Part shown: positions 1 to 41,760 of the stretch, in pieces
How the letters are laid out: each line of letters starts with the position of its first letter
How positions within the stretch are numbered: position 1 is the first letter of the stretch
Source of the DNA: Candidatus Woesebacteria bacterium GW2011_GWB1_39_12
Lineage (GTDB): Bacteria > Patescibacteriota > Microgenomatia > UBA8517
Assembly: GCA_000993405.1 (NCBI GenBank)
Contig: LBWB01000012.1
Coordinates: forward strand, 101,777 to 143,536
Reading direction: 5' to 3'
DNA length: 41,760 nt
Position numbers and translations under genes: made by a program
The notes under the pieces: model-generated
Told to the model about the DNA's origin: nothing
What the model saw: the letters and a program-made list of their open reading frames with translations, nothing else
Databases searched by the model: none

Positions 1-1
1 T

Positions 2-1591
2 CTCAAAGATCTTAAGCCCAGTCGTGTTGAAGACTTAATGGCAATGGTGGCTCTTTACAGACCCGGCCCAATGGCCCAAATACCTGAGTATATCGACCGC
101 AAAAATAACCCGGAAAAAATTTCTTATTTTGACTCTCGGATGAAAGAGTATCTAGGAAAATCATATGGTCTCATGGTTTATCAGGATGATGTTTTCTTAA
201 CTGCAATTAATATCGCCGGCTACACCTGGGAAGAAGCGGACAAATTCAGAAAAGCGGTTGGTAAAAAAATTCCCCAGGAAATGGAAAAACAAAAAAGTAA
301 ATTTATTGAGGGTTCTGTCAAAAACGGCTTAACTAAAGATAAGGCAGAAGAACTTTTTAAACTGATTGAACCTTTCTCCGGCTATGGTTTTAATAAAGCA
401 CATGCTGCTTCCTATGGGATGGTTGCGTATTGGACGGCCTACATGAAGGCAAACTATACGGTTGAATTTATGAATGCTCTTTTGACGGCTGAAGCAAAAG
501 ACGCTGAAAAAATTTCAGCAGCAGTTAATGAATGCAGACGGATGAAAATTAAAGTTCTATCGCCCGATATAAACGAGAGTGATATTGGTTTTAAAATAGT
601 TGCGGATGACGATTCTTTAAACTCAAAAGCCATAAGATTTGGATTTGATGCCATTAAGAATGTAGGCAAAGCCGCAATTGATGCAATATTAGAGGAACGA
701 TCTAAAGAAATTTTTTCAACGTTCTCGGACTTTCTATCTCGTGCCGATTCCAGACGTGTAAATAAAAAAGTTCTTGAATCTCTTATAAAAGTAGGTGCGC
801 TTTCGGCTTTCGGGTCGCGTGCTTCTCTTTTGGCCTCGATGCAAGAAGTTAGAAATAGAGTAACTAAACCGAAAGGTCTGGAAAATCAGGACGCACTTTT
901 TAGTCAGGAAGAAATAAAAAAAACTGCTGGTAACTCCATTTCTGAAATAAATCTGGATATGGAAGAGTTCTCGGACGAAGAACTTCAGGCCCTTGAGCGA
1001 CAACTTCTAGGGTTTTCGCTTTCGGCTAAGCCTATTAACGAAGTCTTGGGAACTTTAGAAAATCTTGCTACGCATAAAATTCAAGACGTTTTTAGTGAAG
1101 AACTAGGTCAAGAGGATATTAAAATTGCAGCAGTTGTCACGGACGTCAGAATGATTATTACTAAAAAATCTGGTCAGGAGATGGCATTTGTGAAGGTAAG
1201 AGATGATACCGGAAGTTTAGACCTAGTCGTTTTCCCAAAGATTTATTCTTCCATAAAAAATAATTTAGTTGACAATAAGGCAATTTTAATAACGGGGAGA
1301 GTAGATTCAAGAGACGACTCTCCCACTATTATTGTTAACGAAATTAGAACAAAAGAAAATTTGAGTGAAATTTCAGACAGACTGTTTATTAAAGTTCCAA
1401 GAGGATCTTCAATTTCCGATCTTGAAAAACTAAAAAAATTACTCATCTCTAATCCTGGTAATCAAAATGTCAGTTTGGTTTTTGAAGGCAAGACAAAACG
1501 AACCGTTGAACTAAGCCTCAGAATTTCCTGGAGTGAAAGTCTTTCTCATCAAATTACAGACGTACTGGAATTTAACCAGAAACTCGACTAG
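2..1591 (+). CDS. dnaE: DNA polymerase III subunit alpha, C-terminal part (5' end outside window)
   Basis: This is the last ~529 residues of the replicative polymerase catalytic subunit. The frame is open to the left edge, so the start, PHP domain and palm aspartates lie outside; full-length DnaE has about 1,100-1,200 residues. Near the left edge stands LYRPGPM. Fragment residue ~73 begins GYTWEEADKFRKAVGKK and ~127 begins GYGFNKAHAASYG, both hallmark DnaE segments. A helix-hairpin-helix stretch (FGFDAIKNVGKAA) lies near 213, and an OB fold runs from about 377 to 452. Only ~75 residues follow the OB fold, so the tau-binding tail is short. rplS follows 45 bases later. The family call is certain. 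Confidence 0.97.
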   Translation, partial: LKDLKPSRVEDLMAMVALYRPGPMAQIPEYIDRKNNPEKISYFDSRMKEYLGKSYGLMVYQDDVFLTAINIAGYTWEEADKFRKAVGKKIPQEMEKQKSKFIEGSVKNGLTKDKAEELFKLIEPFSGYGFNKAHAASYGMVAYWTAYMKANYTVEFMNALLTAEAKDAEKISAAVNECRRMKIKVLSPDINESDIGFKIVADDDSLNSKAIRFGFDAIKNVGKAAIDAILEERSKEIFSTFSDFLSRADSRRVNKKVLESLIKVGALSAFGSRASLLASMQEVRNRVTKPKGLENQDALFSQEEIKKTAGNSISEINLDMEEFSDEELQALERQLLGFSLSAKPINEVLGTLENLATHKIQDVFSEELGQEDIKIAAVVTDVRMIITKKSGQEMAFVKVRDDTGSLDLVVFPKIYSSIKNNLVDNKAILITGRVDSRDDSPTIIVNEIRTKENLSEISDRLFIKVPRGSSISDLEKLKKLLISNPGNQNVSLVFEGKTKRTVELSLRISWSESLSHQITDVLEFNQKLD

Positions 1592-1636
1592 TTTTACAAT
1601 TAAGTTTAGTGTAGAATACGAAAGACAAAGAAAATT

Positions 1637-2020
1637 ATGACTCTAAATACTTTACATAAAGATATTTCTTTTGGGCCAGGAGATAAAGTAAAAGTTATAC
1701 AAAACATAAAGGACGGTGAAAAAGTACGGTCACAAGTTTTTGAAGGCTTGGTAATAGGTATCAAAGGAAGAAACGAAAATAAAAGTTTTACGGTTAGAAG
1801 GATTGGCGCAGGGCAGGTGGGAATCGAGCGGATCTTTCCTCTTATTTCTCCTACAATCGAAAAGATAGAGGTTATAAAAAAAGGAACAAAAGGTGTTAGG
1901 CGAGCTAAACTCTATTATACGAGGGATAAATCTCGTCGCGAAGTTGACCTTATATATCAAAGGGCTTCAAGAAAAGAAAGTGCTTCACAAGAAGCTATAA
2001 AACCTAGTAAAAAAAGATAA
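1637..2020 (+). CDS. rplS: 50S ribosomal protein L19 (bL19)
   Basis: bL19 sits at the 30S-50S interface of the ribosome. The protein has 127 residues against a usual ~115, with the family core visible: FGPGDKVKV near the N-terminus, [32 protein letters not shown], and [10 protein letters not shown] near residue 95. The extra length is a basic, Ser/Lys-rich C-terminal tail. A -10-like TAGAAT at 1612-1617 lies 19 bases before the ATG, so the gene may have its own promoter apart from dnaE. yraN starts 13 bases after the stop, suggesting cotranscription. Confidence 0.97.
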
Positions 2021-2033
2021 GTCGATATCTTAA

Positions 2034-2387
2034 ATGAAAGGTAATAGACTATTTGGTGATTTCGGTGAGAAATATGCGGTTAAGTTACTTCAGTCAAAAG
2101 GTTATGTGATCCTTGAAAGAAACTTCAGAACCAAGGTAGGAGAAATAGATATAATTGCACTTGAAGGTGATACTTTAGTCTTTGTTGAAGTAAAAACTCG
2201 CTGGAGCAAAAAATACGGAGCCCCTCAGGAAGCAGTAAATGCAAGAAAGATATATAGGATAAAAAGAGCAGGAGATTTTTATTTGTCTACTCATAAAGAT
2301 ATCCCAAAAAGGCATCGAATTGACGTTGTTGCCATTGAAATCAGTGGAAAAGTAATAAATTCCGCAAAAATTATAAAAGTTGTCTGA
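2034..2387 (+). CDS. yraN: UPF0102 (YraN) family endonuclease-like protein
   Basis: This 117-residue protein belongs to the YraN/UPF0102 family, small proteins with a restriction-endonuclease-like fold whose cellular role is poorly known. The family core is intact: GDFGEKYAVKLLQSKGY near the N-terminus, then ILERNFRTKVGEIDII, then TLVFVEVKTRW. The Glu-Asp and Glu-x-Lys residues of that core match the PD-(D/E)xK layout. It is often found close to rplS, as it is here. It lies 13 bases after rplS and is probably in the same transcript. The family assignment is firm; the biochemical role is inference. Confidence 0.92.
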   Translation: MKGNRLFGDFGEKYAVKLLQSKGYVILERNFRTKVGEIDIIALEGDTLVFVEVKTRWSKKYGAPQEAVNARKIYRIKRAGDFYLSTHKDIPKRHRIDVVAIEISGKVINSAKIIKVV

Positions 2388-2399
2388 TATAATAACACT
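2388..2399 (+). promoter_or_regulatory. -10 element placed for a leaderless transcript
   Basis: TATAAT at 2388-2393 is followed by six bases and then the ATG at 2400. Transcription would start at or next to the A of the start codon, leaving no room for a ribosome binding site. The 20 bases at 2385-2404 (TGATATAATAACACTATGGC) recur exactly at 33251-33270 before another small gene. Confidence 0.7.
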
Positions 2400-2627
2400 A
2401 TGGCCAAAAACAAGAAAGCTAAGAGAGATAATATTTACTTCAGGCAAACTCCCAGAGAATTTAAAGCGGCTCGACAAACTCAAGTTTACTATCACATAAA
2501 TAGAAATCTGCCATACAGAATCTACCAGTTTTCAAAAAACCATTTTATGTTAAATTTAAACAGACTTAAAAATCAATACAATAAGGTGAAAACTAGTCTT
2601 CCCAAGAATTCCAAAAAAACGGGATAA
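2400..2627 (+). CDS. Small basic hypothetical protein
   Basis: I do not recognise this 75-residue protein. It is strongly basic (about a quarter Lys or Arg), rich in Asn, Gln and Tyr, and has no membrane segment or signal peptide. That composition suggests nucleic-acid or ribosome binding, which is only inference. It is supported as a gene by a perfect TATAAT six bases before the ATG, an initiation layout shared with several other genes here. It fills the space between yraN and the convergent glycosidase gene, whose stop follows directly on its own. The 20-base start region is identical to that of the 33266 gene, although the proteins do not resemble each other. Confidence 0.7.
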   Translation: MAKNKKAKRDNIYFRQTPREFKAARQTQVYYHINRNLPYRIYQFSKNHFMLNLNRLKNQYNKVKTSLPKNSKKTG

Positions 2628-3407
2628 TTAGGGTTCAGTGCAAAAGTAGCTTCCAATTGTGGAAATTTCTGTTAACTGGAAGGATTTAGTAAGGAAAGCA
2701 GAGTGTGCCCCGCCGTCAAGATTCAGTGCGTCAACAATATCCAATTTTGCATTTTTGCTAAGTTCGTCAATTATTTCAGGCAATTCGGTTAGTCTAGGCC
2801 CTGATAGAGGATTGCCTTTTGTATATGCGACTATAAATATGACTTTCCCTTCTTTTGTCGTAGCCACAACAATTCTCCTTGCGGCTTCATCTTTTTCCAA
2901 CGATAGTTTAACGGGCTTCTGGTTTATATATAAAATCGGACCAGCCTGTAGACCAATAGTTGCCTTTGTCGGAGGAAGGGATTCTATGTGTGCACCTTCC
3001 GGATCTATATAAAAGTATCCATTAAAAAGTTGACTTACTTTCGACTCCTCGAGTTTCTTTCCATCAGTAATAAAAAGGCCAATTGGGTTATTTTCTGTAT
3101 CATAGAATCCTCCGCTAACCAGATTATCACAATTATGTTTTGTAGCAGCGTCGTTTGAGGAAAGCTTTTCTTCTAAATTTAAGAAAAGCTTTATCTTGGA
3201 GACACTCCTTGCCAGAATCCATGTTGTTTGATAGCCTCTGTTAACTTCCTTAGTGGATATGGGGGTTGGCGAAAATGAATCATTTATATTTTCTTCTTTA
3301 ATGGGAATTTTCAGATCATCGTTTTTATTGCCTTTTGATACATAAAGAAATATTAAAGCTATCAAAAGAGCTAATAATGGTAGTAAAATATAAAAAAGCT
3401 TTTTCAT
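2628..3407 (-). CDS. Membrane-anchored phosphodiester glycosidase (NAGPA domain) protein
   Basis: This is a protein of about 259 residues with one N-terminal hydrophobic helix (LFYILLPLLALLIALIFLYV), then an extracytoplasmic NAGPA-like domain (PF09992 type). The family pattern shows as VSGGFYDTENNPIGLFI in the middle, GPILYINQKP further on, and NLDGGAHSAF close to the C-terminus. Enzymes of this family remove sugars from phosphodiester linkages, so a role in surface glycopolymer turnover is plausible. I place the start at MKKLF (3407): an earlier in-frame ATG at 3416 lies inside a TACAAT element that fits a -10 seven bases before the chosen ATG. It is divergent from the GH15 gene. Confidence 0.82.
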   Translation of the reverse strand: MKKLFYILLPLLALLIALIFLYVSKGNKNDDLKIPIKEENINDSFSPTPISTKEVNRGYQTTWILARSVSKIKLFLNLEEKLSSNDAATKHNCDNLVSGGFYDTENNPIGLFITDGKKLEESKVSQLFNGYFYIDPEGAHIESLPPTKATIGLQAGPILYINQKPVKLSLEKDEAARRIVVATTKEGKVIFIVAYTKGNPLSGPRLTELPEIIDELSKNAKLDIVDALNLDGGAHSAFLTKSFQLTEISTIGSYFCTEP

Positions 3408-3427
3408 AAAGAACATTGTACGCTAAT

Positions 3428-4498
3428 ATGGCCAGACTTACATACGCCGAATTAATCGCTAAACACTTAAAAATACTGAAAAACCTTAAAACAAAGTCGG
3501 GCCTTTTCCTAGCTTCAAAGAAGGGTATTAAAACAGGGTACGACAAGAGCTGGCTAAGAGATAATTTTTACGAGACTATTGCCTTTGAGATAATAGGCGA
3601 TTGGAAGACGGTAGAGAAAACATACAAAGTGGTCCTGGACATTTTTCTAAAATTCGAGGATAAAATCGACTGGGCAATAAAAGAAAAACCACTCGAAACC
3701 TATAAAAGAATACACGCAAGATTTCATCCGGATACCTTAGAAGAATTTTGGGAAGAATGGGGCAATAAACAAAACGATACTATCGGCTGTATTTTGTATA
3801 GGCTGGGAGAACTTGAAATTAATCAAAAAAGAAGCGTAATAAAGACCCCCGAGCACGTAAGAATTGTCAATAAATTAGTTAGATATCTCGAGGCAATTGA
3901 ATACTGGCACGACAGAGATCAAGGCATATGGGAAATTGATGACGAAGTACACTCATCTTCGATTGGAGCTTGTATCGCCGGACTAAAATCCATCTCTAAA
4001 GTTCCTCAAATTGAAGTACCAATCTGGCTTGTTAAAAAAGGGCAGGACGCTCTTAACAACATGCTTCCGAGGGAATCCGAAAAAAAGTTTGTTGATTTGG
4101 CACTTCTGTCGTTAATTTGGCCTTATGAAATGGTAAACGAAAATCAAAGGATCCAGATTTTAGAAAATGTTGAGTATCATCTTGAAAAGGAAAAGGGCGT
4201 AATTAGATATAAGGGGGACCATTACTATAACAGAAATGCAGATGGTATCTCCGAAGAAGCTGAATGGACTTTCGGATTATCGTGGCTGGCAATAATTTAC
4301 GAAAAACTTGGAAATAAACAAAAAGCGCAAGAACTAATTAAAAACTTAATAGCAATCGATACTCCAGAAGGCATGCCTGAACTATATTTCTCTAACTCTC
4401 CTGAATATAATGATAACACGCCTCTTGGCTGGAGCGAGTCTCTTTTTATTGTTGCTCTTTATCAAATGGAGCGCTTAGAAGAAAAAACCAATGGCTAA
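3428..4498 (+). CDS. Glycoside hydrolase family 15-like (alpha/alpha six-barrel) protein
   Basis: This protein of ~356 residues resembles glucoamylase/GH15 and phosphorylase-kinase-type toroid enzymes. It has no signal peptide, so it is probably cytosolic. Recognisable segments are the early KSWLRDNFYETIAFE, then RFHPDTLEEFWEEWGNKQNDTIGCILY, and a late ADGISEEAEWTFGLSWLAIIYEKLG, matching the substrate-pocket and acid/base regions of GH15. The length is near that of the catalytic domain alone. The ATG at 3428 is preferred over a TTG at 3416. The likely substrate is an alpha-linked glucan or disaccharide, but the exact activity cannot be read from sequence. Confidence 0.78.
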   Translation: MARLTYAELIAKHLKILKNLKTKSGLFLASKKGIKTGYDKSWLRDNFYETIAFEIIGDWKTVEKTYKVVLDIFLKFEDKIDWAIKEKPLETYKRIHARFHPDTLEEFWEEWGNKQNDTIGCILYRLGELEINQKRSVIKTPEHVRIVNKLVRYLEAIEYWHDRDQGIWEIDDEVHSSSIGACIAGLKSISKVPQIEVPIWLVKKGQDALNNMLPRESEKKFVDLALLSLIWPYEMVNENQRIQILENVEYHLEKEKGVIRYKGDHYYNRNADGISEEAEWTFGLSWLAIIYEKLGNKQKAQELIKNLIAIDTPEGMPELYFSNSPEYNDNTPLGWSESLFIVALYQMERLEEKTNG

Positions 4499-4539
4499 AA
4501 ATGTTATCATAGATTAGACACGGAAAGAGGGTGAGCAAA

Positions 4540-4797
4540 ATGAATGACTTAAACGTTAAAAAAAGAGATGGAAAACTTGAACCATGGAGTGTTGATAAAT
4601 TAGTTACCGCAATCGGAAAAGCGGGCGTACCCATTGAGGCTGCACAAAATTTCGCCAAAAATATCGAAGGCTGGGCAAAAGGAACTGCTCAAAAAGGAGT
4701 AATTGCATCCACCGAAATTAGGGATAAAGTAATTGAATTTATAAAAGGGGAATACCCAAGTCAGGCAGACAATTTTCAGACCTTTAAGAAGCAGTAA
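4540..4797 (+). CDS. Stand-alone ATP-cone domain protein
   Basis: This 85-residue protein consists almost wholly of an ATP-cone domain (PF03477 type), the nucleotide-sensing module usually fused to ribonucleotide reductase or to the repressor NrdR. The typical opening VKKRDGKLEPWSVDKLVTAIGKAG is present, as is the later STEIRDKVIEFIKGEY. No reductase or zinc ribbon is attached, and no nrd gene is near. The start is decided by a purine-rich GAGGGTG just before ATG 4540; the GTG at 4531 lies within that site. It may sense ATP/dATP and act in trans on a partner encoded elsewhere, which is inference. Confidence 0.82.
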   Translation: MNDLNVKKRDGKLEPWSVDKLVTAIGKAGVPIEAAQNFAKNIEGWAKGTAQKGVIASTEIRDKVIEFIKGEYPSQADNFQTFKKQ

Positions 4798-4800
4798 AAC

Positions 4801-5166
4801 CTACCTTGCGTATTTTTTAACCTTTGCAACAATTTCATTAAGGTCAGTATTTGCTTTGATTATATAATCAATAGCGCCGACTTTTAGTGCTTCGTCCTTT
4901 TCGGTATCTAAGTTAGTAAGGACAATAACGGGAATATTTTTCAGGCTTTGGTCTTCTTTCAGCTTTTTAAGAAAATCAAAGCCATTCATTTCACCAGGAA
5001 GCATTATGTCAAGTAAGATTAGATTTGGTTTTGAACTACTTGCAAGATTCCAACCTTGTGCAGCCTCCAGAGCCAATAACACCTGATAACCTGCGCTTTC
5101 TATTTTTGATGAATAAATCCTTTGAAGATCCAGATCGTCTTCAATAAGAATTACCCTTTTGGCCAT
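4801..5166 (-). CDS. Single-domain response regulator (receiver domain only)
   Basis: This 121-residue CheY-like receiver has no output domain. It shows the acidic pair in LIEDDLDLQ, the phosphoacceptor aspartate in LILLDIMLPG, the conserved Thr in VIVLTNLD and the Lys in YIIKAN. The segment GEMNGFDFLKKL follows the phosphosite as in the family. No histidine kinase is visible in the window, so it is an orphan here. It converges with the ATP-cone gene, with stops only three bases apart, and is transcribed away from the propeller gene. It probably relays a phosphoryl signal by protein contact. Confidence 0.93.
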   Translation of the reverse strand: MAKRVILIEDDLDLQRIYSSKIESAGYQVLLALEAAQGWNLASSSKPNLILLDIMLPGEMNGFDFLKKLKEDQSLKNIPVIVLTNLDTEKDEALKVGAIDYIIKANTDLNEIVAKVKKYAR

Positions 5167-5218
5167 ATAGTTAATTAAAATATATACTTTTCGTTGGTGT
5201 AAATCAATGCAAAGGTGG

Positions 5219-5230
5219 TATTATAGAAAG
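5219..5230 (+). promoter_or_regulatory. -10 element placed for a leaderless transcript
   Basis: TATTAT at 5219-5224 is followed by six bases and the ATG at 5231. A TTGGTG roughly 18-19 bases upstream may serve as a -35. This layout argues for the start at 5231 rather than the in-frame ATG at 5207, which would lie upstream of the transcription start. Confidence 0.6.
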
Positions 5231-7207
5231 ATGATATTCTCCAGGTTAAGCAAAAATCCCTTTCTAGTTATCATTTCAATATTTGTACTAATCGTATTAT
5301 TTTCATTTCTAAGCCTTGTACTTCTTCGTAACAGATTTTTTAACCTTTTTGTCGGGAAAATTCCTAAAAATGTTTCGGAAAATATAAAAATCGAGAAGTT
5401 TGCTTCGGTGGAAGACTTCAAGAAATATATTTCGGAAGCCCGGGAAACCCAGTCCTATTCATTCAGGGGATTTGGAATGGCAAATTTAGAAATAGCTGAA
5501 CCTGCCTTAGACTCAGGTATGCCTTTAATAAAAGAAGCCCCAGAGAGAGTATCTGAGACAAATGTACAGGTTAAAGGCATTGACGAACCCGACATCGTAA
5601 AAACTAACGGCAGAAGCATTTTCTTTTCCCAAAATTTACCCTTTTATACAGCGCCTATATTCCTCGAGCAAAGTGATTCGCGATTCATGCCCCAAATTAA
5701 TGCTTCCGAGACCAAAATAATTAAAGGATTTCCCCCTTCAGACTTGGTAAAAGACTCTGCTATAGCAAAAAGCGGCAACCTACTGCTTGCAAATAATAGC
5801 CTTATAATTTTTTCAGAAGCTGATAACTTTATTTACGGCTATGACGTAAGCGATCCTAAAAATCCTCGGGAAAAGTGGAAATTTGAAATCGACAACAGGA
5901 ATTACCTTGTTTCCTCAAGACTAACAAACAATAAAATTTATGTTATAGTAAGTCAAAGTCTCAACGAGGCAAGTCCCTGCCCACTACCTTTTTCTTCAGA
6001 CGCCAAAGGCGTAATTATACCTTGTACGGACATTTATCATCCTATTAATCCTGTTCCTGTCGACCAAACGTACACAATCTTCTCTCTGAACCCGTCAAAC
6101 GGAAAATTAGAAAATAAAATTTCCTTTGTCGGCTCAAGCGGTCAATCGGTCTTTTATATGTCCAAAAACTTTATATATATTACATATCCTTACAACGAGA
6201 ACTTAAGTTCGCTTTACTATAATTTTTTCAAAGACAAAGCAAGTGATCTTATTCCCGAGGAAACTCTTATTAGTCTTAAAAATTTAGAAAGCTACAAAAT
6301 AAGCGAGAATGCGAAAATGGTAGAGGTTCAGATAATATTAGAAAAACTTTTTAGTTCGCTATCCGTGGATGAGAGAAAAAGGGTTGAAAATGAAATAAAT
6401 AATAGAAGCAATGACTACCTAAAAGATTATGTAAGGGATTACCAAAAGTCGGGGATTGTAAAAATTAGTAACGCTCATTTGGACATAGACAGGGTAGGAA
6501 GCATCCCGGGAACGCCCTTAAATCAATTCTCTCTGGACGAATATCAATCTTCACTGCGAATAGCCGTAACCATATCAAGTAATTTATTCGGTTTTAGCCA
6601 AACTGAATCCGCAAATGACGTTTACGTCCTCGACAAAAATTTAGGAATTACCGGTGAAGTCTTGGACCTCGGACTTTCTGAACGAATTTACTCAGTCAGA
6701 TTTATCGAAGATAAAGGCTATGTCGTTACATTTAAGCAAGTTGACCCTTTTTATGTCATCGATTTGGCAAATCCCAACAATCCCGAGAAGGTAGGAGAAT
6801 TAAAAATTCCCGGATTCTCTTCCTATCTTCACCCCATAACAAAGGATAAAATTTTGGGAGTTGGTAGAGAAGATGCAAATGTAAAACTATCGCTTTTTGA
6901 CGTAGGGAATCCCAAAAATCCCAAAGAGGTCTCAAAATACTCCCTTGACGAATATTGGACAGACGTTTCGACCACTCATCATGCCTTTTTATTAGACGAT
7001 AAGCATGAAATTTTCTTTTTACCAGCAGGAACAAGCGGCTACATATTTGGCTATCAAGGTAATGAATTAAAGCTTCTAAAAGTCGTAAGCGATGTCTCAG
7101 CCCAAAGAGCACTTTTTATCAATGATTACCTATATGTAATAGGCAATACTAAAATTAGCGTTCTTGACGAAAACACTTGGAATGAAGTAAATTCCCTGAC
7201 TTTTTAG
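5231..7207 (+). CDS. Membrane-anchored beta-propeller domain protein (PF09826 type)
   Basis: This is a 658-residue protein with a single N-terminal membrane helix (residues ~9-30) and a large outer domain. The segment ETNVQVKGIDEPDIVKTNGRSIFFS, about 110 residues in, is the signature of secreted proteins with a C-terminal beta-propeller. Repeated blade-like strings follow, such as IFSEADNFIYGYDVSDPKNP, YVIDLANPNNPEKVGELKIPGF and LFDVGNPKNPKEVSKYSLDEYW. A charged, probably helical insertion of ~100 residues sits in the middle. The function is unknown; a scaffold or binding role at the surface is likely. The start was chosen from the -10 position. A small membrane protein gene follows 14 bases later. 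Confidence 0.85.
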   Translation: MIFSRLSKNPFLVIISIFVLIVLFSFLSLVLLRNRFFNLFVGKIPKNVSENIKIEKFASVEDFKKYISEARETQSYSFRGFGMANLEIAEPALDSGMPLIKEAPERVSETNVQVKGIDEPDIVKTNGRSIFFSQNLPFYTAPIFLEQSDSRFMPQINASETKIIKGFPPSDLVKDSAIAKSGNLLLANNSLIIFSEADNFIYGYDVSDPKNPREKWKFEIDNRNYLVSSRLTNNKIYVIVSQSLNEASPCPLPFSSDAKGVIIPCTDIYHPINPVPVDQTYTIFSLNPSNGKLENKISFVGSSGQSVFYMSKNFIYITYPYNENLSSLYYNFFKDKASDLIPEETLISLKNLESYKISENAKMVEVQIILEKLFSSLSVDERKRVENEINNRSNDYLKDYVRDYQKSGIVKISNAHLDIDRVGSIPGTPLNQFSLDEYQSSLRIAVTISSNLFGFSQTESANDVYVLDKNLGITGEVLDLGLSERIYSVRFIEDKGYVVTFKQVDPFYVIDLANPNNPEKVGELKIPGFSSYLHPITKDKILGVGREDANVKLSLFDVGNPKNPKEVSKYSLDEYWTDVSTTHHAFLLDDKHEIFFLPAGTSGYIFGYQGNELKLLKVVSDVSAQRALFINDYLYVIGNTKISVLDENTWNEVNSLTF

Positions 7208-7221
7208 TATATTATATAAAC

Positions 7222-7599
7222 ATGGGTGAAAAAGTAACCGGCTACTCACTTTTAGTTATAGGAATTTTAACTATTTTCTTATCGGTTTTCAGCGTTTATA
7301 TGGTATTCACAAAAAAACAAAAACCGGTTGACTTATTTACGCTTCCCGGAATATCAATAGACCTATCAAATCTTGCGGGCAGCGACCTTCCTCCCGAAGC
7401 AGCGCAACTTAAAGGCCCTGAGGCTCTTAAAACAGACCTTGTTCAGCCGGATATAATAAATGCCCCTTTAAACCTTTTTGCACACTTAATATTCATGGGA
7501 TTTGTTGCCAATATTGGATTTAAAATCAGCTCTTTAGGAGTTCAAATGTTAAGGCCTATTAAAGTGAATTTAAGGGAGGAAAAGGTCCCAGTTAGATAG
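7222..7599 (+). CDS. Hypothetical membrane protein with two transmembrane segments
   Basis: This is a 125-residue protein I cannot name. Helix 1 (YSLLVIGILTIFLSVFSVYMVF) and helix 2 (NLFAHLIFMGFVANIGFKISSLGVQML) flank an outer loop rich in Pro and Leu. The C-terminus is basic. TATTAT at 7210-7215 sits six bases before the ATG, so it can have its own leaderless start despite following the propeller gene closely. Its stop codon lies inside the left arm of the hairpin that precedes the next small gene, so translation of this gene could affect that RNA fold. Confidence 0.75.
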   Translation: MGEKVTGYSLLVIGILTIFLSVFSVYMVFTKKQKPVDLFTLPGISIDLSNLAGSDLPPEAAQLKGPEALKTDLVQPDIINAPLNLFAHLIFMGFVANIGFKISSLGVQMLRPIKVNLREEKVPVR

Positions 7600-7660
7600 T
7601 GTAAACACATCTAACGGGATCCCTTGAGATGCACACTCGTACTATCTCACTGGGGAGGTG
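7584..7660 (+). promoter_or_regulatory. Mutually exclusive hairpins next to a Shine-Dalgarno sequence
   Basis: The left arm CCCAGTTAGATAGT (7587-7600) can pair with ATCTAACGGG (7609-7618), giving a stem of about 14 base pairs with two bulged A residues. The same left arm can instead pair with ACTATCTCACTGGG (7641-7654) at 13 of 14 positions. That second partner runs directly into the strong ribosome site GGGGAGGTGAT before the ATG at 7667. Only one pairing can exist at a time. The stop codon of the previous gene lies in the left arm. This is the architecture of a translational or coupling switch; no effector is visible. Confidence 0.55.
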
Positions 7661-7666
7661 ATATAG

Positions 7667-7777
7667 ATGTCAACTAAAATCCACACATCAACTGAAGTCA
7701 TGATGCAACTAGCCATTTTTGCCTTACTCTTAATATTTTTTGGTTTCTTTACTAGAGCAAGCCTCGCGGCTTTTTAG
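7667..7777 (+). CDS. 36-residue single-helix membrane peptide
   Basis: This is a short open frame with the best ribosome binding site in the window (GGGGAGGTGAT ending five bases before the ATG). It encodes a polar N-terminus (MSTKIHTSTEVMM), one hydrophobic helix (QLAIFALLLIFFGFF) and a short tail TRASLAAF. I do not recognise it. The strong initiation signal, the switch-like leader and the terminator downstream support a real gene. A regulatory peptide, a membrane toxin or a small subunit of the neighbouring membrane protein are all possible; none can be chosen from sequence. Confidence 0.6.
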   Translation: MSTKIHTSTEVMMQLAIFALLLIFFGFFTRASLAAF

Positions 7778-7874
7778 AAAAATTGTTTTATTCAAACTTC
7801 GCTAATACCTCGAAATTCATTCCGATGGTGAAGCGAAGCAGTGAACAAACTTGTCTAAAACTTAAGTTTTAGAA

Positions 7875-7898
7875 TACTACGGACTTTAGTCCGTAGTA
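7875..7898. terminator. Bidirectional terminator hairpin
   Basis: TACTACGGAC (7875-7884) and GTCCGTAGTA (7889-7898) form a perfect 10-bp stem with loop TTTA, followed on the plus strand by a T-rich stretch. It sits between the plus-strand 36-codon gene and the stop of the minus-strand DUF2795-like gene, and could end both. Confidence 0.75.
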
Positions 7899-7900
7899 GT

Positions 7901-8116
7901 TTATTCTTGAGGCTCTTCCAATCCCAAAGCACTCATTACTTCCTCGGCAGATTTATATCCACCTTCGGGTTCTTCTCCCAGGTGGGCTTTAAACCATTCC
8001 TTATCCTCGTCAGAGAAATCTGAAAGGTCATCGCACTCCTTTAAAAGATCAGCTTTTGTTGCAGGGTAGCTTTGATGTGTTTTTAAATGATCAACTGTTC
8101 CTTTTACGTTTTTCAA
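7901..8116 (-). CDS. DUF2795-like small acidic protein
   Basis: A protein of ~71 residues resembling the DUF2795 family: VKGTVDHLKTHQSYPATKADLLKECDD near the start and GGYKSAEEVMSALG near the end. The layout of a helix, a YPA-type turn, another helix, and a final Y-x-S-x-x-E-V segment fits. The protein is acidic and soluble. The start is set by AAGGGGGTGAT five bases before TTG 8116; the GTG at 8125 overlaps that site. It is the last gene of the minus-strand surface island. Its function is unknown. Confidence 0.72.
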   Translation of the reverse strand: MKNVKGTVDHLKTHQSYPATKADLLKECDDLSDFSDEDKEWFKAHLGEEPEGGYKSAEEVMSALGLEEPQE

Positions 8117-8207
8117 ATTAATCACCCCCTTTTAAAACGAATTATTAAGTATCGACACATTAATAAACAAAATCAAGAGGAAAAAAATCGCAGAAATAAG
8201 GGACAAA

Positions 8208-9398
8208 CTAAAGTTCGCAGGAAGTAACTGTCTCACCGGCAACACAGGTATCTGTTCCCGCATTGCCTTTAAGAACGTCATGGTCGGTTCCGCCGTCGAG
8301 ATAGTCATTTCCGCTGTCTCCTTCCATCTCGTCGTTTCCTTCCTGACCGTACATTTCATCGTCTCCCGATTCGCCCGACATATTGTCATTCCCGGTTCCC
8401 CCGTACATTTTGTCATTGCCTGCACCTCCCGATAAAAGATCATTATCTTCTTCGCCATAAATTTCGTCATTCCCGGCCGCTCCTTTAATCTTATCCTCCC
8501 CAATTCCACCCCAAATTTTGTCGTTCTCACTGCCTGCGTCAATTTTGTCGTTGCCGGCGCCTCCGTAAATAAGGTCGTCTCCCGAACCGCCATCCATTTT
8601 GTCATTCCCATCATTGCCATACATAAGATCATTTCCGCTTCCTCCTTCCATATCGTCGTTTCCGTTGCCTCCGATTACGACATCATTTCCTTCTCCGCCA
8701 TCAAGCTCTCTGTCATTCCCTTCTGCGCCTACTACACAGTCATCTCCGTTATCAGCGTCAACCCGATCTCTTCCACCCTTGGCTAAGATAAGCTCGCTTG
8801 CCGGAGATCCGTCTATATTGTCGTTTCCTTCGGTTCCTTCAATCACATTGGTTATTTTTCCGGCAATTAACTTACATTCTTCGGGAATCTCAACAGGCGG
8901 AAGTTGGCTTCTCCAGATGATGTCAAAGACGACTTTTGCTTCCTGATAGTCATTTCCTGCGTCAGCCGGAAATTTCACTTTTACTCTGAAATTTTTATCT
9001 GTTCCGGGAGAAAATGTACCAAGACTAATTGGAGGCAAGTCAAACAAATCTTGAAGTTTACCGCTGAAGACAGTGCTCGAAAGGCTCATTTCAACAATTT
9101 CTATATCTAAAATTTCTGCAAAATTCTTTTCCTCTGCCGTTTTGAAAGCAGTCATTTCTACATCCTGGGAATCAGAACCCGTAACTTTAACGTTAAAAAC
9201 TTTTTCAGGGACTTCATCCCCGGGAAACATGTTGCTAACGACAAACATGGGATCAGGCGGGGATCCGCCATTATAGGTAATGAATAGGGGATCGTCTGCA
9301 TGAATTACGTTTACACGACTTTGGGTATATACGTAATAAAGCCCGTACAGGACAAAAGGCAGAAGAATCAAAGCCAGTATTTTACTTTTGTTTTTCAT
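8208..9398 (-). CDS. Secreted protein: CalY/TasA-like region plus RTX calcium-binding repeats
   Basis: A 396-residue protein. Residues ~5-22 form a signal or anchor helix. Residues ~30-165 are a beta-rich region resembling the camelysin/TasA fold (PGDEVPEKVFNVKVTG, FSPGTDKNFRVKVKFP). From ~180 to the end run about twenty nonapeptide-type RTX repeats (GGxGNDxx), for example GGEGNDVVIGGNGNDDM and GGAGNDKIYG-like units. RTX repeats bind calcium and fold outside the cell. The tail TDTCVAGETVTSCEL holds two Cys. No RTX type I secretion genes are near, so export is probably Sec/SipW. The start is ATG 9398 rather than TTG 9467, because the 23 extra residues cross a hairpin-rich spacer. Confidence 0.85.
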   Translation of the reverse strand: MKNKSKILALILLPFVLYGLYYVYTQSRVNVIHADDPLFITYNGGSPPDPMFVVSNMFPGDEVPEKVFNVKVTGSDSQDVEMTAFKTAEEKNFAEILDIEIVEMSLSSTVFSGKLQDLFDLPPISLGTFSPGTDKNFRVKVKFPADAGNDYQEAKVVFDIIWRSQLPPVEIPEECKLIAGKITNVIEGTEGNDNIDGSPASELILAKGGRDRVDADNGDDCVVGAEGNDRELDGGEGNDVVIGGNGNDDMEGGSGNDLMYGNDGNDKMDGGSGDDLIYGGAGNDKIDAGSENDKIWGGIGEDKIKGAAGNDEIYGEEDNDLLSGGAGNDKMYGGTGNDNMSGESGDDEMYGQEGNDEMEGDSGNDYLDGGTDHDVLKGNAGTDTCVAGETVTSCEL

Positions 9399-9404
9399 AC
9401 TATA

Positions 9405-9463
9405 TGACCTTGCAGGCCTTCGGCTCTGAGGCTCAGGCTCGAAGAGGTCGTACCCTTCAAAAA
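9405..9463 (-). repeat. Hairpin-rich spacer between the signal peptidase fusion and RTX genes
   Basis: Outer arms GACCT/AGGTC and inner arms CTTCG/CGAAG, with GAGCCTCAGAGCC between, make a nested inverted repeat just upstream of the RTX start. It resembles the other short palindromic repeats scattered through this window. A ribosome-site-like AAGG lies at its 3' side on the minus strand. Confidence 0.45.
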
Positions 9464-10774
9464 TCAACTCCCTGGCGTGGGAGGATTTGTATCAAAAAAA
9501 TCGCTTCCTAGATCATTATCAAAACCGTCAGGAACTCTTTCCAAGGAATGACCCTCGGCAACATCCGAAGATGAAGGGTTTAAAACAGAAACATCAGTTC
9601 CATAACTCATTTGATCTATAATGTTTCCTAGAGAATCTCTTAATACAACCCTATCGCCACCATTTGCCAAACCATTTCCAATAATTTCGCCTAATTGTAT
9701 TTTCTCAGCTGAGTCGGGGATTGTCCAAAGTACGAAAACGTTGGCAGCTTTTGCCAAAATTGCGAATTGCCCGGAAGCTAAATTTCTATTACTTGTGCTA
9801 ATTGTTCTTTGCGTTCCCGAGTTATCTTCTATCTTCCAATCCTTAAGGTTGACAGTTTGAGCAGATTTATTGTAAATCTCTACCCATTCAAACGTATTTT
9901 CGTCAGATCCTGGAGGTTGAACATGATCAGCATCAACATCATAATAGACCTCGTTAATAACAATGTCTCCAGGTTGAACAGTAGGAGTAGGGGTGGGCGA
10001 ACCCCAGGTTGATGCCTGGAAAACATTGCCTTGAGAAGTTTCCTTGTCGGAGAAAAAAGAGGAGGCGAGGCCGGCAAACACAAGTGCTGCACCGAAAATC
10101 GGAACTATGGCAGTAGCTTTATGCAATCCGCCGTTTTTAGCTTTGAGGGTCGTACCCTGTAAACTATACTTGAGGGTATGACTCTTACGATCAAATAGTC
10201 TTCTTTTTAGAATCGATAATGTTTTAAAGATTTCCTTTAACAAACCTTTTAATTCCTCATAAATAACAATGGTCGCGGGAACAATGACCAAAAGCAAAAA
10301 ACCATAAGGCTGTTTGGCGAAATTAGCTACGTAGCCTAAGTAGGGGAGAGTTAGCGCGACTTTGCCGACAATTTGGTCATTGGTTATACTTCCCGAGTCA
10401 AAATCTTCGTTTGCGTCTCCTGCGGTTAGATAGACGGGGTCGGAATTGATCCCGTCAGGATAATTTTTTACCTGTATTCTGTGGGTTATTACGTTTTTCG
10501 CGTCCTTTTTGTATGAAATAATTTCACCCTGATTATAAGTTTCCGCTTTCCTGGTTATAACTATGCTTCCGGTTTTTACTGCAGGCTCCATTGAACCTGA
10601 TTGAACAATGAAGGCTTTTGGTAATGAACCCGGTTCGGCGAATCTGGACCGTACCTGGTACGGATCAAATTGCGCTACATCCAATACAAGATACGAGGCC
10701 ATTGCAGAAAAAGCGAAAAGGACCAGCGAAAGTAGTCCGATGAAAAATTTTAGGCTGACATTTTTAAAATTCAT
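9464..10774 (-). CDS. SipW-type signal peptidase I fused to a TasA-like signal and a lamin-tail domain
   Basis: 436 residues in one frame. Residues 8-31 are a membrane helix. Residues ~53-150 are a SipW/eukaryotic-type signal peptidase with nucleophile Ser61 (VQSGSMEP), His98 (VITHRI) in place of Lys, and Asp120 (TAGDAN). A second helix spans 157-172. A basic inner loop leads to a TasA-like signal (ATAIVPIFGAALVFAGLASSFFSDKETSQGN, shown in two parts: helix 221-238, then SSFFSDKETS). A PT-rich linker follows, and residues ~268-415 form a lamin-tail (LTD) domain (DIVINEVYYDV, FEWVEIYN). Protease and probable substrate are therefore one polypeptide. PYQVRS (38-43) comes from an inserted repeat. 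AAAGGAGTG precedes the ATG. Confidence 0.83.
   Translation of the reverse strand: MNFKNVSLKFFIGLLSLVLFAFSAMASYLVLDVAQFDPYQVRSRFAEPGSLPKAFIVQSGSMEPAVKTGSIVITRKAETYNQGEIISYKKDAKNVITHRIQVKNYPDGINSDPVYLTAGDANEDFDSGSITNDQIVGKVALTLPYLGYVANFAKQPYGFLLLVIVPATIVIYEELKGLLKEIFKTLSILKRRLFDRKSHTLKYSLQGTTLKAKNGGLHKATAIVPIFGAALVFAGLASSFFSDKETSQGNVFQASTWGSPTPTPTVQPGDIVINEVYYDVDADHVQPPGSDENTFEWVEIYNKSAQTVNLKDWKIEDNSGTQRTISTSNRNLASGQFAILAKAANVFVLWTIPDSAEKIQLGEIIGNGLANGGDRVVLRDSLGNIIDQMSYGTDVSVLNPSSSDVAEGHSLERVPDGFDNDLGSDFFDTNPPTPGS
10145..10186. repeat. Inverted repeat inside the peptidase fusion gene (linker)
   Basis: GTCGTACCCT and AGGGTATGAC pair over 10 bp (one G-T) around a 14-base loop that contains TGTAAAC at its edge. 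It encodes part of the basic cytoplasmic linker (SLQGTTLK) between the peptidase and the TasA-like signal, where extra residues are harmless. Confidence 0.55.
10631..10663 (+). repeat. 33-bp dispersed element, copy 1 (inside the signal peptidase gene)
   Basis: The element is CGGTTCGGC, 9 variable-rich bases, then the 15-base palindrome CCGTACCTGGTACGG (10649-10663). It matches 32401-32433 in uvrB at 28 of 33 positions. On the coding minus strand it adds PYQVRSRFAEPG to the region between the first helix and the catalytic domain. Confidence 0.8.
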
Positions 10775-10817
10775 TTCTAAATCACTCCTTTACTAATACA
10801 TGAGTTTCGCACATATT

Positions 10818-10840
10818 GTCATTCTGAACTTGTTTCAGAA
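10818..10840. repeat. Dispersed palindrome in the spacer before the signal peptidase gene
   Basis: ATTCTGAA and TTCAGAAT flank CTTGT. The sequence resembles a short imperfect palindrome family that I recall as scattered in many bacterial genomes (not checked). It lies between the CalY1 stop and the peptidase gene start, in the untranslated spacer. Confidence 0.5.
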
Positions 10841-10857
10841 TCTAAATGATATCTGTA

Positions 10858-10872
10858 CCGTACCAGGTACGG
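10858..10872. repeat. 15-bp palindrome, intergenic copy
   Basis: CCGTACCAGGTACGG is the same palindrome that forms the core of the 33-bp element in the peptidase and uvrB genes. Here it stands between CalY1 and the peptidase fusion, without the CGGTTCGGC arm, followed by another hairpin (GCCGGGCAGCGGC). Confidence 0.7.
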
Positions 10873-10918
10873 AATTATCTTCTCCAGCCGGGCAGCGGCT
10901 AGAAAACAGTTTTGCGTC

Positions 10919-12148
10919 TTAGTTATCCGTGTCGTTGTAATGAACGTAAACGTTACCTTCAAACAGATAACTTCCTGGGTTCCATGCTGTCATCGGACCA
11001 GTTGACGGATTGCCACCATTATAATCTGCTGATAATACCAACCAGATTTTGGCACCTGTCGCAAAATTACCATCTGGTAGAGTTGGTAAATCTACACCTA
11101 AATCAGGATTGCCTGCAAAAGCAATATCTCCGCTCGCATTTGTAGTACCTTCGCCTATAAAGGCTCCAGGATTATTTCCTGGCCAACCATCAGCATAATA
11201 GATCAAGGCATAATCTGTAGTAGGGGCTAAACCTTTACCTGTTAAGGTATAGTTGAATGTTGCACTATCACCAGCCCAAGTAAGATCAGCGTAGATCTGG
11301 TCTTGATCAAGAACGGTCCATGGTCCACCCTGTACTTCGACCTCATTTTCAAGGCGTAAAGTGTTAGGCTTAGGTTCTACACTAGGACACACAAACTTTG
11401 TGTTGTTGCGTGATTGTTCCACATAGAAAGAAACATCAGCCATGTATTTATCAGTTTGGATGATATTACCAACTACTCCCGGAACATTCCATGCAACTCC
11501 AAGGTAGTAATTGTTACTTCCTACTAATGGGTCGTTAGGTAAACCGGTAAACACGTTTGGACTTACGCTATCTGCTAAAGCCCATGTGGTTGGAGTTAAA
11601 GGACCAGTCCCTTCGGTAAGTAACCGATCACACCCTTCTTGATAGATGTTATCTCCCGGTTCAGCACCCTCTTCTTCTGGATTAACTGCAGGGCTACATA
11701 TATCGGCCCAAATTTTGAATTGCATATTTTGGGCGAGTTCACCGTCAAAAAGGCTGTCGGTGTTTGCAACGTCTCCTGCTTCCAGTTCTGGCTCGTTGGT
11801 AGTTACATCATCATTATGTGTAGGAATGATGTTGACACAACCCCATGCGTTGTTATCGTAAACGTGCAAGGAAATTGTCCCTTCGCCGAAATCTCCGGGC
11901 TTAATATCCCTTAAATCAAAGAATTTTTCGGCTAAGGTTAAGTCCTTAAGTTCCCAAGTCCCAGCATTTGGATGACCATCAACTTCTTTGTTGTAGTAAC
12001 CATCATAATCGACCTTAAGATCGATTGCTCCGGCCTGTAGTACATTTCCCTTTGATGTCTCCGTGTCACTGAAGAAAGCTTGAGTTGCAAAAACGGCAAT
12101 TACCGCAATCACTCCAATAGTAAATAAACTCAATAGAGCTTTTTTCAT
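10919..12148 (-). CDS. Camelysin/TasA-like (CalY family) matrix protein with extra C-terminal domain
   Basis: 409 residues. The N-terminus is a SipW-type signal (MKKALLSLFTIGVIAVIAVF) followed by ATQAFFSDTETSKGNVLQAGAIDLKVD, the hallmark of camelysin/TasA proteins. The beta-sandwich core includes FDLRDIKPGDFGEGTISLHVYDN and LAQNMQFKIWADIC. After about residue 255 there is an additional ~150-residue beta-rich domain (LRLENEVEVQGG to YVHYNDTDN) that I cannot name. It probably forms surface fibres or a matrix after cleavage by a SipW peptidase. I choose the ATG at 12148; a GTG at 12166 lies in the ribosome-site-like AAAGGGGGTG. A long structured leader precedes it. Confidence 0.83.
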   Translation of the reverse strand: MKKALLSLFTIGVIAVIAVFATQAFFSDTETSKGNVLQAGAIDLKVDYDGYYNKEVDGHPNAGTWELKDLTLAEKFFDLRDIKPGDFGEGTISLHVYDNNAWGCVNIIPTHNDDVTTNEPELEAGDVANTDSLFDGELAQNMQFKIWADICSPAVNPEEEGAEPGDNIYQEGCDRLLTEGTGPLTPTTWALADSVSPNVFTGLPNDPLVGSNNYYLGVAWNVPGVVGNIIQTDKYMADVSFYVEQSRNNTKFVCPSVEPKPNTLRLENEVEVQGGPWTVLDQDQIYADLTWAGDSATFNYTLTGKGLAPTTDYALIYYADGWPGNNPGAFIGEGTTNASGDIAFAGNPDLGVDLPTLPDGNFATGAKIWLVLSADYNGGNPSTGPMTAWNPGSYLFEGNVYVHYNDTDN

Positions 12149-12181
12149 AATTTTAAATATATTCACCCCCTTTCTTGTTAG

Positions 12182-12378
12182 GCTCGTTTTTCAACGAACT
12201 TTCCCAATCAAGGGGCTAAACTCGTTAGTTTCTTTCTGAGTTCGGCCTCCAGTCCCTCGATGGTGAGCAAAGTCGAACCACTCGGGACTAGTGGACTTAA
12301 AAGTCCCCTAGCTTGGGTGGGCAAGAGAGTTCCGAGTCGAAACTCATTTATCTCTTTGACCCCACCCTTAAACGCTAG
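12182..12378 (-). ncRNA. Highly structured intergenic/leader RNA between CalY2 and CalY1
   Basis: Read on the minus strand, a nested domain (12378-12308) has CTAGC/GCTAG, GGGTGGG/CCCACCC, CAAAGAGA/TCTCTTG and an apical GAGT-TTCG-ACTC hairpin. It is followed by GGACTT/AAGTCC (12306-12293), by AGTCCC/GGGACT with a further arm (12289-12251), and by GTTCGTT/AACGAGC (12199-12182) just before the ribosome site of CalY1. Almost the whole 240-base gap can pair. It could be a 5' leader, a processing or stability element, or clustered dispersed palindromes. Confidence 0.5.
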
Positions 12379-12389
12379 AGAATAATATA

Positions 12390-13262
12390 CTAAATATCGT
12401 TTGGTTTAGCACCCTCACACAAGAATTGCTCGTTGTGCCTTGCCTGAACAGCAGTAAACACTACGTCACCAGTTACCAAATCGGTTTGTGATGCGTTATT
12501 TACAGGTTTACCGTCGCATGTAATACCTGAATTTGCAATTGGTCCTACAGGAGTGTTATTTCCTGCCGGTCTGGGAGCTAATCCCAAAGTACCAAAACAA
12601 AAGGCTTTACCAATAAATACGTCCTGGCCTGCGGCAATTGGTTGTCCAGTACTTGAATCTGCAAGTACCCAATCGCCACCCAACGTGTCGGCTCCTTCCC
12701 CCTGTCTTATAACTGTTTCACCTTCCTCTAATACATTGTCTCCGTCATCATTCCAGAAAACAAAATGGAGATTTTCTGCAAGTTCTCCATCAAACGAGTC
12801 TGCATTCCCCGGTGCTCCCGGATCCGTACAAGTTGGATCATCGAACAACTCCGGCTCAGTACATGTGTTGTCATCGTCTTTTGTGAGTTTTGCACTTGCA
12901 CAAACCCAAGAAGGATTATCTACGTGTAAACTAATCGTATCCTCTTCCCAATCACCAGGTTTTAAGTCTCGAAAGCTGAAAAATACATCTCCTTGCCCAA
13001 GATCTTTCAATTCCCATGTACAAGAACACGGTACACCATCAGGACTACCGCCCCATGTTGATGGTGCCTCTGGTTCTTCACCGGTGGGCAAACATGCTTG
13101 ACCATTGTAGTAACAAGTGTTATCAATTTTGAGATCGAGTGCACCAGCTACCAAAACATTTCCGGTTGATGTTTCCGTGTCGTTAAAGAATGCCTGAGTT
13201 GCGAAAACAGCAACGATTGCTACAACTCCGATTGAAAATAAACTTAATAAAATTTTCTTCAT
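12390..13262 (-). CDS. Camelysin/TasA-like (CalY family) matrix protein
   Basis: A 290-residue precursor with signal MKKILLSLFSIGVVAIVAVF, then ATQAFFNDTETSTGNVLVAGALDLKID as in CalY/TasA. The core keeps FSFRDLKPGDWEEDTISLHVDNPSWVC and LAENLHFVFWNDDGDNVLEEGE, an acidic Asp-rich stretch that may bind calcium. Cysteines are frequent (CYYNGQACLP, PCSCTWEL), unlike classic TasA. The start is ATG 13262, preceded by GGTGAAAAAG. An upstream TTG would prepend 17 non-signal residues and was not used. It lies in line with CalY1 on the minus strand. Confidence 0.85.
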   Translation of the reverse strand: MKKILLSLFSIGVVAIVAVFATQAFFNDTETSTGNVLVAGALDLKIDNTCYYNGQACLPTGEEPEAPSTWGGSPDGVPCSCTWELKDLGQGDVFFSFRDLKPGDWEEDTISLHVDNPSWVCASAKLTKDDDNTCTEPELFDDPTCTDPGAPGNADSFDGELAENLHFVFWNDDGDNVLEEGETVIRQGEGADTLGGDWVLADSSTGQPIAAGQDVFIGKAFCFGTLGLAPRPAGNNTPVGPIANSGITCDGKPVNNASQTDLVTGDVVFTAVQARHNEQFLCEGAKPNDI

Positions 13263-13334
13263 CTTTTTCACCAACGATCTAATCCAGAGGCTTTTTAAGT
13301 AAAAGCTTGGCAATTAAGGGTTTTACCCCTTATT

Positions 13335-13361
13335 ACCACGTTCATGTAAACTGAACGTGGT
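13335..13361. terminator. Strong hairpin after the 85-codon gene (possible terminator or attenuator)
   Basis: ACCACGTTCA (13335-13344) and TGAACGTGGT (13352-13361) form a perfect 10-bp stem with loop TGTAAAC. It lies 14 bases beyond the stop of the minus-strand gene at 13376 and before CalY2. There is no clear T run, so termination is uncertain. The same loop appears at 31060-31066. Confidence 0.5.
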
Positions 13362-13375
13362 GTAAAGAGTAAATC

Positions 13376-13633
13376 TTATTTTCCTTGTGTATTCAAAGTA
13401 ATAAATTCACCTGTTTCAAAATTGTAAATCGCATTTCCTTTACGGCTGTAATCGATAGGATAAACACCACCCCAATCAAATTGTCTGACAATATTTAGAA
13501 GAGCAGCTACGTGCTTTTTCAAATCTTTATTATTCGTATCTTCGTATAAGTCGGGGACAACTGAAAAATATTCATTTCTCCACCATGTACGTTTTTCTAC
13601 TGAAGTTTGATATTCTTTGCTATCCAATCTCAT
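13376..13633 (-). CDS. Hypothetical 85-residue protein
   Basis: I do not recognise it. From MRLDSKEYQT the sequence looks like a genuine compact alpha/beta protein: WWRNEYFSVVPDLYED, then a helix DLKKHVAALLNIVRQFDWGG, then YNFETGEFITLN at the end. Two Trp in a row, a balanced composition and the absence of repeats argue against chance. A longer frame upstream overlaps the VWA gene and has poor composition, so I take ATG 13633. No ribosome site is obvious. It may be the remains of a larger gene, as it sits between two surface-protein genes and has no signal peptide. Confidence 0.55.
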   Translation of the reverse strand: MRLDSKEYQTSVEKRTWWRNEYFSVVPDLYEDTNNKDLKKHVAALLNIVRQFDWGGVYPIDYSRKGNAIYNFETGEFITLNTQGK

Positions 13634-13709
13634 ATGTTTAAAAAGACTAAATTTTATGCAGTTACTGCGGCAGCATTTTTTAAGATAAACAGAATAAGCT
13701 TGGTATGGA

Positions 13710-15179
13710 TTATTCGCAAAGATCAAGTCCGGAAAGAATTGTTTGCAGTCCTGCGTAATTTGCTGCCGAGTAGTAATGTCCTGCATCATTCGCAATTTCT
13801 GTCTGAAGATATGTTGCGTCGACGTCGGAACCGACTCCGACGACGAATATTTCAGAACCTGCAAGTCGCGCGGCATCAGCTGAATTGGCTGCAGCTACTT
13901 CCGATGAGTCAGGCGCGGGTGGCGATTCGGGTCTATTAGGATTACCGTCAGTTATGACAATCATTTTGTCCGGAGAGGTTCCATCCGTCCTGTCATGAAG
14001 ATCTCCCGGATTATTAAGTTCTCCTTTTGCCAAATCAATTCCTTCTTTAAGGTTTGTCCAGCCGCCTGAAATAAGGGTATCAATTGCCGTTTTTACGGTA
14101 GTACCGTCATCATTTAGGTGCTGGTTAAGGGAACCGAATGTCGCAAAGCTTGAAAATCCGGCATGAACTCCGGTTGTTGATAAGCCGAGTGAATCAATAA
14201 AAGCTTTGGCAGCAGTCTTAAGATCCCCTAATTCTGTTAAACTTATGCTGCCCGAACGGTCTAAGACGAGCATCACATCCGCTTGTCCGCAGGCTAGGGG
14301 AGTGGGGGAAGGAGTAAGAGAAGGGCTTACTTTTGGTGTTCCTGTAGGAGGAGTAGGTGTTACTCCGGAACAGCTGAAATTGGGGTTATTTCTTGCCTGA
14401 ACGGCTGAAAAGCTGATATTTCCCATAACTTTATCTGTTTGAGTAGCGTTATCCAATAATGACCCGTCACAATTAACTCCTCCTGTTGAATTTGCGGGCG
14501 TCCTAGGACTGTCTGCGCCTAACCCGTCCTGTGCAAGAGGAATGGGTTGAAGTAAGTTTCCGTGACACCAGACTTTACCTATATAGTATGTTTTTGAAGG
14601 AGATAAAGGTCCGGGAGTTCCCCAAAAGTTTGTCAGAGAATCGGCAAGAGTAAAAAGCCTTTTAGGCGAGAATTGTTCAAAAGTCGGCCCTTTTACTAAG
14701 TTGGGGGATTCGTCGGTTTCAAGAACATTGTCTCCGTCATCAGGCCACATCATAAAAAATGTTCTTTGGGCGAGTTCTCCGTCATCAGGGTCACCATCAG
14801 GGTCATTACAACCGTTTAAGTCGTCTTGTATTTCAGGCTCCGTACAGCTTTCATCGTCATTTTCGGTAGTTTCAATCTCCATACAGGCCCAGTAATCATT
14901 TTCGGCATGAAGACTAATTGTGTCTTCACCCCAATCGCCGGGTTTAATATCTGTGAAGTTAAAGAAAAGCTCATCGGTTAGGTCATCAAGACTCCACGAA
15001 GTTCCTTCGTTTAAAACTCCGTTGTAATAACTTTCATTGTCTATTTTTAAGTCTAAAGCGCCGGCCTGAAGAATATTATCTTTTGAAGTTTCAGTGTCAG
15101 AAAAAAACGAGCTTGTTACGCCTAAGGCTAAAGCTGTGACGACTCCTAAAGTGATGATAGAAATTAAAATTTTCTTCAT
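13710..15179 (-). CDS. CalY/TasA-like protein fused to a von Willebrand factor A domain
   Basis: 489 residues. The signal MKKILISIITLGVVTALALGV is followed by TSSFFSDTETSKDNILQAGALDLKID, the CalY/TasA hallmark, and by the core motif FTDIKPGDWGEDTISLHAEND. A Pro/Thr linker (residues ~285-297) leads to a VWA domain with an intact metal-ion-dependent adhesion site: DRSGS near residue 306 and ITDGNPN near 407. The domain ends close to the C-terminus (LSGLDLCE). VWA domains mediate divalent-metal-dependent binding, so this looks like an adhesive variant of the matrix subunit. It begins the minus-strand island and is divergent from the second SipW gene. Confidence 0.87.
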   Translation of the reverse strand: MKKILISIITLGVVTALALGVTSSFFSDTETSKDNILQAGALDLKIDNESYYNGVLNEGTSWSLDDLTDELFFNFTDIKPGDWGEDTISLHAENDYWACMEIETTENDDESCTEPEIQDDLNGCNDPDGDPDDGELAQRTFFMMWPDDGDNVLETDESPNLVKGPTFEQFSPKRLFTLADSLTNFWGTPGPLSPSKTYYIGKVWCHGNLLQPIPLAQDGLGADSPRTPANSTGGVNCDGSLLDNATQTDKVMGNISFSAVQARNNPNFSCSGVTPTPPTGTPKVSPSLTPSPTPLACGQADVMLVLDRSGSISLTELGDLKTAAKAFIDSLGLSTTGVHAGFSSFATFGSLNQHLNDDGTTVKTAIDTLISGGWTNLKEGIDLAKGELNNPGDLHDRTDGTSPDKMIVITDGNPNRPESPPAPDSSEVAAANSADAARLAGSEIFVVGVGSDVDATYLQTEIANDAGHYYSAANYAGLQTILSGLDLCE

Positions 15180-15299
15180 CAGACTAAAATATGGGATACT
15201 AATCTCAGGGCAGGAGATTGATAATAACTATTTAAGATTATTATCTAAACTAACATCACATTAATAAGCTGTCAAGAGTCATTTAACGCTCAAAATCAG

Positions 15300-15330
15300 T
15301 AATTATTAATTAACTATAATTTAATAATTA
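15300..15330. repeat. AT-rich inverted repeat in the divergent intergenic region
   Basis: TAATTATTAA (15300-15309) and TTAATAATTA (15321-15330) are perfect inverted arms around an 11-base loop. The repeat lies between the divergent CalY-VWA and SipW genes and just upstream of the TTGACT -35-like hexamer at 15339, so it could be an operator. Confidence 0.4.
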
Positions 15331-15338
15331 TGACTGTA

Positions 15339-15369
15339 TTGACTGGAAAGAACTTTCACCTCATACTAT
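15339..15369 (+). promoter_or_regulatory. Likely promoter of the second SipW gene
   Basis: TTGACT at 15339-15344 stands 17 bases from CATACT (15362-15367), which overlaps TACTAT (15364-15369). The ATG at 15380 follows 10-12 bases later. This is a good housekeeping-type promoter match. Confidence 0.5.
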
Positions 15370-15379
15370 CGGCATTAAT

Positions 15380-16036
15380 ATGCGCTACACGACATCAAGC
15401 TACCTTAGTGACTCGTTCTGGCTCGTAGACTTCTTCCTTTCTTTGTGGAAAAAAGTAAAGCCGAAAATATATAAATATCTCAGTCGTGCAATCGACTTCG
15501 AATACGACCTTTATATAGAAAGAGTTTACGGAAATCTTTTCACCGGCTTTCTGATAATATACCTGGGCTTAATCGCCTGTTTTGCGCTTACCAAATATAC
15601 CGAAAGATTAAACGGGGTGAGAATTTCAACGATTACCACAAATTCAATGAGTCCTGTTATTACTCCCGGAAGCATAGTAATTTCAGCACCTCATCAAAAA
15701 TATTCGAAAAATGATCTTGTAACCTACAAAGAAGTTAACGTAAAAACAGGTTTTGTTACCGGCAAAGCAATTACTCACAGAATTATAGATGAAGTAAATT
15801 TCGAAGACGGAAGTTTTTTTGTAACCAAAGGCGACTCAAATTCCCAACCGGATCCGGGAAGGGGAACAAAGAGTGATATCTTAGGCAAAGTAGTTTTAAT
15901 TATTCCCTTTTTGGGGTATTTTGACGCGGCAATTAAGTCATTTCCCGGCTTTTTAATTTTTATAGCAATTCCGGCAATCTATCTGATAAAACACGAGCTT
16001 GTATACTTAAAGGAAGCTAACCGTAAGAGAAGTTAA
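15380..16036 (+). CDS. SipW-type signal peptidase I
   Basis: A 218-residue membrane serine protease of the SipW/eukaryotic class. There is an N-terminal cytoplasmic region of ~50 residues, a helix at ~54-72, catalytic Ser89 (TTNSMSP), His133 (AITHRI), the aspartates of KGDSNSQPDPG (~151-158), and a C-terminal helix (~188-206) followed by a basic tail. In Bacillus, SipW cuts TasA-like precursors; here three such precursors lie next to it, which supports the same role. The long N-terminal extension before the first helix is unusual. Its 3' end overlaps the convergent broken gene by 30 bases. Confidence 0.88.
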   Translation: MRYTTSSYLSDSFWLVDFFLSLWKKVKPKIYKYLSRAIDFEYDLYIERVYGNLFTGFLIIYLGLIACFALTKYTERLNGVRISTITTNSMSPVITPGSIVISAPHQKYSKNDLVTYKEVNVKTGFVTGKAITHRIIDEVNFEDGSFFVTKGDSNSQPDPGRGTKSDILGKVVLIIPFLGYFDAAIKSFPGFLIFIAIPAIYLIKHELVYLKEANRKRS

Positions 16037-16772
16037 ATCAATTTCACACTCGCCACCCAAACCTTCTTCAGTTCCTCCAACGTCCTCGTAAGTACAGATT
16101 ATTTTTCCGCCGTCTGCCGAGAAACCCACAATTTCGTAGCGCCTGACAGACCCTTCCGGAACGCTGTCCTTGGTTAAATTTGTTTCTACATTGTCTTCTA
16201 ATGAATAAAGAAAAATATTTGCGGGAGTAGTCTTGGAAGAAGAGTTAACATAAATTATCCTATTAGAATCCTGTGTCCAAACACAATTCTGCCTATTCGG
16301 ACTTACTTCTTCTATGTCAAAACCGGTTATGGTTGCCACATATAAAGCGGGTTCGGGCGCAGGCGGCCATGATTCAAAACAAATTTTCGTTTCATCCGGA
16401 GAAACTGCTACTTTTGCAAAGCCGGTAATTCCGGTTGATTCATATTTCTCTTTGTCTATTAAAACGCTTACTTCACCTTGCGGAATTTCTCTGACGACGC
16501 TGCCGTTTTTAACTTTGATCTGGTCAGGACTAAAAGCGGGAGTAGGTGTCAAAGTCGGAGTCAATTGGGCAGCTGTATTTTCAGAACCATTTTTCAGCTT
16601 CTGATTTTGGCTATAAAGATATGCGACTGAAAAATTTAAATCCAGACCCGGACTTCTTTGATACGCCGGTAAACTGTGCTGAAGGTTGTGGTGATTGGGG
16701 CGGTTCGTTATCCATCTTTGGCACAGGATTAATTGGTTGCACTGGATTTATTTTTTGTTCCTGGTTTTCCAT
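16007..16772 (-). pseudogene. Secreted propeller-like protein with a frameshift or deletion at its membrane segment
   Basis: Two minus-strand frames appear to be one gene. Frame one starts at ATG 16772 (MENQEQKINPVQPINPVPK) and reaches SGSGFKFF before a stop at 16611. The second frame enters near there with FSVAYLYSQNQKLKNGS, the typical end of a membrane helix, then a TPTLTPTP linker and a 175-residue domain. That domain has TolB/PD40-like strings (VAVSPDETKICFES, CVWTQDSNRIIYV, VGFSADGGKIICTYE). Most of a transmembrane helix seems to be missing between the parts, so a small deletion with frame change is likely. The distal part alone could start at TTG 16564, without a signal. Confidence 0.62.
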
Positions 16773-16849
16773 ACATCAACTATACAACACTTTTTAAAAA
16801 TCTATCAACTACTAGACAGAAGTAAATATTTTTTGTTAAGATAATTAAT

Positions 16850-17053
16850 ATGAATGCGCTTGAATTTTTCTTTCTTCTTTATTTTATAGTCGCCGCCTTT
16901 ATTTATGCAATTCAAAGAAGGGGAGCCATACCTTTTACTCTACCCGGGGACATCTATATTCACATCGGCCAAAAAAAAATATATATTCCCCTGGGCAGCT
17001 CCTTAATAATAACTATAATACTTTTCCTAATACTTAACCGCTTTAGAAAGTAA
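16850..17053 (+). CDS. DUF2905 family small membrane protein
   Basis: 67 residues with two membrane helices: LEFFFLLYFIVAAFIYAI and SLIITIILFLILNRF. Between them is the family motif FTLPGDIYIHIGQKKIYIPLGSS, which matches the GDI-x-I-x-R-G-x-x-x-x-PL pattern of DUF2905 proteins. The function is unknown in all bacteria. It starts the plus-strand group with superoxide dismutase, whose ATG follows four bases after its stop, so the two are surely cotranscribed. Confidence 0.85.
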   Translation: MNALEFFFLLYFIVAAFIYAIQRRGAIPFTLPGDIYIHIGQKKIYIPLGSSLIITIILFLILNRFRK

Positions 17054-17057
17054 TAAC

Positions 17058-17672
17058 ATGGAACACAAACTTCCGGATTTACCTTATCCATACAATGCGC
17101 TAGAACCTTATATAGACACCCGGACAATGGAAATACACCATTCCAAACACCACCAGGCTTATGTCACTAACTTAAATGCGGGGTTAAAAAAATATCCGAA
17201 ACTATTAAAATTTGACGTTGACTATTTAATAACCAATATTTTAAAGCTGCCGACTGATATCAGAAGTCTTGTCCGGAATAACGGCGGCGGTCACTCAAAC
17301 CACAGCTTTTTTTGGGATGTTATGACTCCGGCAAAAAAAAGCGGAAAGCCTCAAGCAAAATTACTTAAAGAAATAGAGGGCTCATTCGGAAGTTTCAATT
17401 TATTCAAGGATAAATTTACGGCAGCTGCATTGGGAAGATTTGGCAGCGGCTGGGCTTGGTTGACTCTCGAAAACGGCAATTTAACGATCGAGGATACCCA
17501 AAATCAGGATTCTCCAATTTCTAAAGGCAGGGTACCAATTCTTGGACTTGACGTTTGGGAACACGCATACTACCTTAAATATCAAAATAAAAGAGCAGAC
17601 TACATTTCTGCCTGGTGGAATGTAGTAAATTGGGCGGAAGTGGAAAAGAATTTGTCTAAAGCTTTAAAGTAA
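17058..17672 (+). CDS. Superoxide dismutase, Fe/Mn family
   Basis: A 204-residue cytosolic enzyme that converts superoxide to oxygen and hydrogen peroxide. The N-terminal PDLPYPYNALEPYID and HHSKHHQAYV carry the first metal-binding His. NGGGHSNHSFFWDVM carries the second, and LDVWEHAYYLKY supplies the Asp and third His. GSGWAWL and the C-terminal ISAWWNVVNW are family-typical. There is no signal peptide. Fe versus Mn use cannot be decided reliably by eye. Many CPR genomes lack oxygen defence genes, so its presence suggests at least occasional exposure to oxygen. Confidence 0.96.
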   Translation: MEHKLPDLPYPYNALEPYIDTRTMEIHHSKHHQAYVTNLNAGLKKYPKLLKFDVDYLITNILKLPTDIRSLVRNNGGGHSNHSFFWDVMTPAKKSGKPQAKLLKEIEGSFGSFNLFKDKFTAAALGRFGSGWAWLTLENGNLTIEDTQNQDSPISKGRVPILGLDVWEHAYYLKYQNKRADYISAWWNVVNWAEVEKNLSKALK

Positions 17673-17714
17673 ATTGAGTATTTACTTTTAATAATTAATG
17701 TTTAACATAATTTA

Positions 17715-18374
17715 ATGGCAGCTAAATCAAAAGTTAAGAATGAAAACGTGTCGAAAATAAATAAATCGACTCTAAACAAATATTTTAAAAGCTTTAAATC
17801 CAGAAGATATTTAATTTTAGTTATATTTCTAATTTTAGTAGGAATAGCTTTATATCTTGGTAAAAGTTTATTTATTGCAGCTATTGTAGGCGGACGGCCA
17901 ATTACACGCTTAGAGCTCGTCAAAGAACTTGAGAAGCAGTCAGGCAAGGAGACTCTTGATAATTTGGTTACTAAAAACCTCATAAATCAAAAGGCCCAAA
18001 AAGAAGGAGTTACAATTTCTAATGAGGACATTCAAAAAGAAATAGAAAACATAAGTAAAATGGTTGAGTCGCAAGGTTCAACTTTGGATGCGGCTCTTTC
18101 CATTCAGGGTCAAACAAGGGCTGATTTAGAAGAAAATATTCGTGTCCAAAAAACGGTAGAGAAAATGCTACAAGACGAAGTAAAAATTTCCGACGCGGAT
18201 CTGTTAAAATATTTTGAAGATAATAAAAGTCTATACGGAAATGAAGCCAAGTTCGAAGACTTAAAAGAAGATATACGCGGGCAATTGAAACAGGAAAAAC
18301 TTTCAGCAGCTTTTCAGGAATGGATGACTAAATTAAAAAGTGAATCGAAAATCATTTACTTCGTAAATTTTTAG
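17715..18374 (+). CDS. SurA N-terminal domain protein, membrane anchored
   Basis: 219 residues: a basic cytoplasmic N-terminus, one helix (YLILVIFLILVGIALYLG), then a SurA_N-like helical chaperone domain. Family-like strings are NLVTKNLINQKAQKEGVTISNEDIQKEIENI, TRADLEENIRVQKTVEKML and VKISDADLLKYFEDNK, ending with FEDLKEDIRGQLKQEKLSAAFQEWMTKLK. No parvulin peptidyl-prolyl isomerase domain is present, so it should act as a holdase chaperone outside the membrane rather than as an isomerase. That is useful in a cell exporting many surface proteins, which is inference. DUF5652 follows after three bases. Confidence 0.85.
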   Translation: MAAKSKVKNENVSKINKSTLNKYFKSFKSRRYLILVIFLILVGIALYLGKSLFIAAIVGGRPITRLELVKELEKQSGKETLDNLVTKNLINQKAQKEGVTISNEDIQKEIENISKMVESQGSTLDAALSIQGQTRADLEENIRVQKTVEKMLQDEVKISDADLLKYFEDNKSLYGNEAKFEDLKEDIRGQLKQEKLSAAFQEWMTKLKSESKIIYFVNF

Positions 18375-18377
18375 TCC

Positions 18378-18647
18378 ATGTTCTGGCAAAATTTTCTAAA
18401 TTCAAACCCAAGATACGGTTTTCCTACGATTCTTTTTTTAATATTCCTTATCTGGCTTTTTGTGTGGAAGGGATACGGCCTTTGGAGAGCGGCAAAAAAC
18501 GGACAAAAATACTGGTTTATTGCAATGCTTATTGTAAGTTCGCTTGGAATTCTTGAAATAATCTATTTATTCTTTTTTCAAAAAGAAGGCAAATTAAGTT
18601 TTAAGAAAATTATAAACTCGCTTACTAAAATTACAAAAAGAAAATAG
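18378..18647 (+). CDS. DUF5652 family membrane protein
   Basis: 89 residues with two hydrophobic segments (ILFLIFLIWLFVW and WFIAMLIVSSLGILEIIYLFFF). The motif WKGYGLWRAAKNGQKYWFIAMLI between them is the signature of DUF5652, a family I know mainly from CPR genomes. The C-terminus is basic. It lies three bases after the SurA-like gene and converges with the metallopeptidase gene. The function is unknown. Confidence 0.82.
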   Translation: MFWQNFLNSNPRYGFPTILFLIFLIWLFVWKGYGLWRAAKNGQKYWFIAMLIVSSLGILEIIYLFFFQKEGKLSFKKIINSLTKITKRK

Positions 18648-18648
18648 T

Positions 18649-19053
18649 TTATCGGCTTCTAATGTAGTTCGTATATAATTCTTCGACTCTATCGTGGAAA
18701 TTTCGCTTGCCACGTCGCCTTATATGCGGAAGCAGACTACCTGAAAAATTTTTAGGGATGTGTGCAATTTCATGAAGAAGTACTCTATCCTGCTCTCTAA
18801 CGGACAGTTCGTCGTATTTTTCTGATAAGACCTCTATTATATAAGCCGGTCCTTTGCCTAACGCCAATTGCCATACTTTCGAAAGTCCCCAAATTCTGGC
18901 GTATGCGCGTGACGATGAATTTTTTGATCTGAAGCAATATATGGAAGATTTTTTAATCCAATCAAGATTTAAAGAATTCTGCAAGTGGTTGAGCCTTCTT
19001 TTAATGTCCGGTGCTGGTTTCCAATCAACGCTAAGTCTTTTTTTTCTTCTCAT
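18649..19053 (-). CDS. Putative metallopeptidase (phage-metallopeptidase/SprT-like fold)
   Basis: 134 residues with the zinc-protease motif HEIAHIP near residue 88 (Leu-Leu-His-Glu-Ile-Ala-His) and a following HIRRRGKRNFHDRVEELY that may supply the third ligand. The rest matches the short putative phage metallopeptidase family (PF18894 type) that is common in CPR chromosomes: SSRAYARIWGLSKVWQLAL and YIIEVLSEKYDELSVREQDRVLLHE. It has no signal peptide. The substrate is unknown. The name comes from a domain family and is not evidence of a prophage here, since no other phage genes flank it. Confidence 0.78.
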   Translation of the reverse strand: MRRKKRLSVDWKPAPDIKRRLNHLQNSLNLDWIKKSSIYCFRSKNSSSRAYARIWGLSKVWQLALGKGPAYIIEVLSEKYDELSVREQDRVLLHEIAHIPKNFSGSLLPHIRRRGKRNFHDRVEELYTNYIRSR

Positions 19054-19115
19054 AATTATAGGAACAAAGTTTATTCAATTAGCATCGGTTAAGTTATTTT
19101 ACAAGCACAGCTTGC

Positions 19116-19134
19116 AAAGTGCTTATTGCACTTT
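19116..19134. terminator. Hairpin over the stop of the EF-like gene
   Basis: AAAGTGC (19116-19122) and GCACTTT (19128-19134) pair around TTATT. On the minus strand the stop codon of the EF-like gene lies in the loop, and a second possible arm (GTGC/GCAC) follows downstream. It probably ends the ruvC transcript. Confidence 0.5.
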
Positions 19135-19377
19135 ATAAACTTCTGCTCCCTCTTTAACCTCCTGATTGGCTTTCAAGCCAACTACGTCGCCTTTTTTAGC
19201 GCTCTCTATCTGGTTATGTTCAACTTGTATAGAACCAACTTCCTGCTCAAACATATCTTCTCCGCCCCTGACGAATTTAATTTTGTCTCCGACAGCGAGA
19301 TCGGAATCAAGTTCAACTATAGCAACCTGAATTTTATCGTAATAGTGTGTTACTTTTCCGACTTTAAAATCAGCCAT
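19123..19377 (-). CDS. Translation elongation factor-like beta-barrel protein
   Basis: 84 residues forming a single EF-Tu domain-2-like barrel: VGKVTHYYDKIQVAIVELDSDLAVGDKIKF, then SIQVEHNQIESAKKGDVVGLKANQEVKEGAEVYKV. The layout is that of the barrel in EF-Tu and in U32 peptidase C-terminal regions, with no GTPase. Such free barrels recur in CPR and archaea; the role is unclear. The start is supported by AAGGTGAT nine bases before the ATG. It follows ruvC by six bases on the minus strand. Confidence 0.83.
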   Translation of the reverse strand: MADFKVGKVTHYYDKIQVAIVELDSDLAVGDKIKFVRGGEDMFEQEVGSIQVEHNQIESAKKGDVVGLKANQEVKEGAEVYKVQ

Positions 19378-19383
19378 TCTCTA

Positions 19384-19881
19384 TCACCTTCTCTCCGTAC
19401 TCATTGCGTGTGTAAGTGCAACTGCCAGTGCGTCCGCTGCATTGTCAAAATGAGTTTTTTTGTGCGCTTCACTTTTAACTTGATTTCCAAGTATTTTCCT
19501 TATGGCCTTTTGAATATCTTTTTTCTTTGCACGTCCATCGCCAGTAATTACTTTTTTGATTGTTCCCGGAGCGTATTCAACGACTTTAACATTAGTTTTT
19601 GAGGCCGCTAAGAGAAGTACGCCTTGGGCTTGGCCTACTGCGATAGCAGTTTTTGCGTTAGTCGCAAAAAATACTTTTTCCATTACGAAAAGGTCGGGAG
19701 AGTTTGATTTTATAATAGCCAACGTTTGTTTATAAATTACTTCAAGACGCTTCTCTTTAAAACCGTCCTTGTCAGTTTCAATAAGGCCCCATTTAATTAC
19801 TTTGGCGCGTCCTGTGCCATTAGACTCAACCAAGCCATACCCCGTTGTCGCCGTACCCGGATCAATTCCTAATATGAGCAT
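19384..19881 (-). CDS. ruvC: Holliday junction resolvase RuvC
   Basis: 165 residues, the usual size. Catalytic Asp7 lies in LGIDPGTATTGYG and Glu68 in LFVMEKVFF. The C-terminal motif reads HFDNAADALAVALTH: the last acidic residue is Asp150, but Asn147 stands where Escherichia coli has Asp138. Thermus RuvC has His there, so the position tolerates change. RuvC nicks four-way junctions symmetrically during recombination. A TATAAT seven bases before the ATG suggests a leaderless start. No ruvA or ruvB is in the window. Confidence 0.95.
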   Translation of the reverse strand: MLILGIDPGTATTGYGLVESNGTGRAKVIKWGLIETDKDGFKEKRLEVIYKQTLAIIKSNSPDLFVMEKVFFATNAKTAIAVGQAQGVLLLAASKTNVKVVEYAPGTIKKVITGDGRAKKKDIQKAIRKILGNQVKSEAHKKTHFDNAADALAVALTHAMSTERR

Positions 19882-19953
19882 TAGAGTTATTATAGCAAAG
19901 AAAGCTTATTGGGTTATAATCAAATGTGAAATTGGCTTTTGGAAAATAGAAAT

Positions 19954-20649
19954 ATGAAGATTATTATATTGCACGGCGATAACACACTGGAAAGTTACGA
20001 GAGACTGCAAAAATTTATAGACAACGCCCAATCGCGAAGTTGGGAAATAACTAGAATTAGTAATGCTTCTCAAAACATTCCCGAAGCTTTGGTTTCTACC
20101 TCGCTTTTTGACAAAGAAAAGTTTGTAGTAATAGAGAACGCCAATTTAATTAATAAAACTACAGCAAATTGGTTGAAGAAAAATGGTTCAGAATTAAATC
20201 TCACTCTTATAATTTATAACCAGGGAATACTTAGTCAAACTTTTTTGAAACAACTCCCGAAGATCGATAAAGTCGAAGAATTCAAGCTCCCAAAACTAAT
20301 CTGGTCGTTTTTGGATTCTTGCTTTCCAGGAAATGCAAAAAATGCTTTACTGTTGCTCCACGAAATTATTAAAAACGAACCTGTAGAATTTGTTTTTTCC
20401 CTTTTAGCAAAACATTTACGTGATTTGTATTGGGTAAAAGTAGATTCCCCTCCGGGCCAAAGGCCCTCAGGGCCGGTGGCTTACCCTTCATGGAGAGTGG
20501 AAAAACTTAAACGTCAATCTCATAAATTCTCGGAAGGATCACTTGAAGATTTAATAAATAGCCTTGCCCAAGCCGACATCAAAGCCAAAACGTCACAGGG
20601 AGAATTAATTGACCTTCTTGATTTTATTATAGCAACCAAATTAGAATAG
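19954..20649 (+). CDS. holA: DNA polymerase III delta subunit-like protein
   Basis: A protein of ~231 residues, shorter than typical HolA (about 330), corresponding to the clamp-loader delta subunit. The opening IIILHGDNTLESYERLQKFID and the region SLFDKEKFVVIENANL match the family. The C-terminal collar part includes FSLLAKHLRDLYWVK and SLEDLINSLAQADIKAKTSQGELIDLLDFII. Between them the residues SPPGQRPSGPVA come from a GC-rich palindrome inserted in frame. The start is the ATG at 19954; the TTG at 19939 is less likely. It is followed by the phosphomannomutase gene after 12 bases. Confidence 0.8.
   Translation: MKIIILHGDNTLESYERLQKFIDNAQSRSWEITRISNASQNIPEALVSTSLFDKEKFVVIENANLINKTTANWLKKNGSELNLTLIIYNQGILSQTFLKQLPKIDKVEEFKLPKLIWSFLDSCFPGNAKNALLLLHEIIKNEPVEFVFSLLAKHLRDLYWVKVDSPPGQRPSGPVAYPSWRVEKLKRQSHKFSEGSLEDLINSLAQADIKAKTSQGELIDLLDFIIATKLE
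20447..20479. repeat. GC-rich palindromic element inside holA
   Basis: GGGCC-AAA-GGCCC overlaps GGCCC-TCA-GGGCC, making a compact double palindrome in an otherwise AT-rich gene. It is in frame and encodes SPPGQRPSGPV, which interrupts the conserved sequence between LRDLYWVKVD and YPSWRVEKL. It looks like an inserted dispersed repeat. Confidence 0.65.
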
Positions 20650-20661
20650 AATTCTTGAATT

Positions 20662-22056
20662 ATGAAAGTTGATCCTACCGTATTTAAGGCGTATGACATT
20701 AGGGGTATAAATGACGAACAATTAAGCGACGAATTTGCAGAACACTTAGGTAAAGGATTCGGAACATATTTAAAAAGAAAAGGGACTTTGGATTGTTTAG
20801 TTTGCAGAGATACGAGGGTAACTTCTGAATCTTACGAAAAGCATTTAGTAAATGGGCTTTTGTCTGTAGGAGTCAATGTCCACGATATGGGATTGGCCTT
20901 GGCTTCACACTTGTATCACGCCCGACATTACTACAATATCGATGGTGGTGTTATGGTTACAGCAAGCCACAACCCCCCTAATTACAACGGTTTCAAACTA
21001 TGTTCTGGAATAAATGCCATAGTTACTGAAGAGATACAAAAAGTTAAACATATAGTTGAGCAAGAGGACTATGATAAGGGCGAAGGAAAAGTATTTGATA
21101 TAAAGGAAGCAAACAAAGTTTACTATGATGAAATTAAAAAAAGAATAAAATTTAAAAAGCCTTTGAAGATAGTGGTTGATGTTGGTCACCAAACACCTTC
21201 CTTATTCATTCCACAATTTTTAAAAGATTTGGGTTGCGAGGTTGTTGTCCTACATGAGAATCTAGATTCATCGTTTCCAGCAGGTGTGCCCGATCCAGTC
21301 AATCAGGAATTTATGAAATACACACAAGAAGCGGTAATTCAAAATAAAGCGGATGCAGGAATTGTAATGGATGCTGATGGCGACAGGGGTGGAATAGTTG
21401 ACAATAAGGGCCAAATTTGGATGGGTGATATGATTCTAGATTTATTAGTCAGAGATTTTCTACCTAAAAATAAAGGTGCAAAAGTAATAGTAGAAGTAAA
21501 GGATTCTGAGATTGTTGTCGAAGATACCGAAAGACTTGGAGGAATACCAATTTTTTGGAAAACCGGACACGCGTTACTCGATCTAAAAGTGTATGAAGAA
21601 AAAGCGTTGTTGTGTGCTGAGATGAGTTGTCATTATTGGGTAACTAAAGATTGGTATGTTTTTGACGATACACCTTTTGCTTTAACACACGCACTAAGGA
21701 TACTTTCTGAAAGTAACAAACCTCTTTCAGAAATAATGGCAGAAATCCCTAAATATCCGAGCACTCCAGAAATCCGATTCAAGTGTCCAGAGGATAAAAA
21801 AGAATATGTAGTTAGCGAGGGAGTAGAATATTTTAGAAATAAATGTGACAAAGTTGTGGATGTTGATGGTATTAGGGGATACAAACACAATGGTTGGTTT
21901 TTACTTCGAAAATCTAATACACAACCATTACTTTCAGTTAGAGCTGAATCTAAAGATAATGAAAGCTTGAATAAACTAAAAACATTTGTGGGAGATTTTT
22001 TCAAAAGGTACGACTTTATAGATTTTGATTGGAACAAGCAATATGAAGAGGCTTAA
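20662..22056 (+). CDS. manB: Phosphomannomutase/phosphoglucomutase
   Basis: 464 residues of the alpha-D-phosphohexomutase family, which interconverts hexose 1- and 6-phosphates. The opening FKAYDIRGINDEQL, the phosphoserine loop VTASHNPPNYNGFKL (Ser that carries the phosphate), the metal loop DADGDRGGIVD, the sugar-binding loop (CAEMSCHYW in place of the more usual GEXSGH) and the phosphate-binding loop LRKSNTQPLLSVRAE are all in order. The Met-Ser-Cys-His variant of the sugar loop could shift substrate preference. It probably feeds GDP-mannose or glucan precursors, together with the isomerase downstream. Confidence 0.93.
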   Translation: MKVDPTVFKAYDIRGINDEQLSDEFAEHLGKGFGTYLKRKGTLDCLVCRDTRVTSESYEKHLVNGLLSVGVNVHDMGLALASHLYHARHYYNIDGGVMVTASHNPPNYNGFKLCSGINAIVTEEIQKVKHIVEQEDYDKGEGKVFDIKEANKVYYDEIKKRIKFKKPLKIVVDVGHQTPSLFIPQFLKDLGCEVVVLHENLDSSFPAGVPDPVNQEFMKYTQEAVIQNKADAGIVMDADGDRGGIVDNKGQIWMGDMILDLLVRDFLPKNKGAKVIVEVKDSEIVVEDTERLGGIPIFWKTGHALLDLKVYEEKALLCAEMSCHYWVTKDWYVFDDTPFALTHALRILSESNKPLSEIMAEIPKYPSTPEIRFKCPEDKKEYVVSEGVEYFRNKCDKVVDVDGIRGYKHNGWFLLRKSNTQPLLSVRAESKDNESLNKLKTFVGDFFKRYDFIDFDWNKQYEEA

Positions 22057-22096
22057 GTGATTAACTAAAAATATTTCCACTTTTAGCTAAAATTTT

Positions 22097-22897
22097 ATGT
22101 CTTCTAAAAACGAACTGAGAGATTTTCTCTTCTTTACAAGAAAAATTGCAAAAAAAGCAGGTCAAATACTTCTTAATGAACGGAATAAAGTAAAAATTGT
22201 TAGGCAAAAGGATATACAGGATTTTACGACAAGTGCAGATATTCTTTCTGAAAGATTTATTATCGATTCAATAGAGAAAAAGTATCCTGAACACGGGATA
22301 TTATCTGAAGAAAAGGGAGAAATAAAAAAAGAGTCCGACTATCGCTGGGTTATAGATCCGTTGGACGGAACCAAAGAATTCACAAGAGGAATACCCTTAT
22401 TTAACGTTTCCATTGCCTTAGAATTCAAATGTGAATTAATTGTTTCTTCTGTTTACCGCCCAATGGATAACTCTTTATACAGCGCAGCAAAAAAGGTCGG
22501 AAGTTTTTTAGGAAATGAAAAAATTAAAGTATCTGAAGTTAATTCATTAGATAAATCTTTTATTTATTGTTATCTTCCTTCCTATCACAGGCAAAAAGAA
22601 AAATACGATTGGGCTTTTAAAATACTTGAAGAGATAGGAAAGCGAGTCTATCGTTTGCGATCTTTATCCGATGAAAATACCGCTCTCTGTTGGCTTGCCC
22701 AAGGGGGAATAGAAGCCTACATAAACTTAAGTAATCCTCCAAAATGGCATGACATTGCACCTGGCTTATTAGTAGCCCAAGAAGCAGAAGCATTAATAAC
22801 TGACTCGAAAGGTAATTCTTTTAGTAAAAATCATTTTGACGGTATTGTGGCCTCAAGCAGTAAAATTCACGATCAAATATTAGATATATTAAAATGA
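22097..22897 (+). CDS. Inositol monophosphatase family phosphatase (CysQ-like)
   Basis: 266 residues with the family's two metal motifs: EEKGE (ILSEEKGEIKK) and IDPLDGTKEFTRGIPLFNVSIAL. The third, WHDIAPGLLVAQEAEA, lies near the C-terminus. Such Mg-dependent, Li-sensitive phosphatases act on inositol phosphates, fructose 1,6-bisphosphate, histidinol phosphate or 3'-phosphoadenosine 5'-phosphate. The Thr-Lys-Glu-Phe after DPLDG resembles CysQ, but the operon position after a phosphohexomutase would also suit a sugar-phosphate substrate. The substrate is not resolved. Confidence 0.9.
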   Translation: MSSKNELRDFLFFTRKIAKKAGQILLNERNKVKIVRQKDIQDFTTSADILSERFIIDSIEKKYPEHGILSEEKGEIKKESDYRWVIDPLDGTKEFTRGIPLFNVSIALEFKCELIVSSVYRPMDNSLYSAAKKVGSFLGNEKIKVSEVNSLDKSFIYCYLPSYHRQKEKYDWAFKILEEIGKRVYRLRSLSDENTALCWLAQGGIEAYINLSNPPKWHDIAPGLLVAQEAEALITDSKGNSFSKNHFDGIVASSSKIHDQILDILK

Positions 22898-22997
22898 TGA
22901 AATAGGTATATCCACTTGGAAGCAACTAAACTAGTGCCTAAGATTAATTTCTTAAAGTATTTAAATTTTCTGAAATCTCCTGCTAAACTTAATTAAC

Positions 22998-23025
22998 TAC
23001 GTTCACCAATTTATGGGCGGTCGTA
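22998..23025 (+). repeat. 28-bp direct repeat, left copy (overlaps the PaaX/Cas2-like promoter)
   Basis: TACGTTCA, ten bases, then GGCGGTCGTA. It recurs at 23799-23826 with 22 of 28 positions identical and with both conserved blocks exact. Here it spans a possible -35 (TTCACC) and abuts a -10-like TATAAA, 19 bases before the ATG at 23045. Confidence 0.8.
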
Positions 23026-23044
23026 TAAAATATATTGAACAGAA

Positions 23045-23797
23045 ATGAGTAGGTTATTAAGATTGAGAGATTACATATTGATAAGTGCTGCGTTCGGAGC
23101 GGAAATCTTCGAAGAAGTCCGGTTGGCTGGTGGTATTTTACCTTCTGCAATGCAGAATATGTACGGTTTTGTTCCGAGTAAATACAAACGTAGAAGTTAT
23201 TTAACAAAAGTTTCGGAAATGTTATCGGTAGGAGATATCAAAAGGGAAGTGGATTCGAAAGGCCGTTCGTATTTAGTATTAAGCTCATCGGGAAAAGAGA
23301 AATTTAGAAGGAAGTTCAGAATTTTTCGAGATAGCCATAAATGGGATGGTTTTTTTATGATTGCTTCTTTTGATATTGCCGAGAAAAAGAGAAAAACAAG
23401 GGATTTTATACGCGGGAAACTCATTGAACTAGGGTTCGGAATGCTACAGGAGTCAGTTTGGGTAAGTCCATACCACTTTGAAGAAGATTTAAAGGAATTA
23501 ACTGAAACTTACAGACTTGAAGACGAAGTTTTGGTGTTAACCGCGAAAAGTCTTTTTTCGGATGATATAACAAAGCAAGCGGAAAAAATATGGAGGTTGG
23601 GGAAAATAAACAAAGGATATAAAGCAGTTATCAAAAATGTTGAGAAAACCAAGGTCTCTAAAAATATGCAAAAATATATAGACAAGGCTTTCGAGATTTA
23701 CACCGAGACGCTATCAAAGGACCCACTATTACCAAAAAAGCTCCTTCCTAAAAATTGGCTAAGAGAAAAAGCATTAAATGCTCTCAATAATATCTAA
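23045..23797 (+). CDS. PaaX-like regulator with a Cas2-like C-terminal domain
   Basis: 250 residues. The N-terminal ~80 residues form a winged-helix-like DNA-binding region (SEMLSVGDIKREVDSKGRSYLVLSSSGKEKF). Residues ~98-180 match the ferredoxin-like fold shared by PaaX C-terminal domains and Cas2: WDGFFMIASFDIAEKKRKTRDFIRGKLIELGFGMLQESVW, including the Asp after the first strand and the GF-x-x-LQ-x-SVW signature. A helical tail follows. No cas1, array or phenylacetate genes are present, so a CRISPR role is not supported. Both sides of the gene carry the same 28-bp repeat, suggesting self-regulation or mobility. Confidence 0.8.
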   Translation: MSRLLRLRDYILISAAFGAEIFEEVRLAGGILPSAMQNMYGFVPSKYKRRSYLTKVSEMLSVGDIKREVDSKGRSYLVLSSSGKEKFRRKFRIFRDSHKWDGFFMIASFDIAEKKRKTRDFIRGKLIELGFGMLQESVWVSPYHFEEDLKELTETYRLEDEVLVLTAKSLFSDDITKQAEKIWRLGKINKGYKAVIKNVEKTKVSKNMQKYIDKAFEIYTETLSKDPLLPKKLLPKNWLREKALNALNNI

Positions 23798-23798
23798 A

Positions 23799-23826
23799 TA
23801 CGTTCATTAATATTAAGGCGGTCGTA
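23799..23826 (+). repeat. 28-bp direct repeat, right copy
   Basis: This is the second copy of TACGTTCA-N10-GGCGGTCGTA. It begins one base after the stop codon of the PaaX/Cas2-like gene, 801 bases from the left copy and in the same orientation. The inner ten bases differ, so selection appears to hold the two outer blocks. Confidence 0.8.
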
Positions 23827-23845
23827 GTAATAAAAGTGATCGATC

Positions 23846-23858
23846 TAATAGTCTATTA
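23846..23858. repeat. Short palindrome upstream of the isomerase gene
   Basis: TAATAG and CTATTA flank a single T. It lies 20 bases after the right 28-bp repeat and upstream of a TTGACA (23875-23880), so it may be an operator for the isomerase gene. Nothing else is seen in the 145-base gap. Confidence 0.35.
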
Positions 23859-23942
23859 ATAAAGCGTCACTAAATTGACAAGCCGTAAAGAGAGATAGTT
23901 TGTTAACCTTGAATATTTGTCTTCTTAAAGCTAATATGGATT

Positions 23943-25004
23943 ATGTCCACAACCAATATTTCACTTGAGGAAAAATATAAACTTGTCGCCCACACTATAA
24001 GAGCCTATCCACTTCAGCTCAAACAAGCATGGGAAGAGATTAATACTTTATTTATTCCCGAAGACTATAAAAATGTCAGTAACGTAGTCGTCAGCGGAAT
24101 GGGCGGAAGCGCACTCGGCGCAAGAATCATTGACTCCTATATTGTAGATAAAATAAGGCTTCCCATTGAGATCTATACCGAATACCATCTTCCGAATTAT
24201 GTAAATAAAAACACGCTAGTCATATCCTATTCATATTCAGGCAACACCGAAGAAACAATTAACGCCACCTACGAGGCGCTTCAAAGAAATGCCAAAATCT
24301 TTTGCGTAACAACCGGAGGAAAATTATCAGAGATAGCTGAAAAAGAAAATATCCCCGCCTACGTCTTTAATCCCATAAACAATCCTTCCAAAGAGCCTCG
24401 AATGTCATTGGGTTATTCAATAGGCACATATTTTTCGTTATTCCACAAATTAGGTTTTATCTCGCTTGATAGGGACGATATTGATACCGCCATTAACTCA
24501 ATGTACGAATTTCTCACTGAATTCCACGAAAATATTGATACAGATAAAAATTTAGCCTATAAACTGGCCAGTTCTCTTAAAAATTATATTCCTGTAATAA
24601 TTACCTCGGAGCATTTATACGGAATATCTCACGCAATTAAAAATCAAATAAACGAAAATTCTAAAACTTTTTCGATTCTTTTTGATATTCCCGAACTTAA
24701 TCATCATTTACTGGAAGGCTTAAGAAACCCCGATAAAATTAAAAAGGATTTTAAATTTCTTTTTTTTAATTCGAGTAAATATTCGGAAAAAATACAAAAA
24801 AGATATAAGATTACCGCAGAAGTAGTTGAAAAAAACGGCTTTGAATACCTTATTTATAACCCGCGTTCAGATACCAAACTCAAAGAGTTATTTGAAATAT
24901 TTATTCTAGGATCTTTCATTTCATATTACTTGGCAAAATTCTATCAAGTGGACCCATTAAAAATTCCCTGGGTTGATTATTTCAAAGAAAGGTTGTCTAA
25001 ATAA
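23943..25004 (+). CDS. Bifunctional phosphoglucose/phosphomannose isomerase
   Basis: 353 residues built of two sugar-isomerase (SIS) domains. The first shows VVVSGMGGSALGARIIDSYI and then VISYSYSGNTEETINATYEA, the Ser/Thr-rich phosphate loop. The second includes LDRDDIDTAI and later the ELNHHLLEGLRNP segment with the conserved catalytic-type Glu and His. This short family interconverts fructose 6-phosphate with glucose 6-phosphate or mannose 6-phosphate and replaces classic Pgi. It belongs functionally with the phosphomannomutase upstream, although the PaaX-like gene stands between them. Confidence 0.92.
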   Translation: MSTTNISLEEKYKLVAHTIRAYPLQLKQAWEEINTLFIPEDYKNVSNVVVSGMGGSALGARIIDSYIVDKIRLPIEIYTEYHLPNYVNKNTLVISYSYSGNTEETINATYEALQRNAKIFCVTTGGKLSEIAEKENIPAYVFNPINNPSKEPRMSLGYSIGTYFSLFHKLGFISLDRDDIDTAINSMYEFLTEFHENIDTDKNLAYKLASSLKNYIPVIITSEHLYGISHAIKNQINENSKTFSILFDIPELNHHLLEGLRNPDKIKKDFKFLFFNSSKYSEKIQKRYKITAEVVEKNGFEYLIYNPRSDTKLKELFEIFILGSFISYYLAKFYQVDPLKIPWVDYFKERLSK

Positions 25005-25020
25005 TGACAAGACTTTTCCT

Positions 25021-25055
25021 AATTGAAAATTGATAATTGTTAATTGATAATTAGT
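25021..25055 (+). repeat. Degenerate heptamer array upstream of ppsA
   Basis: Five successive 7-base units with consensus AATTGWT fill the space up to four bases before the ppsA ATG. Comparable heptamer arrays occur before lexA (30980-31007) and inside uvrB and uvrA. Confidence 0.75.
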
Positions 25056-25059
25056 TGTT

Positions 25060-27342
25060 ATGGCTGCCCAATCACCATTAGTACTTTTCTTCAAAGATAT
25101 AGATAAAGACGATATTCCTTCAGTCGGCGGTAAAGGTGCAAACCTCGGAGAAATGACGCAGGCAAGTTTTCCTGTTCCTTACGGCTTTGCGGTAACAGTG
25201 GCCGCATACGACGCATTTTTGGAAAAAAACCAAATTTCCAAAAAGATCCAAGAGATATTGGCAAGTACCGATATAAATAAATCCGAAGAACTAGAAAGTG
25301 CATCCAGAAAAGTCGAAAAAATCATAACCTCAAGTCAAATTCCGGAAGAAGTATCCCGGGAAGCTATTAAGGCCTATAAACGCTTGTCTGGACTCTTAAG
25401 GAACGCCCTTGTTGCCGTCAGAAGTTCAGCAACGGCTGAGGATTTGCCAGGCGCTTCATTTGCCGGGCAACAGGCAACTTTTTTAAATGTAAAAGGTGAG
25501 GCAAACCTTCTTGTTGCTTTGAGAGAGTGCTGGGCATCTCTTTTCACCGCTCGGGCAATTTTTTATCGAGAACAAAATAATATTTCTCATTCAAAAGTAA
25601 AAATTTCCGTCATTGTCCAAAAAATGGTTCAGTCCGAGGTCTCCGGCGTAATGTTTTCAATCGATCCTGTGTCGAATGATAAAGACAGAATAATAATCGA
25701 AGCCGTCTGGGGTTTGGGGGAAATGATAGTTCAGGGATCTGTTGTTCCGGACAGATACGTCGTTCAAAAAGAAACTTTTTCTATTCTCTCGAAAGAAATT
25801 TCCGAACAGTCAATACAACTTATCAGAAAAGACTATAAAAACATAGAAGCTCAGGTCCCAGATAAATACCGAGACAAGCCTAAACTTAATGACGAAGACA
25901 TAGTAAAACTTGCCAAATTGGCGGATAAACTGCAAAAACATTATTACTTTCCACAGGACATCGAATGGGCCAAGGAAGGCAAGAATATATATATCGTCCA
26001 GACAAGGCCGGTCACCACAATCGGAAAGAGCGGGGAATCAAAGGTGACTATTGATATTACGGATGACCAAAAAATAAAAATAGCCGAAGTTCCGATTTTG
26101 ACCGGTGTTGGCGCGAGCCCGGGCATTGGAACAGGACCAGTCAAGATACTCAGAAGTCCAAAGGAGATAAATAAAGTTAAAACTTCGGACGTTCTGGTTG
26201 CTCCGATGACTTCACCCGACTACGTACCTGCCATGAAAAAAGCATCGGCAATAATAACCGATGAAGGCGGAATGACCTCTCACGCCGCGATTGTCTCAAG
26301 AGAATTGGGAATTCCCTGTGTAGTCGGCACAAAAGAGGCGACCAAAAGGTTAAAAGACGATACCGTCGTGACGGTCGACGGAGCCAGGGGACTGATTTAT
26401 CTGGGGGGAAAAGTAAAAGTTGAAAGAAAAGAAGTCGTTGAAGAGGAAATTAGAGGCAAGACCGCCACAAGGCTTTATATAAACCTTGCAGAAAAAGAGC
26501 TCGCTAATAAAATGTCTAAACTCAACGTCGAAGGAATAGGACTCTTGCGGGCGGAATTCATGATTGCAAACATTGGAATTCATCCCAAGGAAGCAATAAA
26601 AAACAAAAAACAGGGCGAATTTATCGACAAACTGGCAAATGATCTGGAAATATTTTGCAGGGCATTTTACCCAAGGCCCGTAGTCTATAGGGCCACAGAC
26701 TTCAAAACCAATGAATATAGATCCCTTCCGGGAGGAGCCAATTGGGAACCAGTCGAACCCAATCCCATGCTTGGATTTCGAGGTGCTTTTCGTTATATCG
26801 CAAGCCCTGACGTTTTTAATTTAGAACTTACCGCAATAAAAAAAGTGAGGAATAAATTCAAGAACCTGTGGTTAATGATTCCTTTTGTAAGATCTCCGGA
26901 AGAATTGACGCACGTAAGAAGACTTGTTGCCGCCGAAGGCTTGTTTGCTGAAACTACCTTCAAATTTTGGATGATGGTCGAAATTCCGACTAATGTAATT
27001 TTAATTGAAGAATTTATTAAGGTTGGCATAGACGGAGTTTCAATCGGCTCAAACGATCTTACAATGCTTCTTACCGGGACAGACAGAGATAATTCAGAAG
27101 TAGCCAGTGCTTTTAATGAAAGATCTCCCGCTGTTTTATGGTCGTTAAGAAGGGTAATTAAGCGTTGCAACAAGTACGGCGTAAGTTCATCGATATGCGG
27201 TCAGGCGCCCTCAGAATATGAGGATCTGGTCAAAAAATTAGTCAAATATGGAATTACCAGCATATCCGTAAACCCGGACAGAATCAATAAAACAAGAAAA
27301 ATTATAATGGAAGCCGAAAAAGAAGTGGTTGCCAAGGGCTAG
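25060..27342 (+). CDS. ppsA: Phosphoenolpyruvate synthase
   Basis: 760 residues, full length. The N-terminal ATP-grasp region starts with SVGGKGANLGEMTQASFPVP and includes AVRSSATAEDLPGASFAGQQATFLNV and VQKMVQSEVSGVMFSIDP. The swivelling domain has the phosphorylated His in DEGGMTSHAAIVSRELGIPCVVG. The C-terminal TIM barrel includes MLGFRGAFRYI, FVRSPEEL, GSNDLTMLLTGTDRD and the active-site Cys in SICGQAPSEY. It makes PEP from pyruvate, ATP and water, or runs with PPDK-like reversibility in small genomes. With eno and gpmI directly downstream it forms a PEP-to-phosphoglycerate operon. Confidence 0.96.
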   Translation: MAAQSPLVLFFKDIDKDDIPSVGGKGANLGEMTQASFPVPYGFAVTVAAYDAFLEKNQISKKIQEILASTDINKSEELESASRKVEKIITSSQIPEEVSREAIKAYKRLSGLLRNALVAVRSSATAEDLPGASFAGQQATFLNVKGEANLLVALRECWASLFTARAIFYREQNNISHSKVKISVIVQKMVQSEVSGVMFSIDPVSNDKDRIIIEAVWGLGEMIVQGSVVPDRYVVQKETFSILSKEISEQSIQLIRKDYKNIEAQVPDKYRDKPKLNDEDIVKLAKLADKLQKHYYFPQDIEWAKEGKNIYIVQTRPVTTIGKSGESKVTIDITDDQKIKIAEVPILTGVGASPGIGTGPVKILRSPKEINKVKTSDVLVAPMTSPDYVPAMKKASAIITDEGGMTSHAAIVSRELGIPCVVGTKEATKRLKDDTVVTVDGARGLIYLGGKVKVERKEVVEEEIRGKTATRLYINLAEKELANKMSKLNVEGIGLLRAEFMIANIGIHPKEAIKNKKQGEFIDKLANDLEIFCRAFYPRPVVYRATDFKTNEYRSLPGGANWEPVEPNPMLGFRGAFRYIASPDVFNLELTAIKKVRNKFKNLWLMIPFVRSPEELTHVRRLVAAEGLFAETTFKFWMMVEIPTNVILIEEFIKVGIDGVSIGSNDLTMLLTGTDRDNSEVASAFNERSPAVLWSLRRVIKRCNKYGVSSSICGQAPSEYEDLVKKLVKYGITSISVNPDRINKTRKIIMEAEKEVVAKG

Positions 27343-27389
27343 ATAAATAAGTAATATTAATTTATTCGTATAATTCGCATCGCTATAAA

Positions 27390-28664
27390 ATGCCAAAAAT
27401 TTCTAAAATCTGGGCAAGACAAATACTGGATTCCAGAGGAATACCAACTGTTGAAGCAGCCTGTCAACTCGACACAGGCGAGGTTGCGGTTGCTTCAGTT
27501 CCAAGCGGCACTTCAACTGGCACTCATGAGGCCATTGAGCTTAGAGATAATGATGAACAAAAATATCTTGGTAAAGGAGTCAGTAAGGCAGTAGGTAATG
27601 TCAATGACGTTTTAGGCCCGGGGGTCTGGGGACTAGACGTAACAGATCAAGAAAGGGTCGACTCAAGACTGATTGAGCTTGATGGTACTCCAAATAAATC
27701 AAAATATGGCGCAAATGCAATTCTTTCTGTTTCGATTGCAGCAACAAAAGCGGCAAGTCTTGCTACAAAGCAACCACTATATTTATGGATTAACACGCTG
27801 GCTAAAAGAGTCGGAATAAAAGGAGAGGTAAAAATTCCAACGCCGATTTTTGTGCTCATTGAAGGCGGTCTCCATGGAGCCGGTAACTTAGATTTTCAAG
27901 AATTTCATCTCATACCTGCAACTTCAAAGTCCTTTACGGATTCGCTTAGAAGCGCAGTAGAAATATTCCTGATACTAGGTAGGGACTTGGAAAGAAGAGG
28001 AGCGATTCATTCCTTCGGGGAAGAAGGTGGATATGCACCCAATTTATTTACCAACGCCGACGCTTTGGAAGTATTATATGAGGCAGTCAAACAAACTCCT
28101 TATCAAATCGGCCGCGATGTATTTTTCGGACTTGACGTCGCTGCCAGCGTTTTTTATAAAAATGGCGAATATACAATAAGAGATAAATCTGCTCCTCTAA
28201 CAGACGACGGACTTTTAGAATACTACAAATATATAAACAGTCAGTATCATCTGGCTGAACTTGAAGATCCTTTTCATGAAGACGCTTGGGAATCATGGAA
28301 AAAATTAGCAGAAAGTATGAAAGATCAATTAGTCGTAGTAGGGGATGATCTTCTTACAACCAACATGGAAAGAGTTCAAAAAGGTATAAGTGAAGGTTCA
28401 TGTAACGCAATATTAGTTAAACCAAATCAAGTCGGAACTATCTCGGAAACTTTAAAAGTTGTCAAAGTCTCACGGGACGCAAATTGGAAAGTCATAACCT
28501 CGCATAGAGGCGGTGAAACCAATGACTGGTTCATAGCTGATTTTGCCGTTGGCATAGGGTCCGAATACGCCAAATTCGGTGCACCCAATAGGGGAGAACG
28601 CGTCGTTAAGTACAATAGACTATTATCAATCGAAGCTGAACTCCTGCAGCAAAAGGCACAATGA
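27390..28664 (+). CDS. eno: Enolase
   Basis: 424 residues, normal length. It converts 2-phosphoglycerate to PEP. Visible are ARQILDSRGIPTVEA at the start, GTSTGTHEA, FGEEGGYAPN (catalytic Glu), the metal ligands in FFGLDVAAS, LEDPFHED and VVGDDL, the catalytic Lys in ILVKPNQVGTISET, and SHRGGETND. Some positions are unusual: SHRGGE instead of SHRSGE, LIEGGLHGAGN instead of NGGxHADN, and GAPNRGER instead of GAPSRSER, pointing to a divergent lineage rather than loss of function. A TATAAT lies 15 bases before the ATG. Its TGA overlaps the gpmI ATG by four bases. Confidence 0.96.
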   Translation: MPKISKIWARQILDSRGIPTVEAACQLDTGEVAVASVPSGTSTGTHEAIELRDNDEQKYLGKGVSKAVGNVNDVLGPGVWGLDVTDQERVDSRLIELDGTPNKSKYGANAILSVSIAATKAASLATKQPLYLWINTLAKRVGIKGEVKIPTPIFVLIEGGLHGAGNLDFQEFHLIPATSKSFTDSLRSAVEIFLILGRDLERRGAIHSFGEEGGYAPNLFTNADALEVLYEAVKQTPYQIGRDVFFGLDVAASVFYKNGEYTIRDKSAPLTDDGLLEYYKYINSQYHLAELEDPFHEDAWESWKKLAESMKDQLVVVGDDLLTTNMERVQKGISEGSCNAILVKPNQVGTISETLKVVKVSRDANWKVITSHRGGETNDWFIADFAVGIGSEYAKFGAPNRGERVVKYNRLLSIEAELLQQKAQ

Positions 28665-30328
28665 ACCCTTCGCAAAGATGTAAATTTGTGGTACTGGCAA
28701 TACTTGACGGTTGGGGTTTAGCACCTGACGCTCCCGGTAATGCTATAAGCAAAGCAAATACCCCAAATTTCGATAAGTTCTGGGCATCTTACCCCCACGC
28801 CGAACTCGAAGCATCGGGTGAATCTGTAGGTCTTCCGAGAGCGGAGGACGGGAATACCGAAACCGGTCATTTAAATCTGGGCGCGGGGAGAATTGTTTAT
28901 CAGGATCTGGAAAGAATCAACATGGCTATTGCCGATGGGAGCTTTTTTGAAAATAAAGTTCTTATCGCGGCAATTGAACACGCAAAAAAGTTTTCTTCAA
29001 ATCTTCACTACATGGGACTTCTTGGCGCCGGGGGCGTACATTCAAATATAGAACACCTTTTTGCTCTTATTCACCTAGCGGGAAAATATAAATTTGATAA
29101 TCTTTACCTTCATCTTTTTACAGACGGCAGAGATTCGCCGCCAACGGGCGCAAAAACGTATCTTTCCCGTTTGAGGGAGGTTCTAAAAAAAGAAGGCGTA
29201 GGAAAAATAGCCACTATAATGGGTAGATATTGGGCAATGGATCGGGATCAACGCTGGGACAGAACCGCCAGAGCCTATTTCGCTTTAACCAAAGGGGAAG
29301 GAAATTTGGTAAAGGAGCCTGAAGAGGCAGTTGAAACATCATACTCTGACGGAAAAACCGATGAATTTATTGACCCTTCAGTTATTGTAGATAAGGCCGG
29401 TAAGCCAATTAGCATAATTTCCGATAACGACTCTATCATCTTTTTCAATTTCAGAATAGACAGGCCTAGACAGCTTGCAAAAGCCTTTGTTTTTAAAGAT
29501 TTTGCTAAGGCCAACATTCTTTTTGATTACGATCCCTATCTCATAAAATATCAAAAAACACACATTTTACAAGATTCTCCCAAAGCTCAGGAAGCGTTTG
29601 CTAGAGGCGAAAAACTCAAAAATTTATTTTTTGTGACAATGACCGAGTACGGGAAACCAATAACCGACGAAGGGGCAAAACCCGCATTTCCTCCAGAAAT
29701 AATCGACATGCCGCTCTCCGGAGTGGTCGCAGCTTCCGGTTTTAGACAACTAAAAGTAACCGAAAGTGAAAAAGAAAGATTTGTAACATTTTATTTTAAC
29801 GGACTACGGGAAAAAGAATACCCTCTTGAAGAAAGAGTTATAATACCGTCCCCTAAAGTCCCAACATACGACCAAAAGCCGGAAATGAGTGCATACGAAC
29901 TAAATCAAACTCTTCTTAAAAAATTAGCAGCATCAGAATACAAGTTAGTAGTTGTTAATTATCCTAATCCTGACATGGTAGGTCATACCGGTAATATTGG
30001 GGCCACCGTTCGGGCGGTTGAAGTTGTTGACGACTGTATTGGAAAACTTGCCAACTTTGTACAGGCATATGAAGGAGCACTAATTATCACCTCAGATCAC
30101 GGCAACGCAGAGGAACTCATAAACCGGGAAACAAACGCAATTGATACCGAACATTCAACCAGTAGGGTTCCTTTCATTGTAATCTCACACCAACTTCTGG
30201 GAAAATCCTACAAACTGCGCACGGGAATACTTGCCGACGTTGCACCTACAATTCTTAATCTCTTGGAATTACCTACGCCCGCGAGCATGACAGGAAGTAA
30301 TATTCTTGCAGATGTAAAAGATTATTAG
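28661..30328 (+). CDS. gpmI: 2,3-bisphosphoglycerate-independent phosphoglycerate mutase
   Basis: 555 residues, alkaline-phosphatase superfamily, two Mn ions. ILDGWGLAPDAPGNAISKANTPNFD opens the phosphatase domain. DGNTETGHLNLGAGRIVYQD is the nucleophile loop, with Thr where most GpmI proteins have Ser (GNSEVGH). LFTDGRDSPP and GRYWAMDRDQRWDR are in the transferase domain, and NYPNPDMVGHTGN, TSDHGNAEE and DTEHSTSRVPFI carry C-terminal metal ligands. It interconverts 3- and 2-phosphoglycerate. It is translationally coupled to eno by an ATGA overlap and converges with lexA. Confidence 0.95.
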   Translation: MNPSQRCKFVVLAILDGWGLAPDAPGNAISKANTPNFDKFWASYPHAELEASGESVGLPRAEDGNTETGHLNLGAGRIVYQDLERINMAIADGSFFENKVLIAAIEHAKKFSSNLHYMGLLGAGGVHSNIEHLFALIHLAGKYKFDNLYLHLFTDGRDSPPTGAKTYLSRLREVLKKEGVGKIATIMGRYWAMDRDQRWDRTARAYFALTKGEGNLVKEPEEAVETSYSDGKTDEFIDPSVIVDKAGKPISIISDNDSIIFFNFRIDRPRQLAKAFVFKDFAKANILFDYDPYLIKYQKTHILQDSPKAQEAFARGEKLKNLFFVTMTEYGKPITDEGAKPAFPPEIIDMPLSGVVAASGFRQLKVTESEKERFVTFYFNGLREKEYPLEERVIIPSPKVPTYDQKPEMSAYELNQTLLKKLAASEYKLVVVNYPNPDMVGHTGNIGATVRAVEVVDDCIGKLANFVQAYEGALIITSDHGNAEELINRETNAIDTEHSTSRVPFIVISHQLLGKSYKLRTGILADVAPTILNLLELPTPASMTGSNILADVKDY

Positions 30329-30352
30329 TTTTTGTAGTATTTTCTTTTGAAC

Positions 30353-30976
30353 TCAGTTCTTAAGATATTTTCTTATTAAGCCCACAACTTTACCCTGGAT
30401 TTTTACGTTTTTGACGAAAATTGGGCTCATTTTGGCATTAGCCGGTTCAAGTCTGACTCTTGTAGTTTCTTTGAAAAATCTTTTGAGAGTCGCCATACCA
30501 TTATCAAGAAGGGCAACTACAATGTCCCCATTTACGGCATTTTCCGCCTGTTCAATAACTACATAGTCGCCGTCACGAATTTGTTCTTCGATCATTGATT
30601 CGCCTCTAACCTGAAGTATATAGGTGCGTTTTTTACCGGAGACAAAATTCGAAGGAATTGCAAAACTGGCGTTGGGATCTAAAAAAGGTTCAATAGGAGC
30701 CCCGGCTGCAATATAGCCCAAGATTGGGACTTCAATGCCTTCCTGTGAATAATCCACTTCAGCATTGACCAGTTCTATCGATCGGCTCTTACCCGGTCTC
30801 CTTTTAATGAGTTTTTTATTTTCCAGTGAAGTAAGATGTTCATGTACGGTAGCTAAAGAAGAAACGCCGAGTGCATTTGCAATCTGTTTTAGAGTCGGCG
30901 CAGACCCACTGGATTGAATATACTGTCTGATAAAATCTAAAATCTGGCGTTGACGTTGATAAATTACAGGTGCCAT
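30353..30976 (-). CDS. lexA: LexA repressor
   Basis: 207 residues: an N-terminal winged helix (RQILDFIRQYIQSSGSAPTLKQIANALG) and a C-terminal S24 self-cleaving domain. The cleavage bond is Ala91-Gly92 (YIAAGAP). The catalytic pair is Ser127 (VRGESMIEEQIRDGD) and Lys165 (ATLKRFF). It should repress SOS genes and be inactivated with RecA on damaged DNA. It is divergent from uvrB. Three bases before its ATG sits a four-unit heptamer array, and TTTGTACAAA at 31021-31030 is a candidate operator. No ribosome site is visible. Confidence 0.96.
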   Translation of the reverse strand: MAPVIYQRQRQILDFIRQYIQSSGSAPTLKQIANALGVSSLATVHEHLTSLENKKLIKRRPGKSRSIELVNAEVDYSQEGIEVPILGYIAAGAPIEPFLDPNASFAIPSNFVSGKKRTYILQVRGESMIEEQIRDGDYVVIEQAENAVNGDIVVALLDNGMATLKRFFKETTRVRLEPANAKMSPIFVKNVKIQGKVVGLIRKYLKN

Positions 30977-30979
30977 AAA

Positions 30980-31007
30980 TTAGTTATTAGTAATTAGTCA
31001 TTAGTTA
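30980..31007 (-). repeat. Heptamer array before lexA
   Basis: Four consecutive 7-base units of consensus TTAGTNA (plus-strand reading), perfectly phased, end three bases before the lexA ATG. They fill the place where a ribosome site or short leader would be. Confidence 0.75.
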
Positions 31008-31020
31008 TCTTTGCCTTTTA

Positions 31021-31030
31021 TTTGTACAAA
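31021..31030. promoter_or_regulatory. Candidate LexA operator between lexA and uvrB
   Basis: TTTGTACAAA is a perfect 10-base palindrome, 45 bases before lexA and 105 before uvrB. Its core shares GTACAA/TTGTAC with the longer palindrome upstream of uvrA at 33809-33828. Confidence 0.4.
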
Positions 31031-31049
31031 CTTTACCCGAAGATGTCAA

Positions 31050-31076
31050 GGGGCAATTATGTAAACTAATTGCCCC
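31050..31076. other. Hairpin with TGTAAAC loop in the lexA-uvrB spacer
   Basis: GGGGCAATTA (31050-31059) and TAATTGCCCC (31067-31076) form a perfect 10-bp stem around TGTAAAC. The same seven-base loop is found in the stem at 13335-13361, with unrelated arms. It is followed by a palindrome of the GAGCTTGTCGAAGGGTC type (31082-31102). Confidence 0.55.
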
Positions 31077-31134
31077 GCAGACTCTGAGCTTGTCGAAGGG
31101 TCAAGAGAGTAAATATAATGTAAAATAGTAAACC

Positions 31135-33240
31135 ATGAATACATTTAAACTAAAATCCGACTATAAACCCATCCCAGATCAGGAAAAGGCCATAAATGCT
31201 CTTTGTGGGGGTGTTCAAAACGGAATTGATTACCAAGTTCTATTAGGTGTAACTGGTTCCGGCAAGACCTTCACGGTCGCAAACGTCATTGAGCGCCTTC
31301 AAAGACCCGCGCTTATAATTTCACACAATAAAACTTTGGCGGCACAACTTTATCAGGAATTTAGGGATTTTTTTCCAGAAAACGCTGTTTCTTTTTTTGT
31401 TTCTTATTACGATTATTACCAGCCTGAAGCGTATATTCCATCCACGGATACATATATAGAAAAAGACTCCGACATAAATGAACTTATTGATAAATTACGC
31501 CTTGCAGCAACAACAAATCTTCTGACCCGTCGAGACACAATTGTCGTTGCCTCGGTTTCGTGCATATACAACATCGGTTCTCCCCGGGAATATGGACATT
31601 TTGTCTTTGAAATTTCAAAGGGTGTAAAAATCGGGAGAAAACAAATCATAGACAGGCTTGTTGATCTTCAGTACGAAAGGGGAGATTTCGGATTTCATAG
31701 AGGAACATTTAGAGTGATGGGAAACACTATCGACATCTACCCAGCCTATCAGGACGAGGGAGTAAGACTAGAACTTGGAGAGGATAATATTAAAGACTTA
31801 ACAATTATAAATCCAGTTTCCGGCTCACAGATCACTGATCACAAATCACCTGTCACTAATTTTGTTCTCTATCCGGCAAAACATTACGTAACCGACCCAA
31901 GTAAAAATAAAAATGTCTTTGAGGAAATTAAACGCGACTTAGCCGAAAGAATAACTTTTTTTAAGAAAAACGGGAAAGAGTTGGAAGCTTATAGACTCCA
32001 AAATAGAGTCAAATACGATCTCGAAATGATTTCCGAACTTGGCTATGTCAAAGGAATAGAGAATTATTCACGCTATTTCGACGGCAGAGCCCCGGGAGAT
32101 CCACCTTATACGCTTCTTGATTATTATCAGGAACCATACAATAACGACTGGCTTACCTTTATTGATGAAAGCCATATTACTTTTCCCCAGATAAGAGGCA
32201 TGTATAACGGCGACGTTGCCAGAAAGAACCTTCTTATCGATTACGGCTTCAGGCTCCCGGCTGCGTATGACAACCGACCTTTGAAGTTTGAAGAGTTCAT
32301 GCGAAGAATTCCGGGTTTTATTGCAACCAGCGCAACTCCTTCGGAGTGGGAAGTGGGAATGGCAAGAGAAAGTGCATCAATATTGAGATCTAAGGTAACA
32401 CGGTTCGGCAAACCTGTCCCGTACCAGGTACGGTCTACATTAGACGAACCTGGCGTAGTTCAACAGCTCTTAAGACCAACAGGGATACCCGATCCGAAAG
32501 TAGAAATTCGTTCAGCCAGAAACCAGGTTAGTGATGTAATAGACGAAATTAAAAAAGTTGCTAAGAGAGGCCAAAGAACGCTTGTTACAACCCTGACCAA
32601 AAGAACCGCCGAGGATTTGAGTCAATATTTAATCGAGCAGGGTATGAAAGTACACTATCTTCATTCTGACGTGGCAACACTCGAGAGAAGCGATATATTG
32701 GACGATCTAAGGCGCGGTAAATACGATTGCATTATCGGAGTTAATTTACTTCGTGAAGGACTTGATCTTCCGGAGGTTTCGCTTGTCGCAATTTTGGACG
32801 CAGATAAAGAAGGATTTCTTCGAAGCGAAGTCAGTCTAATTCAAACAATGGGGCGCGCAGCAAGGCACGTCGAAGGAAGAGTAATTCTATATGCCGATAA
32901 TGTAACCGGATCAATGGAAAGAGCAATTGCGGAAGTTGAGAGGCGGAGAAAATATCAGATTAAGGTTAACAAAAAATACGGCATTAAACCTACTTCAATC
33001 ACCAAACCTATAAGGGAAAGACTGGTTGAGGAAGAGGAAGAGTCCGTTCTTGATAAACTTTTCGAAAAGACTGAAAAAACTTATTTGAAGCTTCCTGATA
33101 TTGAACTAGATTCTTTAACTCCCATGGACAAAAGAAAACTAACTGTAAAGCTTCGTCGGGAAATGAAGTTAGCTGCTCAAGACCTGAACTTCGAACTCGC
33201 AGCAGAAATAAGAGATAAGATTAAAGAACTTGAATTTTAA
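31135..33240 (+). CDS. uvrB: Excinuclease ABC subunit UvrB
   Basis: 701 residues, slightly above the usual ~665. Walker A is in LGVTGSGKTFTVANV, the damage-probing beta-hairpin in YYDYYQPEAYIPSTDTYIEKD, Walker B in FIDESHITFPQI. Motifs V-VI are in GVNLLREGLDLPEVSLVAILDADKEGFLRS and QTMGRAARH. The UvrC-binding UVR motif is at the C-terminus (AAQDLNFELAAEIRDKIKEL). The extra length is largely two in-frame insertions: a heptamer array (31826-31860) before FVLYPAKHYVT, and the 33-bp palindromic element (32401-32433) in the segment between SATP and LLRPTG. UvrB verifies lesions in nucleotide excision repair. Confidence 0.97.
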   Translation: MNTFKLKSDYKPIPDQEKAINALCGGVQNGIDYQVLLGVTGSGKTFTVANVIERLQRPALIISHNKTLAAQLYQEFRDFFPENAVSFFVSYYDYYQPEAYIPSTDTYIEKDSDINELIDKLRLAATTNLLTRRDTIVVASVSCIYNIGSPREYGHFVFEISKGVKIGRKQIIDRLVDLQYERGDFGFHRGTFRVMGNTIDIYPAYQDEGVRLELGEDNIKDLTIINPVSGSQITDHKSPVTNFVLYPAKHYVTDPSKNKNVFEEIKRDLAERITFFKKNGKELEAYRLQNRVKYDLEMISELGYVKGIENYSRYFDGRAPGDPPYTLLDYYQEPYNNDWLTFIDESHITFPQIRGMYNGDVARKNLLIDYGFRLPAAYDNRPLKFEEFMRRIPGFIATSATPSEWEVGMARESASILRSKVTRFGKPVPYQVRSTLDEPGVVQQLLRPTGIPDPKVEIRSARNQVSDVIDEIKKVAKRGQRTLVTTLTKRTAEDLSQYLIEQGMKVHYLHSDVATLERSDILDDLRRGKYDCIIGVNLLREGLDLPEVSLVAILDADKEGFLRSEVSLIQTMGRAARHVEGRVILYADNVTGSMERAIAEVERRRKYQIKVNKKYGIKPTSITKPIRERLVEEEEESVLDKLFEKTEKTYLKLPDIELDSLTPMDKRKLTVKLRREMKLAAQDLNFELAAEIRDKIKELEF
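31826..31860 (+). repeat. Heptamer array inside uvrB
   Basis: Five 7-base units of the form CACNNAT or close (CACAGAT, CACTGAT and so on) lie in the coding sequence and read as QITDHKSPVTN. They interrupt the conserved run from NPVSG to FVLYPAKHY. The units share CACAGAT with the array inside uvrA. Confidence 0.75.
32401..32433 (+). repeat. 33-bp dispersed element, copy 2 (inside uvrB)
   Basis: CGGTTCGGC, nine bases, then CCGTACCAGGTACGG. It matches 10631-10663 at 28 of 33 positions and encodes RFGKPVPYQVRS, sharing PYQVRS with the unrelated signal peptidase. It sits in a stretch that is ~25 residues longer than in Escherichia coli UvrB. Confidence 0.8.
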
Positions 33241-33253
33241 CATTATATGTTGA

Positions 33254-33265
33254 TATAATAACACT
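33254..33265 (+). promoter_or_regulatory. -10 element placed for a leaderless transcript
   Basis: TATAAT at 33254-33259, six bases, then ATG 33266. The 20 bases 33251-33270 equal those at 2385-2404. TTGAAT at 33230-33235, at 18-base spacing, may be the -35. Confidence 0.7.
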
Positions 33266-33466
33266 ATGGCAATCGATTTAGAGCCCAATAAACTTAGACT
33301 TCAACAGGTATTAAAAGATGTAGCTATAACACAAGCGGAAATACTTGGAAATCTGCCCCCTACAGAGAAGGAGTTGGCTCGTTATGATCAAATTAGCGAC
33401 GAGGAGGCCAAAAAAATCATAAAAGATTTTAATTACATAATTTCAGGTAATACTCCCGCCGAATAA
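33266..33466 (+). CDS. Hypothetical small soluble protein
   Basis: A 66-residue acidic protein that I do not recognise. It is predicted helical: NKLRLQQVLKDVAITQAEILGNLPPTEKELARYDQISDEEAKKIIKDFNYI. It has no signal, membrane helix or cysteine. The exact TATAAT-six bases-ATG layout and the good composition support a real gene. It follows uvrB by 25 bases but has its own promoter, and converges with the membrane protein gene (stops eight bases apart). A role connected with repair is not shown. Confidence 0.68.
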   Translation: MAIDLEPNKLRLQQVLKDVAITQAEILGNLPPTEKELARYDQISDEEAKKIIKDFNYIISGNTPAE

Positions 33467-33474
33467 CTCCAGAA

Positions 33475-33786
33475 TTAAAGTGTGGGAATCTCGAAGGTTA
33501 GAAGATCAACTCCGAAGAATTGGCTTAAAAATCCCAATATTCCCCAGGTTGCAAAAACGATAAAAACTCCTATAAATGCATTAACAATCTGACGCCTCGA
33601 CTCTTCAGATTTCTCCCTATTTCCGCCTGAAATAATAAGCTTTATTCCTCCAAACAAAATGTTAAAAACAAAAAGGAGAGAAGCGACGATTAAAACAATG
33701 TGAACAAATGCCGCAATAATACCTGAAATTGAAATTTCATTCAGAGGAGTAAACTGGCCCCTTGGCAAAAGATCTAAAGGCTGCAT
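33475..33786 (-). CDS. Small membrane protein, VirB2/pilin-like hydrophobic layout
   Basis: A protein of ~103 residues with two hydrophobic helices: SGIIAAFVHIVLIVASLLFVFNILFGGIKLIISGG and VNAFIGVFIVFATWGILGFLSQFF, separated by a charged turn NREKSEESRRQI. This layout resembles TrbC/VirB2-type pilins and similar CPR membrane proteins, but no conjugation genes are near, so the name is tentative. The start is taken at ATG 33786, where TATAAT lies seven bases upstream; the TTG at 33816 falls inside a palindrome and is unlikely. It is divergent from uvrA. Confidence 0.65.
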   Translation of the reverse strand: MQPLDLLPRGQFTPLNEISISGIIAAFVHIVLIVASLLFVFNILFGGIKLIISGGNREKSEESRRQIVNAFIGVFIVFATWGILGFLSQFFGVDLLTFEIPTL

Positions 33787-33808
33787 ATATCCTATTATAT
33801 TACAAATC

Positions 33809-33828
33809 TGGTACAATCCATTGTACCA
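33809..33828. promoter_or_regulatory. 20-bp palindrome between divergent genes, possible LexA or other operator
   Basis: TGGTACAAT-CC-ATTGTACCA is perfect over nine base pairs. It stands 25 bases before uvrA and 23 before the divergent membrane protein gene, so a bound protein could control both. Its GTACAA half-site recalls TTTGTACAAA before lexA. Confidence 0.55.
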
Positions 33829-33852
33829 CGGCTTTCTCCGCGGTTACAGTCT

Positions 33853-36810
33853 ATGGAAAATACAATTAGAATCAGAGGTGCACGTCAACATAACTTGAAG
33901 AATATTAGCGTTGACATTCCAAAAAACAAACTAGTGGTTTTTACCGGTGTATCCGGAAGCGGGAAAAGTTCTCTGGCATTTGACACCATTTACGCCGAAG
34001 GTCAAAGGCGCTATGTCGAAAGCCTTTCTACTTACGCAAGACAATTTCTTGGGATAATGGAAAAGCCTGATGTTGACCTTATTGAAGGTTTGTCTCCCGC
34101 AATTTCAATTGATCAGAAAACGACTTCTAAAAATCCGCGATCAACTGTCGGCACGGTAACCGAAATCTACGATTATTTGAGACTTCTGTTTGCACGAATC
34201 GGCCACCCCCACTGCCCGGTTTGCGGCAGGGAAATTTCGTACCAGTCTCTCGATGAAATTTTAGCATCGGTTCTTAATCTATTGAAAGTCACTCTAAAAA
34301 ATAAGAGAATGGGAAGATTTATTATTCTTTCGCCGGTTGTTATTGACAAAAAAGGCGAATTCTCGTCTCTTTTTGACAACTTAAAAGCCAAGGGTTTTAG
34401 GCAAGTGAGAGTTGACGGCTATGTTAAAGACTTAACAGAGGACTTTGTCCTTATCAAAACCAATAAACACACCATTGAGGTACTTGTTGACAAAATTTCG
34501 CTAAGTAGTAAAGATTTAAAAAATAATATATTTCTTGAAAATCTGAAAAGTCGTCTCAGTGATTCTCTGGAAAAAGCTCTCAATCTTTCTGAAGGCAATG
34601 TTATAGTATCTGAAGTTCTAGATGAATCATTCGAAATGCCCGAAACTCCGAAGAAATTTAAGGATCATCTTTTTTCCGAACAATTTGCGTGTCCAATCGA
34701 CAATATTCAAATTCCGGAAATCGAACCCAGAACTTTTTCTTTCAATTCACCTCATGGTGCATGTCCGGGTTGTAATGGAATTGGAAGAATTCTAAAAGTA
34801 GACAAAGACAGAATCTTTTCAGAGGAAATTTCAATTACCGAAGGGGGAATAATGCCTTTTTCAAATATTTTTGAACACAATACTTGGTATTCCCGACTGA
34901 TTCTCACTGTATGCAGAGAGAATTCGATTGATCCGAGAATTCCAATCAAACATCTTACTCAAGAACAATGTAATTTACTTCTCTTCGGAACGGGCGACAG
35001 GGAATATAAAGTTGAAGGCACAAACAGATTTGGTCGGTTTACTCACATTTATGAGGTCTTCCTTGGTATTATTCCCGAACTCGAAGCGCGCCACGCATCA
35101 ACCGAATCAGACTACGTCAGGCTCGAAATCGAAAAATACATGCGTGAGACTCCATGTCCAGAGTGTAAAGGAACAAGACTAAAAAAAGAAGCATTAGGTG
35201 TAACTATCGATAATTTATCAATTGCCCAAGTTTCGTCTTTTTCGATAACAGAAGGTCTGAGTTTCATTGATGGTTTAATTAATGAAAGCACTCTTTCCTC
35301 TCGGGAAAAAGAGATAGGGAAACTAATTTTAAAAGAAATCAAAGAAAGACTTAACTTCTTGTTATCGGTCGGGCTTAACTATTTAACTTTAGAACGAGCC
35401 GCAGGGTCCCTTTCGGGAGGCGAAGCACAAAGAATTCGTTTGGCAAGCCAAATTGGTTCCGGTTTAACAGGAGTTTTATATGTTTTAGATGAACCGACAA
35501 TAGGCTTACACCAAAGAGACAATAAACGACTTATTGACACCTTGCAAAAACTTAAAGATTTGGGAAACACAGTTGTTGTTGTTGAGCACGATGCCCAAAC
35601 CATAAAATCTGCTGATCACGTCATTGACTTTGGGCCCGGAGCCGGAAAATTCGGAGGAGAAGTCGTAGCAGAAGGAACACCTTCGGAAATTACAGACAAC
35701 TCAAAATCCCTAACCGGCCAATACCTCTCCGGAAAAAGAAAAATTGAAATACAAAGTACATCGAAAATTACAGAAGGCACTGAAAGAAATTTATTCAGAT
35801 CACAGTTCACAGATCACAGTTCACTGACTTTATTTGGTTGTTCCCAATATAACCTTAAAAATATAGACGTGACTTTCCCACTGGGTAAATTTGTGGTTAT
35901 CACAGGCGTATCAGGAAGCGGCAAGTCAACACTTCTTGTAGATACCCTTTACCCTTCACTCCAAAATAAATTATATTCACGCTTCAGAGGTGACGTGGGA
36001 CTGCACAAAAATATGGCCGGAGAAGAAAACGTTGATAAAGTGATTCTCATTGACCAATCTCCAATCGGAAGGACGCCAAGAAGTAATCCGGTAACTTATA
36101 CAAAAGTGTTTGATCTTATTAGAGACGTTTTTTCCCAAACTAAAGAAGCAAGATCACTTGGTTTTAAAAAGGGAAGATTCTCATTTAATGTAAAAGGTGG
36201 TAGGTGTGAAGCTTGCGAAGGCCAAGGGCAAACAAAAATTGAGATGCAGTTTATGAGTGACATCTGGGTAGTATGCGATGTCTGTCAGGGGAAAAGGTAC
36301 AATGCCCAAACTTTAGAAGTTACCTATAGAGGAAAAAATATTGCAGAAGTTCTTGGTTTAACAGTCAGCGAAGCTGTCGATTTTTTCCACACTCATCTTC
36401 CGATTGTTTCCAAGCTAGAGGTAATTGAGGAAGTCGGCTTAGGCTATATTGAACTCGGTCAATCCGCGACAACTCTTTCCGGAGGGGAAGCCCAAAGAGT
36501 AAAACTGGCAACAGAGCTCATGAAAAAGGCAACAGGTAAAACCGTCTATATTCTTGACGAGCCGACGACTGGTTTACACTTTGCCGACGTTGAAAAACTC
36601 CTAAAAGTTTTAAAGCTCCTTGTAGCAAAAGGTAACAGTGTTTTTATCATTGAGCATAATCTGGACGTAATTCAAAATGCAGACTGGATAATTGATCTTG
36701 GGCCTGAAGGTGGGGAAGAAGGCGGTTATGTTGTAGCCCAAGGGACGGCCAAAAGCGTCAAAATGGAAAAAGAGTCTTACACGGGAAGATTTTTATCAAC
36801 AGAGAGATAA
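33853..36810 (+). CDS. uvrA: Excinuclease ABC subunit UvrA
   Basis: 985 residues against a usual ~940. Two ABC ATPase modules are present: Walker A GVSGSGKSSLAFDT and GVSGSGKSTLLVDT, with signatures GSLSGGEAQRIRLASQ and TLSGGEAQRVKLATEL. The zinc modules show CPVCG, CPECKGTRLK and the paired CEACEGQGQ and CDVCQGKRY. UvrA finds damage and loads UvrB. In the linker between the two halves, just before LFGCSQYNLKNIDVTFP, an in-frame heptamer array (35794-35828) adds FRSQFTDHSSLT. The array region accounts for part of the additional length. Confidence 0.97.
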   Translation: MENTIRIRGARQHNLKNISVDIPKNKLVVFTGVSGSGKSSLAFDTIYAEGQRRYVESLSTYARQFLGIMEKPDVDLIEGLSPAISIDQKTTSKNPRSTVGTVTEIYDYLRLLFARIGHPHCPVCGREISYQSLDEILASVLNLLKVTLKNKRMGRFIILSPVVIDKKGEFSSLFDNLKAKGFRQVRVDGYVKDLTEDFVLIKTNKHTIEVLVDKISLSSKDLKNNIFLENLKSRLSDSLEKALNLSEGNVIVSEVLDESFEMPETPKKFKDHLFSEQFACPIDNIQIPEIEPRTFSFNSPHGACPGCNGIGRILKVDKDRIFSEEISITEGGIMPFSNIFEHNTWYSRLILTVCRENSIDPRIPIKHLTQEQCNLLLFGTGDREYKVEGTNRFGRFTHIYEVFLGIIPELEARHASTESDYVRLEIEKYMRETPCPECKGTRLKKEALGVTIDNLSIAQVSSFSITEGLSFIDGLINESTLSSREKEIGKLILKEIKERLNFLLSVGLNYLTLERAAGSLSGGEAQRIRLASQIGSGLTGVLYVLDEPTIGLHQRDNKRLIDTLQKLKDLGNTVVVVEHDAQTIKSADHVIDFGPGAGKFGGEVVAEGTPSEITDNSKSLTGQYLSGKRKIEIQSTSKITEGTERNLFRSQFTDHSSLTLFGCSQYNLKNIDVTFPLGKFVVITGVSGSGKSTLLVDTLYPSLQNKLYSRFRGDVGLHKNMAGEENVDKVILIDQSPIGRTPRSNPVTYTKVFDLIRDVFSQTKEARSLGFKKGRFSFNVKGGRCEACEGQGQTKIEMQFMSDIWVVCDVCQGKRYNAQTLEVTYRGKNIAEVLGLTVSEAVDFFHTHLPIVSKLEVIEEVGLGYIELGQSATTLSGGEAQRVKLATELMKKATGKTVYILDEPTTGLHFADVEKLLKVLKLLVAKGNSVFIIEHNLDVIQNADWIIDLGPEGGEEGGYVVAQGTAKSVKMEKESYTGRFLSTER
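35794..35828 (+). repeat. Heptamer array inside uvrA
   Basis: The core is a perfect tandem duplication of the 14-mer AGATCACAGTTCAC (35797-35810 and 35811-35824), itself two related heptamers. With flanks it makes five 7-base units in the same CAC-first phase as the array in uvrB. It encodes part of the inter-module linker. Confidence 0.8.
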
Positions 36811-36850
36811 TCCAATTTCTCAATCCGAACCAAAATATCAAATTTCTTGC

Positions 36851-36862
36851 TATACTTTCCTA
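36851..36862 (+). promoter_or_regulatory. -10 element placed for a leaderless transcript
   Basis: TATACT at 36851-36856 is followed by six bases and the ATG of the transglutaminase gene at 36863, the same layout as at 2388, 5219, 7210, 33254 and 40968. Confidence 0.6.
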
Positions 36863-38740
36863 ATGATCAAAAGACTACTTTTTTTTCTAGCCTTCTTTTA
36901 TTTAACCAGCCAATCAGTACAAGTTAGTCAGGCGAAGAACGATTTTGGGCTCACAACAATCGCAGAATACAAAGTAGAAGACACGGGGAAAACTCAAGTT
37001 ACAAATACAATAACCATAAAAAATACGACTTCCCAGCTGCTTGCCAAGAGCTATACATTATCTCTTTCAGGGATAGAACCCAAGAACATAAAGGCTTTTG
37101 AGGAAGGAAAAAAACTTTCGGTATTTCAACTGACAGAAGGCGATAGTGTAAAACTAAGAGTAGATTTTGAAGACACCCTTCCCGGAATAGGAAAAGCAAG
37201 AACTTTTGTAATAACTTATGAAGAAGAGACGCTTGCAACAAAAACCGGAGACGTCTGGGAGGTCTTCATTCCTAAGTTGGCAAATCCCCAAGTTTTTGAT
37301 GAATATAAAGTCTTGCTATCAACTACAAAATCTTTTGGAGAGGAAGCCTATATATCTCCCGATGCGAGAGAAATAATAGATAAAGACGAGAGAAGAATTT
37401 ATATTTTTCAAAAAGAAGACCTTATAAACGGAATTTCTGCAGGCTTCGGTCAATCACAGGTTTTTTCTTTCACTCTGAACTATCATCTGCAAAATTCCGC
37501 AAATAAAAAAACCCAAATGGAAATCGCCATACCGCCCGATACTTCGACTCAAAAGATGTTTTATGAAGAAATTGATCCTTTACCCGCAAATCTCTACCAG
37601 GATTCAGACGGTAACTGGATTTCCTCCTATACCCTTTTACCCCGACAGAAAAAACTTGTCAAAGTTAAAGGGTCTGTACAAATCTTTTCAAAACCGAGGA
37701 AATTTATTCAGCCTTCAACATCTTCTCTTCTGGAAAACACCAAGCCCCAGGAGGTGTGGCAAAGCGATGATCCGGGCATCAAAGAGCTTGCGGAGTCGTT
37801 AAAAACTCCCGAAGAAATATATAATTATGTTACCAAAACTCTTGTCTACAACTATGACAGAGTGAAACCCGAAGCAGAAAGACTAGGAGCTAAAAATGCT
37901 CTCGCCAATCCAACAAACGCGATCTGTACCGAATTTACGGACCTTTTTATCGCTTTGGCAAGAGCCAATGGAATCCCGGCTAGAGAAATCAACGGCTATG
38001 CTTACTCTGAAAACCCAAAAATTCAACCTCTTTCGTTTGTATCAGACGTTCTTCACGCTTGGCCGGAATATTGGGATGAGGAACTTTCTACGTGGATACC
38101 GGTCGACCCAACGTGGGGTGCAACGAGCGGCATTGATTACTTTAACAAGCTTGATCTAAGGCATTTTTCATTTGTCATCCACGGTAAGGACGCTTTTACT
38201 CCTTATTCGGCGGGCTCTTATAAACTAGGCGATGAACCTCAAAAGGACGTTTTTGTTTCTTTTGGCAAACTTCCGGAAAAGAGGACTACCAATATTAACA
38301 TTCAAGCCTCTTTTCCCAAAAATTTTTTTCTTTTTTCTAAAAACGTAAAAGTAACTATCTCCAATCCGGGTCCGACAGCCGTGTATGACCTCATTCCTCA
38401 AATAATTTTTGATGGTAAAGTAGTCAGCTCAAATTACACGCCGATTCTTCCGCCTTTTGCTAAGTTTGAAACCTCTTTCAAAATTCCTTATGGAATACTT
38501 GCTAAAAAAGCGCCTTCGAAAGTTATTATTAACGCTTATAGATCTGAGCTCTCAATACCAACAAATAAAAATCAGAGTATAATTTCACAGATTCTGTCTT
38601 TGTCTTTTGTATTAATAATAATAATTCTAATTGTCTATCTCAGACTTACTCGAGTCAGAATTAGATACATTTTACGAGGGTCTAAATTTAAACTTTCAAA
38701 TGTTACTTTCCTTAAAAAAAATAAGGGTTCACAAAACTAA
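36863..38740 (+). CDS. Secreted transglutaminase-like protein with C-terminal membrane helix
   Basis: 625 residues. A signal peptide (LLFFLAFFYLTSQSVQVSQA) precedes a beta-rich region, then a transglutaminase-like core with the catalytic Cys in NAICTEFTDLFIALARANGIPAREINGYAY, the His in VLHAWPEYWDEE and the Asp in IPVDPTWGATSG. A later Ig-like region (VKVTISNPGPTAVYDLIPQI) leads to a single helix near the C-terminus (SLSFVLIIIILIVYLRL) and a basic tail inside. Such proteins often act as thiol proteases or crosslinkers outside the cell. The substrate is unknown. Its end overlaps the uvrC start by 41 bases. Confidence 0.88.
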   Translation: MIKRLLFFLAFFYLTSQSVQVSQAKNDFGLTTIAEYKVEDTGKTQVTNTITIKNTTSQLLAKSYTLSLSGIEPKNIKAFEEGKKLSVFQLTEGDSVKLRVDFEDTLPGIGKARTFVITYEEETLATKTGDVWEVFIPKLANPQVFDEYKVLLSTTKSFGEEAYISPDAREIIDKDERRIYIFQKEDLINGISAGFGQSQVFSFTLNYHLQNSANKKTQMEIAIPPDTSTQKMFYEEIDPLPANLYQDSDGNWISSYTLLPRQKKLVKVKGSVQIFSKPRKFIQPSTSSLLENTKPQEVWQSDDPGIKELAESLKTPEEIYNYVTKTLVYNYDRVKPEAERLGAKNALANPTNAICTEFTDLFIALARANGIPAREINGYAYSENPKIQPLSFVSDVLHAWPEYWDEELSTWIPVDPTWGATSGIDYFNKLDLRHFSFVIHGKDAFTPYSAGSYKLGDEPQKDVFVSFGKLPEKRTTNINIQASFPKNFFLFSKNVKVTISNPGPTAVYDLIPQIIFDGKVVSSNYTPILPPFAKFETSFKIPYGILAKKAPSKVIINAYRSELSIPTNKNQSIISQILSLSFVLIIIILIVYLRLTRVRIRYILRGSKFKLSNVTFLKKNKGSQN

Positions 38741-39904
38741 CCCCAAAAAGATACCCGAAAATCCGGGTATATATATCTTTTGGAATAAAGAGAAAAAACC
38801 AATCTACATCGGCAAATCTTTGAATTTAAAAAGTAGAGTCGCCTCGTACTTTCTCCAAAATTTATCACCCAAAACAGCAAGAATGATCAGCGAGGCAAAT
38901 TATTTGTCAATCATTAAGGTATCTTCAGAACTTGAGGCGCTTCTCCTTGAAGCAAAACTGGTGAAGGATCTTCAACCTCAATACAATAGTCAGCTTAAAG
39001 ACGACAAGAATCCATTATATATAAAAATCACTAATGACCTCTTCCCACAAGTTATAACCGCAAGAAAGGTTGATCTAACAAATTCGCTTACCTTTTTCGG
39101 ACCGTTTCCGGCTTCGGGGAGCGTTCGAGGGGTCTTAAAAATGCTACGTCGTATCATTCCTTATGCCCAACATAAAATCGGTAAAAGAGGCTGTCTTTAT
39201 AGCCAAATCGGACTTTGCAACCCCTGCCCTAGTTTAACTGAAAATATGAAAGACGAAAAAATAAAAAAGAATTATCGCAGACTTTATAAAAAAAATATAA
39301 AAACAATCATAAAAATTCTCTCAGGAGACATACATCTTGTCCGAGAATCTCTTGAAAAAGAAATGGTTGGTTTTTCCAGAGAGGAGAATTTCGAAAAGGC
39401 AAAAATTGTTCGTGATCAAATTCAGAAACTTGACTATATAACCCAACCGATTACACCGATTAACGAGTTTCTAAAAAACCCAAATTTTATCGAAGATATA
39501 AGAGCCGCTGAAATAAACTCTCTTGAGGCAATTTTGGCAAAATATATTAGATTTTCAAAAAAAATTGAGCGTATTGAATGTTATGACATTGCGCATCTGT
39601 CTGGTTCCAAACCAACCGCGTCACTGGTCACTTTTGTAAATGCGGAACCTGACAAAAATTATTACAGACGCTTCAGAATTCACCCGCCGGCCGGCGAGGC
39701 AGGCAAAAAAAGGGGAATGGATGATCTGGCATCTCTCAGGGAAGTTGCCCAAAGACGAAGAAAATATTTTAATCCGCCTCCAGACGGTTGGGGAGTACCG
39801 GACTTAATAATAGTTGACGGCGGAAAAACACAGGTGAAAACCATCGTTTCGCACGCCGATATCACTTTAAACTTTTGCAGAAAGAGCTAATTCCCACTAG
39901 CTAG
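38700..39904 (+). pseudogene. uvrC: Excinuclease ABC subunit UvrC with internal deletion and frame change
   Basis: From ATG 38700 the frame gives 396 residues: a GIY-YIG nuclease (PGIYIFWNKEKKPIYIGKSLNLKSRV), the CLYSQIGLCNPC region, a UVR motif (SREENFEKAKIVRDQIQKL) and the start of the RNase-H-like domain (ECYDIAHLSGSK, LIIVDGGKTQVK). It then ends abruptly at 39890. In another frame, 39842-39904 reads HRFARRYHFKLLQKELIPTS and a stop, which is the conserved end of that domain (usual RDEAHRFA). About 60 residues seem to be missing at GTGAAAA near 39834-39840. The second incision activity should be lost unless this is an assembly error. A palindrome at 39685 adds HPPAGEAGKK. Confidence 0.85.
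39685..39696. repeat. GC palindrome inside uvrC
   Basis: CGCCGGCCGGCG is a perfect 12-base palindrome in AT-rich surroundings. With its flanks it encodes PPAGEAG, inserted between FRIH and the conserved DDLASLREV segment of the UvrC nuclease domain. Confidence 0.6.
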
Positions 39905-39929
39905 AATTTAATATTCAGAATATAAATTT

Positions 39930-40004
39930 TAATCAGTCCGAAGGGTTCGAACGTATACAACCCGTCGGGCTTTCGGCCGTGAGCTCAAGCCGAACGGTTG
40001 ATTA
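39930..40004. repeat. Three-way-junction-like inverted repeat after uvrC
   Basis: Outer arms TAATCA..CCG (39930-39940) and CGG.TGATTA (39995-40004) enclose two hairpins: GGGTT/AACCC (39943-39963) and CGGGCTT/AAGCCG (39966-39992). The rest of the 180-base gap to the next gene shows nothing further. The element could be a dispersed repeat, a small RNA or the end of an inserted piece. Confidence 0.5.
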
Positions 40005-40084
40005 GCTTCTAACTTTGGGAATAATATTGACTTCAAGATGTTGGACTAATAGAATAAACAACCTGCACTATTTTTCTCTTTTCT

Positions 40085-40831
40085 ATGACAATATCACGCA
40101 GAGATTTTTTAATCGAGGGTTCTATCTTCACAGCTGCCCTTGCTCTAACAGCTTGTGAAAGAAATAAATCAGAAGCATACAAAGCATACTTAGACCACGT
40201 TAAAACACGTGGAATAAGATTGGATACCACTGGTGAAATTCTTCACTACAATGAATTCAGCGAAACCGATTTCGAATCTCTAAACGCATCAATAAACTCA
40301 AGAATCCTGTTAGTAAATAAAGAACCTCCACTAACTGATCTCACTATATTAGATCAAAATCTTGCTGGAAGATTCAATGCAATTTTAGAACTAACCAATG
40401 CAAGTGTACAAACACAGTTTGAAAGATTAAATCATCAAATAACAATATATACCAATCCAGAAAACACAGATCTGTTTGTTGATCAAAACGCTACTAATTC
40501 TCTTATAGATTGGGTCGTGGGCACTCCGCAGCTCGATTCGGTTATTTTCAAAGGAGAAATAAAGCAACAGATATTGGTACACAATTTTCTTATGAATCCT
40601 TTATACCCTGTAACTCCCAAATCTTCCACTGCCACTGCAATTACAAAAGAGGGATTAAAACTTGCTTTAACAGTAATTAATTTGAATTCACAAAGGAAAA
40701 AGTTTGACGGACCTGATAATGGATTAGTTACTGAACTAATGCAAGCAAGACTAAATGCAGGTGGTCTAAAGCAAGAACAGTGGGCGAGTTCGGTAGCCCT
40801 TGCTTATGAATATGCTGTTTTGGGCAATTAA
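40085..40831 (+). CDS. Hypothetical lipoprotein with a Tat-type signal
   Basis: 248 residues. The N-terminus MTISRRDFLIEGSIFTAALALTACERNK has a twin-arginine motif (SRRDFL) and a lipobox (LTAC), so a folded, lipid-anchored outer protein is predicted. The mature part is Asn-, Thr- and Leu-rich and soluble (LDQNLAGRFNAILELTNASVQTQFERLNHQ; VTELMQARLNAGGLKQEQWASSVALAYEYA). I do not recognise a domain. Many CPR lack Tat genes; tatA and tatC would have to be elsewhere. The codon and base composition seem similar to neighbours. It lies alone, after the repeat element that follows the damaged uvrC. Confidence 0.7.
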   Translation: MTISRRDFLIEGSIFTAALALTACERNKSEAYKAYLDHVKTRGIRLDTTGEILHYNEFSETDFESLNASINSRILLVNKEPPLTDLTILDQNLAGRFNAILELTNASVQTQFERLNHQITIYTNPENTDLFVDQNATNSLIDWVVGTPQLDSVIFKGEIKQQILVHNFLMNPLYPVTPKSSTATAITKEGLKLALTVINLNSQRKKFDGPDNGLVTELMQARLNAGGLKQEQWASSVALAYEYAVLGN

Positions 40832-40967
40832 TAAATAACAAATATATAATTTGTTAAATCATTTTAAAGGCAGATTTGCTGCATCCAGTCTAAGCAACAA
40901 TAAACAATATCGGACATTGATTAGGTTGCAATATCGGTATGTCTTGCTACTCCTTTCTTGCCACTGT

Positions 40968-40979
40968 TATACTTAATTA
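40968..40979 (+). promoter_or_regulatory. -10 element placed for a leaderless transcript
   Basis: TATACT at 40968-40973, six bases, then the ATG at 40980. No ribosome site can fit downstream of the expected start. Confidence 0.6.
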
Positions 40980-41381
40980 ATGAAGCGAATACTCCGCCAC
41001 TTTGTAATTGATACCTTTTCCCTCTGGGCTGTTTCAAATATCGCTCGAGGGATGGTTTTTCAAAATGGACTAGAGACCCTAATTGCAACAGGTCTTGCAG
41101 TCACTGCGACCTTTCTTCTTGCTAAACCTATTATTAATCTTCTACTACTACCGCTTAATCTCGTGACTTTCGGTCTATTCAGGTGGGTTTCATCTGCAGT
41201 CGTTCTTTACATAGTGACCTTAATCATTAAAGATTTCAGAATTACTGCCTTTCACTTTGGTGGTTTAACCAGCAAATGGATTGACGTTCCATCGCTAAAC
41301 TTCTCAGGATTGTTGGCCTTTGTCGGCTTTTCTTTTCTCCTCTCTCTAATAACTTCATTTATATATTGGTTGATTAAATAA
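40980..41381 (+). CDS. Phage holin 4 superfamily membrane protein (PF04020 type)
   Basis: 133 residues with four hydrophobic segments: the N-terminal FVIDTFSLWAVSNIARGMVF, LIATGLAVTATFLLAKPIINLLLLPLNLVTFGLF, WVSSAVVLYIVTLII and LLAFVGFSFLLSLITSFIYWLI. The segment KPIINLLLLPLNLVTFGLFRW is the hallmark of the mycobacterial-type four-helix holin family. Most chromosomal members are not phage genes; their role is unknown. It precedes secG by 21 bases. Confidence 0.85.
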   Translation: MKRILRHFVIDTFSLWAVSNIARGMVFQNGLETLIATGLAVTATFLLAKPIINLLLLPLNLVTFGLFRWVSSAVVLYIVTLIIKDFRITAFHFGGLTSKWIDVPSLNFSGLLAFVGFSFLLSLITSFIYWLIK

Positions 41382-41402
41382 TTTAATATATAATACAAAC
41401 AC

Positions 41403-41615
41403 ATGACCACAATCCTATTAGTAGTCCAAATATTTCTTTCGACTTCCCTTTGCGTTCTAATTCTTCTTCAACCGCGAGGAACAGGATTCGCAAGGGGAAT
41501 GGGTGGGTCGTCTCCCTCATTTACCAGAAGGGGTCTTGAAAAGGTAGTATTTAAAACCACCTTTGTATTATCAGGACTCTTCCTGGTTATATCAATTCTT
41601 TCGATAACCTTATAA
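41403..41615 (+). CDS. secG: Protein translocase subunit SecG
   Basis: 70 residues, the usual bacterial size. Two membrane helices (ILLVVQIFLSTSLCVLILL and FVLSGLFLVISILSI) flank the typical loop QPRGTGFARGMGGSSPSFTRRGLEKVVFKTT. SecG assists the SecYEG channel, relevant here to export of the many surface proteins. TATAAT lies eight bases before the ATG (41389-41394), again leaving little or no leader. The next gene starts 10 bases after the stop. Confidence 0.93.
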   Translation: MTTILLVVQIFLSTSLCVLILLQPRGTGFARGMGGSSPSFTRRGLEKVVFKTTFVLSGLFLVISILSITL

Positions 41616-41625
41616 AGACAAGTTT

Positions 41626-41760
41626 ATGGCTAGCCTCCGCTTTTCCCTAAGACTGACTTTGGCTTATCTTGCGCGTTTCAAGGGTATAATTTTTTTCGGA
41701 GTCATTCTTGGTATAGTATTTTTTTTTCTAATTAGAATCGTCAGTCTTACTTTATTAAAA
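41626..41760 (+). CDS. Start of a membrane-anchored protein (3' end outside window)
   Basis: Only 45 codons are visible: MASLRFSLRLTLAYLARF, then the helix GIIFFGVILGIVFFFLIRIV, then SLTLLK at the edge. A basic N-terminus followed by one long helix indicates a signal anchor. In CPR genomes a peptide-binding ABC transporter protein often follows secG, which would fit, but nothing in the visible part proves it. It is probably cotranscribed with secG. Confidence 0.6.
   Translation, partial: MASLRFSLRLTLAYLARFKGIIFFGVILGIVFFFLIRIVSLTLLK

Follow-up and report, generated by a model that had tools for sequence, protein, structure and literature searches.

A palindromic DNA element that lies in frame in two unrelated genes of one bacterium raises the question of what is conserved, the DNA or the encoded peptide, and how the element came to be there. 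We analysed a stretch of 41,760 nucleotides (the window) from Candidatus Woesebacteria bacterium GW2011_GWB1_39_12 together with the whole genome (1,514,276 bp searched, 56 contigs) and related genomes. A first-pass annotation had described a 33-bp element shared by a signal peptidase gene and uvrB, and had proposed a mobile element analogous to those of Rickettsia that tolerates insertion into essential proteins. No tRNA genes were found in the window.

A palindromic unit in five places

The core of the element, here called family I, is CCGTACCWGGTACGG, an odd palindrome of 15 bp with the form CCGTACC-W-GGTACGG. It is exact at 10649-10663, 10858-10872 and 32419-32433 of the window. Allowing up to three mismatches, the window yields 3 core matches, a number reached in none of 100 shuffles (shuffle mean 0.17). 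The previously noted identity of 28 out of 33 bases between 10631-10663 and 32401-32433 is confirmed; for the window, a simple base-composition model predicts ~0.006 such pairs. The intergenic third occurrence of the core at 10858 is likewise exact, but a proper arm is absent there, the third half-site being degenerate with 3 mismatches. The search for more copies in the genome that had been recommended did find them: the core occupies five places in all, four exact and one with one mismatch, and no match has two mismatches. A reversed control pattern gives no match in the whole genome at up to one mismatch. The 6 further core matches with three mismatches are at chance level (11 forward matches in all vs 14 for the control).

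The family I unit consists of the core, 9 variable bases and a third half-site, GNCGAACC, and is ~35 bp long (49 bp in uvrB). An arm search independent of the core search located five mismatch-free arms, all at one constant distance. A 40-column model recovers six reads, each with E < 1e-7, and its search revealed no decayed copies. Core and arm are strictly conserved and the 9-bp spacer is nearly free: spacer pairs agree on average at 36% of positions, with 7/9 and 6/9 alike for two of the ten pairs, and this residual similarity suggests common descent of the copies. Beyond ~49 bp no similarity among copies was found, and the alignment of six reads contains no common GTAG or CGTC tetranucleotide at the palindrome end.

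Three of the five copies lie within ORFs of at least 100 aa; two are non-coding, and one copy lies between convergent genes. The annotation had read the peptide PYQVRS from both orientations, which holds in one frame only: the S is encoded by the spacer, and the copy in the third host gene, on contig C13, uses a different frame and is translated RTWYG. With one copy read as RTWYG and two non-coding, the conserved thing is the DNA and not the peptide. Selection on a PYQVR peptide is ruled out, since third codon positions are identical and the third gene reads the unit in a different frame.

The core is absent from 49 other genomes of the family, core plus arm is absent from 372 other genomes of the class, and the full unit has no match in viral contigs. 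A looser pattern with variable spacing has four matches in the genome collection that we read as chance, two of them in a coding context of the DRTWYG..MVEP type. GC skew, computed on sampled stretches, places the uvrB orthologue of genome G008 at the skew maximum (ter) and the orthologues of prfB and the C13 gene at mid-replichore, while on contig C1 of G048 the host-gene orthologues spread over some 330 kb, most of the contig. The orientation of family I relative to GC skew is mixed, by reading. A role as a matS-, Ter- or parS-type site was dropped, as the host-gene orthologues are not confined to ori or ter.

Host genes and their relatives

The uvrB gene (31135-33240, plus strand) carries in frame a copy with two arms, PYQVRSTLDEPG (32402-32450), composed of left arm (32402-32409), spacer (32410-32418), core (32419-32433), spacer (32434-32442) and right arm (32443-32450). 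The match of 28/33 rests on the left arm; with the symmetric right arm, uvrB matches the peptidase gene in the sense orientation (PYQVRSRFAEPG vs PYQVRSTLDEPG), in which the two copies share 30/35 bases and, by reading, 9/12 residues. The unit lies in a long loop, UvrB residues 407-439 (32353-32451, plus strand), with 33 residues vs 5 in 9gy7, the best solved UvrB homologue. Alignment with relatives, as the annotation had advised, shows the segment to be absent in all 29 other UvrBs read. Loop length is near equal in G001 (43 vs 44 residues), where the loop contains other palindromes. The longest four of 30 UvrB loops (own genome, G001, G047 and G016) each contain unrelated palindromes, and the palindrome of the G016 loop recurs across its genome, with 13 copies found in 371 kb. 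Judged only by its stem of 7 bp, the own loop is unexceptional: a stem of 7 is reached by 5.6% of 1637 sequence windows and likewise by the 33-residue UvrB loop of G048. That some related species have different palindromes in one UvrB loop suggests a recurring process in which small repeats enter protein regions that tolerate change, or rewrite them. As the genes lexA, uvrA, uvrB and uvrC adjoin one another, a LexA-type box was considered, and rejected; odd spacing and location within genes speak against it, by reading.

The signal peptidase I gene with lamin-tail domain (9464-10774, minus strand) carries its copy, PYQVRSRFAEPG, in frame at 10629-10663 on the reverse strand, with core at 10649-10663, spacer at 10640-10648 and arm at 10632-10639. 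This copy adds no length compared with the closest relative, the own protein being 2 residues shorter there. The same gene contains in frame (LQGTTLK) a family III palindrome, AGGGTACGACCCT, at 10146-10158 (minus strand), with an extra half-site from 10173 on the plus strand. The intergenic core at 10858-10872 (plus strand) falls in the gap that separates the peptidase gene from its upstream neighbour (10919-12166). For the C13 protein, 10 and 11 residues at the copy site are missing in the two closest relatives; among its 29 relatives, one has no palindrome of this kind and yet is shorter by a single residue only.

Further palindrome families and a RAYT-like gene

The own genome contains several low-copy palindrome families, family I among them. 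In 498 kb, family II has 7 exact copies, and in 7/7 a third half-site, ACACCT, follows after 9-10 variable bases; the layout of palindrome, 9-10 variable bases and third half-site is common to families I and II. On its two sides, at ~30 and ~40 bp, family II flanks a RAYT-like gene on contig C8 that scores above the cut-off for Y1_Tnp and reaches 54.7 with the RAYT model, under the curated cut-off of 80. A second Y1 gene, on contig C3, is of the IS200 type. No transposase flanked by family I was found in the sequence examined, where the one RAYT-like gene found is flanked by family II. We searched 275 kb for palindromes (halves with at least 3 G/C) followed by a third half-site and obtained 29 matches vs 3-5 in five shuffles, with families I and II among the repeated ones.

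Repeated palindromic 13-mers in equal-sized samples number 1-6 in the own genome, 2 in G008 and 2 in G048, and the stretches of G001 and G047 contain no palindromic repeat in three or more places; the own genome is not clearly unusually rich in repeated palindromes. Within the sequence examined, AGGGT-NNN-ACCCT has one centre triplet per genome (own 7/7, G016 5/5, G008 6/7), as does CAAGGA-NNN-TCCTTG (own 3/3, G016 13/13). Palindromes of other families lie in ThrRS and GalE of G016, both in gap-free aligned stretches. Repair genes are among the palindrome targets here, namely UvrB and RarA.

Origin of the family I unit

We consider family I to be a low-copy REP/RPE-like palindromic repeat, probably mobile, that is tolerated in protein linkers, and assign this reading a probability of roughly 0.55. 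Family I units would most likely have been moved, now or formerly, in trans by a Y1/RAYT-type transposase, and family II, flanking the C8 gene, would be moved likewise by such an enzyme. A unit landing in a gene would persist only if the frame is kept and the extra or altered residues are tolerated by the protein; such sites would be a linker in the peptidase and loops in UvrB and in a membrane protein. Mobility, the enzyme involved and harmlessness to the proteins are what we infer. The proposal of a mobile element tolerated in proteins thus stands in part: the additional copies, the UvrB segment and C13 residues missing in relatives and the RAYT-like gene agree with it. Movement of family I itself is no more than probable: the peptidase copy adds no length and the G001 UvrB loop, though it contains other palindromes, is about as long. 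Simple insertion is further opposed by the gap-free ThrRS and GalE alignments in G016 and the genome-specific centres in two families, and free spacers beside an invariant core and arm suit a selected site.

Such a site, possible though doubtful, would be bound at core and third half-site by a lineage-specific DNA-binding protein, with selection keeping or rebuilding sites where coding allows and with a role in chromosome organisation, an uptake-sequence-like role or another. The strict core and arm around a nearly free 9-bp spacer, the absence of decayed copies, the unchanged lengths at the peptidase copy and at the palindromes of other families in ThrRS and GalE, and the single centre triplets per genome (6/7 in G008) all argue for it. 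Yet family I is missing from the other genomes searched, occupies only five places and shows no ori or ter confinement, and several unrelated families per genome would require several binding proteins. The extra C13 residues and the repeated palindromes in the longest UvrB loops point to added DNA. A broader form of the idea, which we think unlikely, takes the palindromes as a DNA recognition code with a dialect for each genome, written in place, length-neutral, homogenised per genome and swapped at the UvrB loop between genera; it draws on ThrRS and GalE in G016, the near-uniform centre triplets and the unrelated UvrB-loop palindromes of different genera.

A regulatory or RNA element is very improbable. 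The cores at 10649 and 10858, with centres 209 bp apart, flank the peptidase start at 10774 and might form an operator pair, or hairpins might act in the mRNA; intergenic 10815-10880, which includes a second palindrome, folds better than 200/200 shuffles. However, two copies lie deep within genes and one between convergent genes, the three 40-nt copies, folded singly, have only a modest advantage over shuffles (z -0.8 to -1.7), and Rfam has no match in 10000-11500. Chance likeness of two coding stretches with a common peptide, with which only the random look of the four looser-pattern matches agrees, is hardly credible, since copies exist elsewhere in the genome, five places in all, perfect arms stand at a fixed distance and the control has no match at up to one mismatch.

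Palindromic repeats compared

In open-access literature we found no paper naming palindromic elements, RAYT or REP for CPR/Patescibacteria, and none of the titles and abstract openings listed by broader searches reports repeats of this kind from CPR; novelty in print is therefore limited to what open-access searches can support. Rickettsia and bacteria rich in REPs have so far been the main known sources of protein-coding palindromic repeats, and here one genome has several families, two with a three-half-site layout, plus a RAYT-like gene. The UvrB loop with unrelated palindromes across genera offers a natural series on the entry of short repeats into essential proteins. It also raises the questions (i) why repair genes recur as targets (UvrB and RarA here; UvrA, UvrB and RecB in print) and (ii) whether all palindromes arrive by insertion or some are written in place.

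DNA uptake sequences, matS and parS are short sites retained within coding sequence, with genome-specific variants. The copy number of family I is far lower than that of uptake sequences, and in contrast to matS and parS no ori or ter confinement is seen and several palindrome families occur per genome. For Rickettsia palindromic elements (RPEs), Ogata et al. 2000 is reportedly the study cited. Like family I, RPEs are palindromic repeats in frame in unrelated genes, essential ones included, but their unit is about 150 bp (PMC10969869) vs ~35-49 bp here, which is also below a range of about 100-150 bp expected of an RPE. Family I has no conserved peptide, unlike RPEs, because more than one reading frame is used, and its host is not Rickettsia. 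PARCELs are likewise palindromes within coding DNA for which horizontal spread is assumed, but they form amphipathic domains arranged in tandem, the majority of them in membrane proteins (PMC2996958), whereas family I occurs as single dispersed units.

The closest comparison is with REP/RAYT REPtrons. Family I is kept apart from classical REPs because it lacks the GTAG or CGTC end tag; it also differs in its five places in 1.51 Mb vs high copy number, in lacking a dedicated RAYT in the sequence examined, and in the third half-site that follows palindrome and nine variable bases. The analogy to Rickettsia is apt, as REPs inside R. conorii uvrB are in print (PMC3733652). REPtrons likewise comprise small dispersed palindromes, inter- and intragenic, near gene 3′ ends and in repair genes such as R. 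conorii uvrB and O. terrae uvrA (PMC3733652), and as in REPtrons a palindrome family of the genome, here family II, flanks a RAYT-like gene.

Copies and layout of family I

Three copies of the palindromic core CCGTACCWGGTACGG were located in the window by pattern search (starts 10649, 10858 and 32419), and the source genome (1,514,276 bp) holds this core at five places, four of them exact and the fifth with a single mismatch. The element to which the first-pass annotation had assigned the peptide PYQVRS is thus a real dispersed palindromic unit (family I) with further copies in the genome. The first is an in-frame copy (PYQVRSRFAEPG) in the gene of a signal peptidase I with a fused lamin-tail domain, the second is intergenic between this gene and its upstream gene (TasA-like by reading, without a family match), and the third lies in frame in uvrB (PYQVRSTLDEPG). 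The fourth, on contig C13, is read in another frame, as RTWYG, in the gene of a 588-aa membrane protein adjoining a GT2-type glycosyltransferase gene; no family model names this protein, which by reading appears glycosyltransferase-like. The fifth stands directly 3′ of the prfB stop codon on contig C8, with a convergent 87-aa ORF beyond.

The arm GNCGAACC, a third half-site, follows nine bases after the core in all copies but the intergenic one, and in uvrB it flanks the core on both sides, forming a symmetric unit (32402-32450); the five arms carry 0 mismatches each. Spacer identity averages 36%, two pairs being closer (7/9 and 6/9), which is compatible with common descent of the copies under a constraint limited to core and arm. 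The claim of a shared peptide holds for PYQVR in the peptidase gene and uvrB, but it does not extend to the C13 copy or to the two non-coding ones. Conservation of the DNA rather than the peptide follows from three observations: the two PYQVR genes agree at every third codon position of the core, one copy is read in a different frame, and two do not code for protein.

In a search of the source genome and 46 others under stricter filters, a 40-column sequence model of family I gave six reads at the five places with E < 1e-7. Its further matches in the source genome were confined to weak reads of these copies from the opposite strand, and single matches (E ≥ 0.06) came from 6 of the other 46 genomes. 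Matches in the genome collection were at chance level and were rejected as true copies. With at most one mismatch, the core was not found in the other 49 genomes of the family, nor core plus arm in 372 other genomes of the class.

Another palindrome, ATTCTGAACTTGTTTCAGAAT (10821-10841), lies 16 bp before the intergenic core, and a related repeat seems to be translated as the peptide SHSELVSESSESKDEKILNQVQDD in a PMT-like ORF on C13. An ORF with RTX-like GGxGND repeats (8208-9467) adjoins, by reading, the peptidase and TasA-like genes. No Rfam families were found between 10000 and 11500.

Other palindrome families of the source genome

Seven palindromic 13-mers, one of them A/T-rich, occur at three or more places in 498,443 bp of the source contigs, against 0 in one mononucleotide shuffle. 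Family II (CACCTTAGAGGTG, seven exact copies in the same contigs) has the layout of family I, with ACACCT after 9–10 variable bases in 7/7 copies, one of which is in frame in a PMT-like protein. On C8, a RAYT-like Y1 transposase gene is flanked on both sides by family II, ~30 and ~40 bp away, and gene and pair together form a REPtron-like locus; the gene (L232:1279-1956; C8:9625-10302, minus strand) lies between two inward-facing CACCTTAGAGGTG copies. When 275 kb were searched for palindromes with a third half-site behind them, with one mismatch allowed and five shuffles as control, 138 matches were obtained against 65–73 in the shuffles, and 29 against 3–5 for halves with at least three G/C; repeated matches include family I (four) and family II (three).

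Family III (AGGGTACGACCCT) has seven exact copies, all inside ORFs 100 aa or more in length. This is no enrichment, since most of the genome is taken up by ORFs and, for one copy, the true start codon probably lies downstream of the palindrome. It reads GTTL in four ORFs and uses other frames elsewhere. One copy shares the signal peptidase gene with family I (10146-10185), and another is in the gene of a RarA-like protein, which beside the palindrome is 18 residues longer than 3pvs.

Palindromes of the CCGAGTCAGACTCGG type directly follow apparent tRNA 3′ ends at C1:44815 and C1:71198, with further copies within genes. A different kind of repeat, local in extent, is ATTTGAAGACAAAT, present five times within 3.3 kb at C9:58147-61417.

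Length comparisons and palindromes in the UvrB loop

As to the proposed insertion into proteins, UvrB residues 407-439 correspond to five residues in 9gy7, the best solved homologue, and the peptidase linker is 2 residues shorter than that of the closest relative. The UvrB SATP-RPTG stretch measures 44 residues, against a median of 22 and a maximum of 50 in 29 relatives. The C13 protein is the longest of 30 at the palindrome, where 10 and 11 residues are absent from the two closest relatives; one protein (L093) is a single residue shorter without a comparable palindrome. Sequence after the prfB stop codon (L150 from 2574) is unlike that of all seven relatives inspected, so that no empty site is readable there; the family I copy marks the point of divergence.

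Of 30 UvrB loops, the four longest (source genome, G001, G047 and G016) contain perfect palindromes of unrelated sequence; that unrelated palindromes share one loop across different genera is the most interesting aspect of the finding. Stems reach 11 bp in G047 and G016, against a maximum of 9 in 1637 uvrB windows outside the loop; those of the source (7) and G001 (6, twice) are unexceptional, stems at least as long being present in 5.6% and 16.7% of windows, and G048 likewise has a 7-bp stem in its 33-residue loop. Exact copies of the G016 palindrome CAAGGACWGTCCTTG number 13 in 371 kb, the uvrB pair included; this pair (L246:2562-2612) is 36 bp apart, and the 11 further copies include two pairs, 37 bp apart. 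The G047 palindrome recurs with one mismatch 980 bp on; neither G001 palindrome has a second exact copy in 134 kb, and one has a copy with one mismatch there. Judged by stem length alone, eight peptidase linkers include 7-bp stems in the source and G001 and a 9-bp stem in G015, and the G023 relative of the C13 protein has a 13-bp stem in the corresponding loop, which is of ordinary length. The complete genome G008 has six copies of AGGGTCCGACCCT in 160 kb, one of them with a mismatch, 6/6 in ORFs with three frames used and one within the first residues; this palindrome is absent from 102 kb of G048.

Mobility, recognition and known counterparts

We favour a mobile element as the reading of family I, with a probability of roughly 0.55, over a recognition site, which we consider rather unlikely. 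Several observations speak against simple insertion. The G016 genes for ThrRS (L259:9456) and GalE (L257:10018) contain repeated palindromes of other families, and the encoded residues align gap-free to solved enzymes, a one-residue gap in ThrRS lying six residues upstream; 10 of the 18 G016 copies examined are located within ORFs that are 120 aa or longer. Centres differ between genomes in the sequence examined: AGGGT-NNN-ACCCT has ACG/CGT in the source (7/7), GCG/CGC in G016 (5/5) and CCG/CGG in G008 (6/7), and CAAGGA-NNN-TCCTTG has GTA/TAC in the source (3/3) and CAG/CTG in G016 (13/13). Family III also lies near the same position of an apparently orthologous glycosyltransferase gene (by reading) in the source and G016. 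The gap-free palindromes, genome-specific centres and shared position can be explained by homogenisation or a recognition code at least as well as by hopping. GC skew showed no confinement to ori or ter, and a site linked to either was rejected.

For the mobile element, the Rickettsia analogy drawn earlier stands in behaviour, which family I has in common with REPs and RPEs. Repair genes carrying REPs are already published: the Figure 7 legend of PMC3733652 describes R. conorii uvrB as interrupted by two single REPs, and RPEs appear in a passage of PMC10969869 as ~150 bp long with a conserved peptide. The analogy does not extend to the GTAG/CGTC tag of REPs or the length of RPEs, both lacking in family I, and no transposase flanked by family I was found; on these three grounds, family I is classed as a REP/RPE-like variant rather than a member.

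Follow-up and report, generated by a model that had tools for sequence, protein, structure and literature searches.

Signal peptidases process many substrates, and we know of none that forms one chain with a substrate of its own. TasA is cut by SipW, and LepB of E. coli cuts aromatic P2' residues poorly, a restriction known from E. coli and not from the bacteria considered here (PMC10269814). In TasA fibres, the N-terminal strand of a subunit is inserted into the following subunit (PMC9674648). The component families of the present protein, the ER-type signal peptidase, the SipW-type signal and the lamin-tail domain (LTD), are already known. Judged from the open literature, what is apparently new is that the enzyme is covalently linked to a substrate of its own type and that this linkage recurs. 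In the open-licence literature, no record of an LTD attached to a signal peptidase or of SipW with a lamin tail domain was found, nor any paper on SipW in CPR.

Domains and predicted fold of the fused protein

The window, i.e. the whole stretch of DNA that was analysed (41,760 nucleotides from Candidatus Woesebacteria bacterium GW2011_GWB1_39_12), contains a gene that an earlier note had described as a signal peptidase fused to its own substrate. The single 436-residue frame claimed there was confirmed. It runs on the minus strand from the ATG at 10774 to the stop at 9464, 436 codons without interruption, and has the following features.

9464..10774, minus strand: fused gene, 436 aa; SipW/ER-type signal peptidase, third membrane helix with SipW-type site, lamin-tail domain
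10673..10768, minus strand: first membrane helix, N-in, residues 3-34 (AlphaFold2 helix and hydropathy)
10343..10621, minus strand: outer peptidase core, residues 52-144 (invariant residues in 95/95 relatives; SEC11C fold match)
10592-10594, minus strand: Ser61
10481-10483, minus strand: His98
10415-10417, minus strand: Asp120
10397-10399, minus strand: Asp126
10250..10309, minus strand: second membrane helix, residues 156-175 (hydropathy and AlphaFold2)
10127..10249, minus strand: basic cytoplasmic linker, residues 176-216 (charge)
10055..10126, minus strand: third membrane helix, the putative internal signal, residues 217-240 (AlphaFold2, matrix score, charge)
10058/10057, minus strand: predicted cleavage Ser239/Phe240 (SipW-type site after helix 3)
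10013..10057, minus strand: predicted mature N-terminus FFSDKETSQGNVFQA, residues 240-254, TasA donor-strand-like
9467..9976, minus strand: lamin-tail (Ig-like) domain and C-terminus, residues 267-436 (PF00932 and fold)

The LTD matched PF00932 over residues 267-392 (7.9e-20, 71.7 bits, gathering score 34.3), and its presence in the frame was borne out by the fold as well. The structure prediction proposed in the earlier note was performed with AlphaFold2 on the full 436-aa chain, from an alignment built of proteins encoded in the window and in the collected related loci. Three helices (residues 3-34, 156-194 and 217-240) and two folded domains were obtained, the peptidase core and the beta-sandwich both with confidence. 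Foldseek matched the peptidase domain of the model to SEC11C (6e-6) and the LTD to lamin A/C (3gef, 4.5e-6). The placement of helix 3 is of low confidence (pLDDT about 43-48, pTM 0.45), as is the mutual placement of the folded domains. Alignments that mixed peptidase-only with LTD-only rows misaligned helix 2, and a better alignment (A2) was used for the full-length model; a second run with peptidase rows only gave lower confidence than the full-length run.

The linker between helices 2 and 3 carries a net charge of +9 over 41 residues, and the linker charge is positive in 35 of 40 fusions. The stretch after helix 3 is slightly acidic. Because the basic charge fits a cytoplasmic location of the loop, we infer a topology with the N-terminus inside, an outer peptidase, an inner linker and a third helix, in agreement with the topology of the earlier note.

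Peptidase family and active site

The peptidase domain matched TIGR02228 (sigpep_I_arch) over residues 52-174 with 3e-26 and 92.2 bits, above the cut-off of 51.85. The SipW model NF046067, a Bacillus equivalog, scored 1.7e-26 and 92.9 bits, below its full-length cut-off of 190; by its sequence, the fused peptidase is a relative of Bacillus SipW and not SipW itself. Among solved structures, the human SEC11 subunits come closest in sequence (SEC11C in the PDB, 2.1e-7). The collected loci contained 95 peptidase ORFs, and every one has Ser61, His98, Asp120 and Asp126 (95/95), so that the complete SipW-type active site claimed earlier was upheld. None of the four varies in the subset called long-tailed peptidases here, in which the peptidase domain is followed by more than 70 residues (60/60). 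A Ser-His catalytic pair and a conserved Asp, with no Lys, mark the ER type (S26B) and are found in the fused protein, which is a predicted ER-type (S26B, SipW/SEC11/archaeal) signal peptidase I.

Operon context

The gene lies among genes for other secreted proteins.

8208..9398, minus strand: RTX Ca-binding repeat protein, next gene of the operon (ATG at 9398 likelier start than TTG at 9467)
10919..12166, minus strand: TasA-like secreted protein with SipW-type signal AFFSDTETSKGN (sequence and operon position)
12390..13313, minus strand: second TasA-like protein, secreted, with SipW-type signal (sequence, operon position)
13710..15179, minus strand: third SipW-signal protein, VWA domain (profiles)
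15380..16036, plus strand: stand-alone second SipW-type signal peptidase, Ser/His/Asp kept

Relatives in which peptidase and LTD are split are collinear, with TasA-like protein, peptidase, LTD and RTX-repeat protein in this order. In two Gottesmanbacteria loci (L007, L008) four separate genes encode a SipW-signal protein, the peptidase, the LTD and an RTX-type protein, while the window and most fused relatives have the same order with the two middle genes joined. The N-terminal domain of the RTX protein at 8208-9398, rtxN, marks a conserved partner of the peptidase/LTD gene; it was found directly after peptidase/LTD in most fused-relative neighbourhoods and in both Gottesmanbacteria split operons.

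Further observations were made in the surrounding DNA. The VWA-bearing SipW-signal protein (13710-15179) adjoins the two TasA-like proteins, and a Beta_propel (PF09826) protein (5207-7207), whose N-terminal part includes a hydrophobic stretch, lies beside the operon. The perfect palindrome CCGTACCWGGTACGG occurs three times in the window (10649-10663, 10858-10872 and 32419-32433; 0.01 expected) and four times genome-wide. One copy lies inside the fused ORF, in an insert after helix 1.

Recurrence of the fusion

A search for the same domain order had been suggested, and searches were performed at three ranks: phylum (380 genomes), class (374) and family (50). The joined layout was found in dozens of related genomes, which are independent Patescibacteria MAGs. 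Peptidase and LTD share one ORF in 31 cases among the loci examined, the window's included, and are adjacent same-strand genes in 24 pairs, two of which are the same contig fetched twice. These counts are not frequencies, because loci with long open frames were fetched on purpose and the long-tailed set is thereby deliberately enriched. The split pairs commonly overlap by 4 nt. Uninterrupted frames of at least 300 codons hold about 55 of the 131 peptidase matches listed for the class (rough count). Viral contigs were scanned for further fusions and yielded one weak peptidase relative only. The fusion was new to the author of the earlier note, and no literature record of it was found; however, it is not unique but a recurrent arrangement in Patescibacteria with several kinds of passenger.

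In the peptidase tree the window falls into a supported 9-row clade of LTD fusions only, nested in a supported clade of 18 rows, all of them long-tailed peptidases. A repeated origin of the fusion appears likely from the tree, on which the label fused or alone changes 11 times, though well-supported branches force only one change. The simplest origin would be that two genes, adjacent beforehand, lost the stop or frame break separating them.

Long-tailed peptidases carry other passengers as well, namely RTX repeats (L084), a camelysin/TasA-type domain (L036) and Ig-like domains (L088). In L084 (964-2109) the signal peptidase is joined to RTX Ca-binding repeats, which in the window belong to a separate neighbour gene. 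In L036 (1318-2646) it is apparently joined directly to the camelysin/TasA-type domain, and a clear cleavage motif is absent.

The internal signal and its cleavage motif

The sequence at the end of the third helix, LASS|FFSDKETSQGN, is a SipW-type cleavage site; the second SipW-type signal noticed earlier is present. A matrix was trained on the separate secreted proteins from the same loci; it gave VFAGLASS|FFSDKETSQG a score of 24-26 bits, a value reached by 0/200 shuffles. A hydrophobic helix, small residues at -3 and -1 and an FFSDTETS-like motif, the features of a SipW-dependent-type signal, are all found in the fused protein. Alignment with TasA places the cut at Ser239|Phe240, with Phe241 at P2'. 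The curated profile for SipW-dependent signals, TIGR04088, did not match the fused copy, but this lowers only the formal label, because the 34-position profile also misses most of the neighbours. PF12389 (TasA/camelysin) had no match in the fused protein either; the N-terminal motif alone is common to both. Of the "TasA-like substrate" proposed earlier, the signal and the N-terminal strand motif therefore stand, whereas the passenger itself is an LTD, and the TasA-like proteins have genes of their own next to the fusion.

The matrix recognised a SipW-type site past helix 3 in 41 of the 60 long-tailed peptidases (p <= 0.02). To avoid circularity, sites were located in a second pass from the residues past the cut only. 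P1 was then A/S/G in 37/39 fused proteins compared with 12/39 at P2, and P3 was A/S/T/G in 32/39 compared with 10/39 at P4; the sequences behind these counts are related, and their kinship inflates the Fisher p-values. Phe occupies P2' in 29/39, and Asp243, Asn250 and Ala254 of the mature-side stretch are nearly invariant among the fusions. About a third of the long-tailed peptidases (20/59) have no clear cleavage motif. The retention of the -3/-1 rule inside fused chains argues for their being cut. Whether the LTD is released or kept anchored had been left undecided in the earlier note, and the retained -1 and -3 residues favour release, as a prediction.

Proposed mechanism and alternatives

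We infer the cleavage, the cutting enzyme and the role of the LTD as follows. The precursor would be cut at the third helix by an active site of its own kind, so that the three-helix peptidase stays and the LTD is released; we give this reading a probability of about 0.6. A signal peptidase of the SipW/SEC11 type would be formed by helices 1 and 2 with the outer Ser-His(-Asp) peptidase between them. The chain would return to the cytoplasm via the basic linker and re-enter the membrane as helix 3, which would serve the LTD as its SipW-type signal. Acting in cis or on a neighbouring copy, the peptidase would cut after Ser239, leaving the three-helix enzyme in the membrane and releasing an LTD with the TasA-like N-terminal strand FFSDKETSQGNVF. 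The same peptidase would also process the TasA-like proteins of its operon. The LTD is probably an accessory subunit (adapter, cap or adhesin) of TasA-like surface material; the similarity in kind between its predicted start and the TasA strand suggests that it may dock on the TasA-like neighbours.

An uncut fusion, in which helix 3 is an anchor and the LTD a permanent outer domain keeping the peptidase near surface material or its substrates, is unlikely. A fusion as such would anchor the LTD, and L036, L060, L094 and L099, for example, are long-tailed peptidases without a clear cleavage motif. However, most fusions keep both the small -1/-3 residues and the mature-side motif despite a very divergent helix 3, and an anchor needs neither. 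It is also rather improbable that the LTD is released by another enzyme. In the window's genome, which also encodes a LepB, the stand-alone SipW-type peptidase at 15380-16036 retains Ser, His and Asp, adjoins the operon and could do the cutting. In 20 genomes with long-tailed peptidases, most of them with an LTD, the situation is different: in most, TIGR02228 has no match over the cut-off other than one long-tailed protein, and the fused enzyme is thus the only SipW-type candidate to cut both its own site and the TasA-like neighbours. One genome has two matches over the cut-off, both fused (G655), one has an additional stand-alone peptidase (G631), and one has another long-frame match below the cut-off (G269). 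The remaining weak matches, in frames of about 190-210 codons, are probably ordinary LepB. The full set of catalytic residues in 60/60 fused copies also speaks against a foreign cutter.

Two further explanations would make the fusion only apparent. Two products could arise from one frame through an internal translation start before helix 3, and a TTG at residue 217 would yield a normal-looking signal peptide. Its Shine-Dalgarno match is weak, however, and the fused relatives L012, L043, L047 and L048 have no start codon before helix 3; a conserved start codon at this position was looked for among the fused relatives and none was found, which leaves this explanation very improbable. The genome is a draft of 56 contigs and split relatives exist, as an assembly or sequencing error joining two genes would have it. 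The earlier note had raised a missing stop at 10050-10200 and had named homologues that are always split as grounds for dropping its claim. Both doubts are removed by the same uninterrupted frame in many independently assembled MAGs of several families (L012, L041, L042, L045 and L046 among them). The fusion is therefore real; an assembly join is ruled out, and we give error of this kind practically no weight.

The reading with self-release may extend beyond this locus. We see an even chance that the fused protein represents a self-releasing secretory precursor, recurrent in Patescibacteria, in which the peptidase cuts its own attached substrate, the passengers are interchangeable (lamin-tail, RTX, Ig-like, camelysin/TasA-type) and the enzyme and the first substrate of a surface-fibre operon are fixed at 1:1.

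Comparison with known systems

The recurrent natural fusion offers a ready intramolecular substrate for the study of site choice by ER-type signal peptidases, and the collinear split operons allow a clean before-and-after comparison. Little is known about the surface structures of Patescibacteria; here the locus points towards a TasA-like system at the surface that includes a lamin-tail subunit.

Secreted bacterial PF00932 proteins resemble the LTD of the fusion in Pfam and fold match; a record of their attachment to a signal peptidase was not found, whereas the LTD described here is attached. The fibre proteins TasA and TapA have a SipW-type signal and a donor-strand-like N-terminal motif, as does the passenger of the fusion, which has TasA-like neighbours. 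They adopt the TasA/camelysin fold, however, and the passenger the lamin-tail fold. SEC11A and SEC11C, the catalytic subunits of the eukaryotic signal peptidase complex, match the peptidase core in sequence and fold but carry no attached substrate. SipW of Bacillus subtilis, encoded in the tapA-sipW-tasA operon, shares with the fusion the Ser-His core, two helices and an operon with SipW-type secreted proteins. Its substrates are of the FxD/FFSD type with an aromatic P2' residue, as at the predicted site of the fusion. SipW is separate from these substrates, whereas the fusion has a third helix and a secreted domain in the same chain.

Follow-up and report, generated by a model that had tools for sequence, protein, structure and literature searches.

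A PaaX/Cas2-like gene between matching palindromic sites in Patescibacteria: a candidate self-bracketed cassette

Two palindromic sites around a PaaX-like gene

PaaX proteins are catabolic repressors. In the DNA analyzed here (the window, a stretch of 41,760 nucleotides from a Candidatus Woesebacteria genome), the gene of a PaaX relative with a Cas2-like domain lies between two copies of one repeat, which raises the question of whether the protein binds both copies or whether gene and repeats make up a minimal mobile cassette, the two options offered by the initial annotation. The repeat, TACGTTCA-N10-GGCGGTCGTA, is matched perfectly at 22998–23025 and again at 23799–23826, in both cases on the forward strand and at a spacing of 801 bases, and two matches at three or fewer mismatches were found in none of 100 shuffled controls. 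The annotated distances also hold: the ATG at 23045 is 47 bases from the first base of the left copy, and the right copy begins one base past the TAA stop codon (23795–23797). No third copy (three or fewer mismatches) was found in the window or elsewhere in the genome, which spans 1.51 Mb and is 99% complete, so that in this genome the repeat does not occur without the gene. A search of the window against Rfam gave no match, and a known RNA or CRISPR repeat was rejected as the identity of the repeat on this basis.

Over their whole length the two copies are identical at 22 of 28 bases, and the two conserved blocks make up the core and one arm of a palindromic site that extends over 43 bp. The left terminal site (22998–23040, no strand assigned) includes the first repeat copy and has arms GTTCA (23001–23005) and TGAAC (23036–23040), exactly symmetrical about the core CGGTCG (23018–23023) at 15.5–19.5 bases from the center; the right terminal site (23799–23841, likewise unstranded) includes the second copy, with the core CGGTCG at 23819–23824 and arms GTTCA (23802–23806) and TGATC (23837–23841) at the same distances from the center. 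A weak promoter-like match (TTCACC-18-TAAAAT, 23002–23031, forward strand) lies within the left site and overlaps the left copy, which the initial annotation had placed over the likely promoter; the region contains no more such matches than chance would give. The E. coli PaaX site is given as TGATTC(N27)GAATCA in a review (PMC9493321), where PaaX is also described as repressing its own promoter. The arms of that site lie 14–19 bases from its center, hence the arm geometry agrees with that of the window's site, and the predicted sites have the form expected of a PaaX-type palindromic operator, with arms ~27 bases apart over the gene's own promoter.

The gene itself (23045–23797, forward strand) encodes 250 amino acids, with a winged helix at residues ~36–90, a Cas2-like domain at 103–171 that carries an aspartate at position 110 (Asp110, or D110), and a C-terminal helical part. 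Its product belongs to the PaaX family, as annotated, since both Pfam domains score above their curated cut-offs (PaaX_M, PF20803, 5.7e-21, 74.9 bits vs. 24; PaaX_C, PF08223, 7.9e-6, 26.6 bits vs. 22). It is not the phenylacetate repressor proper by the equivalog model TIGR02277 (77.9 vs. 264.55 bits), there are no paa genes within ~5 kb on either side, and both Cas2 profiles fall short of their cut-offs (Pfam 21.1 vs. 23.8; NCBIfam 23.2 vs. 24.5). In Pfam, no recombinase or transposase domain was found in the protein, and Y1_Tnp was not among its matches up to an E-value of 1. The AlphaFold2 model (mean pLDDT 84.6, pTM 0.77, residues 20–37 poor) resembles E. coli PaaX (PDB 8a39; Z 12.7, rmsd 7.2 over 230 residues) and Rv0674 (PDB 3kfw; Z 11.2, rmsd 5.7 over 209), and residues 103–171 superpose on Cas2 (8ia4; Z 9.2, rmsd 1.4 over 66) and VapD (3ui3; Z 7.3). 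No other family stood out among the structural matches listed by VIA-align beside PaaX, Cas2/VapD and general winged-helix folds, a result that excludes nothing.

Paired sites across the family

The window's gene is the single family member in its own genome, and its protein found matches in 34 of 115 relatives (E-value 1e-5), 119 of the 373 genomes in its class (1e-10) and 97 of 379 genomes of the phylum (1e-9). For these homologues, the region upstream of each gene was compared with its own downstream region, the control being one gene's upstream region paired with the downstream region of another gene. With a first score, 50 of 105 class genes exceeded the 99% control level and 45 the 99.9% level (one of 106 was dropped for a flank shorter than 150 bases). 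A second, centre-based score, which also rewards palindromes, returned pairs in 46 of 60 D110 genes, in none of the 36 with glutamate (E110) and in three of nine short proteins unaligned at this position. In a second set, drawn mostly from other classes and short forms, 23 of 44 genes were bracketed. Across Patescibacteria, 182 distinct family genes were scored, after removal of near-identical genes and of those lacking space for the scoring window, and 97 of them have paired matching sites; under the same score, the other genes located at these loci gave five of 377. The bracketing arrangement is a property of the family, and the initial annotation's suggestion to look for the repeat near homologues has its answer in these 97 genes. 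Each bracketed gene has its own site sequence, one site at the gene start and one at the 3′ end, the latter within the gene in seven cases.

Site build was derived from 52 pairs (49 above the cut-off plus L074, L072 and L064 just below it, added by eye), in which the palindrome is strongest 1–4 positions from the center and again at 11–20. The commonest cores among the 104 sites are CGGCCG (31), CGATCG (22), CGGTCG or CGACCG (21), CACGTG (11) and CTATAG (4). Left centers are mostly found 16–60 bases upstream of the start codon and right centers, for the most part, from −18 to +49 relative to the stop, except in the seven genes where the right center lies inside the ORF, 145–205 bases ahead of the stop. 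For the 45 end-type pairs, spacing tracks gene length (r 0.88). Orientation by the first score was direct in 31 cases and inverted in 19, a distinction of little weight for palindromes. The gene downstream of a bracketed gene (n = 50) is convergent in 24 cases and co-directional in 25, and we rejected a role of the right site as a mere promoter of the neighbor because of these 24 convergent genes. Helical phasing between paired sites, which would have favored a tight loop, was not found in the 52 pairs.

Both sites of a pair diverge together among orthologues. Two orthologues, ~70% alike in DNA and located between the same two tRNA genes, have TATACGCGGTCGCGT at both gene ends in one genome (G289) and CCCACGATCGTAG at one end and CCACGGTCGTTGG at the other in the second (G397). 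Likewise, in three g385 genomes with the gene at one locus, both sites change jointly between L294 and L295/L296. Orthologues that alter both sites together argue for one protein reading both.

Bracketing also goes along with Asp110, which lies where the first strand of the Cas2-like domain ends. In the first set this residue is aspartate in all 45 aligned bracketed proteins, and the 51 unbracketed ones comprise 36 with glutamate and 15 with aspartate. Overall, 97 of the 133 D110 genes are bracketed and 36 are not, as opposed to none of the 45 genes with another residue (36 E, 4 N, 3 S, one H, one Q; four of 182 genes with a gap at position 110 left out). E. coli PaaX and Rv0674 are without this aspartate (phmmer alignment). 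Fisher tests of D110 against bracketing gave 1.9e-15 for the first set and 8.0e-5 for an independent set; these values overstate the link because residue 110 changes just six times on the tree (bracketing changes 26 times), so that relatedness accounts for part of the association, and a test on independent pairs could not reach significance with so few changes. One single-copy clade (family f8, loci L142–L200) combines E110 and H135 with a fixed locus, has no second site, and carries an arm pair, CGTCTGTTA and GACGGACGAA, across the start codon, resembling a single operator. From its sequences, it looks like a settled regulator.

A third copy of the site within the same locus was seen in seven of the 97 bracketed cases. 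At L192, a 260-aa gene with no Pfam match and the PaaX-like gene follow one another, with a site before, between and after them, the copies being alike at 44–45 of 45 bases; the extra interval holds HicB and HicA at L302, and an RHH gene with a YafQ-like gene (the latter under its cut-off) at L279. The other four third copies (L071, L052, L082, L295) come without clear cargo, the first of them inside an upstream ORF, the second behind a long downstream ORF, and the last two close to the pair. Elsewhere the sites are also dispersed. One genome (G338) has five dispersed 40-bp palindromes of one type, one of them in a convergent gap, and similar sites at its own family gene; another (G096) has, besides its two bracketing copies, two more, of which one lies in a convergent gap and the other within an ORF. 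In these two genomes, the proposal thus withstands only in part the refuting condition set by the initial annotation (repeats all over the genome without the gene), and the private pair seen in the window's genome is not the sole pattern. The G338 palindromes (C23:11316, C30:1438, C71:2571, C71:9942 and C71:13865, two of them with long identical flanks) are reminiscent of REP-like repeats, and the ORF copy in G096 (C27:13784–13817, L261) is a full cassette palindrome within a long ORF, Mur ligase-like by eye.

Matches to competence genes (comEA, comEC, dprA or comM, queries picked after these neighbors had been seen) were present in the fetched locus for 14 of 43 gene rows. Loci with such neighbors are L052, L055, L056, L057, L060, L067, L068, L070, L071, L076, L085, L089 and L090, and at L052 the right site overlies the start of comEC. 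In L060, when the locus is read in the orientation of paaX, a 259-aa ORF unrelated to the family lies close to the start, between near-identical 46-base repeats of a different type (AATATCCAATATACAATTGCC).

Insertion and scatter of the bracketed genes

In the window, the gene is located between an inositol monophosphatase (IMPase) family gene (22097–22897, forward strand) and a phosphoglucose/phosphomannose isomerase gene (23943–25004, forward strand), which form the left and right borders of the proposed insertion. The isomerase found matches in 42 of 50 family genomes, its own genome counted. None of the 29 other loci read in the same family (f1) has a PaaX-like gene before the isomerase, which supports, at the level of genes, the annotated insertion into a sugar-phosphate gene group. 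An IMPase gene stands immediately upstream of the isomerase in three of these 29 loci (G016, G009 and G017), so that the empty arrangement anticipated between the two genes was recovered at gene level, but a base-exact empty site relative to relatives was not found at this locus, the intergenic DNA being too diverged for an exact junction. Compared to its relatives, the window's gene thus appears to be an insertion between the IMPase and isomerase genes.

Two relatives have a Y1-transposase-like gene in the same gap, G018 (L242:9453–10124; isomerase 83% identical) and G015 (L243:5431–6102), of which the G018 gene is confirmed by Pfam (Y1_Tnp, 3.6e-6). Their IMPases are only about one third identical to the window's and are maybe not strict orthologues for this reason. 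The G018 gene is flanked by direct repeats of ~30 bases around CTCGGAGA-TGA-TAGCTTGCA.

At the scale of the family, bracketed genes are scattered and most unbracketed ones stay at fixed loci. The comparison covered homologues with 50–70% identity whose genomes differ but belong to a single taxonomic family, with up to eight flanking genes each. Bracketed genes had a flanking gene in common in one of 31 comparisons, and unbracketed genes, a set dominated by f8, in 344 of 457. In G375, a 1.85-kb stretch with a bracketed gene and a neighboring gene is missing from all five genomes of the same genus, its far boundary well beyond the site, and in G249 the tRNA genes that flank the family gene in G289 sit 10 bases apart. 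Within genus g429, one copy's DNA has matches at several places in most of the eight genomes; 13 further copies that we read all have the aspartate, 11 of them have matching palindromes at both ends (by eye), and nearly every one has a private site sequence. Around one g429 unit, the flanks of relatives are syntenic, with other DNA in its place, and homology stops where coding stops.

No exact junction was obtained for the g429 unit against its relatives, and no convincing ORF rejoined across a unit was found: the seven protein alignments across the joined junction were either hits within the gene's own family next to in-ORF sites or ORFs of the same locus, whereas the two DNA alignments were self matches in L279 and L251, attributed to repeated sequence around the sites. 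Target-site duplication outside the terminal sites was not detected either (longest shared word 5.23 vs. 4.96 in control pairings, for 52 units with edges uncertain by a few bases). A phage or plasmid home of the family was rejected, given no phage match and eight plasmid records with matches, all partial and in actinobacteria.

At the position where G731 carries a cassette, G623 has a short stretch (L319:400–600), perhaps a miniature element, in which CCAGCACTATTGT and ACAATAGTGCTGG form an inverted repeat. In G595 (L296:439–1065), which is ~95% identical to L295 (G559), an extra gene, alpha/beta-hydrolase-like by eye, lies between CACCGATTGGGTGCGGGGCA repeats and is possibly a recent insertion of another kind.

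Cassette, mobile element or accessory regulator

Building on what can be read from the DNA itself (the paired sites, their palindromic build and co-divergence, the D110 link, the scatter, and an insertion seen by comparison with relatives), we favor, with moderate confidence, a reading of unit 22998–23841 as a gene cassette that is self-bracketed, regulates its own expression and moves as a whole. The PaaX/Cas2-like protein would very probably bind both terminal palindromes, the step that we hold most likely, with its winged helices gripping the outer arms and a Cas2-like dimer placed on the CG-NN-CG core. At the left site, binding would cover the gene's own promoter and lead to autorepression, by analogy with E. 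coli PaaX (PMC9493321). Bridging from left to right site may close the gene into a loop insulated from its neighbors, and the gene with its two sites would relocate as one unit; we infer binding, bridging, repression and movement alike. Scatter, copy number and arrays support movement as a unit, scatter by itself being possibly ordinary horizontal transfer; a right site that tracks the gene end regardless of neighbors fits bridging or insulation as well as the terminal site of a cassette. Second sites within ORFs fit bridging or insulation only, and the persistence of paired sites where the gene stays at one locus (lineages including g385) speaks against a cassette. The initial annotation is supported in part: the 97 bracketed genes of 182 and the insertion agree with it, and the lack of target-site duplication, of an exact empty site and of gene-end position at the seven in-ORF sites counts against its mobile half. 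A role of the protein itself in driving the movement is no more than possible.

Several known systems share parts of this arrangement. PaaX regulators (E. coli PaaX, Rv0674) have the same domain order and fold, PaaX_M and PaaX_C, and comparable arm geometry with the site over their own promoter. The branch that includes the window's gene differs from them in its Cas2-type Asp110, in a second matching site at the gene end with a strongly palindromic CG-NN-CG core, and in its many divergent copies with private sites, the window's gene having no adjoining paa genes. CRISPR Cas2 and VapD share the ferredoxin-like domain (103–171) with an aspartate after the first strand, whereas the window protein has a fused winged helix and scores below the Pfam Cas2 cut-off, and neither cas1 nor CRISPR arrays were seen in the neighborhood of its gene. 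IS200/IS605 and REP-associated Y1 transposases are likewise single genes between palindromic sites, with dispersed solo palindromes as in G338 and G096 and with an insertion spot common to the window's gene and the Y1-like gene of relatives; in contrast, the window protein has no Y1_Tnp, and the sites of its family are full palindromes with arms and core, which we read as double-stranded sites. The units differ from a classical DDE-type transposon in showing no target-site duplication. Integron gene cassettes similarly place genes, including toxin-antitoxin pairs, between copies of one palindromic site type, but here the bracketed gene has its own promoter and private site, and arrays were found at three loci only. 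A literature search (full text, with most subscription journals outside it) found no work on PaaX together with CPR/Patescibacteria, Cas2 or palindromic transposable elements. What emerges is a large, phylum-wide PaaX branch in very small genomes that has kept the Cas2-type aspartate and places its gene between self-matching palindromes.

A DNA-cutting mobile element, in which the Cas2-like domain with D110 would cut or join at the cores and so excise and insert its own gene along with same-site cargo, overlaps the cassette reading and further makes the protein itself the agent of movement. We regard it as a tentative alternative: D110 in all 97 bracketed genes and bracketing in none of the 45 without it, the scatter and copy number, the same-site arrays with toxin-antitoxin pairs, the close structural match to Cas2 (Z 9.2, rmsd 1.4) and the Y1-transposase-like gene at the same spot in two relatives all point towards it, but the protein resembles no known recombinase in fold or motif, neither junctions nor circles nor duplications were seen, the in-ORF sites do not fit, and D110 changes on the tree are too few for significance. 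Moreover, Cas2 alone is not known to integrate DNA without Cas1. Extended to the phylum, it would describe a single-gene mobile element common across Patescibacteria, whose Cas2 aspartate acts on its own palindromes to move the gene with or without same-site cargo, and which becomes a fixed regulator, often beside competence genes, upon losing aspartate and second site, a scenario that we consider somewhat unlikely. Should the protein indeed move its own gene, DNA mobility beyond CRISPR would be added to the roles of Cas2-like proteins, and one could follow residue by residue how a mobile gene turned into a fixed regulator.

It is also conceivable, if somewhat unlikely, that the gene encodes an accessory transcription factor of the ordinary kind that has two operators. 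The gene-end site would then serve only for looping or as a roadblock, the scatter would reflect ordinary horizontal transfer and gene loss, and the sites would travel along merely as something on which the gene depends. PaaX relatives are repressors, and the site geometry, the second site inside the ORF of seven genes, the pairs retained at fixed loci, the right sites that precede a co-directional gene such as comEC and the additional sites in G338 and G096 agree with such a factor, as does the autorepression of E. coli PaaX (PMC9493321). Yet the position of the right site goes with the gene end, not with a constant spacing or the promoter of the neighbor, the extra sites include some in convergent gaps and within an ORF, the Cas2 aspartate lost in classical PaaX is retained by all bracketed genes, and the window's genome, with no further sites, has no regulon. 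Even a protein that does not move its gene would be an unusual regulator, marking both gene ends, and the dozens of private specificities in the family could be put to use as orthogonal DNA binders.

Lastly, a chance repeat or the remnant of a local duplication, to which the 22 of 28 shared bases and the place of the window's pair among the weaker ones (score 27 vs. a 99% control level of 21.4) might have pointed, has practically no probability left and is refuted by the shuffled controls (0 of 100) and by the same arrangement at 97 of 182 family genes vs. 5 of 377 controls.
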